This document shows, in pieces, positions 1 through 64,000 of a DNA stretch of 64,000 bases (position 1 is the stretch's first letter; the number at the start of each line of letters is the position of its first letter). The DNA lies in assembly GCA_039583875.1 (NCBI GenBank), contig CM077155.1:12813046-12877045 (forward strand), read 5' to 3'. This stretch comes from Platanthera guangdongensis. Lineage: Eukaryota; Streptophyta; Magnoliopsida; Asparagales; Orchidaceae. A program made the position numbers and the translations under genes. The notes below the pieces were generated by a model, which was not told where the DNA came from, searched no databases, and was given only the letters and a program-made list of their open reading frames with translations.

Positions 1-568
1 GAGTGTGACCAAGTCCAAAACCATCAAAGGACAATGTGAGCATGGCGGACATAAACTCCCGTCCGCCAAACACCCTAGCACAGACCGCCAGCACTCGCAC
101 ACCTGCCCAATGCAGCAGCCAACTCCCGGACTCCACACACCAGTCCTCCAACGACGTCCACAGCAAAGCACCTGCTGCACCACCAGAGCTCGACAAGGCC
201 TCAGCCAAGCTCTAAGCCCAGTCCGCAACAACCCATACCGCGGACAAAAGTCCGCAAGCTTTCCGCGGACATGAGCCACACCGCCAAACAACACAAGCCT
301 GCACCGCGGCCACTGAGCAAAGCACCAGTCTGCAAGCCTCTATCCTCTCAGGCCGCTCCTTGGGAAAACCAATCAGGCAACGCCTTATCCGCAGATACCA
401 GGCCACATAGTCCGCGGACTTCACCCGTGCAACCCGCTCAGAAGAACAGTCGGCTTCCAATAGACTTTCCACTAGGTCGCACACAACAGTCCGCCCAGTC
501 CGCCAAAGCTGTCTGCCCAGGCCGCCCTGCCTGTCCTGTCAACCACTTCCACTTCACAAAATTCAACA
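1..568 (-). repeat. 3' LTR of Copia-1 (partial)
   Basis: Bases 1-568 match 5836-6413 almost base for base. The edge at 568 is the LTR terminus, ending TTCAACA next to the polypurine tract CTCCCCCTT read on the plus strand. It carries the TCCGC/GCGGA motifs that mark this family, including full GTCCGCGGAC palindromes. Confidence 0.93.
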
Positions 569-1159
569 CTCCCCCTTGAAGTGGGAAGTGGTGACCAAGC
601 CCAGCAAGCTGCGCAAGTGCTCGAAGGGCCCCTTCGACAGTGGCTTCGTGAAGATGTCAGCAAGATTATCTTCACTCCGAACATGCCTGACCAGCAGAGA
701 TCCTTCCAACACCTTCTCCCGAATGAAATGGTGATCAATCTCTATATGCTTGGTCCTGGCGTGACACACTGGATTGTTTACCAGCTTGAGAGCACTCTCA
801 TTGTCACCCCGGAGTAAAGTAGGCCCTTGCACTTCTTCATGAACATCCTCTATAAGCCTCCTCAACCAAACGGCTTCCCGAGCAACCTAGGCCGAAGCCT
901 TATACTCCGCCTCCGTGGTTGAAACCGACACCGAGTCTTGCTTCTTGCTACACCACGAGATGCTAACTGAACCGCAAGTGAACACATAACCTGAAGTAGA
1001 CCTCCGATCATCCGAATCACCGCCATAGTCAGCATCCGTGTACCCGAGCAACGCAAACTCCGAGTCCCTTCTATAGAGGAGTCCCATGTCAGAAGAAGCC
1101 TTGACATACTTCAGAATACTCTTTGCCGCCACTAGATAAGATTGCCTTGGTTCAGCCAT
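563..1159 (-). pseudogene. Copia-1 RNase H (broken)
   Basis: Two minus-strand open segments, 1159-887 and 865-563, together cover the copia RNase H, which removes the RNA strand during reverse transcription. The first has GYTDADYGGD, RRSTSGYVF and STTEAEYKA. The second has LRGDNESALKL, RTKHIEIDHHFIREKV and the usual C-terminal DNLADIFTKPL. A frame break lies between them, so the catalytic domain is not continuous. The reading frame ends a few bases inside the 3' LTR. Confidence 0.88.
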
Positions 1160-1171
1160 ATACCGACTTAC

Positions 1172-2224
1172 TCAGCAAACAGCATAAGCAATGTCTGGTC
1201 TTGTAATCGTCAGGTAAATCAAGCTCCCAACAAGAGCCCTGAACACCAAGGGATCATGAAGAACCCTTCCCTCATCTCTTCGAAGCTTTAGCCCAGGTTC
1301 CAGTGGAGAAGAGCACTTCTTCCCTTCGCCCATGCCAAACCGCTTCACAATGCGATCTGCAAACCCTTTCTGGCAAATGAGAACCCCGCACTCCTTCCTC
1401 TCCACTTCAAGACTGAGAAAGTGATGAAGCTCTCCCAAGTCTTTCATCTCGAAGCGTATAGCAAGCTCAGCCCTGAGCCTTGCTACTTCCCCCTCCGAGT
1501 TCCCTGTAATGATCATGTCATCCACATACAGCAGGACCAAGACTTGTAGCTCCCCCTTCTTCTTGACGAACAAGCTTGAATTCGAGTTGGAAGCAAGGTA
1601 TCCACAGAATTGCAAGTACTCTGCAATCTTCTCATACCATGCTCTAGGAGCTTGCTTCAACCCAAAAAGAGCCTTCCTGAGTCTACAGACATAGTCCGGA
1701 TGCTTTTCAGAGACAAAACCAAGCGGCTGATCCATGAAGATGTCCTTGTCAATCTCTCTGTAAAGAAAGGCATTCTTCACATCGAGTTGCCACAACCTCC
1801 ATCCCTTGCTAGCAGCCAAGGCGATCACCACTCTAACTGAAGTCATCTTCGCAACTAGACTGAATGTCTCCTCATAGTCTTCTCCATACTGCTGTGAGCA
1901 TCCTCTAGCGACCATGTGAGATTTGAACCGATCAATGCTCCCATCATCCTTCTTCTTCAACTTATACACCCACTTGCAAGTAACCGGAGTAATGCCATCA
2001 ACCTTGGGCACAAGGTCCCAGGTTTCATTCTTCTTCAGAGCATCAATCTCTTCCTTCATGGCACCTTCCCACTCCTTCACTCTAGTGGCCTCGTTGAAGG
2101 TTGCAGGCTCTCGCTCATCCAGAGGACCTGCAAAGAAGCAGGAGACAAAGCTCACTGCATTCCCATCACAGTACTGAGCCTGTGGCTTAACCACCCTCTT
2201 CGATCTCCGAAGGGTCGGCTCCAT
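1172..2224 (-). pseudogene. Copia-1 reverse transcriptase segment
   Basis: An open segment of about 350 codons with the full copia reverse transcriptase signature: ETWDLVPK and CKWVYKLKKK near the start, [26 protein letters not shown], the active-site LLYVDDMIITG, and the trailing GSLIYLTITRPDIAYAV. It copies element RNA into DNA inside virus-like particles. Upstream is an acidic linker to integrase and downstream is the displaced RNase H. This is the best preserved part of Copia-1, but it is separated from its neighbours by frame breaks. Confidence 0.92.
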
Positions 2225-2263
2225 GCTTACTGCTTCCGTTGCTTCTTCGGGCTCAACTCCTAC

Positions 2264-3574
2264 CTAGGGAAAGCATTGAGAAGTGCTCCCCCTGCTTCCT
2301 GAGCCAGAAGGCTCAGCCTCGGAGTTAGAAGCAACAGGAGCTGCTGGTGAAACAACAAGCTCCTCTTCCAAGCCTTCAGCAGCCACCACCGGTGCTTCAT
2401 CAACCTTGCTACTTCCAGTTAGCTCCACCGAGCCACCTACATATGACGTCAGCTCGTCAAATACAACGTCTCTTGACACCACGAACTTCTTCGTCACAGG
2501 GTCCATGCATTTCCATCCCTTCTTCCGCTCATCATAGCCAACAAAGATAAGCTTCCTTGCCTTCGCATCCAGCTTAGTCCGTGAAGCATCCAGGACATGC
2601 ACGTAGCAAGTTGAACCAAACACCCGAAGGTGTCCCACACTCGGCTTCTCCTTCAGCAACAACTCAACATGAGTCTTCATGTTGATAGGGATGAGCGGCA
2701 TCTGGTTTATGACATAAGCAGCACAAAACATCCCCTCCGCCCAAAAGGACCTTGGGATATCTTTCGCATGAAGCTAGCATTTGCAGGTCTCCGTCAGATG
2801 ACGGATCTTCCGCTCCGCTACCCCATTTTGTTGTTGAGTGTGAGCACAAGTAAGCTCTCGTTGGATCCCATGCTTCCTGCAGAAGTTAGAAAACTCGGAG
2901 GAAACAAACTCACCCCCGTTATCAGTTCTAAGCTTTTTAATCCGCAAGCCAAACCGGTCTTCTACCAACTCCTTGAACTCCACAAACAAACGAAAGGCTC
3001 CCGTCTTCTCCTTTAAGAAGTGCACACAAGTATACCTTGAGTAGTCATTAAACAAGACAAGCATGTATCTGCTTCCACCAAGGCTAGCAGTAACCGTCGG
3101 TCCCATCAGGTCGCCATGAATACACTCCAATGGTTTCTTGCTCCTTATTTGTGATTTATTAAACGGAAGGCGATGTGCCTTACCGTATTGACAGCCCGCG
3201 CAAACATGCCTGTCACCAAAGGAGGACAACTTAGGCAACCCCCTCACCAAACTTCTACTAGCCATCGCCTTCAGCTTGTCCATGCCAACATGCCGCAGCC
3301 TCTCATGCCAGATAGCAGCGCTATCATTGGCCCTCATTTTGTCAACATATGAATTTGTGGCAAGAACAAACAAGTTCTTCACCCTCCTCCCAACATGAGC
3401 AATATTAGCCTTAACCGTTGATACGTTGCGAAGAAATCTCACGTCTGTTGGCCCAAACAGAATGTGATAACCAGCATCCACCGCATTGGTCACCAATAAG
3501 AGGTTCTTCTTCATTCCCGACACGTGATACACACTCCTTAACGTGAGTGGCCCCTGATCACTACCCAAAGACAC
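2264..3574 (-). pseudogene. Copia-1 integrase (two fragments)
   Basis: The segment 3574-2774 begins with the pre-integrase region (IWHERLRHVGMDKL, then CAGCQYGKAHRLPF, the HHCC zinc module). It continues into the catalytic core: HGDLMGP, FNDYSRYTCVHF, LRTDNGGEF and the QQNGVAERK region with the third acidic residue. The second segment, 2731-2264, carries the C-terminal part (VFGSTCYVHVLDASRTKLDAKARK, FVGYDERKKGWKC) and an acidic Ser/Val-rich tail. A frame break near 2731-2774 separates them. Integrase inserts the new DNA copy into the chromosome. Confidence 0.9.
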
Positions 3575-3643
3575 GACCCCCTCTTTCTCTACTTCATAAA
3601 CAGTATTATCAGCAGTGATAATAGCTTCATTACCTGAGCAAGC

Positions 3644-3973
3644 CTACATGGAGGTGAACTTCGACTTGTCTCCGGTGAGGTGATGACCACACCCGGAGTC
3701 CACGATCCACTCGCCGTTGAAGTCCTCAGCAGACAAGGCCCGGACACAAGTGCCCGTCATAAAAGCTCCACCCCATTCTGCTTCTTCACTTCTCGAGCAA
3801 GTTTCCTCCTTTCTCGCAGCATGCCCAGGCTGCAGTTTGACCTTGCAGTCCCGCTTGAAGTGCCCTCGCTGATGACACCGGTAGCACTTCAGGTTCTTCT
3901 TCCAGTCCTTATGAGCATTGCTCCTCTCCGGCTGATATGAAGTTGAAGTCTCCTTCTCACCAACGACCTGCAC
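3644..3973 (-). pseudogene. Copia-1 gag zinc knuckle and protease start
   Basis: About 109 codons. Near the start is a CCHC nucleic-acid-binding knuckle (CYRCHQRGHFKRDC), which is the end of gag. It is followed by EWIVDSGCGHHLTGDKS, where DSG is the catalytic site of the aspartic protease that cuts the polyprotein. The frame stops shortly after the protease motif, so the protease is truncated here and the next segment starts in the integrase region. Confidence 0.9.
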
Positions 3974-4030
3974 CTTCTTCTTCTTCCCTTCCCATCCTTT
4001 CTTCTTGCCTGAGAAGAGAGCTTCGCTGCC

Positions 4031-4759
4031 TTACTGATTCAGATTCACTCCAGCCATCTGCCTTTCCAAGCTCTCCTGCGATGCAAGCAGATTCTCCAGT
4101 TCCAGCAATGACGGCTGAGTAGCCCACCCTTGAACAGATGTCATAAAGGCCACATACTCCTTCCGTATGCCGCAGATAATGTGCCTTTTCATCTTAGCCT
4201 TAGAGATAGGCTCATCAGGATCCAGTGCCGACAGCTCAGCACACAAGCTCTTCATCTTTAAGAAGTACTTCGAGATGGAAAGGTCTCCCTGAGTTGCCCT
4301 CGACAACTCATTCTCCAGGAACTGAAGCCGCGCCACATTCTTCCGATTGAACAACTCATCGATGGTTGTCCAAATATCAGTAGCCGACTCACATCCAACG
4401 ATGTGATCAAACAGTTCCGGAGACACGGCCCTCGTCAGAATGAACTCCTCCTTAGCATTTCTTCTTCTCCAGAGCCTAACATGCTCAGCAGTACCGAACG
4501 CAGCATTTACTTCCGGTCTGTCATCACCCCCGACGACTTCCCACAACTATTCGCCAAGAAGATAACTCTTCATGCATGACTTCCACTTCTTGAAGTTCGT
4601 CGGCGTTAAGAGTTCAATGCCAAGACCCCTTGCAAAACTCCCTTCCATTGCAACACCTGTTGGCAGCCTTTCAGAAGCTCCGAGCAACAACACAGGTTGA
4701 TCACCACTCAAACCCTGAGTAACAACACTGGTTGACTACCGCTCACGCAACTGAACCTC
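4031..4759 (-). pseudogene. Copia-1 gag capsid region (broken)
   Basis: The open segment 4546-4031 resembles the copia gag domain: RRRNAKEEFILTRAVSPELF, ATDIWTTIDELF, RLQFLENELSRATQGDLSISKYFLKMK and IICGIRKEYVAFM. This protein forms the particle shell. The stretch up to the primer site at 4760 should hold the gag N-terminus and leader but is not open in one frame. Confidence 0.8.
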
Positions 4760-4771
4760 GCTCTGATACCA
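4760..4771 (-). other. Primer binding site of Copia-1
   Basis: On the minus strand this reads TGGTATCAGAGC, complementary to the 3' end of plant initiator methionine tRNA. It lies directly after the 5' LTR, as expected for minus-strand DNA priming. Confidence 0.93.
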
Positions 4772-6413
4772 TGTTAAATTTTCTCAACGTGGTCAACAAG
4801 GTAGCCCAAACGCCAAATTAATATCTTCAGCACTACCCAGTTCTCACGTTGAACCAGCGGAAAACCAAGGAACAAAGGTTAATCCCAACAAACAATGGAA
4901 GCACAAGCAGATCTTTTATTCATTCACTTCTTTACAACACGAGGCATACATAGCGAGACATGATTTCGCTAGTATAACAGCTGTAAACAGAAAGCACCAA
5001 AAAACCAAGCCGGGCGAACAGCACCGGAGTCCGCCGAGACCGCCGAGGTCGCCGAGGTCGTCGAAGTCGCCCGAGCTTAAACTGCAATCCGCCGAATAGC
5101 CACGGAGTCTGCCGAAGCCGCGAGGCCGCGCGTACACACCGTTATTCATATCCTGCTGAAGCTGAACTGAGGAACACCCCCTACCCGCCTGAAGCCGGCG
5201 GACAGGTTATTGAAGCTGACAAAGATGAAACAGAGCTGACAAGCCGCAGAGCGACCTCCTGCTGAATCTGCAGAGACTGCACACTTCCAAGTACTTGACC
5301 GAAGTCACAGCCAAACTCCCAGCTCCGTAAAGCTACCCGCGCGACCTGCACACAACAAACATCAGCACTGAAACAATCCGCGCTGACAGACAAACTGAGA
5401 CCGCAGATCCTTGCCCAACCCAACTTACTGTTCACTCAAGTTACTATAGACCTGCCAGGGGGGTCCTATTTATAGGCGAGGTGAGGAGTGTGGTCACCGC
5501 CCTAGAGATAGAGACACCGCCCCAGCCCGCGCGATAGCAAAACACCGTCTACCGAGTCCGCATGGACTTATCCGGATACCAAGGAAAACCGCCAGCAGCA
5601 AGACAACGTTGGCGAACCCTCATCAGTCCGCCTAAGCTATGCGGACAAGGCAACAGCCCGCATAGCCTACCACTGCAGGACAGCAACCCCCTTCAATGGC
5701 TGTCCGCATAACCCCGAGGCAGTCCGCAAGACTCAAGCCTCAATCCGCCACAACTCCACGACCAAAGGCAAATAGCAAGTCCGCCCGGTCAATCAGCGGA
5801 CTTGGCGGATATGGCGGACACCATGGTCTTGACACAGAGTGTGACCAAGTCCAAAACCATCAAAGGCCAATGCGAGCATGGCGGACATAAACTCCCGTCC
5901 GCCAAACACCCTAGCACAGACCGCCAGCACTCGCACACCTGCCCAATGCAGCAGCCAAATCCCGGACTCCACACACCAGTCCGCCAACGACCTCCACAGC
6001 AAAGCACCTGCTGCACCACCAGAGCTCGACAAGGCCTCAGCCAAGCTCTAAGCCCAGTCCGCAACAGCCCATACCGCGGACACAAGTCCGCAAGCTTTCC
6101 GCGGACATGTGCCACACCGCCAAACAGCACAAGCCTGCATCGCGGCCACTGAGCAAAGCACCAGTCCGCAAGCCTCTATCCGCTCAGGCCGCTCCTTGGG
6201 AAAACCAATCAGCCAACGCCTTATCCGCAGATACCAGGCCGCATAGTCCGCGGACTTCACCCGTACAACCCGCTCAGAAGAACAGCAGGCTTACACTAGA
6301 CTTTCCACTAGGTCGCACACAACAGTCCGCCCAGTCCGCCCAGTCCGCCAAAGCTATCCGCCCAGGCCGCCTGACCTGTCCCGTCAACCACTTCCACTTC
6401 ACAAAATTCAACA
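4772..6413 (-). repeat. 5' LTR of Copia-1 (1642 bp)
   Basis: Bounded by TG at 4772, touching the primer site, and CA at 6413. Its upper part (5570-6380) is crowded with TCCGC and GCGGA motifs, including GTCCGCGGAC and a direct run of AGTCCGCCC-type 9-mers near 6326-6350. Unlike the other families here, the spacing of these motifs is loose (9-16 bp). Confidence 0.92.
5467..5474 (-). promoter_or_regulatory. TATA box of the Copia-1 LTR promoter
   Basis: TATAAATA on the minus strand, inside the LTR. On the minus strand the TCCGC/GCGGA-rich region lies upstream of it. The transcript would start roughly 30 bases further on, near 5440. Confidence 0.65.
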
Positions 6414-6419
6414 GTCTCC

Positions 6420-6790
6420 TCCCTCAGGAGAGCTCTACTTCAGCCGAAGCAACAGATTACGACTACAGGTGGGCCTATAGATCGGTGCACCTAGAGTGCA
6501 CCTACAGGTGGGCCTATCGATCGGTGCACCTAGAGCCGATCCGGATAGACGATACTGGGATATGGGTCTTGCGGCGCAAGAAGGTTCCGCTGGTCAAGGT
6601 CTTGCGGAGGAATCACGGACAAGAGGAGCATACATAGGAGTCGCAGGACTTGATGCAACAAAAGTACCCGAAACTTTTCACGTCAGGAATCCCTTTTAAC
6701 CTCTCAGGATGTTACATTTTACTTTTCGTACCTGAAGCCCCGTAGGCCTAACCTGAATTTCGGGGACAAAATGTTTTTTATGTATTGCGA
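6420..6790 (+). pseudogene. Chromovirus pol tail (element G0), chromodomain remnant
   Basis: In the frame ending near 6637 one reads VLRRKKVPLVKVLRRNHGQE, and past a stop the continuation resembles WES-DL-KYPKLF. This is the typical tail of a Tekay/Del-type Ty3/gypsy chromodomain, which targets integration to chromatin. The stretch TTTCGGGGACAAAATG near 6758-6773 matches the usual last codons before the gypsy polypurine tract. Stops interrupt the frame. Upstream parts of this element are missing because Copia-1 inserted at 6413. A 39-bp duplication lies just before the motif. Confidence 0.7.
6463..6535 (+). repeat. 39-bp direct duplication
   Basis: CTACAGGTGGGCCTAT is repeated at 6463 and 6502 with about one mismatch over the unit. 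The 39-bp period equals 13 codons, so it keeps the reading frame of the chromovirus remnant it lies in. Confidence 0.85.
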
Positions 6791-6796
6791 TTTGTA

Positions 6797-7364
6797 ACAT
6801 CCCTCAAACAACTAGACCCCTAGGAGTGGTTTTGTCATGACTAGGTCAAGACAAAACCCTAGGAAGCCCAAGAAAACCAAGTGAACCTCAGAATGAAGGT
6901 GATATCACTATGGTCTGCAAATACAAATTTCCAATTACCTAACCTAGGGTTTGACTTTAGGTCCTCACCTCGACTCTTTGACCTCACCACAACATCCCTA
7001 GCACTTTAGAAGGTTCATTGGGTCACCAAGGACCCATTGGGGTCAAATAAGAAGGTCAAGTTGACCAAAGTCAACCATAGACTTAAAAAGGTCAACGTGC
7101 CCTAACTAAGGTTCAAGTGGCCTCCAAGGCATAACATCCCATTTCGTGCTAGGCCCCTCGCACGAATTTTGAGCCAAGAGAATTAGCTCAGGTTCGGGAA
7201 GCATCGATTTACATCAGGAAGTTACTTAGAAAAAATCTGAGCACGGGGAGTTGAGTCCACTCAACGCCATGGACTGATTGGCGTTTAGTGCGTTGAGTGC
7301 ACTCAATGGCATTTTACTTAGAGAAATATCCTGGCTCGGGGAGTTGAGTGCATGGAGTTCACTC
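6797..7364 (+). repeat. Start of the G0 3' LTR and first unit of the 102-bp array
   Basis: TGTAACATCCC at 6797 follows the pol tail and looks like a gypsy LTR start. From about 7247 the sequence enters the palindromic 102-bp repeat (GAGTGCACTCAA, GAGAAATATCCTGGCTCGGG), which is cut at 7364 by Copia-2 and resumes at 20010. No coding potential was seen. Confidence 0.6.
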
Positions 7365-8212
7365 TGTTGGATCTTTCCGCATCCTTAGAGGGGGGGGGGG
7401 TGAATAAGGGTTCTTTAAATGTTTCTTAAATTTAAACTAATTAACTTGATGAATAACAACAATATAATTGTAGAATGCAAATGTATACTAGCTAAAACAA
7501 TAATGATATATTTCAAAAGAGATAAATTGAATACAAAGTGTCTCTATAGAGCTAGAGACAAAGGCTCATGATATAAATAATTTGCTTGTGTTTTCGCCAG
7601 TTCTTCTACCAAGAACCGACATGCTAAAGCGTATCCATTCCTAGACCTTGCTACTAGCCTCCCCTAGATCCAACCATGATCTAGATGCTGCACACAAGCC
7701 AACGATTTCTCCCTAAGCTGCACAAGGACTTGGACGCCACTCACAAGGCGGCGATTCTCTCCTAAACCACACAAGGACCTAGACGCCAAGCACAAGGCGG
7801 CGATTTCCCCTCTCGATTATAATGAGAAAATAAAAGAAACATGAAACAAAATAAAATGAACACTTTAGGCTAGACACTCCCTTCAAACAATGCGCTGAAG
7901 ATGCCGATGAATCCTTGCTAGAGTTGCTTCGAATGCTGCGAACGTGCCGTCAATCTTTCGCGCTTTGGCCTTCTTGAGAGTATGGAGTATCTCTAAGATC
8001 TGGAGCTCTCTGAATCGTCTATGCAGGAAAGTACACTCCAGGTAATCAAAATTCATGATTTCCAAAAGAAATGAATGGCTTTTATATTCTGGTGATATCA
8101 TCGGGCGATACTGGGTATCGCCACCTGGCGATATCGGTAACCGCTGCCACGTGTCCCACGAACTCCTCATTTTATCATCACACATACGTCGAGCGCCGAA
8201 TCATGCACTATC

Positions 8213-10356
8213 TGTAACGCCCCGAAACTCAAAAGAGCGATGGGAGGTGTTTTGAGTCAAGTTTGGAATTTGGAAGGGGGCACACGGCCTCGGACACGGG
8301 CGTATCCCAGGGCGTATCGAGCTCGTGTCGATGATCTGCCCGGGAAGTCAACTAGTTTCACTCGATAAAGTGTCGAGACAGGTAAAATGTCCTAGGACAC
8401 GGGCATGTCCTTGGCCGTGTCGGATAGTCAATGATTTTCGATCGACAAAGTGTCGAGACTTGGAATATGGCCTAGGACACGAGCGTGTCCATGGCCGTGT
8501 CGGGTGTCGACGAACTGTGCTCGACAAATTTTCGAGACAGTGAACACGGCCTGGAGCCCAGGCATGTTCGGGTATGACACGGGCGTGTCGAAGACCCGTT
8601 TGTGTCTCGGGCGGATGTTTGTCCTGTGTCGATGGAGGAACACGCCTGGGAACACAGGCATGTGCTGGATTACACGGGTCTGTCAGTCAAAACACGGGCA
8701 TGTCGGGTGCCCGTGTGTGTTTCGAGACGCGTCAGTTTAGACGGCGAATGGGGAATACGACCCTGGACACGAGCGTGTCACAGGCCGTATTCTGCCCAGG
8801 TTTTGCATTTCAGCTCCGGATCATGGCCGTTCGTTTCCTTATTTTGGGATCCAACGGCTGGGGGTGGTTCGTGCTAACATAAACCTAGGATTATGGTTTC
8901 AAATCCCTCATTTCTTTCACTTAGTCTCTTTCTAAAGTCTAGAGAGAGGGGAGAGCAAGGAAGAAGAAAGGAGGCTAGATCTGGTCACCCACGGAGCTTC
9001 GGAGTTCCAAATCGCGAGCTGAATTCGGATCTATGGGGGCAAGGATATTACGATGCTTTTCATCTGCGTACATTTCCATGGCGCCAAGGAAAAATGCTTG
9101 GGTAATAATTCTCTTCCTAGGACATGTGAAGTCCTCGTTCCTTTGCATATGAAGCCCTCTCTCGCGAGTTTGCGGTGAGTTGAGGTGCTCCTTCGGGTAG
9201 ACATGAAAAGTCCTCATTGTGTACATGTAGAGTCCGTAATCGAGAATGGACATAGGTATGATGTGTGAAGCCTACCCGGACAAGTTGGTCTTGATTGGTG
9301 ATGTTACATTGCATATATGGCCGGAGAAGACTCCGCGCGGATGTTTGTTTTTGGGTTTTCTACGTGGTAGACGCAACAAGGAGCCTTGGGGACTAACCCC
9401 AAGGTGCACCCGGAAAATTGGGCAGATGCGTGATTCTGCCAACATGGTGGCCTGAGAGCCAACTTGCACATAACCAGGTTATGTGAAGCTTGTGATTGAT
9501 TTGGGACTCGGGGAAGTTTGACTCGCGCCCATGTCTTAAGGTGGCAGGGCGGTGTGAGCAACGGGTTAGGTAGAACCGTACCCGCTCTGTATCGTCCGGT
9601 TAAAGAGACCTAAAGTACTTGATAGTTATCGTTGGCATAGATGGAGGGTCTTAGGCAGTGGCCAGAAAGACCAAATGCTCATGAGTTATTGCCATCCAAG
9701 GGGCGGTGGTGAGACCGCGGACTTTGACCGGGTTCACCGAGAATGTGCCCTGAGTGCACGGGGTGTGAGGCCGTGCGTGCCCATGCCTGTGATGAAGTGT
9801 TTATTCACTATACTACTTGGTTATGCTAATAAAGTGCAGGGAAGGAGCATCGTCGCCCCGAGTTTTGGGGGCGGGATCGTTATAATTTGGTCAGCATAGC
9901 TGATCGTTGCTTTTCTTTGCCACCGGTGCGGTGGATTGTTGCTTGCAGGTGCTGCAGGACCGAGCGGTAAATAGCGGGCTAAAGCCCAAGTTGCTGAGTC
10001 GGCCCTCGAAGGCCTAGTTTTGAGTGTTTACTAGCTTTATTCATGTATGACCGGCCTGTGTGCCAAAATTTTTAAGACATGTAATTGGAGTAAACAATTT
10101 GTAAGGCCTTAAGGCCAATGTGCTGGTGTATTGTACTTCATTCCTATTGAGTTTTGTAGTGGACATTCATGCTCGTGGCTGGGTTCTTTATTTTGCAACT
10201 TTAATAATTGCTTCCACTAGAATGACTATGTGTAGGATGATGGTTATCTGTTGGATGGTTCCCATTGAGTAACCGCCCGGTCTGTCTATGCTATATGGCA
10301 TCGGGCCCCGACCGGACCTACTGCTATATGTTATGCGACGGATAGGGGGTGTTAGA
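8213..10356 (+). mobile_element. Gypsy solo LTR inside the Copia-2 LTR
   Basis: The insert starts TGTAACGCCCC and ends GGGGTGTTAGA, probably a decayed TGTTACA, with weak flanking duplication (CTATC/CTACT). No gag or pol is present, so this is an LTR left by recombination. Parts are related in reverse orientation to the G1 LTRs: the segments near 9300-9400 (genomic GGCCGGAGAAGACTCCG) and 9840-9990 (TTATAATTTGGTCAGC) recur at 24050-24120 and 23400-23450. It is therefore a related chromovirus family in plus orientation. No coding sequence was recognised. Confidence 0.82.
8282..8800 (+). repeat. GACACG..CGTGTC palindrome cluster in the solo LTR
   Basis: Repeated motifs such as GGACACGAGCGTGTCC, GGCCGTGTCGG and GTGTCGAGAC fill this stretch. 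A unit beginning CCTAGGACACG recurs exactly 80 bp apart (8391 and 8471). It occupies the expected U3 part of a plus-strand LTR. Confidence 0.8.
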
Positions 10357-10640
10357 CTACTGTCTGGCGATACTAGATATCGCCGTCTAGTGATAGCGAT
10401 GTAACAGATGCCACGTCTTCGTTGAGCGTCGAATGAAAATACGTCGAGTGGCGCTATCGCCTGTTGGCGATATTTAATATCGCCGAACGATATCTCTCGA
10501 GCTCAATTCTGATCCGATTCAGCACCATAAAGATATTAAAGATAAACTTGTGTTATCTGCACACCAAAAACACCCAAAAATCAAATACAAGCAAGATTTG
10601 TTATTAGCAAACCAGGAAGCGTGGAATGCATGCTCCAACA

Positions 10641-10656
10641 ATCTCCCCCTTTTGTT
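10641..10656 (-). other. Polypurine tract of Copia-2
   Basis: On the minus strand this reads CAAAAGGGGGAGAT immediately before the 3' LTR, the usual primer for plus-strand DNA synthesis. Confidence 0.88.
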
Positions 10657-11876
10657 AATAACAAATCCATTAAAAAAGAAATCATGAATGTTATAAGGTC
10701 CACCCAATTTGGGTGTCAAGACGAAACATGTGTATGTGCACAAATTGCACTTGGATGAAACACTCCCCCTACATGTGATCTCCCCCTTAATTGAAGCGTA
10801 GTGAATTTTTTCCATTGTTAATATAAGGATGATGAGTGTATATGAAAATGCTTATGAGTGTATATGAATGATTTCCTTTGAAAATTTTCTCCACCTTTGC
10901 TATTGTCAAAAGATAGATAAGAGTGTGGCGGAAGCGAAAGAAGGAAAAACACAAAGGAGAAACTCTTGATAGGATAGGTGAGTAATGTATAATAAAGAAA
11001 GACATGAGTAAACACTAACATTGACAATGTTCAGCCAACTATATCACAAATACATACACTAGTGAATAATACTTTGTAAAAAGCTTTCAGACCAATTCTC
11101 ATAAGAAGAACGTTTAGAGAGGATAATGGTGTGTACATGTGATATGGTGTCAGAAACACGTATGCAGACTCTTACAAATACATGAACATGAGAATGTTAA
11201 AAAACAACATAACATAGAGTTGGACATTCGGCGCTATACTCGTACCCAAGAGTTCAGAGCACACAATAAAGAAATTATCCAGTTAAAGATTTGCACAAGA
11301 CACTTTACAATTCTTTTCAAGGTGTTCAACCTCATAATGCTTATTATGACTTATCAAGAGGGTAAGTAGTGCTTGGTGGAAGTTCCTTGTCAGCCCTTTA
11401 TTATTTTTTTGTTTGTTTGTGTGAAACGTATCACCAAAGGTTTGCACTTTGGGGATCATACAAATTTTTTTATCACATTTTTGTTTGGCTAGACAAAGGA
11501 GTCCGAATTCACTTATGAGAGCATACATGAAAAATAAGTATTAGTGGTGCAGTGTACAAACTCGGATTAAGCATTAGCAGGAACATGCAACACTAGTGGT
11601 TATGGTAGAACATTAACAATTCACACATGTAGTAAGGTGAAAGCATATGAAGATTTGCACAATCGTGAGTGAAAGAACATTATCATAACTACAAGATTTC
11701 TCATACTTAGAAGCATGCAAAAACAATTTCACAAATTTAAAAACACTTGCACTTAAGTATGTAGAACGAATATAAGAATGTTGAACTATGGAACCAAATT
11801 ATTGGGCACTCAAAACAAAAATATTACGCCATGCCTAAATCTGAGCAACGAAGAAAAAATGGATGAATAGTGAATT
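10657..11876. other. Copia-2 region without a gene
   Basis: AT-rich sequence between the polypurine tract and the antisense accessory promoter. I see no frame longer than about 80 codons and no recognisable motif on either strand. It may be the 3' untranslated part of the element. Confidence 0.6.
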
Positions 11877-12031
11877 TTCACTATCGTCGGGCGATACCTG
11901 GTATCGCTGATCGGCGATAGTGTGAAAAATATAAAACCGGGGGCATTCAGTCAAAGGCATCAAAACTAGCACTTTTCCTGAAGCCAGATCGCGAAAGTCG
12001 GAGCGGACGGCGGCGAAACCCTAAGACCAAG
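11877..12031 (+). promoter_or_regulatory. Internal antisense promoter and leader of the Copia-2 accessory gene
   Basis: Two copies of the family palindrome, TATCGTCGGGCGATA (11882) and TATCGCTGATCGGCGATA (11902), lie 20 bp apart directly upstream of TATAAAA at 11930-11936. A GC-rich leader follows with a telo-box AAACCCTAA at 12016-12024 and then AAG|GTAAGG, a good plant 5' splice site at 12031/12032. The promoter points opposite to the retrotransposon. Motifs are seen directly; promoter activity is inferred. Confidence 0.6.
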
Positions 12032-12403
12032 GTAAGGAATTATGATTTTTGCTTTTATGCTATAAATTTGTATGGATCTAAGTGTTAGAATAGTGTAGCA
12101 TAGAACACTAGATGAGAAATTTCCAAGTTTTAAATTGCATAAATTATGTTTGTGGATCATAATAAATTGTGTTTGTGTAAGTGAAAAATGTTCATAGATT
12201 GTTGTATCTAAGAGGTTGTAAATGAGTTTTGTGAAAAATAACTTGTAGATCTGATATTTTGGATGAGGAAAAACCAGAACTGAAGTCGTAAATGGACGAA
12301 AAACATTTTCTGCTATCTCCCAGCGACAGTGGGTGTCGTCGGACGGTGATATAAAAAAATGATTTTTTTTGTTTATTTAAAAAAATATTTTCATTTGCTG
12401 CAG
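12032..12403 (+). other. Possible leader intron of the antisense gene
   Basis: GTAAGG at 12032 and TTTGCTGCAG ending at 12403, with AT- and T-rich sequence before the acceptor, fit a 372-bp plant intron. A decayed family palindrome (12312-12350) lies inside. No transcript evidence is available. Confidence 0.4.
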
Positions 12404-13533
12404 TGGCTTCCAGTTCCAAAGACCGTAGAAGCACAGGGAGTGATTCATATTCTTCTTATCAAACATTTCTGGGAATTGAAAATGCAAACATATGGATTGG
12501 ACGGGTGATCGAATTCGACCCGGCTCGTCATGCACACATCCATGATTTGTTAGCAATGGCGGGAATAATGTTGATTATATTCCACATACATTTTCCTCCA
12601 TACTAATCAAAGAATTTTATAATTATCTCAAAGATCCGTGGTTCACGGAACTGAATGGCGGAGTACGATCTAAGATACAAGAACAGGTAGTAGAGATAAC
12701 CCACTACGACCTTAGAGATGAGTTTGGGTTAATAGAGCATGAAAACACCTTAAATGTAGTAGAGAACTATCAGAAGGAAAGGGATTGGACACTATTGAAT
12801 TTGGTTTTGCATGTAAATTCCACAAAAACACTTATTCAATCTACGACCACGCTCACTGAGGATGCACGACTAGTGCATGAAATATTGAGGCACACTGTCC
12901 TACTCAAATCCGGTGATACACGGAAGATAACGACTCAACTGAGTTATGTTACCTACATGATTTTGGAGCTGGAGCCGTTTGACATGACGGACTTTATCCT
13001 TTCAATAATACGTTATGCGTTTAGATTAAAGAGTCCTAATTGGAAAAAACTAAACACACTACCACTTGGAGCCATCATCCTACGTAATTTATATAAGAAA
13101 TACACTTGGATAGACCCAGATTTATACTTCAACGATTGTATTCCATCCATATATTCGATGAGTGGAACACCTTCCATTGGCTGATCTACACGAGGAGGGT
13201 CATCAAGGAGGATTGAACCTGTGTCCACTATCCGAAACCCGCCAATTCCAAGAGGTGGATCGTTGCTAGAAGGGTTGGACTACTTGCGAGAGTCCATCGA
13301 AGAACACAAGAGGGAAGTGAAAAAGAACTTTTGGTGAATTCAGAAATTTTTTAAATTTTTGACAAAAAGTCTCAAGTTGAAGCCCACGCCATTGAAGGTG
13401 GTAGAATTGGAGAATCCGGTCATGGAGCCTACGCATACATCTACTTGCCGAGCACGCCAGACGAGGAGCAGTGAGCATAGTTTGGAAGATGACCAAGGGG
13501 AGACAAGTGCTTGTGAAAGCAAAAACATTTGAA
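12404..13533 (+). pseudogene. Copia-2 antisense accessory gene (broken)
   Basis: On the strand opposite gag-pol, after the candidate intron, open frames run ASSSKDRRSTGSDSYSSY, then after a frame shift near 12560 IKEFYNYLKDPWFTELNGG, ITHYDLRDEF and MTDFILSIIRYAFRLKSPNW, to a stop at 13185. Other frames remain protein-like to about 13533 (DYLRESIEEHKREVKK, a short charged helix). The pattern EFY...L...V....V.IT...LR resembles by eye the N-terminal domain of the A/B accessory protein (45520), and both recall the putative plant transposon protein domain found in plant elements. No ATG is left at the expected start; GTG stands at 12403. Function unknown. It is unusual in being antisense. Confidence 0.55.
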
Positions 13534-13556
13534 GATTTTCGGGATGGCTGGACAAG

Positions 13557-13603
13557 TTAGCGCTATCGCCCGACGACAGTCACTATCGCCGATGACAGTG
13601 AAG
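13557..13603 (+). repeat. Family palindromes after the antisense gene
   Basis: GCGCTATCGCCCGACGACAG and CACTATCGCCGATGACAGTG are two further decayed copies of the Copia-2 palindrome, placed just past the antisense reading frame. Confidence 0.6.
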
Positions 13604-13918
13604 TTTGTTAATTTTCAAAAATAATTTATGATTTAATATTATGTGGGACTTAGTATGTGGTATTGTGCCGCTGTAATAATATAAGACTCAATATGTGATG
13701 TTTACATTCATGGTTTATGTAATTTTATTTTTGTTTAATGTTCATGTTTTTAGCAATTTAATTTTTTTTAGCTTGCTATGGCAATTTATTAGTTTGAAAT
13801 GTCTGGGATTCCTAGTTCTAATCTTAATAATAAAAAATGGGAATCTGAAAGTGGTTTTGTGAAAATATGCGCAAGTTGTGAATCAGTGCTTATAAAATTG
13901 ACTTTGATCGTATTTTAT

Positions 13919-14835
13919 TTTACGTGGTCTCTTATGACATGGTGGCGTACGTCAATGTGTTTAGACCTAGAATGTTGAATTGGATTATATGTTAAGTCAA
14001 TTGCACTTTTATTATCACACTTTAATTCAATTGTTTCATGAACTACTCTAAAGTTTTCTAAAGTTTGTTTCATCCATCAAGCTTGTGCACAACAACTACC
14101 TAGTGTCATGTACTCGGCCTCAGTGGTTGATAAGGCAATAGAATTTTGTTTCCTACTCGACCATGAAATAAGTGAAGGTCCAAGAAAGTGACAGGCGCCA
14201 CTGGTGCTTTTACGATCTAATGAACAACCAGCATAATTAGAATCAGAAAAGCCATACAATATAAAGGCATCATTATGAGGATACCACAAACCTAATTTAG
14301 ATGTGCCAATAAGATATCTAAAAATGCGTTTAACTTCTTTTAAATGAGACTCTTTGGCATTAGCTTGAAATCTAGCACATAAACATACAACGAACATAAT
14401 GTCAGGTCTAGAAGCAGTCAAATACAACAGTGATCCTATCATTCCTCTATATAGTGTTTGATCTATGGATATTCCACTTTCATCCTTTCCTAACTTTAAT
14501 GAGACACTCATGAGGGTATTTGCTTGTTTAAGATTTTCAAACCCAAATCTTTTTAAAACATCATGAATATACTTAGATTGACAAATAAAAATTCCATCAT
14601 GATTTTGAGTAATTTGAAAACCAAGAAAATAAGTGAGTTCGCCTACCATGCTCATTTCAAATTCATTCTTCATAATTTCAATAACACTATCACATAATTT
14701 TTCATTTGTGGATACAAAAATAATGTCATCAACATATATTTGTAAAACGATAAGATCATCATTAATATGTTTAACAAATAAAGTACAATCAGCACTACCC
14801 ATTTTGTAATTATTCTTTAATAAATAAATAGTCAA
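13919..14835 (-). pseudogene. Copia-2 reverse transcriptase C-half and RNase H
   Basis: The open segment 14835-14077 has the catalytic [69 protein letters not shown] and STTEAEYMTLGSCCAQ. Beyond a frame break the minus strand still encodes CDNKSAIDL and RSKHIDVRHHVIRDHVK down to about 13919, the end of RNase H. The last tail before the accessory region is lost. Confidence 0.9.
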
Positions 14836-14839
14836 TCTA

Positions 14840-15553
14840 TCACACCATGCTTAGGGTGCTTGTTTCAAAACATAAAAGAGCTTTTTCTAATTTAAAAACA
14901 TGATCATGAAATCTAACATCAACAAAGCCTGGAGGTTGTTCTACATAAACCTCCTCCTTAATATACCCGTTAAGAAAAGCAGTTTTAACATCCATTTGAA
15001 ATAATTTAAACTTTTTAAAACTAGCAAATGCAAGAAATATTCTAACTGCTTCTAAACGTGCTACGGGTGCAAAGGTTTCATCGAAATCTATTCCTTCTAT
15101 TTGTGAATATACTTTTGCTACAAGTCTAGCTTTATTCCTAGTGACCCTAGATTCACTATCTTGTTTATTTTTGAAAATCCACTTAACCCTTACAATAGGA
15201 TTATTTGACGGTCTTTCTACTAACTTCCAAACCTTATTGAGTTCAAATTGATTAAGCTCGTCATTCATAGCTAAAAACCAAGAATTATCATTTAAAGCAA
15301 CTTCAATGCATTTAGGTTCTATATCAGAAATAAAGCACATATTAGAAAATAACTCACGTACGGATGAACGAGTACTTACCCCTCTTGATGGTTCTCCAAT
15401 AACCAAATCTTGGGGATGATTTTTTGAGAATCTTAGTTCGCTTGGAGGCACGTATTCTTGCTCTTCTTCTTTTTGTTGTTCAACTCCTTTTTTTCTTTTT
15501 GTCTCCAAGGATTTCATCATCATCCAATCTTTGTGGAGGCAAGAACTCTTCAT
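14840..15553 (-). pseudogene. Copia-2 reverse transcriptase N-half
   Basis: About 237 codons with [66 protein letters not shown] and PPGFVDVRF. The frame breaks just where the KQAPRAWY motif should stand (visible but mutated near 14850), then resumes in the next segment. The N-terminal acidic linker with [20 protein letters not shown] joins it to integrase. Confidence 0.9.
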
Positions 15554-16680
15554 CTTTACCTATATTATTAGCTTCTACACAAGGGAAAAACTCATCAAAT
15601 TTAACATGTACAGAGTCTTCAACCATTTTAGTCCTTTTGTTGTAAACTCTATAAGCTTTACTCATTGAAAAATGCCCAATAAAAATGCCTTCATCACACT
15701 TTTCATCAAATTTGCCTAAATTATCCTTAGTGTTCAAAACAAAACATTTACAAACAAAAACTTTAAAATAAGACATATTTAGCTTCTTTTGAAAATATAA
15801 CTCATAAGGTGTTAATTTTAAGAGAGGTCGAAGAATAACACGATTAATAACATAACAAACAATACTAACAGCTTTGGCCCAAAATGATGTAGGTAATTTG
15901 TATTCAGAGAGCATAGTGTGAGCTAGTTCTTGCAAACTTCTATTTTTCCTCTCTACCACACCATTTTGTTGAGGTGTACGAGCAGCGGAAAATTCATGTT
16001 TAATTCCTAACTCATTGAAAAAAATAAACAAATGTTACATTATCAAATTCACCTCCATGATCTGAACGAATGCATTTTATTTTTAAAAGTAGTTCATGTT
16101 GAACACGTAAACATAATTTGGAAAATTCTAAAAAAACATCAGATTTAGACGATAAGAAAATTGTCCAACTAAAGTGAGAGAAATCATCAATCAATACAAA
16201 AGTGTATTTCCTACCACCTAGACATAGTGTATTAATAGGACCAAACAAATCCATATGTATCAATTCTAGCGGCCTAGTGGTGGAAACGACATTTTTGCTT
16301 TTAAAAGAAGACTTTGTAAATTTTCTTTTTTGACATGGTGAACATAAAGATGATAAATTTCCCTACAAAAAAGGTGAACCATTAACTAGTTTATTTTGAG
16401 ATAATTTTAAAATTAACTTGGAACTAGAATGTCCAAGACATCTATGCCACAAATCTAACTCCTCATTTTTAGATATAAAACACTTTAATGAAGAATGTGA
16501 CAAATCATTAAATCTAATCATGTAGACAATTTGAAATCTAGGAGCAGCAATAACAATATCATTTGTTTTGGAGTTAATAATTTTGCATAAGTTTGAAGAT
16601 GAGTCAAACAAGACATTTAAGCCAACATCACATAACTGACTTATTGAGATTAAATTATGCTTCAAACCTTTAACATACAA
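15480..16680 (-). pseudogene. Copia-2 integrase
   Basis: Three minus-strand pieces. 16680-16363 is the pre-integrase part (MYVKGLKHNLISISQLCD, LWHRCLGHSSSKLI). 16263-16012 has the first catalytic motifs (MIHMDLFGPINTLCLGGRKY, IDDFSHFSW, IRSDHGGEFDN). 16031-15480 has AARTPQQNGVVERKNRSLQE and the C-terminal KAYRVYNKRTKMVEDSVHV. It inserts the DNA copy. Frame shifts separate the pieces. Confidence 0.9.
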
Positions 16681-16782
16681 AACATTTGAGATAGTAAATG
16701 ATTTGTTACCTACTACTCCAATGCCGATGATTTTTTCCTTTCCTATTATCGCCAGAAGTAACCACTCCTCCTTTCTTCATCT

Positions 16783-16879
16783 CCAGGCTAAGGAACTTTG
16801 ATTTATTGCCTGTCATATGCTTGGAACACCCTGAGTCCAAGTACCACACGTCTTCTTTGTCCTTAGCCTGCCAACACAC
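16783..16879 (-). pseudogene. Copia-2 protease core
   Basis: The minus strand from about 16850 to 16790 encodes DVWYLDSGCSKHMTGNKSKF, the copia aspartic protease active site of the SIRE-type form. It is too short and too interrupted to be a free reading frame. Confidence 0.82.
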
Positions 16880-18837
16880 CTAGAAAGAGAATGAGAGGAA
16901 AGCTCTGGTTACCCAAGTTGTTCCTCCCATAGAATAGGTGGAAACCTTAGGCACCCAGATTTGTTTAATTGAACAATGTCCCGTCTTCTTACAAGTGTGT
17001 GTTGTGTGACCAAACTTATAACATTTGATACACTTCATGAAATAAGTCGACAGGTTTTTTAGAATAACTTTTGTCCCTTTCTTGGAAGCTACAGGGACAG
17101 TATCTTTATTATTTTTAACTCGAGAAAAAGATTTTCTGGATTTTTTCTTATCGTCGGCGAAAGTGGATGTCACCGGGCGATAGTGTTCAGGTGAGTATCC
17201 AAGTGCGAATTTTTCAGAACCATAGTACTGGTTTCCCAAAACCATATTTAGTGATTTTTGGCCCACTCCAAATTTGTTAGTGGTCATTTTTAAATCACGG
17301 ACTTGTCCCCTTAATATATTATTTTGGAAACAATGGTGCCGCAACGGTTTGCGAAGGACTTCCTGCTGCCTTCCACTTGAGATTGAGAAAACTTTAGAGA
17401 TCTCTCTAAGGCCTCTTTCTCTCTTATAAGTGTTTCAACCCTAGTCAGAGTCTTAGAGAGATCTTTCTCAAGCTCTAGTATCTTTGTCAAAGAGGGACAA
17501 TCCTCTTGACATGACACTTTCTCCTTTCCAAGTACTTTTACATCACTTTTTAATTCCTTATTTTCTTTTACTAACATTTTATTTTCAAATTAAATCAATT
17601 TAATTTCATCCAGTTTTTTGTCTAAATACTTTCAAGTTCTCAAAAATTTAGAATATAAATAATCATAAGTTTCATGAGTTACCTCAGTGTCGCTCTGGAC
17701 ACTACTTCCTTCATCATGTGATGAAACGCTCTTTCCCATCGAGCACATGTTGGCCTCCTCTTCAGTTTCTGACCTTGAACTGGTTGATTCCTCAGAAGTG
17801 GCTTCATCCCATGTTTCTGCCTTCAGAACTTTCTTCTTATCTTTCTTTCTGTGCCGCTTCTCCTTCAGCTCTTTCAGATACTTTGGGCACTTGCTCTTTA
17901 TGTGGCCAATTGTCCTGCAATGATAGCACTCAGGCGGTAGTCTATCATTGTCATCCTCTCCATCAGCTTGAGCTTTTCCTTTCTTATTCCTATATTCTTG
18001 CTTCTTGAAAAATTTCCTGAAAGAATTTCTTCTTTCTGGATTTCTCATGAATCCTCTGAATTTCTTCACAAACAGACTTTCTTCATCTCCATCATCACTT
18101 TCATCGAACTCGCTTTCCTCTTCCTTGTTGGACTTCAACGGCAAAGCTTTCTTTCTTGGCTCTAGGATATACTCTTGTTGTTGAATCTTCGACTCAACTT
18201 CATGGGTTTTTAAGTTGCCTATTAGGTTCTCAATTTGGAGAGACTTTAGATCGTGTGACTCTGAGATGGAAGTCACTTTTGGATTAAACTTCGGGGCAAG
18301 CGATCTAAGTATTTTCCTCACCAAATCTCCATTTGAGAAATTCTTCCCTAGAATCCTTGAGTTGTTCAGTATCTTGCTGAACCTTGTGTACATGGAGTCT
18401 ACATCCTCATCAACCTCTATTTTAAACTTCTCAAACTCTAATTCTAGTTGGAAAATCTTTGAGTCCTTTACCTACGATGTTCCTTCATGAGTAACTTCAA
18501 GAAGATTCCATATATCATATGCAGTATCACATGCACAAACACGGTTAAATTCAGTCATATCTAACACACAAAATAAGGCGTTCATTGTCTTAGCATTATT
18601 TTTACAATGAAATTTATCAGCTTCATCCCATTTGTCCTTGGTTTTTCCATAGAGACACTTCCTACCACATTTTATAGGAGCAGTGTAGCATGTTTCTACC
18701 ATGCCCCAAACATCAATGTCTAGTGTTATTAGAAAGCATCGCATTCGAGCTTTCCAATAGTTATAGTCAGTGCCTGTGAATAAGGGAGGTCTACTTATAC
18801 CTTGCCCCTCAGAAAACGTGTGAGTGTTTTGCGCCAT
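16880..18837 (-). pseudogene. Copia-2 gag (several fragments)
   Basis: It begins MAQNTHTFSEGQGISRPPLF and continues YNYWKARMRCFLITLD and ACDTAYDIWNLLEVTHEGTS, a SIRE-like gag start. The second segment (18393-17632) has a CCHC knuckle CYHCRTIGHIKSKC flanked by Lys/Glu-rich stretches. Later pieces (17577-16880) look helical and include a second Cys/His cluster (CIKCYKFGHTTHTC). The long gag with coiled-coil segments is typical of SIRE/Maximus elements. Frame shifts near 18470, 17630 and 17330. A copy of the family palindrome lies inside near 17153. Confidence 0.88.
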
Positions 18838-18873
18838 TACTCCCGGTGGTCAAACCGATTTTGGAGTAACCTG

Positions 18874-18885
18874 CCTCTGATACCA
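18874..18885 (-). other. Primer binding site of Copia-2
   Basis: TGGTATCAGAGG on the minus strand, complementary to initiator methionine tRNA, two bases from the LTR end at 18888. Confidence 0.92.
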
Positions 18886-18887
18886 AG

Positions 18888-20009
18888 TGTTGGATCTTGC
18901 AGCGCCCTTAGAGTGGGGGTGAATAAGGATTCTTTAAATTTTTCTTAAATTTAAACAAATTGACTTGATGAATAACAACAATATAATTGAAGAATGCAAA
19001 TGTATACTAGCTAAAACAACAATGACATATTTCAAAAGAGATAAATTTAATACAAAGTATCTCTATAGAGCTAGAGACAAAGGCTCATGAAATAAATAAT
19101 TTGCTTGTGTTTTCGCCGGTCCTTCTACCAAGAACCGGCAGGCTAAAGCATATCTCTTCCTAGATCTTGCTACTAGCCGCCCCCTAAATCTAACCACGAT
19201 CTAGACGCTGCACACAAGGCAACGGTTTCTCCCTAAGTCGCACAAGGACTTGGACACCACTTACAAGGCGGCGATTCTCTCCTAAGCCAGACAACGACCT
19301 AGACGCCACGCACAAGGCAGAGATTTCCCTCTCGATTATAATGAGAAAATAAAAGAAACAAGAAACAAAAAAAATGAACACTTTAGGCAAGCCACTTCCT
19401 TCGAACAATGCGCTTAAGATGCCGATGAATCCTTGCTAGAGTTTCTTCGAATACTAAGAACGTGTCGTCAATCTTTCGCGCTTTGGCCTTCATGAGAGTA
19501 TGGAGTATCTCTGAGATCTGGAGCTCTCTGAATCGTCTATGCAGGAAAGTACACTCCAGGTAATCAAAATTCATGATTTCCACAAGAAATGAATGGTTTT
19601 TATATTCTGGCAATATCGTAGGGAGATACTGGGTATCGCAACCTGGCGATATTGGTAACCGCTGCCACGTGTCCCACAAACTCCTCTTTTTCGCATCTCA
19701 CATACGTCGAGCACCGAATTGTGCACTATCGCCTGGCGATACTGGATATCGCCATCTGGTGATAGCGATGCAACAGATGCCACATCTTTGTCGAGCATCG
19801 AACGGAAATACGTCGAGTGGCACTATCGCCTGTTGGCGATATTCAATATTGTTGGGCGATATCTCCAGAACTCAATTCTGATCCAATTAAGCACCATAAA
19901 GATATTAGAGGTAGACCTATGTTATCTGCACAACAAAAACACCTAAAAATCAAATACAAATAAGATTTGTTATTAGCAAACTTGGAAGCGTGGAATATAT
20001 GCTCCAACA
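18888..20009 (-). repeat. 5' LTR of Copia-2 (1122 bp, intact)
   Basis: Begins TGTTGGATCTTG next to the primer site and ends GCTCCAACA next to the target duplication CACTC. It aligns throughout with the split LTR at 7365-10640. Confidence 0.94.
19595..19862 (-). promoter_or_regulatory. LTR promoter of Copia-2 with palindrome cluster
   Basis: A minus-strand TATAAAAA lies at 19595-19602. Upstream on that strand are the palindromes TATCGCCTGGCGATA (19727), TATCGCC..GGTGATA (19747) and two more near 19824 and 19847, with starts about 20-23 bp apart. The same motif recurs at the internal antisense promoter (11882-11919). Confidence 0.65.
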
Positions 20010-21170
20010 CACTCAACGTCATGGACTGATTGGCGTTGAGTGCATTGAGTGCACTCAACGCCATTTTACTTTGAGAAATATCCTGGCTCGGGACGTTGAG
20101 TGTGTTGAGTGAACTCAACGCCATGGACTGATTGGCGTTGAGTTCACTCAATACTATTTTACTTAGAGAAATATCCTGGCTGGGGGCGTTGAGTGTGTTG
20201 AGTGCACTCAATGCCATAGACTGATTGGCGTTGAGTGCGTTGAGTGTACTCAATGCTATTTTACTTAGAGAAATATCCTGGCTCAGGGCGTTGTGTGAGT
20301 TGAGTGCACACAACGCCATGTACTAATTGGCGTTGAGTGCACTCAATTCCATTTTTCTTAGAGAAATATCCTGGCTCGTGGCGTTGAGGCGTTGAGTCTA
20401 CTTAATACCAAGGACTGATTGGCGTTGAGTGTGTTGAGTGCACTAAATACCATTTTACTTAGAGAAATATCCTGGCTCGGGGCATTGAGTATGTTGAGTG
20501 CACTCAACGTCACAGACTGATTGGTATTTAGTTCGTTGAGTGCACTCAATGCCGTTTTACTTAGATAAATATACTGGCTCAGGGAATTGAGTGTGTTGAG
20601 TGCACTCAACACCATGGATTAATTGGTGTTGAGGCACTCAACTCCATTTTACTTAGAGAAATTTACTAGCTTGGTGCGTTGACTGCATTGAGCGCACTCA
20701 ATGCCATAAACCGATTGGCGTTGAGTGCGTTGAGTGCACTCAATGCCATTTTACTTAGAGAAATATCCTGGCTCGGGGCTTTTAGTGTGTTAAGTTCACT
20801 CAATACCATGGACTGATTGGCGTTGAGTGCGTTGAGTGCACTTAATGCCATTTTACTTAGAGAAATATCCTAGCTCGGGGCATTGAGTGCGTTGAGTGCA
20901 CTCAACGCCATGGACTGATTGGCGTTGAGTGCGTTGAGTGCATTCAATACTATTTTACTTAGAGAAATATCCTGGCTCGGGGCGTTGAGTGCGTTGAGTG
21001 AACTCAATGGCATGGACTGATTGGCTTTGAGTGCGTTGAGTGCACTTAATGTCATGTTACTTAGAGGAATATCTTTGCTCGTGGAATTGATTGCGTTGAG
21101 TGCACTCAACGCCATAGACTGATTGGCATGGAGTGCGTTGAGTGCCCTTAACGCCATTTTACTTGGAAAG
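20010..21170 (+). repeat. 102-bp palindromic tandem array
   Basis: About 12 units. The conserved mark GAGAAATATCCTGGCTCGGG recurs at intervals of mostly 102 bp, with three or four short units of 92-93 bp. Each unit holds TTGAGTGCACTCAA and longer GGCGTTGAGTG-type inverted copies. On the minus strand the 102-bp period equals 34 codons and stays open for long stretches (peptide theme ALSALNALNANQSM). The array is part of the presumed G0 LTR; Copia-2 inserted into it. Confidence 0.93.
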
Positions 21171-22956
21171 CTTTCGGGAAGCCTTTGGGCTGAAATAATC
21201 ATCAAAATTCGGCCATGGTGACTCGGAGAGAAAAAACTCCATTTTTTTCCTTTAATGGAGGAGAGAGAAAGTGAGAAAGGAAGCCATTCATGGCCAAGGG
21301 AGACCAAGGGCCTCTCCGATTTATTCAAAAGGCTGGATACATTCCCCCTTATCAGTTTTGAGGAGTTGAATAGCCATGACCATCCACCCAAGGTGGCTGA
21401 AATCAATTTCTCCATTAAGAAAGAGAGAGAAAGAGGGGTCAATAATGTCATGGAAGGTGAAACCCCCACTAATCTCCCCATTGATGGCTGGATTCAACTA
21501 CTCAGGAGTAGGGGAAGAGTTTCCACCATTTTTTTCATATCACCAAGGGGCTTCATACATTGGAAATTTAGTTACTCGAAATTCACCATTAATGGTGAAT
21601 ATGGAAATTCATGCCTTGACCCTTCCCCTTCCCATTTTGACTCTTTTAAAAGCTTCCCCAATGTTAGAGGAGAAGTTTCAACCCTTTACCTGAAGAAATC
21701 GAGCTAGTTGGCTATACAGTTGCAGAGCACCAGAAATCGCAAACTCCGACGATGGTGGCATGACGATCAACCCGACTCCAGCCCTCCACTAAGGTCCTCC
21801 TCTAATCCTTCGTGGGCTAGATCTTAGGGTTCATTAGAGGTGAGAATCGGGCTCAATTGAGCACGGACCAGTGGAACGTTTCCCCTGGTTTTTCGCAAAA
21901 ACTAAGTGTCGGGTTCGCCGGAATCCGCCGCCTCCGGCGGCCAAACCATCTCCGGCCGATAGCCCACAACTCAACGGAGGTGGTGGTGGCATTGGTTGGC
22001 CGAGTGGCCGACAAATGGTCTTGGAAGTGCTCCAGGTCAGGCAGATCCCGACGGTCGGCTAGAGAAAGAAGACGTAATCTAGGCCGTCGGTTGGATCTGT
22101 ACAATATAGTTATAAATATTAATTAAGGTTTTGTTTTATGCCCTTTACTCTACTTTTTTTAAACCGAAAAATAAGGCCCTTAGGTGCTGAACCATGAAAA
22201 GGGGTCAACATAAAAATTGTAGCCCTTGAAGTATACTTTAATTTTTAATTGACTTTAACCCATTTGGGTAAGAAGTTTGACCACACACTCAAAATGGTGC
22301 AGCCTATACATATGCTTGACAAGAGACTAAATTGAGTGCCCCAACAGTCCATCCATCCAAATGACTAGAAATTTGGGTTGCGGCTCACTCTTACCTATAC
22401 CTATAACATATCCAAAAATGAGAATTTTTGGAACAATTTTCCTATAGTTTTTGTAGTAATTTAATAAACCTTTTATGATCTAATTAGAGTGTCTAATGAC
22501 CTCTAAACCCACCAAAATTTTGTTGTCTGCCTCTTAGGGTCATGGCATGACTATGATAAAAATCTCAGCACAATTGGGTTTGATTTGAATAGGTTTTGGT
22601 GAGACCAAAGTGTGGCACTTTACGGGTTAATTAGGGCAAGAGTGAGCCTAGGGCATGGAGGGGCCAATTCTCACCAAAATGGGTTGGGACTTTGGCTAGT
22701 GCCCCAATGTTAGTTTTAACACCCACACATGGAGTTTTGAGTGGATTAGGGTGGATCTGCCATAGGACCCTAGTTCAAACCCTATGGTTTAACTTTGGGG
22801 ATTTGTGAAGAACATGGTGTGATATGTCCATGTATGGACTTGGGGTTTAGTCCATGTAATCCTAGGTTGGTAAATAGCCCTAGGAAGGAATTTGGTGATA
22901 TTTAGACTTAGGCACACAACTTAAACCAATTAGGGATAGTTTAGGCCTATACCTTT
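21171..22956 (+). other. G0 LTR continuation, no gene
   Basis: Unique sequence following the array. It contains weak open frames on both strands (21255-21707, 21857-22126) that match nothing recognised and lack codon structure. A leader-like run (CTTAGGGTTCATTAGAGGTG near 21823) may be the transcribed part of the old LTR. It is interrupted at 22956 by G1. Confidence 0.5.
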
Positions 22957-25119
22957 TGTAACTCCCCGACCATCATATGAGATATAACAGAAGGTCCTAC
23001 CAGGGCCCCACGCCATACTCCACGGATAGTTAGCGGAGTTACGTATTAAAACTAAATTACTCTGAAACATTATCAAAACCTAACGTAGAGCATTCTAACG
23101 GAAGCTTTTAAGTAAGTTAGAAGAACCCATCAAAGCACATGAATGTCCACTATAACCCAAAATAGAAATGAAAGTACAAATACACATAGAGTCTTGGCCT
23201 TATGGCCTTACAACATTCATCTTCAATAGAAGTGTTTTACATACATCGGCTCGCATGTAGGCCATACATGAAAAATAGTAAAAGTAAACACTTCGCTTTG
23301 GCCTTCAAGGGCCAGCACAACAACAAGGGCTTCAACCCACTATTTGACACTAGGCTCACCTGTTCCTACATAAGAACAATCCACCGCACATTGACAAAAC
23401 AAAGTAACGGTCAACTAAAGATGACCAAATTATAACGACCCCACCCTTAAGCGGGGCGACAGTGCCCTTCCCTGCAATTGTATTAGCAATATCCAACATA
23501 TAAATGAAAGTGCAATTTAAGCACACTTCACCACAGACGTAGGCATGAACGACCACACACCTCGTGCTCTCAGGGCACATTCTCAGTGGATCCAGTCCAA
23601 TCCGAGTCTTCACCACCGCCCCCAGGATGACAACCTCATATCTTGAGCATTTGAGTCTTTTCGGCTGAAGCCTAAGACTCGTCCTTCTATTACCCTGGTA
23701 AGTGCCAACTACCATAGGTCTGTTTAACCAAACCACATAGGGCGGGTACAGTTCCACGCAACCCGCTGCTCACACCGCCTTGTCAATTTAGGTCATCGGT
23801 GCGGATAAATCTTCCCCGAGCCCCGAAGTATCGATCATACAATAGTACATAACCCAGTTATGCACAAGGTCGGCTCTCAGGCCACCAAGCTAGGCTCCCA
23901 GAGCACCCATCTCCACACACTAGCCCCCAGGTCCTCGCGAGATAGGCCTCACAGATCTACCACCGGTGGTAACAATACCGCAGCGCGGTACCTGATAGAA
24001 ATGCGTTTCTTTCCAGTTTTCTAGGTGCTCCTTCGAGTTAGTCCCCAAAGTTCCCTACTGCAATCTACCATGTAGAAACCCGAAAAACAAACTGCACGGA
24101 GTCTTATCCGGCAATACATGCATAATGAAAACATCACCAATCCAGACCAACCCGTCCGGGTGGGCTTCACACATTATGCCTATGTCCTTACTTTGATTCC
24201 GGACTCTATATGCAAAGCAACGGGGATAATCCATATCTACCCGAAGGAATACCACACGCTCAACGCACACTCGCGGGAGAGGGTTTCCTATGCAAAAGGA
24301 AGAGGACTTCATATGTCAAAGTAGAGAATTGTTACCCTTTGCGATTTCTTCGGTGCCATGACCAAGATCTAGATGGATGGACATGACCGCAATGATCTTG
24401 CATCACTAAATCCGGACTCGGCTTGAGAATCGGAGCTTTGGAACTCCAATGGCGGTGGGATCTCTTCCTTCTTCACTCTCCCTTCTCTCTAGAACTTAGA
24501 AAGAGAGAGACAATGAAGAAATGAGTTGGGAAAACCCAACTCCCGGCTATATACCCGCAGAGGCACGCACCATCCATCGGATCTCCAAATAAGACTAATG
24601 GATGGACATGATTCATCCAACAATATAGTTTACGAGCACTACCACCGCGCTGTAGCCCAATCATTCAGCTTCTCGAGGATGCCAGCGCTCAAACATCCAA
24701 TTGGGCGGTGACATGTTGACACGTCATAACTACTATTCTACCGCCACATGGTAGAAAACTATCGCCCCACGGTAGTCTACGCGTTTGGAAGGAAACGACA
24801 AAACTATGCAACCGCCTGCGGTAAGGTTAACGCCACACGGTAACAACCCGAGAGCTCTATCAAATAAATCATCAAGCTACTGCCCCGCGCTACCGCTACC
24901 GCTGCACGCTCGCGGTTCTCGAGAATGTCGAGCGCTAAGTGCCACGACCCAATCATTGAGCGGACTAACGCTGTGCGGTATACATTACCACCTAGCGCTA
25001 GCATGCGCTGAGACATCGAGAGGGTCGAGAGCGCTGAGAGCACCGAGCTACCACCGATGGTAGCACTACCGCCGCACGGTACCTTCCTGAAAAGCGTTTC
25101 CTTAACCTGGGGAATTACA
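22957..25119 (-). repeat. 3' LTR of G1 (2163 bp)
   Basis: Matches the right LTR over its length. On the minus strand it is preceded by the usual AAGAGGGGGTGATT polypurine stretch (25120-25135). Starts TGTAACTCCCC on the plus strand. Confidence 0.93.
24545..25075 (-). promoter_or_regulatory. G1 3' LTR: TATA box and TACCGC..GCGGTA palindromes
   Basis: A minus-strand TATATAG lies at 24545-24552. Upstream on that strand are palindromes such as TACCGCCACATGGTA (24739) and TATCGCCCCACGGTA (24760), exactly 21 bp apart, and looser copies up to 25075. The same layout occurs in the other LTR. Confidence 0.65.
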
Positions 25120-25199
25120 AATCACCCCCTCTTAAAGAAATTTCATCCTGAAATTTAAAGTTACATGAAAACAGAAAAGTAAACAATACTTCAGGTTAC

Positions 25200-25979
25200 C
25201 TTGGGGAAAAAGCTCAGGAAACTCTTCCCTCATAGATTGCTCGCATTCCCAAGACAACTTTTCTTGGTCACAATTGTCCCATCGGACTTGACCATTCTAA
25301 TAGACTTGTTCCGCAGCTGCTCAACCTCAACTTCCTCGAAATGAATGGGCTTGACCGGCACTTGATTCACAGCTACCACTTGTGATGGCTCTTGGATAGC
25401 CTTCCGCAACACTGAGATGTGAAATACATCATGCAAACTGCTCAACTCCGGCAAAAGAGCCAAACGATAGGTGGCTCCAACAATCCTCTCCAAGATCTCA
25501 AATGGCCCAACATACCTCGGACTAAGCTCCTTTAAGCATTGAATCCTTGATACGCCTTTAAATGGTTTTATTTTGAGGTACACACAATCGCCCACCGCAA
25601 ACTCCAAGTTCCGGTGCTTGGAATTAAAGTACTTGGCCTGCCTATCTTGAGCAAGAATTAGCCATTCTCGTATCAACCGTTTCGTTGAAGTAGCATATTC
25701 AATGTTCCTTCGCTTGTACAACTTTTATTCTCCTGTTTCTACCCAAGGTAATGGTGTACGACACCTCCGTCCGTACAGATCCTTAAAAGGTGTCATCTGA
25801 ATGCTTGCTTGGTAGTTATTATTATAAGCGAACTCAATCATAAAGAGATGATCCTCCCATCCTTTCCCAAAATCAAATGCACACATAGGAAGCATATTAA
25901 CCATTGTCCTATTCACCCTTTCAGTTTGCCCATCTGTTTGTGGGTGAAAAGCCATGCAGCAATGCAACTTGGTACCCAA
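25200..25979 (-). pseudogene. G1 integrase C-terminus and chromodomain
   Basis: 25979-25725 has CMAFHPQTDGQTERVNRT, the end of the integrase core. 25721-25230 has RQAKYFNSKHRNLEFAVGD, RYVGPFEILERI, LHDVFHISVLRK and the start of the chromodomain-like tail (LRNKSIRMVK). Right there the frame slips; another frame continues with WDNCDQEKLSWECE and REEFPELFP to about 25200. The last part is thus intact in sequence but out of frame. The chromodomain is thought to steer insertion to marked chromatin. Confidence 0.88.
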
Positions 25980-26628
25980 TAACTGATGAATGAGCCTCCA
26001 GTCATTAGACGTGAACCGACCATCTCAGTCACTTACTATGCTCCGAGGCATGCCGTATAATCAGACTATGTTGTCCAAATAAAGCTTTGTCAGCTTCTCC
26101 ACTGACTCATCCTTCCTATTGGGTATAAAATGTGACACCTTCGTTAAACGATCAACGACCACCCAAAAGGCGTCATTCCCCTTGTGCGATCTCGGCAAAC
26201 CATGCATGAAATCCATGGAGATGTCATCAAATTTTCACTCTGGCATGGGCAAAGACTCCAAAAAAATCCACCAGGCTTCTGGCACTCTGCCTTTACAATG
26301 GCACGCGCTTGACACTTCACCACATAAAGTGCTATGTCTTCCTTCAGTCTCGGCCACCAGAACAACTTTTCATAACTATGTACAACCATGAGCTCCCCGG
26401 ATAAACCGAGTACTTAGTATGAGGAGTCTCGTACATCAATTCCTCCCATCGTTTTCCCATACTTGGGATGCATAAATGACTGTCTTTCCACAATAACCCA
26501 TCATCGATGGTAAATTGGGTGTTTGACCCATCCAAAGCCTCATCCATGAACCGCTTCATGCTGTCATCCAACTCCAAAGCCTGCCGAATCCGATCAGCCA
26601 AGGCATACAACACTTCCGCTCGGCTCAA
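25980..26628 (-). pseudogene. G1 integrase N-terminus and core (broken)
   Basis: The segment 26628-26344 carries the region before the zinc module (DEALDGSNTQFTIDDGLLWK, HLCIPSMGKRWEELMYE). 26389-26144 overlaps in another frame with EKLFWWPRLKEDIALYV and CQARAIVKAECQKPGG, the HHCC zinc-binding end. The first acidic motif is degraded. Several frame shifts. Confidence 0.8.
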
Positions 26629-26875
26629 CTATGCTCCAACACCAGACATCTTATCAACACAATAGATCTATAAGGCTTTTAAATTTCGAACAAGACGCTC
26701 AACATGCATCGTTAACCAATTGTCCTGCGCGGGAGCTCTGCGACTTAACGCATCCGCAACCCCATTACCTTTCTTTGGTACAAAATGTATCTTGAAGGTG
26801 TAGTCCCCAAGGAACTCCGTCTACCCGCGCTAGCGCATATTCAAATCCTTTTGATCTGATAGGTACTTCAAACTC

Positions 26876-28030
26876 TTATGATCTGTGTAAATGTTGACCT
26901 TTACACCATATAGGTAGCGCCTCAAAAGCTTCAGCATGAATATCATGGCTGCCAATCAGCAAATCATGGACAAGATAATTCCTCCAAAACTTGAGAGCGA
27001 ATACCACAGCCGCCAACTCCAACTGATGCACTGGGTAGTTCCTCTCATGCACCTTTAACTGACGTGATCCATAGGCTATCACTGATCCGTGCTAAAGCAG
27101 AACGCATCCTAAACCACTCCCAGATGCATCATTATAAACCTCACAGCCTTCAGAACCACACGACAAACATAAGACAGGTGTTGTCGTCAAGCGCACTTTA
27201 GTTCTTCAAAAGCTTGTGCGCACTTCGGCGACAAAAAAACTTATGATCCTTCCTTGTCAGAGTAGTGAGGGGCAATGCTATTCATGAGAAGTTCTCCACG
27301 AAGCTCCTGTAATAGCCGGCAAGCCCCAGAAAACTCCAAACTTCCGTCATCTTAGACAACACAAGCCACTCCGTTATAACAACTATCTTTGCTGGATCTA
27401 CCGCAATACCATAACCACGACTACATGACCATGAAATGCCATAGAAGATAGCCAAAACTCACACTCAAAGAATTTGTCATACTCTGAATACATCTCTTGG
27501 TCTCTAGAATAATATGCAAGTATTCCACATGACCATACTCAGATTGAGAGTACGCTAGGATATCATCTATGAACACAGTCACGAACCAATACAAATACTC
27601 CACAAACGTTCTGTTCATTAAATTGATTACCACCGATGGCATATTTGTCAGCCCGAAAGGCAGGACAGTGAACTCACAATGCCCATAATGCATGCTGAAC
27701 GCCGTCTTGGGACATCACTCTCATCGATTCTTGGCTGAAAATAACCAGACTTCAAATCCAGCTTTGAATACATAGTCGATTCAAACTAGTTGATCGGACA
27801 AATTATCGATCCTCAGAATCGGGTACTTATTCATCTCTATTAGATTATTGAGTTCCCGATAATCAATACACAGTTGCAGACTACCGTTCGTTTTCAAGAA
27901 GAGGACCGGGGCACTCTATGGTGATGAAGTTGGACGCACATGCCCCTGCCCTAATAATACATGAAGCTACGCTTTCAAATCAGCCACTTCACTCTGTGCT
28001 AAGTGGTAAGGAGACCGTGACATGGGATTG
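26876..28030 (-). pseudogene. G1 reverse transcriptase and RNase H (broken)
   Basis: Around 27930-27780 the minus strand reads [18 protein letters not shown], a conserved reverse transcriptase block. 27693-27421 has HYGHCEFTVLPFGLTN and the active site TVFIDDILAYS. 27082-26876 has [20 protein letters not shown], the RNase H start. The pieces lie in different frames with stops between. Confidence 0.85.
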
Positions 28031-28552
28031 GCACCAAGAATCAACTCAATGGTGAACTAAATCTCTCTTTCTTAGGTGGAGCTCTTAGGAGAGCTTGAGG
28101 AACACTTTGAAAAATTTCTACACCGTCGAAACACCGACCAACCCGGGCTTGGGTTCTTAGTCTCTAGTAGAGTAAAAAACAACTCCGCCCCCCTCCCCAC
28201 CAAGGACTGTTAACTTGGTCTCGCAACCAGTGGGTTTTGCCCTAGTAAGACCCCACTTAGGATTATAGCCAACCTATGCATGCTGCTCCGAGAGTCAGTC
28301 CATGCCTAACATCAAACCACCTATAATTTTTAATGACCATGTTTCTATTTCGTTTGAACACCCACAATCGGGAAGTACTAGGATGAACCACATGAGCATC
28401 TTAGGTGCTAAGGAGCGAGAAGTCCTGTAACAAACAGTACTCTTCACCACCAAGAGTGGGACAAATTCCACTAACGCAAATCATAAGCTAGTAACTAATC
28501 ATGTCATGAGTATAAAAGCTATAAGCTAAACCGTATGTGTCATCTTGTCATA
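28031..28552 (-). other. G1 gag-pol junction, protease expected
   Basis: By position this should hold the aspartic protease and the linker to reverse transcriptase, but I see no clear active-site motif or open frame; it is heavily decayed. Confidence 0.45.
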
Positions 28553-29047
28553 TTACTTATTATCTTCTGCCTTTTCCTTTTTATTCGGAAACCTATCCCA
28601 ACAGTCACGGGCCATATGTCCCGACTTGCCACAAGTACGAAAAGCGTAAGGAACTTGACCGGTAGAGGTTCTAGACCTCTTATGCCGCCTCCCGTGGTAT
28701 ACAGACTTTGCAGAATCTGCAGAGTTCGGAACCCTGCACACTGTCATCTGGTGGACTTTTCCAAAATCTTCTTCCAACGATCTAGCTGACTCCACCAATG
28801 CTCGGAATCCCAACAACTTCGGTCCTACCAATAGAAGTAATAAATCATCATGCAGACCGTTATAAAACCTGTTTACCATAGTATGCTCATCTTCCAACTC
28901 AACCCCAGGGTAGTGCCTTAACATGACAAACACATACAAATACACGTCAACAGAGTGCGTCCCTTGCGCCAAAATCATGTTCAACAGCTGATCGGATGAT
29001 CTTCTAATTTTTACTTGCTCTAGAGATCCAACCAGCATTGGAGCCAC
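28553..29047 (-). pseudogene. G1 gag C-terminal part with zinc knuckle
   Basis: About 164 codons: EDEHTMVNRFYNGLHDDLLL, ALVESARSLEEDF, and at the end FRTCGKSGHMARDCWDRF, a CCHC-type knuckle whose first Cys is probably mutated. The gag N-terminus (29048-29427) is not open. It forms the particle shell and binds RNA. Confidence 0.82.
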
Positions 29048-29427
29048 CCTAGGGATAGGGGGTTTCTCATGCCTTCTCTATTGGGCATTGATCATAGCGA
29101 ACACTACTGCTACCATTCAGATGGTTTACGCGGAAGGAGGGATCGTAGGCATGTCGTTAAGCGCACTTCCCTCCATAGAGTGCTTACCTTGTGACTGCAC
29201 TGCACCACTCCTAATCACCTAAAATCGAGAAACACTCAATTAGGTGACAAATAATTGCCAAAAAGCAATCATATTAACACTCAGGTTACTCAAACATGTG
29301 TAATTTCCATTCCTAAGTGGACATTCATGTGTTCTTTTCAGGTTATAACGATGATACACATGACTGTGCTCACCACCCCTTAAAAAGAATTCGACCACGA
29401 AATTTCCTAAGAAAGACCGACATCGTA

Positions 29428-29439
29428 GTCTGATACCAA
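29428..29439 (-). other. Primer binding site of G1
   Basis: Minus-strand TGGTATCAGACT, close to the initiator methionine tRNA complement, three bases from the LTR edge at 29443. Confidence 0.8.
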
Positions 29440-29442
29440 ATT

Positions 29443-31654
29443 GTAACACCCCCATCCGTCATATGGGATATAACAGAAGGTCTGTCCGGTGCCCCATGCC
29501 ATATTCCACAGACAGTTAGCGAAGTTACGTATTAATACCAAATTACTATGAAATATTATCGAAACCTAACACAGAGCATTCTAGTGGAAGCTTTTAAGTA
29601 AGTTAGAAGAACCAATCACAACACTTGAATGTCCACTATAACCCAAAGTTGGAATGAAAGTACAAATATACATCGAGTCTTGACCTTATGGCCTTACAAC
29701 ATTCATCTTCAATAAAAGTGTTTTACATACATCGGCTCGGAGGCCGGCCATACATTAAAAACATTAAAAGTAAACACTTCGCTTTGGCCTTCAAGGGACA
29801 GCACAGAAACAAGGGCTTCAGTCCGCTATTTGCCACTAGGCTCACCTGTTCGTGCATAAGAATAATCCACTGCACGGTGGAAAAACAAAGCAACAGTCAG
29901 CTAAACCTGATCAAATTATAACGACCCCACCCCTTACTCGGGGCGGTTGTGCTCCTTCCCTGCAAATGTATTAGCAATATCCAACATAAAAATGAAAGTG
30001 AAATTTAAGCACACTTCACCACAGGCGTAGGCACGAATGACGACACACCTCGTGCTCTAAGGGCACATTTTTAGTGAATCCGGTCCAATCAGAGTCTTCA
30101 CCATTGCCCCAGGACGACAACCTCATATCGTGAGCAATTGAGTCTTTCCGGCCGAAGCCTAAGACTCTTCCTTCTATGCCCCCGGTAAGTGCCAAGTACC
30201 TTAGGTCTCTTTAACCGAACCACATAGAGATGGTACGGTTCCACTCAACTAGTTGCTCACACCGCCATGTAAATTTAAGTCATTGACGTGTATCAAGCTT
30301 CCCCAAGGCCCGAAATATCGATCATACAATAGTACATAACCCAGTTATGCATAAGGTCATCTCTCAAGCCACCAAGCTGGGATCCCAGAGCACGCAGCTC
30401 CATACACTAGCCTCCAGATCCCAGCGAGACAGGCCTCACAGAGCTACCGCCGGTGGTAACACTACCGCAGCGCGGTACTTGGGAAAAATGCATTTTTGTC
30501 TAGTTTTTCATGCGCTCTTTGGGTTAGTCCCCAAAGTTCCATGCTACAATCTACCGCGTAGAAACCTGAAAAACAAACGACACAGAGTCTTCTCTGCCAA
30601 TACATGCAAAATGAAACATCACAAATCCAGACCAACCCGTCCGGACGGGCTTCACACACCATGCCTATGTTCGTACTTCGATTCCGGACTCTATATGCAA
30701 AGCTACAGGGATAGTCCATATCTACCCGAAGGAATACCACACGCTCACCGCACACTCATGGTAGAGGATTTCCTATACAAAGGAAGAGGACTTCACCTGT
30801 CCAAGTAGAGAATCGTTATCCTTTGCGATTTCTTCAGTGCCATAACCAAGATCTAGATGGATGGACGCGACGGCAACGACCTTGCCTCCCCAAATACAGA
30901 CTCAGCTTGCAAATTTCAGCTTCAGAACTCCAATGGCGGCGGGATCTCTCCCTTCTTCTTCCTTCTTCACTCTGCCTTCTCTCTAGAACTTAGAAAGAGA
31001 GAGACAATGAAGAAATAAGTTGGGAAAACCTAACTCCCGGCTATATACCCGCAGAGGCATGCACCAGCCGTCGGATATCCAAATAAAACTAGTGGACGGA
31101 CATTATTCGTCCAACAATATTGTTTACGAGATTACCGCCACACGGTAGGAAGTTACCACCGCGTTGTAGGAAGTTATCGCCGCGCGGTAGCCCAATCATT
31201 CGGCTTCTCGAGGATTCCACCGCTCAAACATCCAATTGGGCGGTGACACGTAGACACGTCATATCTACTATCCTACCGCTATGCGGTAGAAAACTATCGT
31301 CGCGCGGTAGTATACGCGTTTGGAAGGAAACAATAAAACTACGCTACCGCCTGCAGTAAGGTTAACGTCGCGCGGTAACACCCCGAGAGCTCTATCAAAT
31401 AAATCATCAAGCTACAACCCCGCCCTACTGCTACCGCCGCGTGCTAGCAGTTCTCGAAAACGTCTAGCGCTGAGTGCCACGACCCAATCGTCGAGCGAAC
31501 TACCGCCGTGTGGTATACATTACCGCCTGGCACTAGCATGCCCTGAGACATCGAGAGCGTCTAGAGCACTGAGAGCACCGAGCTACCGCTAGTGGTAGCT
31601 GTATCGTCGTGCGGTACATTCCCGAAAAAGATTTCCTGAATCTAGGGCGTTACA
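29443..31654 (-). repeat. 5' LTR of G1 (2212 bp)
   Basis: Starts TGTAACACCCCC and ends GGGCGTTACA before the target duplication. It is visibly diverged from the other LTR at scattered sites, so the insertion is not recent. Confidence 0.93.
31133..31309 (-). promoter_or_regulatory. Phased palindromes in the G1 5' LTR
   Basis: Three consecutive units at 31133, 31154 and 31175 (TACCGCCACACGGTA, TACCACCGCGTTGTA, TATCGCCGCGCGGTA), each followed by GGAAGT or similar, give an exact 21-bp period. Two more at 31274 and 31295 are again 21 bp apart. They lie upstream of a minus-strand TATA box (near 31040-31050). Confidence 0.8.
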
Positions 31655-34379
31655 CCTTTTATGAAAATATTGAACTGTCATATGATCTTGGATCTTCATG
31701 AGATTTTCGTAGGAGTAAATATATAGTGATATTGATTTCTGAAATTTATTATAGAATGTTTAAAAAATAGTAGCTCATACTTGTAGTTATAACCTTCATC
31801 TTGCCCCTTGTGATGATTTTAAAATAACCATGGTTAAATTAACTTAGAATGACATGAAACTCTGGAAAGTTTAATTAAATATCATTTAGATACACTAGTA
31901 AATTATTTGGATTATTTGGGCATTTTCTCTTATTACTTCATGTGTAAAGTGAACTAGTCCACCTTATTTTGGAAAATAGATAATAAATACAATATCTTGC
32001 TGGAAAATTGTATTACTTTGCTAAAGAACTTGTTAAGGCCTAGTAAATCCTAGAAAAATTGTTACATGTTATTTGGATGAGTTTATGAGAATTTTCCTCC
32101 ATAAGTGCACTCTAATGACATTATTTAAAGTATTTTTCTACATAGCTCACTGACCTTGGAATTGCATGAAACTTAGTCAGTAGTGTTTGATGATCATTAT
32201 AAGTCTCTGTTATTTTTTATATAAGTTTTGTAATATAATTTATGGTACTCCTTTCATTAATAATAATTATTTGAATTACCTTGAGTTAATTTTTTAGAGG
32301 TTACTACTGTTATAACAAATCTGTGAAATTTGGTATTCATTGATATTTTACTATCCTATAGTGTTAATAATTTTTGGGTGGTCATAACTTAAGGAAATCT
32401 AGTACTTCATGTTCAAAATTACCCATGACCTAACATTTGGGAAATTTTAATAAATGCGAAATTATTTAGGAAAATTACAAGTCTCTGGATTTAGGCTAAA
32501 TGTGTCATGATAGACCCACAATTATTATCTTAGGGCCTTTGGATGAAAATTTGGAGTACCTCTTGGCATGTACATCATATAGCTTAGATTGGTCTGCATA
32601 TAGTAAAACTCTGAAATTGTGATTACATGAGGAATAAACATAGGGAGTTAGGGTTAATAATTTAATAATTTGTGGTTAAGTGAAAATGTGTTCATCATTA
32701 GGAGACATGATGTGGAAGTATTGAGTTGACTGGTGTTAAATGGTGCTCGAGATCGACAAAACATCGTCCTTCCTTTGGAGAGGGGAGAGAGTCAAGATAA
32801 ACTAGGGTTATATTAAGTATAACTTTAAATGGGATTTATTATGGGTAAATACAAATAATAATAAGTAACTTGTGAAAGAGAGCTTTATGCTTCAGCCCAT
32901 CGTAGTTCCTAGTGCCCTCGAGAGCCCATCACGGGGAATACCTTGGGAAGTACAAGGTTAACGCAAGCCCCAAGACTAAATGCAACGCAAAAGTAATTAA
33001 AAATACTCTAGAATTACACTTACACTCATACTCTCCGGCGTGGTGGGAGTTAGGTTGGGTTTCGCGAGTGGTAGGCTCGGTGGTTTGGTGATAAGCAGGT
33101 TAGCCCAGCGAGCAGATGGCTCAGATGGTTTTGTCACGAACGGGATGGTCCGGGGAGCTTTGGCTCAGTGGGTAACTACGTTAATGATGCATGTGCATAA
33201 AATATAAGGTGGTGGGTCTTCAGTATTGGAGGGTCATCACAACGACACCAATACATTGACTCGGCAAGTGTGGTTTAGCACTTGGCCAAATAATGTCCGG
33301 TGCGCCAGCCGACAAGAGTATGCAGGAGCTCCGCTTAGTGCACCAAGGCGAGGCATACGATAGGTTTGACTGGTAGTGCTGATACCGATTTAGAGGTGGG
33401 CGAGGCCCAACCCACCGCTTTTGTTTTCCACTATGGAGGTATCCTGGGAGGTTATGCTCCAGAAAGGGGGAACTAATGGTCTGTGTGTACAGAGTCGGGT
33501 GTGTGTTGCAGTTGTATGTTCTTATCATATCATACTTGCATGTCATAGCATATTTATTGCATATAACCCTTGACACCTATTTTATAAATTGGTATGGAAT
33601 TCTTTATATAATAGGCCTTGCAAAACGACCCATTTGTCTATAGGTTTATTTGGGCATTCCTATAGGTCATGATTACTTACTTAGTATACCTTCTAGTACT
33701 TTACTTGCACACCTTATTAATGTGTACACTCTTATTGCTTATCTACAATTTTCTGTTTATTATACTTACTATGATTATACACTCATGATAGACTAGTTCC
33801 GCCGTCAGCTGCTTACTTTTGTTACTCTCCACCTTAAATACTTTCCCTTTCCTTCTCCCCGCTCGGTGCTTAGGAGATATGGTGGAGGGGTGGGGGATGA
33901 TAGGACTTAGTATTTTAGACTAACGAATGTTGACCAAATCATTTTAGGAGATCGTGGAGCACAACCAGGAGATGCAGCCCAAAGGTCAGTGTGCTTGGAG
34001 ATGGGATAGTCTAGCACGAGAGTTCACGCTGCAGGGACAGTGAGTCCCAATCATTAGTAGTTACTATAGATTTGCTTCCGTGATGAGTGACTTGTAGTGA
34101 GAATCACGATATATCGGGAAGGAGCTCTTTTTATTAGTATTTTATTTATTATTATTGTGGTCTCTCCCTTCATGGAGATTTATTTATACTCATGTGATCT
34201 GGTGGACCAACACTGAGTTTGATTTTACTCATGTACTTATACTTTTACTCTTCTCTTATGCGATCGGTATGGCCAGTAGGATTGATGTTTTGTAATGACA
34301 ACCTTCCCGGGCGTGTTAGTGTCACCGCACAACAGCGATTCTGGGCATAAGACCCTATTGATTTAAAAGAAAAAAAGGG
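31655..34379 (+). other. Old AT-rich sequence, presumed end of the G0 LTR
   Basis: Continues across the G1 target site. No gene was recognised; the longest minus-strand frame (33220-33576) matches nothing known. The end (33880-34320) has the look of a gypsy LTR 3' part, ending near CCCGGGCGTGTTAG at 34306-34319. Assignment to G0 is by position and is tentative. Confidence 0.45.
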
Positions 34380-34525
34380 TGTTGGGCACATTGGAAAATG
34401 TGTACCAGATTTGAAGAAGCCTCACCCTACTCAATGATATGCATCAAGGTGTATTTGATGTGTTTTGATTTTATATGTGCAGGTTAAGTAATTGCAGGAA
34501 ATGCAGAAAAATTTCTAAGTTCATG

Positions 34526-35140
34526 TGTCGACACCTAGAGAAGCAGTGTCGACACTTATGAAGGCTTGTGTCGACACTGGAGAAAAGCTGTGTCGACACT
34601 TGGAGTAGATTGTGACGACACTTGGAAAGGCTGTGTCGACACCAGAAGTACTAGTGTCGACATACAGATGCAGTGTCGACACACAGAGAAGCGAAGTTGA
34701 TATCAACTGTATCGACACCAACAGGCAGTGTCGACACACAGGAATACTTAGTCGACATCAAATGTGTCGACACATAAAGGCAGTGTCGACACATAGAAGT
34801 ATTGTCAACATCAACTGTGTCGACACACAGGACTTGTGTCGATACACAACAAAGTTTCAACAAAGTTAAAGTAAAAAAGTACTTGTGTCGACATAAAGAA
34901 GATGTGTCGACACACAGCAAGTTCCAACAAAGTTAAAGAAAAGAAGGCTTGTGTTGACACACAGAATCAGTGTCGACACATTCTAAAGAACCAGTGTCGA
35001 GAAGCTGTTACAACAACAAAAGGAGTTGTGTCGACACCACCAAGGCATGTGTCGACACTTAGTTCACTTCTGTCGACACTTAGTCTACTTGTGTCGACAC
35101 ATAATGAAGATCAGTCTCGACACTTTCAGACAGAGACAGT
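34526..35140 (+). promoter_or_regulatory. TGTCGACA palindrome array in the Copia-A 5' LTR
   Basis: I count 18 exact TGTCGACA copies plus about eight one-base variants (for example GTCGAC only, TGTCGATA). Successive starts such as 34526, 34547, 34569, 34591, 34634, 34655, 34674 are 19-22 bp apart, with 43 bp where one is decayed. Spacers vary in sequence. The array ends about 120 bp before the TATA box. Confidence 0.9.
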
Positions 35141-35225
35141 ATTTCAAGAAGTGACTGGATGACTTGACAGCTGCCATTCCTAACCGGTCTACTGCAACTG
35201 TCAAAGCTGTCAGAAGTTTGTTAGA

Positions 35226-35265
35226 AACCGGATCAGCCGGTTACCATGGAGGAAGACTATATAAA
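35226..35265 (+). promoter_or_regulatory. Copia-A LTR core promoter with AACCGG inverted repeat
   Basis: AACCGG, five bases, CCGGTT at 35226-35242 is followed by TATATAAA at 35258-35265. The same arrangement stands at matching places in the other three LTRs of this family, with one base changed in two of them and TATTTAAA in the B copies. Confidence 0.75.
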
Positions 35266-36135
35266 GGCCTTTCTCCTTCAATATAAAGTAACAATTACAG
35301 TGAAGATTGAAGATCTACACAGATATCTAACAACACAACAAGAAGAAGACCTTCGACAAAAGATCTAAGAAGTTGGAGAGAGAGAACTCCTTCTAAGAAG
35401 TGCAGTTGTTGAACCAGGATGCCAAGAAAGATTCAGATTGAGATCTGAATCTCAAGTCAGAAGCTAATTGAAGATCAACTTCTCAAGAGTTCAACCCTAC
35501 TGAGTTCAGATTCAAGAAGCTTTGAAGAAAGCTAAGAGAGGTTGTGCTCTACCATCAGGTTCTTCCAAGAACTGATCAAGAATCCATCCATCCCTTCTCT
35601 CTCTATCTGGGTGGTGGTAAAATACTTTGTAAACACTATTTTCTGTAGGATCTATTCTAGATCGGAGCTGTAAGCCTATTTTATAAAGGCTGAGTGTAGG
35701 AGAATATATTCTCTGAGTGGTAGGCCTTGTGTAGGCTGAGGTAGGGCTGTGAGCCTGAGTTGTAGGAGATTGTGATCTCTGAGTGTAGGCCTTGTTGAAG
35801 GCTGAGGTAGGGCAGATTGCCTGAGTTGTAGGAGCCTTGTTTGGGGTTCTGAGTTGTAAGATCTGAGGATCTGAGGTGAAGTGCAGAAGTTAGGACGAAT
35901 CTAGCACACTGCTAGATAGGCGAAGGGGGAAAGTGGATGTACCCGGACCTTGGGGAGCCACTATAAAAATCTATGTGCAATCTGTGTTGTGTTATTTTTT
36001 GTGAATTTGTGCTGTGTTTTCTGTAATATTTACTGTTGCTAAGTAAATAACTGAATTGAATTGCTGCCTTAAAAGAAAAACAGGAATTATACCTATTCAC
36101 CCCCACTCTATGTGGTAGGCACTAATTATTTCAAG

Positions 36136-36147
36136 TGGTATCAGAGG
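36136..36147 (+). other. Primer binding site of Copia-A
   Basis: TGGTATCAGAGG, complementary to initiator methionine tRNA, two bases past the LTR end. Confidence 0.93.
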
Positions 36148-36214
36148 GAGATTCCTCAAAGAAGGACTTTACAGTCTGAGTGAGATCCATAAGGCAGATT
36201 CAAGAATCAATAAA

Positions 36215-37782
36215 ATGGGTTCAGGTGAAAATCATAAGGAGCTAGGGTCTATGAAATTACCCATATGCAGAAAGGAGATATTCGGCATCTGGAAAGAAAG
36301 GGTCAGGCTGTTTATGGAGGCTTCTGATCCAAGGATCTATATTACAGTCAAGGAAGGTCTTTATATTCCTATGAAGATTTCTATTCTGGATGCAAACCAA
36401 AGAATTCCCAAAGATTTCTCTGAGATGACAAAGGATGAGATCATCCTGGCAACTATGGATAAAAGGGCCCAGACTATCATAGTAAGTGCCATTGATGATG
36501 CAACCTTTCAAAATTTGATTCACTGCAAGACTTCAAAGGAAATGTGGGATACTTTGATAGTCTATATGGAAGGTTCTGAAGAAGTCAGACAAGATAGAAA
36601 ATCTATGCTAAACCAGGAATATGAAAGTTTCAGACAAGGAAAGTCTGATAGTATAACTGAGTTTTACAAAAAGTTCTATAGAATTAGTAAATGAACTGAT
36701 GTCCTATGGAAGAATCTTCAGCACATATGAGCTGAATGATAAATTCGTGAGATCCCTGACAAAAGATTGGGACACTAAGATTTGTGCCATTAGGGAAGTG
36801 GCCAAACTTGCAGATATTTCTCCTCCAACTTTGTTTGGAAAGCTGCTGTCATATGAGATGCAACTCATGGCTAGGAAAGAGGAAGAAAAAAGTGCAAAAG
36901 GTGAGCATAGAGAAAAGTCTGTGGCCTTCAAGGTTGAAGCCACTAAGAAGAATAGGAGGATGTCTCCATCACCTCCTAAGATAGTTGCTGACATTGCTTC
37001 ATAGAATTCAGACATCCAAAGTTCAGACAGCAGTGACTCAGATGAAGACTTTGCTGCCTTCACATGGCAGTTTCAGAGATTTCTGAAGAAGAAGCAGTGG
37101 AAGTCTAAGTCTTCCACATCTAAGCCTAAGGATGATTACTATCAAAAGAGGAAGTCATCCAGGAAATACAGGAGCAAGTCTAAGCCAAACAAATCTACAA
37201 CATCAAAGATTATTTGCTACTACTGTAATAGGCCTGGACATGTAGTGGTTGAGTGTCCAGATAAAAGAAAAGAGTCTGGTGATAAAAAGAAGACTCAACA
37301 CCAGAGCAAGAAGGAGAAATACTTTGTTGCTAAGAAGGAGAAGACCTTGTCAGACCAGTCATCTTCAGAATCACAATCTGAAGCTGAGGCATACATTGGC
37401 CTATATGTAGCAGATGAAGAAGAAGAGTTTTTACAAGTGCTAAACTCTAAATATGAACAAGGAGACCATCAGTGCAAGGGACTGATGGCTGTGTCAGATG
37501 AAGACAAGTGTCAGGATCAGCCTAGTCCTAGTAAGGTACAATGTCTTTCTAGAAATTCAGATTGCAGTACTGAGTCAGAGTCAGCAACATCTTCATCAAG
37601 TGATGTGGATAGATCTGAGTCTGAAGGTGATATTCATCAGTTGATAGATGAATATGTAGACTTGTTTCATGCACTAAAGAAATGCAAAAACCTGGCCAAA
37701 ACTCTAGCTAAGGAAATTGCAGATCTTAAGATGGCTGCATCTGATTCAGAGAAATTGCTGGATTAGAAGTTGAATGAGATAG
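36215..37782 (+). pseudogene. Copia-A gag, 5' part
   Basis: MGSGENHKELGSMKLPICRK starts the protein, followed by FGIWKERVRLFMEASDPRIY, CKTSKEMWDTLIVYMEGSEE, a CCHC knuckle near 37217 (CYYCNRPGHVVVEC), and long acidic Ser-rich and helical stretches. It shifts frame near 36690 and has a stop after FADIAS (37002). The reading ends at 37782 where Copia-B is inserted; the rest is at 53216. It is the coat protein of the element particle. Confidence 0.9.
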
Positions 37783-39738
37783 TGTTGGGTACATTGGAAA
37801 ATATGTACCAGATTTGAAGAAGCCTCACCCTACTCAATGATATACATCAAGGTGTATTTGATATGTTTTGAGTTTATATGTGCAGGTTAAGTAATTGCAA
37901 GATTGCATGAAAAATTCTAAGTTCATGTGTCGACACCCAGAGAAGAAGTGTCGACACTTATGAAGGCTTGTGTCGACACCTAGAGAAGCAGTGTCAACAC
38001 TTAGAGTAAATTGTGTCGACACCAGGAAAGGCATAGTCGACACCAGAAGAAATGTGTCGATACATACAGATAGTGTCGACACACTGTGAAGAATAGTTGA
38101 CATAAATAGTGTCGACACTAAGAGGCAGTGTCGACACCCAGAGAAGCTTAGTCGACATCAAATGTGTCAACACCAGGAGGCTGTGTCGACATACTGAAGG
38201 CTTTGTCGCCATTAACTGTGTCGACACATAGCAAGTTTCAACACAGTTACAGTAAAGAATTACTTGTGTCGACACAAAGGAGATGTGTCGACACACAGCA
38301 AGTTTCAACACAGTTAAAGTAAAGAAGTACATGTGTCGACACAAAGGAGATGTGTCGATACACAACAAGTTTCAACACAGTTAAAGTAAAGAAGTACTTG
38401 TGTCGACATAATGGAGATGTGTCGACACACAGCAGAATTCAACTAAGTTTTAAGGAAGAAGTACTTGTGTCGACACACTCAATTAGTGTCGACACATTCA
38501 ACAGAAGCAGTGTCGAGAAGCTGTTACAATAACAGAATGAGTTGTGTCGACAACACCAAGGCATGTGTCGACACTTAGTCCACTTGTGTCGACACTTAGT
38601 CTATTTGTGCCGACACATAATGAAGATCAGTCTCGACACTTTCAGACAGAGACAGTATTTTCAAGTAGTGACTTGATGACTTGACAGCTGCCATTTCAGT
38701 CGATCTACTACAACTGTCAGAGCTGTCAGAAGTTCGTTAGAAATCGGATCAGCCGGTTACCTTAAAGGAAGACTATTTAAAGGCCTTTCTCCTTCAACAG
38801 AAGATAATGAAGAAGAATTAGTTACAACAATTAAGAAGAAGATTTAAGAAGATCAATCATTTAGAATAAAGATCCAGAGAAAACTATAAATCAGTATTTT
38901 GAAGAAATTTCAGATTTACTTGGAGTGAGAGAACTCCAGTAATTGAAATCAAGAAAGAGAATTGTTTATTCAAATCTCTTAAGAAGCAGGTTCTGAACCA
39001 GACTGCTAAGAAGGATCCAGATTTATTTCTCTATCTTAAGAAGGAAGTTGCCAGCCGGTCTACTTCAAGAAGATCAACTTTTACTGAGTTCAGACTCAAG
39101 AAGCCTTGAAGAAAGCAAAGACAAAGCTGATCTCAGGAATCAGTACTATCAACAACTGATCAAGAAGGTTGCCCTCTTCATTATCTCAAGCAGAGTGGTG
39201 ATCTAAAATCTTTTATTATCTTTTTGTAAGATCCTAAGGGATCTGAGTTGTAAGCCTAAATTTATAAAGGCTGAGGTAGGGCTTTTGAGCCTGAGAGCAG
39301 GAGAATCTATTCTCTGAGTGTAGGCCTTGTTGAAGGCTGAGGTAGGGCTGTTTAGTTTGAGTGTAGGTCTTATTGAAGACTGAGTGGTAGGGCTTTTTGC
39401 GTGAGTTGTAGGAGTGGGGACACTCTGAGTTGTAGGAACCTATTTGGAGTTCTGAGCTGTAAGATTTGAGGATCTGAGGAGAAGTACAGAAGTTAGGCCG
39501 AATCTAGTACACTACTAGATAGGCGAAGGGGGAAAGTGGATGTACCCAGACCTTGGGGAACCACTATAAACACTGTGTGCACTCTGTGTATGATTGTTAC
39601 TGTAATTGTTGTGCTGATAGCTGTAGAATTTGCATTTGCTGCTTAAATTATTGAACAGTTTGTCTGCCTTTAAAGTAGAAGAAAAATTACACCTATTCAC
39701 CCCACCCCCCTCTAGGTGATTAGACACATATTCTTTCA
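37783..39738 (+). repeat. 5' LTR of Copia-B (1956 bp)
   Basis: TGTTGGGTACATTGG to ATTCTTTCA. It contains the TGTCGACA array (37928-38640) and TATTTAAA at 38774-38781. It is longer than the A LTRs mainly through extra copies of a 67-bp unit within the array. Confidence 0.95.
38215..38450 (+). repeat. 67-bp tandem units in the Copia-B 5' LTR
   Basis: The unit joins two TGTCGACA palindromes with CAAGTTTCAACACAGTTA and AAGTAAAGAAGTAC spacers, three to four times. The matching stretch of the 3' LTR (49024-49290) has the start CGACACAAAG at 49024, 49091, 49158 and 49225, exactly 67 bp apart. The A LTRs have only shorter, diverged versions. Confidence 0.85.
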
Positions 39739-39740
39739 AG

Positions 39741-39752
39741 TGGTATCAGAGG
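39741..39752 (+). other. Primer binding site of Copia-B
   Basis: TGGTATCAGAGG two bases after the LTR end, for initiator methionine tRNA. Confidence 0.93.
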
Positions 39753-39827
39753 GAGGTTACTCAAAAAGGACATAACAGTCTGAGTAAGTTCCTGTAGGCA
39801 GATTGAAATCAATCAAGAATCAAGAAA

Positions 39828-41867
39828 ATGGGTTCTAGTGAGAATCATAAAGAGCTGGGGTCAATGAAATTTCCAATATGTAGAAAAGAGATATTTGGCA
39901 TATGGAAAGAGAGGGTCAGACTCTTTATGGAAGCTTCTGACCTAAGGATATATATTACAGTCAAAGAAGGCCCATATGTGCCAATGAAGATATCCATTCT
40001 GGATGCAAATCAGAAAACTCCTAAGGACTTTTCTAAAATGACTAAAGATGAAATCATCCTGGCCACTATGGACAAGATAGCTCAGAATATAATTGTAAGT
40101 GTCATTGATGATTCAACATTTCAGAACTTAATTCATTGTAAAACCACTAAAGAAATGTGGGACACATTAATAGTCTATATGGAGGGATCAGAGGAAGTAA
40201 GACAAGATAGGAAGTCAATGTAAAATCAAGAATATGAAAGCTTCAGACAAGGAAAGTCTGATAGCATTACAGAATATTACAGGAAGTTCTATAGGATAGT
40301 TAATGAGTTGATGTCCTATGAAAGAGTCTTCAGTAACTATGAGCTGAATGACAAGTTCTTAAGATCCCTGACTAAGGAATGGGACACCAAGATTTGTGCC
40401 ATTAGGGAAGTGGCCAAACTTGCTGATATACCTCCTCCAACTTTGTTTGGTAAACTGTTATCTTATGAGATACAGTTAATGGCTAGAAAGGAGGAAGAGA
40501 AGAATACTAGAGTGGAGCACAAGGAAAAGTCTGTGGCCTTCAAGACTGAAGTCACTAAGATGTATAGAATCAAGTCTCCATCTCCACCTAAAATAATTGC
40601 TGAGGCTGTCACAGATAATTCAGATAGCAAGAATTCTGATAGCAGTGAAAGTGATGAAGACTTTACTGCTTTTCCTAGGTACTTTCAAAGATTTTTTAAG
40701 AAGAGGCAGTGGAGGTCTAAGCCTTCTACTTCTCAGCCAAAAGATGACTACTATCAGAAGAGAAAGTCATCCAGGAATGACATAAACAGGTGCAACTCAA
40801 GCAAAGCTACATCTTCAAAGATTGTTTGTTATTGCTGCAATAGACATGGACATGTAGTGGATGACTGTCCTGAAAAGAGGAAGGAGTCAGCTGACAAAAA
40901 GAAGACTCAGTTTAAGAGCAAAAAAGAAAAGTCCTTTGTTGCTAAGAAAGACAAGAGTCTGACAGATCAGTCATCTTCAGAAACAGAATCAGAAGCTGAA
41001 GCCTTTATTGGATTATTTGCTAAAGAGGAAGAAGATGAGTTCATGCAGCTAATGAACTCCATTTATGAGCATGAAGACCAACAGTACAAGGGACTGATGG
41101 CTATATCTGAAGGAGACAAGAGCCAGGATCAGTCTGGACCAAGTAAGGTACAAAGTTGTTCTTCTAGTTCAATTTATAGTACTGAGTCAGAGTCAGATAC
41201 ATCTGTATCAAGTGATGTGAGTGGGTCTGAATCTGAAGGAGATATTCATCAGTTAATTGATGAATATAGGGTCTTGCTACAGGAACTTAAGAAGAGCAAA
41301 AACTTGGCCAAATCTTAGGCTAAGGAAATTACAGATCTTAAGTTGGCTGCAGTAGATTCTGAGAAGTTGCTAGATCAAAAACTGAATGAGATAGCCAGAC
41401 TGAAAAATATTACAGTTATTCAGATGGGTACTATCACTTTCAAGAATGATCAGATTAGAAATCTGGAGGTTAGACTTCAGAAAGAGAAAGAGATAGTAGC
41501 TAGTTTTTCTAAATCTAAATCTGTTTTACCCTTGATAGATGAGTTTGTATCTCAAAAGGGTAAAGCTGGATTGGGATTTAAGAAAACTGCATGGACTGCA
41601 AAGTCCAAATCTAAAGGCAAAGCCCCAGCACAAAACAAGAAGCCTGCTGTGGATAATTCAGCCAGGGTTGTACCTAAACAAAGGTACAACAAGTTTGAGT
41701 GCTGGTGTTGTGGCAGGGTAGGCCACTTTGCCTTAGATTGTTGGCACAATTCTAGTGTCAAGGAGAGTAGCAAACTGCCTGATAGAAGAGCTATAAGTAG
41801 TTTTGTTAATGGTCAGACTAACTTGTACTAAGGACCCAAAACTCATTTGGGTTCTAAGGTAAGGTAA
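39828..41867 (+). pseudogene. Copia-B gag
   Basis: One frame with stops at 40221, 41316 and 41829. It starts MGSSENHKELGSMKFPICRK; there is a first knuckle CYCCNRHGHVVDDC near 40830 and a second CWCCGRVGHFALDC near 41700. Between them lie acidic Ser-rich and coiled-coil-like stretches. At 41865 a further in-frame TAA stands just before the protease; the matching TAA is present in A (53686), so it may be the natural end of gag. The other stops are not shared with A and look like decay. Confidence 0.9.
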
Positions 41868-41903
41868 TCTTTCTTGTAGGTGAGTCCAAGTTGTCATGCC
41901 CCA

Positions 41904-43319
41904 ATATGGTACTTGGACAGTGGATGTTCCAGGCACATGAATGGAATAAGGTGATTGCTGAAGGACTTCACACATGTGCTGAATGGACCTAAAGTCACCT
42001 TTGATGGTTCAGAAAAAGGGATCATCAAAGGATTTGGTAACATTTCTAGTAATAAGATTACTATCACTCATGTGGCCTATGTAAAGGGTTTGAAACACAA
42101 CCTTATAAGCATAAGTCAGCTGAGTGATTTGGGTTATGACATTTCATTTATTAAGAATGGATGCCATATCAAAAGGTCAAGGGATCAAGAGATCATCTAG
42201 ACAGGATATAGGAAGAGAAATGTTTATTGTCTAAATTTTGAGTGTGAGAACAAGGTTTCTCCTATTTGTCTTGTAGCTGATGAGAGAGTCTCACATTGTG
42301 TTAAATGGCACAAGAGACTGGCCCATCTTAACTACAAGACTATTGGCCAACTCTTTAGCAAAGAGTTAGTGAGGAATGGTCCTCAAATTAAGTGTATAAA
42401 GGATGGGATATGCTCAGCTTGTCAAAAAGGCAAGCAGACCAAATCCACCTTTCATAACCTTGAAAACAAGGATTTTGTGAGGTCTCTATACCTCTTGCAT
42501 ATGGATCTTTTTGGTCCTATGACAGTTCATAGTCTAGGTAGGAAGGTCTACACATTTGTTGTGGTAGATGACTATTCTAGATATTCCTTGGTGTTCTTTC
42601 TAAGACAAAAATCTGAAACCCCAAGTGTCTTATATAGTTTTGTTAAACAAATTCAGAATGAGTTGGACAGTACAGTGGTCAAAATCAGGAGTGACCATGG
42701 TACTGAATTTCAGTCTGAGAGTATGACAAAACTATGTGAAGAATTTGGGATTTTTCAGGAATTTTCCTCACCTAGAACACCTCAGCAAAATGGTATTGCT
42801 GAAAGGAAGAATAGAACATTGATAGAGGCAGGCAGAACTCTATTAAGTGACACTTCTCTCCCAGAATATTTCTGGGCTGAGGCAGTAAACACTGCATGTC
42901 ATATGATCAATAGAAGTACTATCACCAAGTACCACAAAAAGACTCCCTATGAGATTGTGAAGGGCAAAAAACCAAATTTATCCTATTTCAAGATCTTTGG
43001 TTGCAAGTGCTATATACTAAACAATGGCAAGTCTTATCTAACCAAGTTTGCTGTCAAATCTCATGAGGGGATCTTTGTTGGGTACAGCAACAATAGTAAG
43101 GCTTATAGGGTCTACAACTTGATTACTCAAGTTGTAGAAGAGTCTATACATGTAGTCTTTGATGAAACAAGACTGATTAATAGTGAGTTGTCAAGTAGTA
43201 TATGCAGCTCTACAGGTATAAATGAGAGGATGGACAAGCTTACCATTACAGAAGATTTTACAGCAACTCAGCAAGTGGAAAATGGTGGCTGCTGTCCAAG
43301 GGGAGTACAGGGTCTCTAG
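41904..43319 (+). pseudogene. Copia-B protease and integrase
   Basis: The protease core IWYLDSGCSRHMNG is at 41904, followed by a stop at 41952 that A does not have. Next come VKGLKHNLISISQLSDLGYD, a stop near 42198, then from 42369 the zinc module end CSACQKGKQ, LHMDLFGPM, VDDYSRYSLVFF, IRSDHGTEF and RTPQQNGIAERKNRTLIE. The C-terminal part ends KAYRVYNLITQVVEESIHVV. A frame change near 43310 leads to reverse transcriptase. Confidence 0.92.
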
Positions 43320-43339
43320 ATGCTGAAGAAGACCAAGAG

Positions 43340-45037
43340 GTGCAGCTTTATGAAGAGGCTGGAGGTGTTCAACCTGAAGATAGACTACCTCCAGCAAGTA
43401 GACACTTAAAGGATCATCCAGCCAATCAGATAATTGGTGATCCAAGACAAGGAGTGCAAACAAGAAGCAGGAATCTGAGTACAGTTTTTTACTCCAGCTT
43501 CCTATCACAAGTGGAACCAAAGAAATTTGAAGAAGTAGTTCTAGACCCTCATTGGATTGATGCCATGCAAGAGGAGCTGAACCAGTTCAGGAGGTGCAAG
43601 GTATGGAAGCTTGTTCCTAAACCCAAAGACCACAATATCATTGGAATAAAGTGGATCTTTAGGAATAAATTGGATGAGAATGGAATCATAATAAATAATA
43701 AAGCTAGACTTGTTGCAAAGGGAAATAGGCAGGAAGAAGGTATTGATTTTGATCAAACCTTTGCTCCAGTAGCAAGACTGGAGGCAATCAGGATGTTCCT
43801 TGCTTATGCAACATATCAAGGTTTCAAGGTATTCAAAATGGATGTGAAATCAGCATTCCTGAATGGAAATTTAAAGGAAGAAGTCTATGTAGAGCAGTCC
43901 TCAGGTTTTGTAGATCCTCTCAAACCTGATTATGTTTATAGACTTAGGAAGGCATTGTATGGGTTAAAACAAGCCCCAAGGGCTTGGTATGAAACCCTGT
44001 CTAGTTTCCTCATTGAGAACAAATTCTCAAGGGGGAAAATAGACAAGACTTTATTCCTTAGGGAATCTAAAGGTAAGATAATTCTAGTCCAAATATATGT
44101 TGATGACATAATATTTGGGTTTACTGAAAGTAATCTTTGCAGGAAGTTTGCAAAACTTATGCAAGGAAAATTTGAAATGAGCAGTATGGGGGAACTTAAG
44201 TTCTTCTTGGGTCTCCAAGTTAGACAGACTGAAGATGGCTTGTCCATATCTCAGTCTAAGTTCACCCTAGAGTTTATAAAGAAGTATGGTATGGAATCAT
44301 TCACTACCATGAGAACTCCTATGGGGTCAAGTGTGTCTCTAAGCAAAGATGATGCAGGGAAACCTGTAGATGAAACTTTGTATAGAGGGATAGCTGGCTC
44401 CCTATTATATCTGACTGCTAGTAGACCAGATATCATGTATGCAACATGTGTCTGTGCTAGGTACCAAGCATGCCCTAAAGAATCTCATCTGACTGCAGTC
44501 AAAAGGATTTTGAGATATCTGAAGGGCATACCTTATCTAGGCCTTTGGTACCCTAGAAATAGAGATTTTCTACTAACAGGTTATTCAGATGCAGATTTTG
44601 TAGGTTGTAAGGAAGACAAAAAAAGTAATACAAGGACCTGTCAATTTATAGGAGGAAGGCTGGTGTCATGGAGTAGTAAGAAGCAGACCAGTGTGGCAAT
44701 CTCCACAGCTGAGTCAGAATATGTTGCTGCAGGAAGTTGCTGTGCATAGTTATTATGGATTTAGCACTAGCTAGAAGACTATGATATACATGTAAGTAGA
44801 ACACCTTTGTTTTTTGATTCTACAAGTGTCATTTCTATTGCAAATAATCCTATCTCACATAGTAGGACTATGCACATAGAAATTAAATACCATTTCCTTA
44901 GAGAACATGTAGAAAAAGAGGACATTTCCCTAGGATATGTTAAAACTGATAATCAAATTGCTGATATGTTTACTAAGCCCCTGGATGAAACCAAATTCAA
45001 TAAATTTAAAATTGAACTAGGCATGTTAAACTTATAA
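43340..45037 (+). pseudogene. Copia-B reverse transcriptase and RNase H
   Basis: The open segment 43340-44749 has [69 protein letters not shown], the active site [40 protein letters not shown] and the RNase H motifs [16 protein letters not shown] and [15 protein letters not shown]. After a stop at 44747 the same domain continues at 44807-45037 (TSVISIANNPISHSRTMHIE, NQIADMFTKPLDE) to its natural end. It is SIRE-like by motif wording. This is the best preserved pol in the window. Confidence 0.94.
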
Positions 45038-45064
45038 TAGTTTAGCAATATTGGCTAAGTAAAA

Positions 45065-45519
45065 TGGTGTCGACACAAGGAGGTGTCTGTGTCGACACAT
45101 AGAAGTGGTGTCAACATTTCAGAGAAATGATGTCGACACATCTAGACAGTCTGTGTCGACACTTCAGAAAAATAATGTCGACACAACTAGAGTAGGTGTC
45201 GACACATCCAAAAGTAGTGTCGACATATAGGTTCAATACAAATTTCGTCGAGTAGAGTTTCGACTAATCGTCGAGCTGCGATGTATAAGTGTCGACACAT
45301 ATATTATGTCGACTATATTTTTGTTGACACATAGTTGTCGAGACATTAGAAGTAAGTGTCGACACATTTAGAGTATTTTGATGCACCTTTTCATCTTAGT
45401 TTTTAGATAGGTATAAATAGGTCTTCCACATTGTTTGTCGACACGCTCTCCATAGTTTCAAGACCAAACTTGTATGTCGACATCTCTCTCCTCTAAACTC
45501 AAGATTTCTCAAAACCCTA
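45065..45519 (+). promoter_or_regulatory. Internal promoter of the Copia-B accessory gene
   Basis: Directly after pol come about ten TGTCGACA-type palindromes (45065-45370), the same motif as in the LTR. Then follow TATAAATA at 45412-45419, further palindromes in the leader, a CT-rich stretch and the telo-box AAACCCTAA (45512-45520), whose last A is the first base of the start codon. This layout repeats that of the LTR promoter. Copia-A has the same arrangement. Promoter function is inferred from motif order. Confidence 0.75.
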
Positions 45520-48185
45520 ATGGCGCCCAAGCTAGAAGAGAACATCAATGAAGGTTATGATCTCGTGCGACATACCTTTGACGATGCGGGACCAGAAATT
45601 CAAGGTGTTGTAACCCTAGTTGCTGAGACTGGGTTGGATTATTTAGTTTCAGAGCTAATCAAGATTTGGAAGAAGGAAGTACTCGAATTCTTTGGTGCAG
45701 CTACTCTTGATGAAGCTGGTCTTAAGATTAAATCCAAAGTCCATGGAGTAAAAGTAAAACTCACCCAAAAAAGTCTAAGAAAAGCTCTACATCTACCAAG
45801 AACTATAGAGGAAGAAGATGTACCTACATCTAAGACAAGGGAGGCACTGCAATGGTGTGGACTTGATTCAAACATGAAGATTGGATCAATTTTTAATAGG
45901 AAAGGAATGAACATGCAAGGCAAGTTCTTGTCTGAAGTGGTAGGAAAGGTAATTCTGAGCAAGCTAGGTGGGCATGATAGAATATCAGCTCACATGTTCA
46001 GTTTAATGACAAGAATCATTTTCAAGCTCAAAACTGATTGGTCAGCAGTGATGTTTCAGAAGATTAAGGAAAGTCTGAAGAAGCCCAATTTGGGTAGGAT
46101 AATGAGTTTGTACTTGGCTGGAACTATTCCAGAAGTGATGAACCAAGCTGCAGGTTCTAAGATAAATCACATGAGGAGAATGGATTTTAGGATTATCTCA
46201 AAGTGGGATAGGGTGTTAACCAAGGACATTCCTACTCTAGAAAAAGAAGTTCCTCTACTGAAGAAGAAGAAAGCCATAAAGGCACCTGAATCATCTAGTA
46301 GCTCAGAGGAACAAGTAGTTTTCAGTTCTGATAAAGAAGAAGTTGATAATGATGGAAGATCACCAGTAAGGGCTGAAGATGTACAGAGGCAGGGGGAGCA
46401 ACCTTTTGCTAGCCCCATCCACCTGGATCCACTCCAGGGGGATCCTTAACATGTGGATGAACCAACTCACTTAGACAGTGAAAGGGCAACACAAACAATT
46501 CTTGAGGTAATCAATGAAGTTACTCATTCAATTTTCCATATTGAGGATGAAGTATTAACTGAGTCTTTAATTGATATTGATCAGCAAACTCAGTTAAATA
46601 GTCAACCACAAGATGTTGTCATGGAAGATACATTAGTTGCTGATAATGTTCCTGAGATAAGAGAATCTCCAGTCCCTACTCAACATGAGTTTACTCTAGA
46701 TGAGTTGTTCCCTGATTTGTTACAGACTAATTTTATGGGGGAGAAAATAGTTTTTGAGGGGGAACAGGTAGATCTTGAGGGGGAGTATGTAAAGTCTCAG
46801 GAGGAGACTGCTATAAATGAGAATGAGGAGCAAAGGACTCAGGGGGAGCTACCAAGAACTGAGAAGGACTTGCCTCCTAGTCCTAAGGATAGAGTAGACA
46901 TAGCTAGTACTTCAGAATCTGAAGATGCAGCTGAAGTTCAAGCAAAGAAGAGGAAGCTTCAGGTCTTCAAAAGAAGGAGTCAAAGCTACAAGAAGGCTCT
47001 GCAAACAATTGTTCCACAACCTGCCCCAACAACTGACTACAGTTCTTTGTTGGTGGCCTTGCAAATAAAATTAGATGAACAAAGAAAAGCTATGGAAACA
47101 TATATGGATGAGCACCACAAAGATCTTCAATTTACTTTGGCTCAAGATATAAAATCTATTAGATTTGAAGTAAATCAAAATAAGAAGGAAATGACTGACT
47201 GTTTTCATAAAGGAGGTAATGCAGTGGTTTACCTAGCCACTCACCAAGAGAAGATAAAGACACAGGTTGATGACATAGCAGTTAAGCAGGGCTATGTCTT
47301 AGAAAATCAAATAAGAATGAATGAAAACTTGACTGAATCACATAATGTGATTGTCACTGAAATGAAAAATATATCTATTGCACAGACTGCAGTAAGTGCT
47401 ACTGCCAAAGAAGAATTTGATAAGCAATTACAAGAAAGCCTATCTGCTGTTAAAACTGTAATTGAAGATTCTCAAAAGGGTATTACTGCACAGCTCCAGA
47501 AGTTAAAACCTTTTTATAAAGATGGTGTTAACTATCTGAATGCTAAGATCATATTTCAGAAGGATGATCTTAAGGATCATATAGAAAGAGAAGTCATAAA
47601 TGGGGAGAGGGTATTAGTCAAAGCAGGCTCTGACCATGCTAAATGGATTTCCAACAGCATCAGAGCCACCCTTGGATATCCACCCTTGTGTGATGATGAT
47701 AATGTTGCTGAATCTGGTATCAACTCTGCTGTTTTTGGAGGTGAGCAAGCTGAAGTGGCTCAAGTAATTTACCCTCCAGCAGATTTTGAAATGATACATC
47801 AGGAGGTACAATCTATGTATAGCCCTCCTGAGGGTAATAAGAATATTATTTTTGAGAAAGTAGATAAGCCTGTACCTGAGGAAGTATTGACTAAAGAGCA
47901 AGAAGCTCAACTGTCTAAGAAGAGATTTAGAGAACAAGCAGAGTTAAGGCCTGATTTTGAGCAGTGGAGCCCAACTTCTAGAAATATTATTTTGACTGCT
48001 TGGAAGGCTGCAAAGGATAATTTCCTATAGAGGGCAAGTGGTACTCTGAACAAGAGTGGAGAAAACATGAAGCTAGGCAAGAAGCCATAGTACAGTACAG
48101 AAGAAAGGCTAAACTTGGGAAGCTACCTCCTAATGCACAGGAGCCTAACAAGTATTTCCCAAAGGCTTATCATTATTTTGAAAGA
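45520..48185 (+). pseudogene. Copia-B accessory gene (about 888 codons, one stop and one frame shift)
   Basis: Starts MAPKLEENINEGYDLVRHTF and stays in one frame to 48030 except for a TAA at 46447. A one-base loss near 48018 shifts the end, which would run to about 48185. Residues 1-245 form a compact helical domain (IWKKEVLEFFGAATLDEAG, VHGVKVKLTQKSLRKAL, GRIMSLYLAGTIPEV) resembling putative plant transposon protein domains. Next come an acidic Ser/Glu stretch, FEGE-type short repeats, a basic NLS-like AKKRKLQVFKRRSQ near residue 474, and long coiled-coil-like helices (510-690). No signal peptide or membrane segment is seen, so it is unlike an envelope. A and B share the sequence but not the lesions, so their ancestor was intact. 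Function unknown. Confidence 0.75.
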
Positions 48186-48574
48186 TAAAAGATAAGGGCT
48201 TAAGAGTTGAAAAAGAAAAATCTAAAGGGAAAGAAGCCTGCTGATGACTTTGTTGTTCCAGTTCAAGCCAAGATTCAATCTGACAAGGGCATTATCATCA
48301 AGGAGCCAGAGAAGCATTAGATTAGATTTACTTGAGTTTACATTTTGTAATCTTTAGTATTAAAATATCTATGTAAATTTTTATTCATGAAACTAATGGA
48401 AGTTGTAACAAAACAATGGTTAATGTTCAATCTGTTACATTGTTATTCTGTGAAGATTGTTTATATATGTTTTGTTTCAGTGGTTACCCTATCATATAAT
48501 GTTGTTATACATCATATTGTGTATTTGTTATGAATGGTGTATATCATTGACTAAGGGTTATGACTTCTCCAAAT
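48186..48574 (+). other. 3' untranslated part of Copia-B
   Basis: Lys-rich codons continue to about 48320 (KKPADDFVVPVQAKIQ visible) past in-frame stops, then AT-rich sequence without a gene leads to the polypurine tract. Confidence 0.6.
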
Positions 48575-48584
48575 AGGGGGAGAT
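48575..48584 (+). other. Polypurine tract of Copia-B
   Basis: AGGGGGAGAT immediately before TGTTGGG of the 3' LTR; identical in Copia-A. Confidence 0.9.
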
Positions 48585-50445
48585 TGTTGGGTACATTGGA
48601 AAATGTGTACCAGATTTGAAGAAGCCTCACCCTACTCAATGATATACATCAAGGTGTATTTGATGTGTTTTTAGTTTATATGTGCAGGTTAAGTACTTGC
48701 AAGATTGCAGGAAAAATTCTAAGTCCATGTGTCGACACCTAGAGAAGAAGTGTCGACACTTATGAGGGCTTGTGTCGACACCTAGAGAAGCAGTGTCGAC
48801 ACTTAGAGTAAATTGTGTCGACACCAGGAAAGGCAGAGTCGACACCAGAAGAAATGTGTCGACACATACAGACAGTGTCGACACACTGTGAAGAATAGTT
48901 GACATAAATAGTGTCGATACTTAGAGGCAGTGTCGACACCCAGAGAAGCTTAGTCGACATCAAATGTATCGACACCAGGAGGCTGTGTCGACACACTAAA
49001 GGCTTTGTCGACATCAACTGTGTCGACACAAAGGAAATGTGTCGACACACCGCAAGTTTCAACACAGTTAAAGTAAAGAAGTACTTGTGTCGACACAAAG
49101 GAGATGTGTCGACACACAGCAAGTTTCAACACAGTTAAAGTAAAGAAGTACATGTGTCGACACAAAGGAGATGTGTCGACACACAGCAAGTTTCAACACA
49201 GTTAAAGTAAAGAAGTATTTGTGTCGACACAAAGGAGATGTGTCGACACACAGCAGAATTCGACTAAGTTTTAAAGAAGAAGTACTTGTGTCGACACACT
49301 CAATCAGTGTCGACACATTCAACAGAAGTAGTGTCGAGAAGCTGTTACAACAACAGAAGGAGTTGTGTCGACACCACCAAGGCATGTGTCGACACTTAGT
49401 CCACTTGTGTCGACACTTGGTCTATTTGTGTCGACACATAATGAAGATCAGTCTCGACACTTTCAGACAGAGACAGTATTTTCAAGTAGTGACAGGATGA
49501 CTTGAAAGCTGCCATTTCAGCCGGTCTACTGCAACTGTCAGAGCTGTCAGAAGTTCGTTAGAAACCGGATCAGCCGGTTACCTTGGAGGAAGACTATTTA
49601 AAGGCCTTTCTCCTTCAATAGAAGATAATGAAGAAGAATCAGTTACAACAATTAATAAGAGGATTTAAGAAGATCAATCATTGTAGAATAAAGATATAGA
49701 GAAAACTGTAAATCAGTATTTTGAAGAAATTTCAGATTTACTTTGAGAGAGAGAACTCCAGTAATTGAAATCAAGAAAGAGACTTGTTTATTCAAATCTC
49801 TTAAGAAGCAGGTTCTGAACCAGACTACTAAGAAGGATCCAGATTTATTTCTCTATCTTAAGAAGGAAGTTACCAGCCGGTCTACTTCAAGAAGATCAAC
49901 TTTTACTGAGTTCTGACTCAAGAAGCCTTGAAGAAAGCAAAGACAAAGTTGATCTCAGGAATCAGTACTATAAAGAACTGATCAAGAAGGTTGCCCTCTT
50001 CATTCTCTCAAGCAGAGTGGTGATCTAAAATCTTTTATTATCTTTTTGTAGGATCCTAAGGGATCTGAGTTGTAAGCCTAAATTTATAAAGACTGAGGTA
50101 CGGATTTTGAGCCTGAGTGTAGGAGAATCTATTCTCTGAGTGTAGGCCTTGTTTAAGGCTGAGGTAGGGTTATTTAGCCTAAGTGTAGGTCTTGTTGAAG
50201 ACTGAGTGGTAGGGCTTTTTGCCTGAGTTGTAGGAGTGGGTGTAACAACCCCATCCGTTCATATGATATATTCTAGCAGGTCCGGCCGGGGCCCCACAGG
50301 ATATACCACAAAACAGTCGGTGAAGGTACAGGATGATACCAGAGTAGCGCATCGCACCTATCACAAGCATTCTAGCGGAAGCCTAAACTACTTGAACTCC
50401 TCATGAATGTCCAAACATAAAACTCCACATTTTATACACCAGAGC

Positions 50446-50973
50446 AGCTTGCCATACTTGTGATCTGATATGCCTGCAGGGAAGATACCGCTGCCCCGAG
50501 AGGAGGGGTAGGGTCGTTATAATTTGGTCAGCTGAACGCTGACCGTTGCTTTTGTTTGCCACCGTTGGGTGGATTGTCCTTGCACAGGTGCTGGAGAGCC
50601 GAGCGGGTCGCATAGAGGTTGATGCTCCTGCTGGTGCTGCTGCTGCTGCTAGCCCTCGAAGGCTAATGTTCTTTGTGTGTTTTCTTTTCGTGGCCGGCCT
50701 GCGCGCCATTTTGTTAGGCCACTGTTTGAAAGCCCTGTAAGGCCTTATGGCCAACACTTGTGACATGTAGCAGCAGCAGCAGCACCAGCAGGAGCATCAA
50801 CCTCTATGCGACCCGCTCGGCTCTCCAGCACCTGTGCAAGGACAATCCACCCAACGGTGGCAAACAAAAGCAACGGTCAGCGTTCAGCTGACCAAATTAT
50901 AACGACCCTACCCCTCCTCTCGGGGCAGCGGTATCTTCCCTGCAGGCATATCAGATCACAAGTATGGCAAGCT
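50446..50973. repeat. 206-bp inverted repeat with 116-bp loop
   Basis: 50446-50651 is the reverse complement of 50768-50973; every position I compared pairs. It includes a run of GCT/AGC triplets at the inner ends. By comparison with the G1 LTR the right arm is in its normal orientation and the left arm plus loop is the inverted copy. Confidence 0.93.
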
Positions 50974-52259
50974 ATATCATCAAAGGTGCTTTCACGCACA
51001 CAAGCCATCACAACCGTTCGCCGCCCGGCCCAACGGTCCGTGCACTCAGGGCACATTCTTGGTGTTCTGGCAACCTCTTGCCCACCATCGTATCAGGGTT
51101 AACACCCAACGGTAACACTCTTGAGCATTTACTCCATGGCGTGCAGCCGGAGTTAGTCCTCGGACACCGGGATGGCCCGTAGCCCCCCTTTGTATCATGG
51201 CGCGCAGGCCGAAGACTCTTGCTATGCGCTCCAACAGACCGCACTTTTTGGTCTCACGTCAGACGGACATAGCGCAGGTCGGATCCTCCACCCCCCCGTT
51301 GCTCAAATAGCCTTGCCCTTTCCGCGTGCAGCGTACTCATGGCTATATCAAAGGCGCGGGTCGGTCTCACCAATCCTGTTCCTGGCATTCAAGCCTGGGT
51401 ATGTCACTATACCCATTTCCTCACAGCAACAACGGGTCTTTCCTGGGCGCACCAGTACTTCCTGTGATTCCCTCCACAGGTGGACACCGCATAAGCACAA
51501 ATGTCAGGGGTCTTTCCTGGGCACACCAGTACTTCCTGTGACTCGCTTCACAGGTGGACACCCTATGACATCAAGCATCACAAAAAGGGCCTTTCCTGGT
51601 CCCACCAGTATTACCTGTGCATCATTCACAGGTTGGACCCAAAACCAACACAAGGCTATTTTCCTGGGCTACCACCCCAGTACTTCCTGCTACTCCTTTT
51701 CGCAGGCATAACCCGTAGACTCCGTACACTACACGTTTATCACGGAGTCTTCTCCGGTTCGTATGCAACATCACCACTCTAGACCAACCTGTCCAGATGG
51801 GCTTCACACAGCATGCCTATTCCGTACTCCATTTCCGGATCTATATGCTAACAAGGGGGATTTCACACATCCACCTAAAGAGTCCCAAAACCAGCCACCT
51901 CTTGGTGGGGGAACTCACAAAGATATGCTAAAAGGAAGCCTTCACATGGCTAGGAAGAAAGGTCGTTACCCTTGACGATCGCTTCGGTGCCATGGCTTGA
52001 AAGCTTGCTTGCAAGACTCGCAAGAGCGTTTCCTCCGCAACGCTGGCTTCGGATCTCTCGCCGGTAAACCGCAGCACCACCAACAGCAGCCCCCTTCCCT
52101 TCTTCCTCCTCCTTTCTCTCTCTCTTTCTCTCTCTTGAAGAAAGATGAAGGCCAAAGAAAATGAGAAATCATTCTCTGAGTTCGGCCCTTAAGGAAAAGG
52201 AAGAAGATCTTTCAGCCCTTGGATCCAGACTGAAGAAATGGACGGCCACGATTCTGCCA

Positions 52260-52855
52260 AAAACACACAATTTGACCCGACACGGCCTCGAACACGGCCG
52301 TGTGCCTGGCCGTGTGCCTCAAGCGGTGGTCAACCGACTTATCCAAACCAGTGACACGCCCACGGGACACGCCCGTGTCATTGGCCGTGTCACCAACACG
52401 CCTTCAGACACGCCCGTGTCTGTGGCCGTGTACCTGGGTGAAAAAATCCCAATTCATCCCGAGACTTCACACGGCCTGGGACACGCCCGTGTCCCCAGCC
52501 GTGTGCCCAGACACGGCACCCAGACACGCCCTGTCGAAATCTCGGCGGGCTGAGTTCGTCGCCTGATTGGACACGCCCTGTGACACGCCCGTGTCACAGG
52601 CCGTGTTCAACACTCGACACGCACTTCTCGACACTCGACGATCGTCGAGCAAAAATCGTCGAGAATACGACACGGCCTTGGACACGCCAGTGTCCTGGGC
52701 CGTGTGCCTCCTCTCGACGAATCGTCGAGACCAGAAATCGTCGAGACAAAGCCCAATCGTCGACACAACTCGACACGCCCTGCGACACGCCCGTGTCGCA
52801 GGCCGTGTCACCTGACACGCCCTGGGACACGCCCGTGTCCCAGGCCGTGTCACCC
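52260..52855 (-). repeat. ACACGGCC / GACACGCCCGTGTC palindromes
   Basis: Nested palindromes of about 36-38 bp: ACACGGCCTG, then GACACGCCCGTGTC, then CAGGCCGTGT. Copies stand near 52470, 52570, 52672, 52772 and 52814; the last two are exactly 42 bp apart. TCGACGATCGTCGAG-like palindromes lie between. This is the U3 side of the minus-oriented LTR. Confidence 0.85.
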
Positions 52856-53215
52856 AAATTTGCCTGTTTCAGACCTTTGGGCTGTTACAGTGGGGACACT
52901 CTGAGTTGTAGGAACCTATTTGGGGTTCTGAGCTGTAAGATCTGAGGATCTGAGGAGAAGTGCAGAAGTTAGGCCAAATCTAGTACACTACTAGATAGGC
53001 GAAGGGGGAAAGTGGATGTACCCAGACCTTGGGGAACCACTATAAACACTGTGCGCACTCTGTGTATGATTGTTACTGTGATTGCTGTGCTGATAGTTGT
53101 AGAATTTGCATTTGCTGCTTAAATTATTGAACAGTTTGTCTGCCTTTAAAGTAGAAGAAAAATTACACTTATTCACCCCCCCTCTAGGTGATTAGACACA
53201 TATTCTTTCAGATAG

Positions 53216-53688
53216 CAAGACTGAAAAACATTACTGCTATTCAGATGGGTACTATCACATTCAATAATGATCAGATTAGAAATCTGGAGGTTAAACTTCA
53301 GAAAGAGAAAGAGATTGTACCTAGTTTTTCTAAACCTAAATCTGTATTACCCTTGATTGATGAGTTTGTATCTCAAAAGGGTAAGACTGAGTTAGGGTTT
53401 AAGAGAACTGCATGGACTGCTAGGTCCAAATCTAAAGGCAAAGCCCCAGCTTAAAACAAGAAGCCTGCTGTAGATAATTCAGCTAGGGTTGTACCTAAAC
53501 AAAGGTGCAACAAGTTTGAGTGCTGGTGTTGTGGCAAGGTAGGGCACTTTGCCTTAGATTGCTGGCACAATTCCAGTGTCAAGGAGAGTAGCAATCTGCC
53601 TGCTAGAAGAGCTACAAGTAGATTTGTTAAAGTTCAGACTAACTTGCACCAAGGACCCAAAAGTTATTTGGGTTCTAAGGTTAAGTAA
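53216..53688 (+). pseudogene. Copia-A gag, 3' part
   Basis: Continues the gag frame cut at 37782: NITAIQMGTITFNNDQIRNL, a stop at 53452, then the second knuckle CWCCGKVGHFALDC near 53520. It ends at an in-frame TAA at 53686, which B also has at the matching place. Confidence 0.9.
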
Positions 53689-53691
53689 TCT

Positions 53692-55407
53692 GTGTTGCAG
53701 GTGAGTCCAAGTTTTCATACCCCAATATGGTACTTGGACAGTGGATGTTGCAGGCACATGACTGGAACAAGGGGGTTGCTGAAGGACTGCACACCTATCA
53801 TGGATGGCCCTAAAGTAACCTTTGGTGGTTCAGAAAAAGGAATCATCAAAAGATTTGGTAACATTTCTAATAACCAGATTACTATCTCTCAAGTGGCCTA
53901 TGTGAAGGGTTTGAAACACAACCTTATTAGCACAAGTCAGTTGAGTGGTTTAGGATATGACATTTCATTTATTAAGAATGGATGTTATATAAAAAGGTCA
54001 AGTGATCAAAAGGTCATATTGACAGGATATAGAAAGAGAAATGTGTATTGTCTTAACTTTGAGTGTGAGAACAATGTTTCTCCTATTTGTCTTGTTGCTG
54101 ATGAGTAAGTCTCTCATTGTGTTAAATGGCACAAGATGCTAGCTCATCTTAACTACAAGACTATTGTCCAACTCTTTAGTAAAGAGTTAGTGAGGAATGG
54201 TCCGCAAGTTAAGTGTATAAAGGATGGGATATGCTCAGCTTGTCAAAAAGACAAGCAGAGCAAATCCACCTTTCATAACCTTGAAATCAAGGATTCAGTG
54301 AGGTGTCTATACCTTTTGCATATGGATCTTTTTGATCCTATGCCAGTTCATAGTCTAGGTAGGAAGGTCTATACTTTTGTGGTGGTAGATGACTATTCTA
54401 GATATTCCTGGGTGTTATTTCTAAGGCAAAAATCTGAAAACTCAAGTGTCTTATATAGTTTTGTTAAACGAATTCAGAATAAGTTGGACAGTACCATGGT
54501 CAAAATCAGAAGTGACCATGACACTGAATTTCAGTCTGAAAGTATGACAAGACTGTGTGAAGAATTTGGGATTTTTCAAGAATTTTCCTCACCTAGAACA
54601 CCACAACAAAATGGTATTGCTGAAAGGAAGAATAGAACACTGATTGAGGCTGGTAGAACTCTATTGAGTGACACTTCTCTCCCAGAATATTTCTGGGCTG
54701 AGGCAGTAAACACTGCATGTCATGTTATCAATAGGGCTACTATCACCAAGAGCCACAAAAAGACTCCCTATGAGATTGTGAAGGGCAAAAAACCAAACTT
54801 ATCCTATTTTAGGATCTTTGGTTGCAAGTGCTATATACTTAACAATGACAAGTCTTATCTAACTAAGTTTGCTGCCAAATCCCAAGAGGGGATATTTGTT
54901 GGGTACAACAATAATAGTAAGGCTTATAGGGTCTATAACTTGATTACTCAAGTTGTAGAAGAGTCTGTACATGTAGTCTTTGATGAAACAAGACTGATTA
55001 ACTGTGAGTTACCAAGTAGTGCTTGCAGTTCTACAGGTATAAATGAGAGAATGGACAAGCTTACCATTACAGAAGATTCTACTGCAACTCAGGAAGTGGA
55101 AAATGGTGGCTATTGTCCAGGGGCAGTACAAAACTCTCCAGATGCTGAAGAAAATCAAGAGGTGCAGCATATTGAAGAAACTGGAGGTGTACAACCTAAA
55201 GATAGACTACCTCCAGCTTATAGACACTTAAAGGATCATCCAGCAAATCAGATAATTTGTGATCCAAGACAAGGAGTGCAAACAAGAAGCAGGAGTCTGA
55301 GCACAGTTCTTTGCTCCAGCTTCCTGTCTCAAGTGGAACCAAAGAAATTTGAAGAAGCTGTCCTAGACCCACATTGGATTGATGCCATGCAAGAGGAGCT
55401 GAATTAG
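53692..55407 (+). pseudogene. Copia-A protease and integrase
   Basis: Same frame as gag. The protease active site IWYLDSGCCRHMTGTRG is at about 53725; a stop at 54106; then LLHMDLFDPMPVHSLG (Gly of the usual FGP changed to Asp), VDDYSRYSWVLF, IRSDHDTEF (Gly to Asp beside the catalytic acid) and RTPQQNGIAERKNRT. Ends in the linker [18 protein letters not shown], and a stop at 55405 opens the reverse transcriptase. Changed core residues suggest decay. Confidence 0.92.
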
Positions 55408-56862
55408 TTCAGAAGGTGTGAGGTCTGGAAATTAGTTCCTAAACCAAAAGACCACAACATCATTGGAACAAAGTGGATCTTTAGGAACAAACTGGATGAG
55501 AATGGAATCATTGTGAAGAACAAAGCAAGACTTGTTGCAAAAGGATACATGAAGGAAGAAGGTATTTATTTTGATCAAACCTTTGCCCCAGTAGAAAGAC
55601 TAGAAGCAATTAGGATGTTCCTTGCTTATGCAACATATCAAGGCTTTAAGGTATTCCAAATGGATGTAAAGTCAGCATTCCTAAATGGAAATTTGAAAGA
55701 AGAAGTCTATGTAGAGCAGCCCTCAGGTTTTGTTGATCCTCTCAAACTTGATTATGTTTATAGACTTAGGATGGCTTTGTATGGGTTGAAACAAGCCCCA
55801 AGGGCTTGGTATGAAACCCTGTCTAATTTCCTCATTGAGAACAAATTCTCAAGGGGGAAAATAGACAAGACTCTATTCCTTAGGGAATCTAAAGGAAAGA
55901 TAATCCTAGTCCAAATATATGTTGATGACATAATATTTGGGTCTACTGAAAGTAATCTTTGCAGAAAGTTTGCAAAACGTATGCAAGGAAAATTTGAAAT
56001 GAGCAGTATGGGAGAACTTAAGTTCTTCTTGGGTCTCCAAGTAAGACAGACTGAAGATGGCCTATCCATATGCCAGCTTAAGTTCACCCTGGAGTTAATA
56101 AAAAAGTCTGGTATGGAATCATCCACTACCATGAGAACTCCTATGGGGATAAGTATGTCTCTAAGCAAAGATGATGCAGGGAAACCTGTAGATGAAACTT
56201 TGTATAGAGGGATAGTTGGCTCCCTTCTATATCTGACTGCTAGTAGACCAGATATCATGTATGATACATGTGTCTGTGCTAGGTACCAAGCATGCCCTAA
56301 AGAATCCCATCTGACTGCAGTAAAAAGGATTTTGAGATATCTTAAGGGCACACCTTATCTAGGCCTTTGGTACCCTAGAAATGGAGATTTTCTACTGACA
56401 GACTATTCAAATGCAGATTTTGCAGGTTGCAAGGAAGATAGAAAAAGTACTACAGACACCTGTCAATTTTTAGGTGGAAGACTAGTATCTTGGAGCAGTA
56501 AGAAGTAGACCAGTGTGGTAATCTCCATAGCTTAGTCAGAATATGTGGCAGCAGGAAGTTGATGTGGACAGCTATTGTGGATTCAACACTAGCTGGAAGA
56601 CTATGGTATTCAAGTAAGTAGAACACCTTTGCTTTGTGATTCTACAAGTGCAATTTCTATTGCTAATAATCCTGTTTCACATAGTAGGACTAAGCACATA
56701 GGAATTAGATACCATTTTCTTAGAGAACATGTAGAGAAAGAGGACATCTCACTAGAATATGTCAAAACAGATTATCAAATTGCTGATATGTTTACTAAGC
56801 CTCTAGATGAAACTAAATTCAATAAGTTTAAAATTGAATTAGGAATGTTGAATTTAGAATAG
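55408..56862 (+). pseudogene. Copia-A reverse transcriptase and RNase H
   Basis: Same frame: [60 protein letters not shown], active site [53 protein letters not shown]. Stops at 56506 and a few further ones precede the final RNase H piece 56629-56862 (HSRTKHIGIRYHFLREHVEK, YQIADMFTKPLDE). The RNase H YSDADF motif reads YSNADF here, losing an acidic residue. Confidence 0.93.
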
Positions 56863-56889
56863 TTTAATAAAATTGGCTAAGTAAAATGG

Positions 56890-57321
56890 TGTCGACACAA
56901 GGAGTTGTCTGTGTCAACACATAGAAGTGGTGTCGACATTCTAGAGAAATGATGTCGACACATCTAGAAAGTCTGTGTCGACACTTCAGATAAATAGTGT
57001 CGACACATCTAGAGTAGGTGTCGACACATCCAAAAGTGGCGTCGACACTTAGGTTCAACACAGATTTCGTCAAGTGGAGTATTGACTAATCGTCGAGTGC
57101 AAATGTATAAGTGTCGACACATATAATTCAACACTTATGTCGAGACATTAGAAGTAAGTGTCGACACATTAAGAGTATTATGACGCACCTTTTCACCTTC
57201 GTTTTTAGAAAGGTATAAATAGGTCTTCAACATTGTTTGTCAACATGCTCTCAATAGTTTCGAGACCAAAACTTTGTGTTGACATCTCTCTCATCTAAAT
57301 TTAAGATTTATCAAAACCCTA
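56890..57321 (+). promoter_or_regulatory. Internal promoter of the Copia-A accessory gene
   Basis: TGTCGACA-type palindromes at 56890-57170, TATAAATA at 57214-57221, CT-rich leader, telo-box AAACCCTAA at 57314-57322 overlapping the start codon. Same layout as 45065-45519 in B. Confidence 0.75.
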
Positions 57322-60004
57322 ATGGCGCCTTAGCTTGAAGAGAACGTCAATGAAGGATATGAGCTAGTACGCAACGCATTTGACCATACGGAACCAGAAA
57401 TTCAAGCTGTTGTAACCCTTATTTTTGAGAATGGGTTGGAATTTCTAGTCTCTGAGCCAACTAAGATTTGGAAGAAGGAAACACTAGAATTCTTTTGTGT
57501 TGCCACCCTAGATGAAACTGGACTCAAAATTCGATCCACAGTCCATGGAGTTAAGGTGAAAATCACCCAGAAGAGTCTAAGGAAAGCTCTTCGACTACCA
57601 AGAACTCAAGAAGAAGAAGATGTACCTGCATCTAAGACAAGGGAAGCACTTCAATGGTGTGGATTGGATCCCACCTTAAAGATTGGAGCTGCCATGAACA
57701 TGAAAGGAATGAATCAGCAAGGCAAATTTCTTTCAGAAATAGTTGGTAAAGTCATCCTCTGCAAGCCAGGGGGACATGATAGGATTTCTGCCTACATGTT
57801 TAGCCTAATGACAAGAATCATCTTAAGACTCAACACTGATTGGTCAGCAGTGGTGTTTGAAAAGATTAAGGAAAGTATTAAGAAGCCCAATCTAGGAAGG
57901 ATAATGAGTCTTTACTTGGCTGGAACCATTCCTGAAGTAATGGAACAAAGTGCTGGTTCCAAGATTAATCATATGAGAAGGATGGACATCAGGATTATCT
58001 CAAGGTGGGAGAGGGTGTTAACTAAGGACATGCCACTCTAGAGAAGGAAACACCTCCACAGTGGAAGCAGAAGAACGCTAAAAGGGCTCCTGAACCTTCC
58101 AGTGGTTCAGAGGAGCAAGCAGCTTCCATTTCTAATGAGGAAGAAGCTGATAATGCTGGAAGGTCACCAGTAAGAAATGAAGATGCATAGAGGCAGGGGG
58201 AGCAACCATCTGCTAGCCCCATTCACCTGGATCTACTCTAGAGGGAGCCTCAACATGAGGAAGTGCTAACTCACTTGGACAGTGAAATGGCAACACAAAC
58301 TATATTGAGGTAATACATGAAGTAAATCAAACAAATTTCAATAATGAAGATGAAATGCTAACTGAATATTTGATTGATGTTGACCAGCCAACTCAATTAA
58401 ACAGTCAAGCTCAAGATGTTGTAATGGAGGATACATCAGCAGTTGCTGATGCTCCTGAGATAAGAGAATCTCCAGTCCCTTCTCAACAAGAATTTACCCT
58501 AGATGAGTTCTTCACTTCTATGGAGCAAGAGACTCAGGGGGAGAAAGCAGTTTTTGAGGGGGAGAACATTATTTTTGAAGGAGAGCAAGTTTACCTAGAG
58601 AAGGAGCAAGCTCATCTTGAGGGGGAGAATACAATGACTGAGGAGGAGCAAAGGACTCAGGGGGAGCTACCTAAGACTGCACAGAAATTGCCTCCAAGTC
58701 CTAAGGATAGAGTTGAGATAGACAGTTCCTCAGCATCTGAGGATGAAGAAGCTTCAAGAGCCAAGAAAAGGAAGTTCATGGTCTTCAAAAGAAGGAGTCA
58801 AAGCTACAAGAAGGCACTGCAAACAGTTGCTCCACAGCCTGCCCCAACAATTGATTATAGTTCTTTATTAGTATCCATGCAAGTGAAGTTGGATAAGCAA
58901 AGAATTGCAATGGAGAAGTATATGGATGAGACACACAAAGATCTCCAATTCTCCTTGGCTCAAGATATCAAATCCATAAGATTTGAGGTGAATCAAAATA
59001 AGAAGGAAATGACTGATTGTTTCCACAAAAGAGATAATGCAGTGGTTTTCCTAGCTACCCATCAAGAAAAGATAAAGACACAAGTTGATGATATAGCTCT
59101 TAAGCAAGGCTATGTCCTAGAGAATCAACTGAGAATGAATGATTATCTAACAGAATCACATAATGTAATTGTAACAGAGATGAAGAATATTGCTACTGCA
59201 CAGACTGCAGCAAGGGCTACTGACAAGGCAGAATTTGTCAAGCAATTACAAGAAGGCGTAGCTGCTGTCCAAACTGCTATTACAGATTCTCAAAAGACCA
59301 TTTCTGGCCTACTACTCAAGTTAAAGGTATTTTATAAGGATGGTGTTAATTTTCTGGATGAACAAATCAGATTTCAAAAGGATGACCTTAGAGATCATGT
59401 GGTCAGAGAAGTCATAAAGGGGGAGAGAGTACTAGTCAAAGCTGGATTTGATCATGCTAAATGGATTTCCAATAGCATCAGAGCCACTCTTAGATATCCA
59501 CCCCTGTGTGATGATGACAATGTGGCTGAATCTGGAATATATCCTGCTGTTTTTGGAGGTGAGCAAGCTGAAGTTGCTCAAGTAATCTATCCCCCAGCAG
59601 ATTTTGAGATGATTCATCAAGAAGTACAACCTATGTATAGCCCTCCTAAGGGTAATAAAAATATTATCTTTGAGAATGTAGATAATCCTGTACTAGAGGC
59701 AATATTGAAAGAACAAGAAACTCTTTTGTCCAAGAAGAGATTTAGAGAATAGGCAGAGTTAAAGCCAGATTTTGAGCAGTGGAGCCCAACATCTAGGAAT
59801 ATCATCCTGACTGCTTGGAAAGTTGTGAAGGACAATACCCTAGATAGGGGTAAATGGTACTCTGCACAAGAATGGCAAAAGCATGAGTCCAGGCAAGAAG
59901 CTATAGTTCAGTACAGAAGAAAGGCAAAACTTGGGAAGTTACCTCCTAATGCACAGGAGCCTAGCAAATATTTCCCTAAGCCCTTTCACTACTTTGAAAG
60001 ATAA
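57322..60004 (+). pseudogene. Copia-A accessory gene (broken)
   Basis: ATG at 57322, but the fourth codon is TAG (57331). After that the frame is clear to 58041 (LEFFCVATLDETGLKIRS, VHGVKVKITQKSLRKALRLP). It shifts between 58041 and 58355 and continues to a stop at 59750, and beyond it to TAA at 60002 (GKWYSAQEWQKHESRQE, KLGKLPPNAQEPSKYFPK). It has the acidic FEGE repeats in more copies than B (FEGENIIFEGEQVYLEKEQ), the basic AKKRKFMVFKRRSQSYKKAL and the helical C-half. Its lesions differ from those in B. Role unknown; see the B copy for domains. Confidence 0.75.
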
Positions 60005-60391
60005 AAAATAAGGGCTGAAGAACTGAAGAAGAAAGATCTTAAGGGCAAGAAGCCTGCTGATGACACAGATATTCCTATACAAGCTAAAGTTCAATCAGGC
60101 AAAGGAATAGTTTTCAAGGAGCCAGAGCTGCCTTAGATTAGTTTTACTAGATTTTATAACATTATAATCTTTTGTGTTAAAATCTATGTAAACTTTTGTT
60201 AAAGAAACTATTGGAAGTTGAAACAAAACTATAATGAATGCTCATTGTGTTAGCATACTTATTCTGTGATGAAATATCTTTTATGATTTGTTTTAAGTAT
60301 TTACCTTGTCATATAATATTTTTATACATCATAATGTGTATTTGTTATGAATGGTGTATATCATTGACTAAGGGTTATGACTTCTCCAAAT
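60005..60391 (+). other. 3' untranslated part of Copia-A
   Basis: Codons still readable to TAG at 60134, then AT-rich sequence without a gene up to the polypurine tract. Confidence 0.6.
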
Positions 60392-60401
60392 AGGGGGAGA
60401 T
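60392..60401 (+). other. Polypurine tract of Copia-A
   Basis: AGGGGGAGAT directly before the 3' LTR. Confidence 0.9.
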
Positions 60402-62113
60402 TGTTGGGTACATTGGAAAATGTGTACCAGATTTGAAGAAGCCTCACCCTACTCAATGATATGCATCAAGGTGTATTTGATGTGTTTTGAGTTTATATGT
60501 GCAGGTTAAGTAATTGCAGGAAATGCAGAAAAATTTCTAATTCCATGTGTCGACACCTAGAGAAGAGTGTCGACACTTATGAAGGCTTGTGTCGACACTT
60601 GGAGTAGATTGTGTCGACACTTGGAAAGGCTGTGTTGACACCAGAAGTACTTGTGTCGACATACAGAGGCAGTGTCGACACACAGAGAAGCGAAGTCGAT
60701 ATCAACTGTGTCGACAAACAGGAATACTTAGTCGACATCAAATGTGTCGACACATAAAGGCAGTGTCGACACACAGAAGTATTTGTCAACATCAACTGTG
60801 TCGACACACAGACATGTGTCGACAGACAGCAAAGTTTCAACAAAGTTAAAGTAAAGAAGTACTTGTGTCGACATAAAGAAGATGTGTCGACACACAGCAA
60901 GTTCCAACAAAGTTAAAGAAAAGAGGGCTTGTGTCGACACACAGAATCAGTGTCGACACATTCTAAAGAAGCAGTGTCGAGAAGCTGTTACAACAACAAA
61001 AGGAGTTGTGTCGACACCACCAAGACATGTGTCGACACTTAGTTCACTTATGTCGACACTTAGTCTACTTGTGTCGACACATAATGAAGATCAGTCTCGA
61101 CACTTTCAGACAGAGACAGTATTTCAAGAAGTGACTGGATGACTTGACAGCTGCCATTCCTAACCGGTCTATTGCAATTGTCAAAGCTGTCAGAAGTTTA
61201 TTAGAAACCAGATCAGCCGGTTACCATAGAGGAAGACTATATAAAGGCCTTTCTCCTTCAACAAAAAGTAACAATTACAGTGAAGATTGAAGATCTATAC
61301 AGATATCTAACAACACAACAAGAAGAAGACCTTCGACAGAAGATCTAAGAAGTTGGAGAGAGAGAGGTCCTTCTAAGAAGTGCAGTTGTTGAACCATGCT
61401 GCCAAGAAAGATTCAGATTGAGATCCGAATCTCAAGTCAGAAGCTGATTGAAGATCAACTACTCAAGAGTTCAACCCTACTGAGTTCAGATTCAAGAAGC
61501 TTTGAAGAAAGCTAAGTGAGGTTGTGCTCTGCCATCAGGTTCTTCCAAGAACTGATCAAGAATCCATCCATCCCTTCTCTCTCTATCTGGGTGGTGGTAA
61601 ACCACTTTGTAAACACTATTTTCTGTAGGATCTATTCTAGATCTGAGATGTAAGCCTATTTTATAATGGCTGAGTGTAGGAGAATATATTCTCTGAGTGG
61701 TAGGCCTTGTGTAGGTTGAGGTAGGGCTGTGAGCCTGAGTTGTTGGAGATTGTGATCTCTGAGTGTAGGCCTTGTTGAAGGCTGAGGTAGGGCAGATTGC
61801 CTAAGATGTAGGAACCTTGTTTGGGGTTCTGAGTTGTAAGATCTGAGGATCTGAGGTGAAGTGCAGAAGTTAGGCCGAATCTAGCACTCTCTTAGATAGG
61901 CGAAGGGGTAAAGTGGATGTACCCGGACCTTGGGGAACCACTATAAAAATCTGTGTGCAATCTGTGTTGTGTTATTTTTGTGAATCTGTGTTGTGTTATC
62001 TGTAATATTTACTGCTGCTAAGTAAACAACTGAATTGAATTGCTGCCTTAAAAAGAAAAACAGGAATTACACCTATTCACCCCCCCTATAGGTGGTAGAC
62101 ACTAATTCTTTCA
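60402..62113 (+). repeat. 3' LTR of Copia-A (1712 bp)
   Basis: TGTTGGGTACATTGG to ATTCTTTCA. Palindrome array at 60547-61120, TATATAAA at 61238-61245. It shares small insertions and spacers with the 5' LTR at 34380 and lacks the 67-bp expansion of B. Confidence 0.94.
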
Positions 62114-62475
62114 AATGATGTCTAACAATCGAGACTTGAGAAGTCGCCCACTCGCCTCTTGTCGAGAAGGCCAAGTGGATAGTCTGGAGACTCCCGCCTG
62201 AAGTCTTCCAATATCCCCAACGTCACCCCACTTCCCTGATCGGGAGAACCTCCCAAGCCAGCTCCTTCTCCTTCATTTCCAGCCATGAGACCTAACTTGA
62301 GATTTTCATGTATCTGCTACGGTTCACGCTCACCGCACCAGAAATTTTGAAGCCAAAAACTGGCCTCAACGAGAGTTCAGACCTTGGGGTGTAGTTAATG
62401 CCAACTTCTCCCAAACCTTGACCCCTAACTAGTGATGAAGAACCTAGAAATATTTCAAAAAACCGAAGTAACAAA

Positions 62476-63256
62476 CTCGAGTGAAGAAGTGACTACTCGA
62501 GTACTTTACAGAACTACTCGAGAGAGATGAAGATAACTACTCGAGTACTTAGAGACAGTTACTCGAGTAACCTGAAGAGAACTACTCGTGTATATTCTTG
62601 AAGAAAATTGAGAAGTTGATCAACTACTCGAGTACCAAAAATACCTACTCAAGTACTTAAGGAATTACACGTGAAGTGGAATTAGAATACTCGAGTACAA
62701 GTAATACTACTTGAGTAAATGAGAATAAGCTACTCGAGTGGTTGATGAACTACTCGAGTCAGGGACTAAGAATATTTTCTAGAATAGAATTCTGGGTTAC
62801 TCGAGTAGTGAAGTTGAACTACTCGAGAGGATAAAGACTACTCGAGTATATAGAAATGACTACTCGAGTAATTGACTTCGAAATTTTGAGGGAAGAAAAT
62901 TATGGTTACTCGAGTAACAGCTTGAACTACTCGAGTAGTCGATGAACTACTCGAGTACTAGACTTGACTACTCGAGTGAGAAATAATTTCATGAGGTGCA
63001 TACTTTTGTAACTCGAGACAGAAGGTATAAACTACTCGAGTACTATAAAGTACTTCTCGAGTAATTTACTTAGAATATATCTGGAGAAGAAAATCATTTA
63101 ACCCGAGAATAAGAGGGAATCTACTCGAGTAGTTGTCTTAACTACTTGAGAGCCATAAGTTGACTACTCGGGATCTATCATTCTTACTCGAGTAAGAATA
63201 ATTTTACTCGAGTATTAACTAAGCTATTCACTCGAGTAGGTATAGAACTACTCGAG
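62476..63256 (-). promoter_or_regulatory. CTCGAG palindrome array in the Copia-D LTR
   Basis: I count about 25 exact CTCGAG, mostly as TACTCGAGTA, plus several one-base variants. Starts at 62476, 62496, 62517, 62540, 62562, 62585 (variant), 62627, 62648 (variant), 62690, 62710 (variant), 62733, 62753 are 20-23 bp apart, or 42 bp where one is missing. It lies in the expected U3 part of a minus-strand LTR. Confidence 0.92.
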
Positions 63257-63584
63257 TAAAACACTTAGTAAATTCTCTTTGAAAAAATTCTCTTCTTCTT
63301 TGGTGAGACCAGCATCAAGACTTTTCCAATTAGTCCTATAGCTTGAATATGAAGTGTATCCCAATAGAGAGGCTACACATGAGTCAACACCTTAGATCAC
63401 ATAATGAGGGATTACATTGTATGCTCCTGTGTTTGGTGACCCATTGTAGACTGACAGTGGTCTACACTTGCCATTAGAATCCTGTAAACACATAACTTAA
63501 ACAAAGTATCAAATACAACTTAATTCATCTTAGTTCAAGAGTGACTTCATCAAATCTGGGTTAGTGTGAATACAATACCCAACA

Positions 63585-63600
63585 ATCTCCCCTTATTTTG
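63585..63600 (-). other. Polypurine tract of Copia-D
   Basis: Minus strand CAAAATAAGGGGAGAT immediately before the LTR, like those of A, B and Copia-2. Confidence 0.85.
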
Positions 63601-63792
63601 TAAAAGTCAGAACCCTTTACACTAAGGTGAATTATAGACATAAAAAGAGAATGCTGAATAGACAACTCCGTGTAAGCAAGCATAAGACTATGAACAAGAT
63701 AATATGATCAAAAACTTAGAATTATATAAATGTGATTTCCAAAGTATCATTTCTACAACAATCATTTTCATAATCTCATATGCCCTTGTAAC
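63601..63792 (-). other. Copia-D 3' untranslated part
   Basis: AT-rich, no open frame or motif seen between the end of the accessory gene and the polypurine tract. Confidence 0.55.
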
Positions 63793-63999
63793 TTAGACTT
63801 GGTGATGCTGCCTGTATTGCTTCTCTTGTTGTCTCCTCTGATAGCTGTATGTCTTGGGGCAGTACTTAGGAGGTCTTGGAGGAGCATCAGGGTTATTTCT
63901 CCCAAATTCTCTGTCATACAGTCTCCTCTTGGTCATAGATTTTTCATATAACTCCCATTCCTGGGAACTGTAATGAATGTTCTTGCTTTCATGGAATTC
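63793..63999 (-). CDS. C-terminus of the Copia-D accessory gene (cut by the window edge)
   Basis: 68 open codons to TAA at 63793-63795, without a start because the gene enters from the right. The reading includes HYSSQEWELYEKS, YDREFGRNNPDAPP and PPKYCPKTYSY. It lines up with the tail of the A accessory protein (WYSAQEWQKHES..., NAQEPSKYFPK...): the S-QEW, Arg-rich and KY-PK positions agree. It is in sense with its element and 200 bp from the LTR. The remaining gene should lie beyond 64000. Confidence 0.7.
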   Translation of the reverse strand, partial: EFHESKNIHYSSQEWELYEKSMTKRRLYDREFGRNNPDAPPRPPKYCPKTYSYQRRQQEKQYRQHHQV

Positions 64000-64000
64000 C

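What the first reader, a model, noticed from the sequence alone, without database searches (positions are those of the whole stretch)
34526..63256. Unrelated LTR families each carry a private short palindrome, often phased at about 21 bp upstream of the TATA box
Seen directly: TGTCGACA in Copia-A/B (steps 19-22 bp), CTCGAG in Copia-D (20-23, or 42 when one is missing), TATCGCC..GGCGATA in Copia-2 (20-23), TACCGC..GCGGTA in G1 (exactly 21), and GACACG..CGTGTC in the solo LTR at 50241 (42 in one pair). In A, B, Copia-2 and G1 the cluster sits in U3 upstream of a TATA box. Two helical turns are 21 bp, so the sites would face one side of the DNA, as for a dimeric binding protein; 21-24 nt is also siRNA size. 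Copia and gypsy share no LTR ancestry, so the pattern arose repeatedly. The known parallel is VANC anti-silencing proteins of Arabidopsis VANDAL elements, which bind short motifs accumulated in their own family. The link here is inference.
Basis: partly seen in the sequence, partly recalled or inferred. Interest (0 to 1): 0.92.

Follow-up and report, generated by a model that had tools for sequence, protein, structure and literature searches.

The report
Phased palindrome arrays in orchid retrotransposons
Several families of jumping genes in this orchid genome each carry their own short symmetrical DNA word, in some of them repeated every 21-22 letters, in front of their start switches; this enlarges a known but unexplained feature of one retrotransposon group and shows in the best-studied families that the words are kept by selection, most likely as landing sites for a paired DNA-binding protein.

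Summary
The palindrome arrays are real. Seven families in the window have one (A and B are relatives; Copia-2 is weak). One word per family in U3 near a TATA box is already known as Sirevirus 'RM boxes' (Bousios 2010); A/B and Copia-2 look Sirevirus-like. In the window the 21-bp phase holds for D, is not significant in A/B LTR arrays, and fails in G1 and the solo LTR. Best reading: sites for a dimeric trans-acting regulator; whether host or element encodes it is open.

The parts
34525..35123 (+). Copia-A 5' LTR U3 array, 24 GTGTCGACAC sites (up to 2 mismatches, 15 perfect); LTR about 34380-36133; TATA box at about 35258
37927..38639 (+). Copia-B 5' LTR U3 array, 30 sites (16 perfect); TATA-like TATTTAA about 134 bp downstream; B is inserted in A with target-site duplication GATAG
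48729..49460 (+). Copia-B 3' LTR U3 array, 32 sites (23 perfect)
60547..61103 (+). Copia-A 3' LTR U3 array, 22 sites (14 perfect); TATA at about 61238
45067..45483 (+). Copia-B internal array, 14 sites (6 perfect), between the end of the RT/RH coding region and the extra ORF; TATA (GGTATAAATAGG) at about 45412, two sites lie downstream of it
56889..57167 (+). Copia-A internal array, 11 sites (6 perfect; 13 if the scan runs to 57300); TATA at about 57214
45520..48030 (+). Copia-B extra ORF, interrupted by an in-frame stop at 46447-46449; N-terminal part weakly like PF20167 (E 0.0023, below the curated cut-off); relatives found only in Platanthera in the searches made
57334..59749 (+). Copia-A extra ORF in pieces (57334-58038, 58286-59749 and others); first piece weakly like PF20167 (E 0.0049, below cut-off)
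62474..63258 (-). Copia-D U3 array, 27 TACTCGAGTA sites (up to 2 mismatches, 16 perfect), 20-24 bp pitch and multiples; LTR starts at about 63584 on the minus strand after a one-base-shorter PPT
63796..63999 (-). End of the ORF preceding the D LTR; it resembles the end of the A/B extra ORF by eye only, tblastn gave no match
19600..19880 (-). Copia-2 5' LTR U3, TATCGCC.GGCGATA dyads (1 perfect, 2 with 3 mismatches), next to AATATAAAAACC
11882..11940 (+). Copia-2 internal: two TATCGC..GCGATA-like dyads just before AATATAAAACC, on the upstream side of an antisense ORF; the blind dyad search found nothing recurrent here
12546..13184 (+). Copia-2 antisense ORF, weak PF20167 match (E 1.2e-5, below the curated cut-off)
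31133..31616 (-). G1 (Ty3/gypsy) LTR U3 array, 9 TACCGCNNNGCGGTA sites (up to 2 mismatches); TATA (GGGTATATAGCC) at about 31047
24640..25081 (-). G1 other LTR, same array, 8 sites; TATA at about 24553
52291..52839 (-). Solo LTR S (50241-52889, target-site duplication GTGGG) U3 array, 9 GACACGNNCGTGTC sites (6 perfect); no 21-bp phase
8213..8913 (.). Start of the insert (8213-10355) in the Copia-2 3' LTR, carrying the S-type word (7 sites)
20010..21167 (+). Array E: GTTGAGNNNNCTCAAC, 22 dyads, mostly 42 + 60 bp steps (102-bp units), outside the Copia-2 LTR; by eye probably U3 of a further LTR that begins at about 6793

Best explanation
The arrays are promoter-proximal clusters of binding sites for a dimeric, sequence-specific trans-acting regulator, one specificity per retrotransposon lineage. 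In the Copia families they are Sirevirus RM boxes or a variant of them. Shown: recurrent same-word dyads; position before a TATA box in several LTRs and, in A/B-type and one D-type element, again before a TATA box and the extra gene; a preferred pitch of 21-22 bp for three words genome-wide; conservation of the word against the linkers in A/B-type elements; the same word at LTR and internal array in A/B and in D, different between them. Inferred: that a protein binds, that it is a dimer, that neighbours on one helix face act together, and that it raises transcription of genomic RNA and of the extra gene. Host transcription factors are the likeliest readers overall, because a gypsy family without an extra gene (G1) also has an array.
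For: Dyad searches against shuffles; 46 of 640 windows with 5 or more same-word dyads in 20 further 10-kb stretches, against 0 of 640 shuffled windows with 4 or more. Spacing: TGTCGACA 347,047 pairs at 21 bp, 459 at 25; TACTCGAGTA 31,201 at 21, 40,014 at 22, 62 at 18, 62 at 25; TTCTCGAGAA 5,574 at 21, 10 at 25. Selection: motif/linker divergence ratio 0.10-0.27 between A and B LTRs (8 ordered comparisons, p 3e-6 to 2e-8), 0.60-0.76 within each element (p 0.31-0.78); internal arrays of five elements 0.00-0.33 in all 20 ordered comparisons. Internal TATA GGTATAAATAGG in 5 of 5 A/B-type internal promoters. D-type element L046: the TACTCGAGTA array both in its LTR and before its extra ORF. With the motif masked, internal and LTR arrays of B and of L046 share no significant similarity (best E 0.36 and 0.11).
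Against: No binding data. A/B LTR arrays taken alone show no significant 21-bp period and somewhat alike linkers; G1 and S show no period. Genome-wide pair counts pool many copies related by descent. G1 and Copia-2 arrays do not exceed shuffles in the exact-match test; between the two G1 LTRs motifs change faster than linkers (ratio 1.65-1.72), so selection on the G1 word is not shown. No TATA found after S, E or the window's D array. RNA of the A 3' array folds far better than shuffles (z -9.35), as palindromes must, so a structural role is not excluded.
Confidence: 0.65

Rival explanations
1. Special case of the best reading: the extra ORF of each Sirevirus-like lineage encodes the cognate factor, so that element, LTR array and internal array form a self-regulating, VANC-like set that changes specificity together.
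For: Same word at LTR and before the extra gene in A/B and in D-type L046, different between the two. Against B, L046 is 72% alike in RT, 61% in INT, 42% in gag, but 29-34% in the extra-ORF N-part. Words are private.
Against: No DNA-binding domain: PF20167 matches are below the cut-off and structure models useless (pLDDT 36 and 42). gag also diverges fast. G1 has an array and no extra ORF. In 4 of 4 gypsy elements with a strong PF20167 gene no array of 3 or more dyads lies in the 4.1 kb read, which covers the upstream side of that gene but not their LTRs. L034, with an extra ORF, has no clear internal array. Bousios 2010 lists four ENV-less Sireviruses with RM boxes in the LTR.
Confidence: 0.25
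2. The palindromes act as RNA or DNA secondary structure (hairpins between neighbouring sites), either for the element's RNA or as the source of host small RNAs that start silencing.
For: The A 3' LTR array folds with z -9.35. In maize, small RNAs concentrate on Sirevirus palindromes (passages of PMC10760457).
Against: What is conserved is one fixed word, with a fixed pitch in several families, not pairing alone; being a small-RNA source gives the element no reason to keep the word.
Confidence: 0.13
3. Neutral tandem duplication of a short unit that happened to contain a palindrome.
For: TRF calls arrays with periods of 18-23, 55 and 67 bp; A/B linkers are somewhat alike (0.34-0.38, expected 0.27-0.28); E is a 102-bp tandem repeat.
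Against: D linkers are close to random (0.31, expected 0.29) while sites and pitch persist; in A/B-type internal arrays linkers differ by 14-41% and motifs by 0-5%; within single elements A and B motifs and linkers decay at rates that do not differ significantly.
Confidence: 0.06
4. The CpGs themselves are the point: CpG-bearing palindromes are the switch read by CG methylation, in an element body purged of CpG.
For: B gag-pol 0 CpG in 5,158 bp; L044 and L039 gag-RT 0 where 187 and 181 are expected; 67 of 99 CpGs of B and 56 of 95 of A lie in motif sites.
Against: The purge is not general: L046 (D type) gag-RT has CpG o/e 0.50, gypsy bodies 0.56-0.85. E dyads are not centred on CpG, nor strictly those of S and G1. 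CpG positions change between LTR pairs only 1.2-3.7 times as often as other C/G positions show transitions, so methylation-driven loss alone does not obviously explain zero.
Confidence: 0.12

Closest known systems
Sirevirus RM boxes (Bousios et al. 2010, PMC2829016; abstract and seven sections read)
   Same: One palindrome per element, 8-32 copies, clustered in U3 before a TATA box, with further copies upstream of the envelope-like gene.
   Different: A/B and D words have a TCGA core, not CGG-CCG (the published exception is Tnd-1, ACAATCGATTGT). The sections read report no spacing rule, say that no internal promoter was conclusively identified, and call the motif Sirevirus-specific; here a 21-22 bp pitch, an internal TATA and gypsy arrays are seen.
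VANC/VANDAL anti-silencing (Hosaka et al. 2017, PMC5735166; passages read)
   Same: Family-private short motifs in dense arrays in non-coding DNA of the element, tandem-repeat turnover, a fast-diverging element gene.
   Different: VANDALs are DNA transposons; the VANC21 motif YAGTATTAY is not palindromic and lies in one orientation; there binding and loss of methylation were shown, here nothing of that kind.
Maize Sirevirus palindromes as small-RNA targets (Bousios 2016, not held; as cited in passages of PMC10760457)
   Same: Palindrome clusters in LTR cis regions.
   Different: No small-RNA data for this genome were available here.
Retand tandem repeats and antisense ORFs (PMC11963269, passages read)
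   Same: Family-specific tandem repeats and extra, mainly antisense ORFs between pol and 3' LTR, some predicted to bind DNA.
   Different: Ty3/gypsy elements; in the passages read the repeats are not described as dyads before a promoter.

Membership tests
Sirevirus (Copia-A/B) | PPT AGGGGGAG exactly 10 bp upstream of the 3' LTR | tested here: met
   48575 with LTR start 48585 (B), 60392 with 60402 (A)
Sirevirus (Copia-A/B) | Several PPT copies clustered near the 3' LTR | tested here: inconclusive
   4 octamers in B and 7 in A after pol, but only the terminal one within 0.5 kb of the LTR; the rest lie in the extra-ORF region
Sirevirus (Copia-A/B) | LTR end CA, then ATTGG or AGTGG, then PBS TATCAGAGC | tested here: met
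   TTCA-AGTGG-TATCAGAGG at 36139 and 39744: 8 of 9 PBS bases
Sirevirus (Copia-A/B) | poly-C integrase signal near the LTR 3' end | tested here: met
   CACCCCC at 36098, 39703, 53174, 62078; section 13 of the 2010 paper, which defines the signal, was seen only as a heading and in the abstract
Sirevirus (Copia-A/B) | Ty1/copia pol of the Sirevirus clade | tested here: inconclusive
   RVT_2, rve, Retrotran_gag_2 found; no tree with reference clades was built
Sirevirus RM boxes (A/B) | Palindromic repeats, at least 8 copies, in U3 before TATA | tested here: met
Sirevirus RM boxes (A/B, D) | Core CGG-CCG | tested here: not met
   A/B GTGTCGACAC, D TACTCGAGTA; one published exception, Tnd-1. Hence filed as a variant
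Sirevirus RM boxes (A/B, D) | Extra copies upstream of the envelope-like gene | tested here: met
   A, B, L038, L039, L044 and D-type L046; that the extra ORF is the 'envelope' gene of that paper was not tested
Sirevirus RM boxes | Confined to Sireviruses (2010 claim) | tested here: not met
   Dyad arrays in LTRs of the gypsy element G1 and downstream of gypsy integrase in L030
VANC-like system | Element-encoded protein binds the private motif | not testable with these tools
   no binding data; structure models failed
VANC-like system | Private motif arrays in non-coding parts of the element | tested here: met
VANC-like system | Loss of DNA methylation caused by the protein | not testable with these tools
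   no methylation data

The most novel reading that the evidence does not exclude
LTR retrotransposons of this orchid run a self-encoded specificity system: the fast-evolving extra ORF makes a dimeric DNA-binding protein whose private palindromes, pitched at two helical turns, sit at both the LTR promoter and the protein's own internal promoter; word and protein switch together between lineages, and in one lineage the rest of the element has shed CpG so that the CpG-centred sites hold most of the few CG-methylatable places left. A VANC-like anti-silencing or activating circuit in retrotransposons.
Probability: 0.22. Interest if true: 0.92.

Novelty: new variant of a known kind. Interest (0 to 1): 0.72.

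Why it matters
Palindrome clusters private to each element have been described in Sirevirus LTRs since 2010; the paper itself left their function open. A pitch of two helical turns across unrelated words and both LTR superfamilies, a second same-word array at an internal promoter, and measurable selection on the word turn 'what are RM boxes for' into a testable question: find the protein that reads two matched arrays. With several lineages in one genome carrying different words and different extra proteins, host-factor and self-encoded models make opposite predictions.

Tried and rejected
Rejected: counting A and B as independent cases; a 21-bp rule for G1 and S; chance; neutral repeat growth as sole cause; PF20167 as a marker for internal arrays (none upstream of the gene in 4 of 4 gypsy elements read, LTRs not read). 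Led nowhere: an RT search and an RM-type pattern in viral contigs (the 22 pattern loci were not studied); three protein searches gave only Platanthera proteins (in 17 and 58 only about 8,000 candidates were scored); two structure models of the extra-ORF N-part, pLDDT 36 and 42, so no fold search was run. The D peptide at the window's end resembles the A/B extra-ORF end by eye, but tblastn did not find it, so the D extra ORF rests on L046. Spacings 31 and 42 bp could not be counted (pattern limit); counts at 19 bp (TGTCGACA) and 20 bp (TACTCGAGTA) did not complete. Survey positions were round coordinates chosen by me, not drawn at random; some arrays found there (for example in L028, L032, L042) are not shown to be LTRs. 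Papers: PMC2829016 abstract and sections 6, 9-12, 19, 20 read; PMC10760457, PMC5735166, PMC12844716, PMC11728184, PMC9023349, PMC11963269 passages only; Bousios 2016 (PMC4728375) not held. I found no report of the 21-bp pitch or of the CpG-free bodies in the listings, which cover open-licence papers only and were read as listings, so absence from print is not shown.

Full report
What was checked. The window is a nest of LTR retrotransposons in a plant genome of 4.25 Gb in 274 contigs, where it lies at G000:C9:12813046-12877045. Two contig lengths, C15 183,157,185 and C18 152,486,348, equal the contig lengths listed with two Platanthera guangdongensis proteins (P0009; P0002), so the host is very probably that orchid. 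Its genome paper gives LTR elements as 73.24% of the genome (passages of PMC9023349).

Anatomy. Copia-A (LTRs about 34380-36133 and 60402-62113) holds Copia-B (37783-53210) nested in it with the duplication GATAG; B's 3' LTR holds a solo LTR, S (50241-52889), with the duplication GTGGG (boundaries read by eye). A and B are related (LTRs 76-78%, internal parts 84%). Copia-2 lies on the minus strand (LTR 18888-20009) and sits, with the duplication CACTC, inside another array, E. G1 is a Ty3/gypsy element whose 4.3 kb internal part holds gag, RT, RH and integrase pieces and has no room for a further gene. D enters the window from the right on the minus strand.

Are the palindromes real? Yes for most. 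A search over all half-sites and gaps, tolerant of mismatches, recovers one dominant dyad in A (22 copies), D (25), E (22), S (9), the S-like insert at 8213 (7) and both G1 LTRs (8 and 9, TACCGCN3GCGGTA) where 30 shuffles of each give at most 4; the Copia-1 LTR and two R/U5 controls do not exceed their shuffles. With exact matches only, both G1 LTRs and Copia-2 do not exceed shuffles. Copia-2 is marginal (4 against 3), and its internal region alone shows nothing recurrent. The words are private: each is concentrated in its own family, with a few scattered or cross matches when mismatches are allowed. All 99 exact TGTCGACA lie in A/B: 80 in U3 and 19 in two internal clusters.

The second array. 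In A and B the internal cluster stands between the end of the RT/RH coding region and an extra ORF of roughly 900 codons, before a TATA box. The same TATA context, GGTATAAATAGG, is present in 5 of 5 A/B-type internal promoters looked at (A, B, L038, L039, L044), with the ATG about 100 bp further on. With the motif masked, internal and LTR arrays of B, and of L046, share no significant similarity. In Copia-2 two dyads of the LTR type precede a TATA-like box upstream of an antisense ORF; this case is suggestive only.

Prior art. Bousios et al. 2010 (PMC2829016) describe this for Sireviruses: 13 elements, nearly each with its own palindrome, clustered in U3 before TATA, and in envelope-containing elements further copies upstream of the envelope gene (77 of 79 linker copies). 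So the private palindrome in Copia LTRs is known. By PPT position, LTR/PBS junction and poly-C stretch A and B fit Sireviruses, though the multiple-PPT cluster is not seen, no reference tree was built and the CGG-CCG core is absent. The 2010 sections read give no spacing rule, say that no internal promoter was conclusively identified, and call the motif Sirevirus-specific.

Spacing. Of 12 arrays tested against random placement (no correction), D has a clear 21-bp comb: 22 of 26 intervals within 2 bp of a multiple of 21, p=0.0005, linkers nearly random, and decayed traces at empty positions. A/B LTR arrays mix 15-24, 31-36 and 47-49 bp (p 0.07-0.28); internal arrays give p 0.03 and 0.13; G1 (0.31, 0.55) and S (0.48) none; the S-like insert 0.02 on 7 sites; E has 42/60-bp steps (p 0.0015 at 21.25), as expected of its 102-bp repeat. 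Genome-wide the preference is sharp for three unrelated words: TGTCGACA 347,047 pairs at 21 bp and 459 at 25 bp; TACTCGAGTA 31,201 at 21, 40,014 at 22, 62 at 18 and 62 at 25; TTCTCGAGAA, the core of the word of the gypsy LTR in L030, 5,574 at 21 and 10 at 25. That all TTCTCGAGAA pairs belong to gypsy LTRs was not tested. These counts include copies related by descent, so they measure abundance, not independent origins; the linkers in the listed part of the output are diverse.

Survey. In 20 further 10-kb stretches at round coordinates, 46 of 640 windows hold at least 5 same-word dyads; of 640 shuffled windows none holds 4. 15 of 20 stretches have at least one such array, among them GTGTCGACAC (5 stretches), TACTCGAGTA (L046, twice), GTTCTNNAGAAC, mostly GTTCTCGAGAAC, at exactly 21, 42 and 63 bp downstream of gypsy integrase and before a TATA (L030), and the S word (L031, L040). 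Not all are shown to be LTRs.

Change of word. L046 is a D-type element: RT 72%, integrase 61%, gag 42% and extra-ORF N-part 29-34% identical to B or A. Its LTR array and its array before the extra ORF both carry TACTCGAGTA. So between the A/B and D lineages the word differs at both places. A factor acting in trans on both promoters explains this simply. It is one comparison of two lineages. A third lineage, L034 (extra ORF 36-37%), has yet another dyad in U3 and no clear internal array.

Selection. Choosing sites in one sequence and measuring change in the other, the motif/linker divergence ratio is 0.60-0.76 between the two LTRs of one element (A, B), and 0.10-0.27 between A and B; for internal arrays of five elements it is 0.00-0.33 in all 20 ordered comparisons. 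For D against L046 it is 0.18-0.19, but the linkers are near saturation and the alignment leans on the motifs. Between the two G1 LTRs motifs change faster than linkers (ratio 1.65-1.72, p 0.04-0.06), as expected for CpG-rich sites after insertion; selection on the G1 word is not shown.

CpG. B gag-pol has no CpG in 5,158 bp, A pol 3 in 3,490; L039 and L044 gag-RT none (181 and 187 expected), L038 3. In B's gag, integrase, RT and extra-ORF C-part reading frames CpG is missing inside codons and across codon borders. Of 99 CpGs in B 67, and of 95 in A 56, lie in motif sites. CpG positions change between LTR pairs only 1.2-3.7 times as often as other C/G positions show transitions, which seems too little for zero CpG by mutation alone; this is an inference. 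The purge is not general (L046 gag-RT o/e 0.50, gypsy 0.56-0.85).

Mechanism. Most likely: phased sites for a dimeric trans-acting regulator of both promoters (0.65). Host factors fit a gypsy family without an extra gene; a self-encoded factor fits the matched change of word (0.25, as a special case). The extra protein shows no known DNA-binding domain: PF20167 matches are below the cut-off, and two models failed. Four gypsy elements with a strong PF20167 gene show no array in the stretch read, which leaves out their LTRs. RNA structure or small-RNA sourcing (z -9.35) remains possible but explains the fixed word and pitch less well.

Verdict. The phenomenon is a new variant of a known kind, with the two-turn pitch, the gypsy arrays, the matched internal promoter and the CpG-free bodies as the parts I did not find described.

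Noticed in passing
39743-44900; also L039, L044, L038: gag-pol of A/B-type elements is practically free of CpG (0 in 5,158 bp in B) while CWG sites are not scarce (36.6 per kb).
   Followed up: partly
20010-21167 and 7240-7364: Array E: 102-bp tandem repeat with TTGAGTGCACTCAA dyads, split by the Copia-2 insertion; by eye likely U3 of a further LTR starting at about 6793.
   Followed up: partly
11882-13600: Copia-2 carries an antisense ORF with a weak PF20167 match, preceded on its own strand by LTR-type dyads, a TATA-like box and, by eye, a possible splice donor.
   Followed up: partly
8213-10355: Insert in the Copia-2 3' LTR: 70-73% like parts of the G1 LTRs in reverse orientation, yet carrying the S-type word; G1 and S also look alike downstream of U3 by eye, so U3 words may turn over faster than the rest of the LTR.
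   Followed up: partly
L042:6188-6623: Dense CTGGACTGAATCAGTCCAG palindromes in what looks like an insertion within gypsy pol.
   Followed up: no
about 50430-50970: Inside the solo LTR S, two stretches of roughly 200 bases read as reverse complements of each other (a foldback), seen by eye.
   Followed up: no
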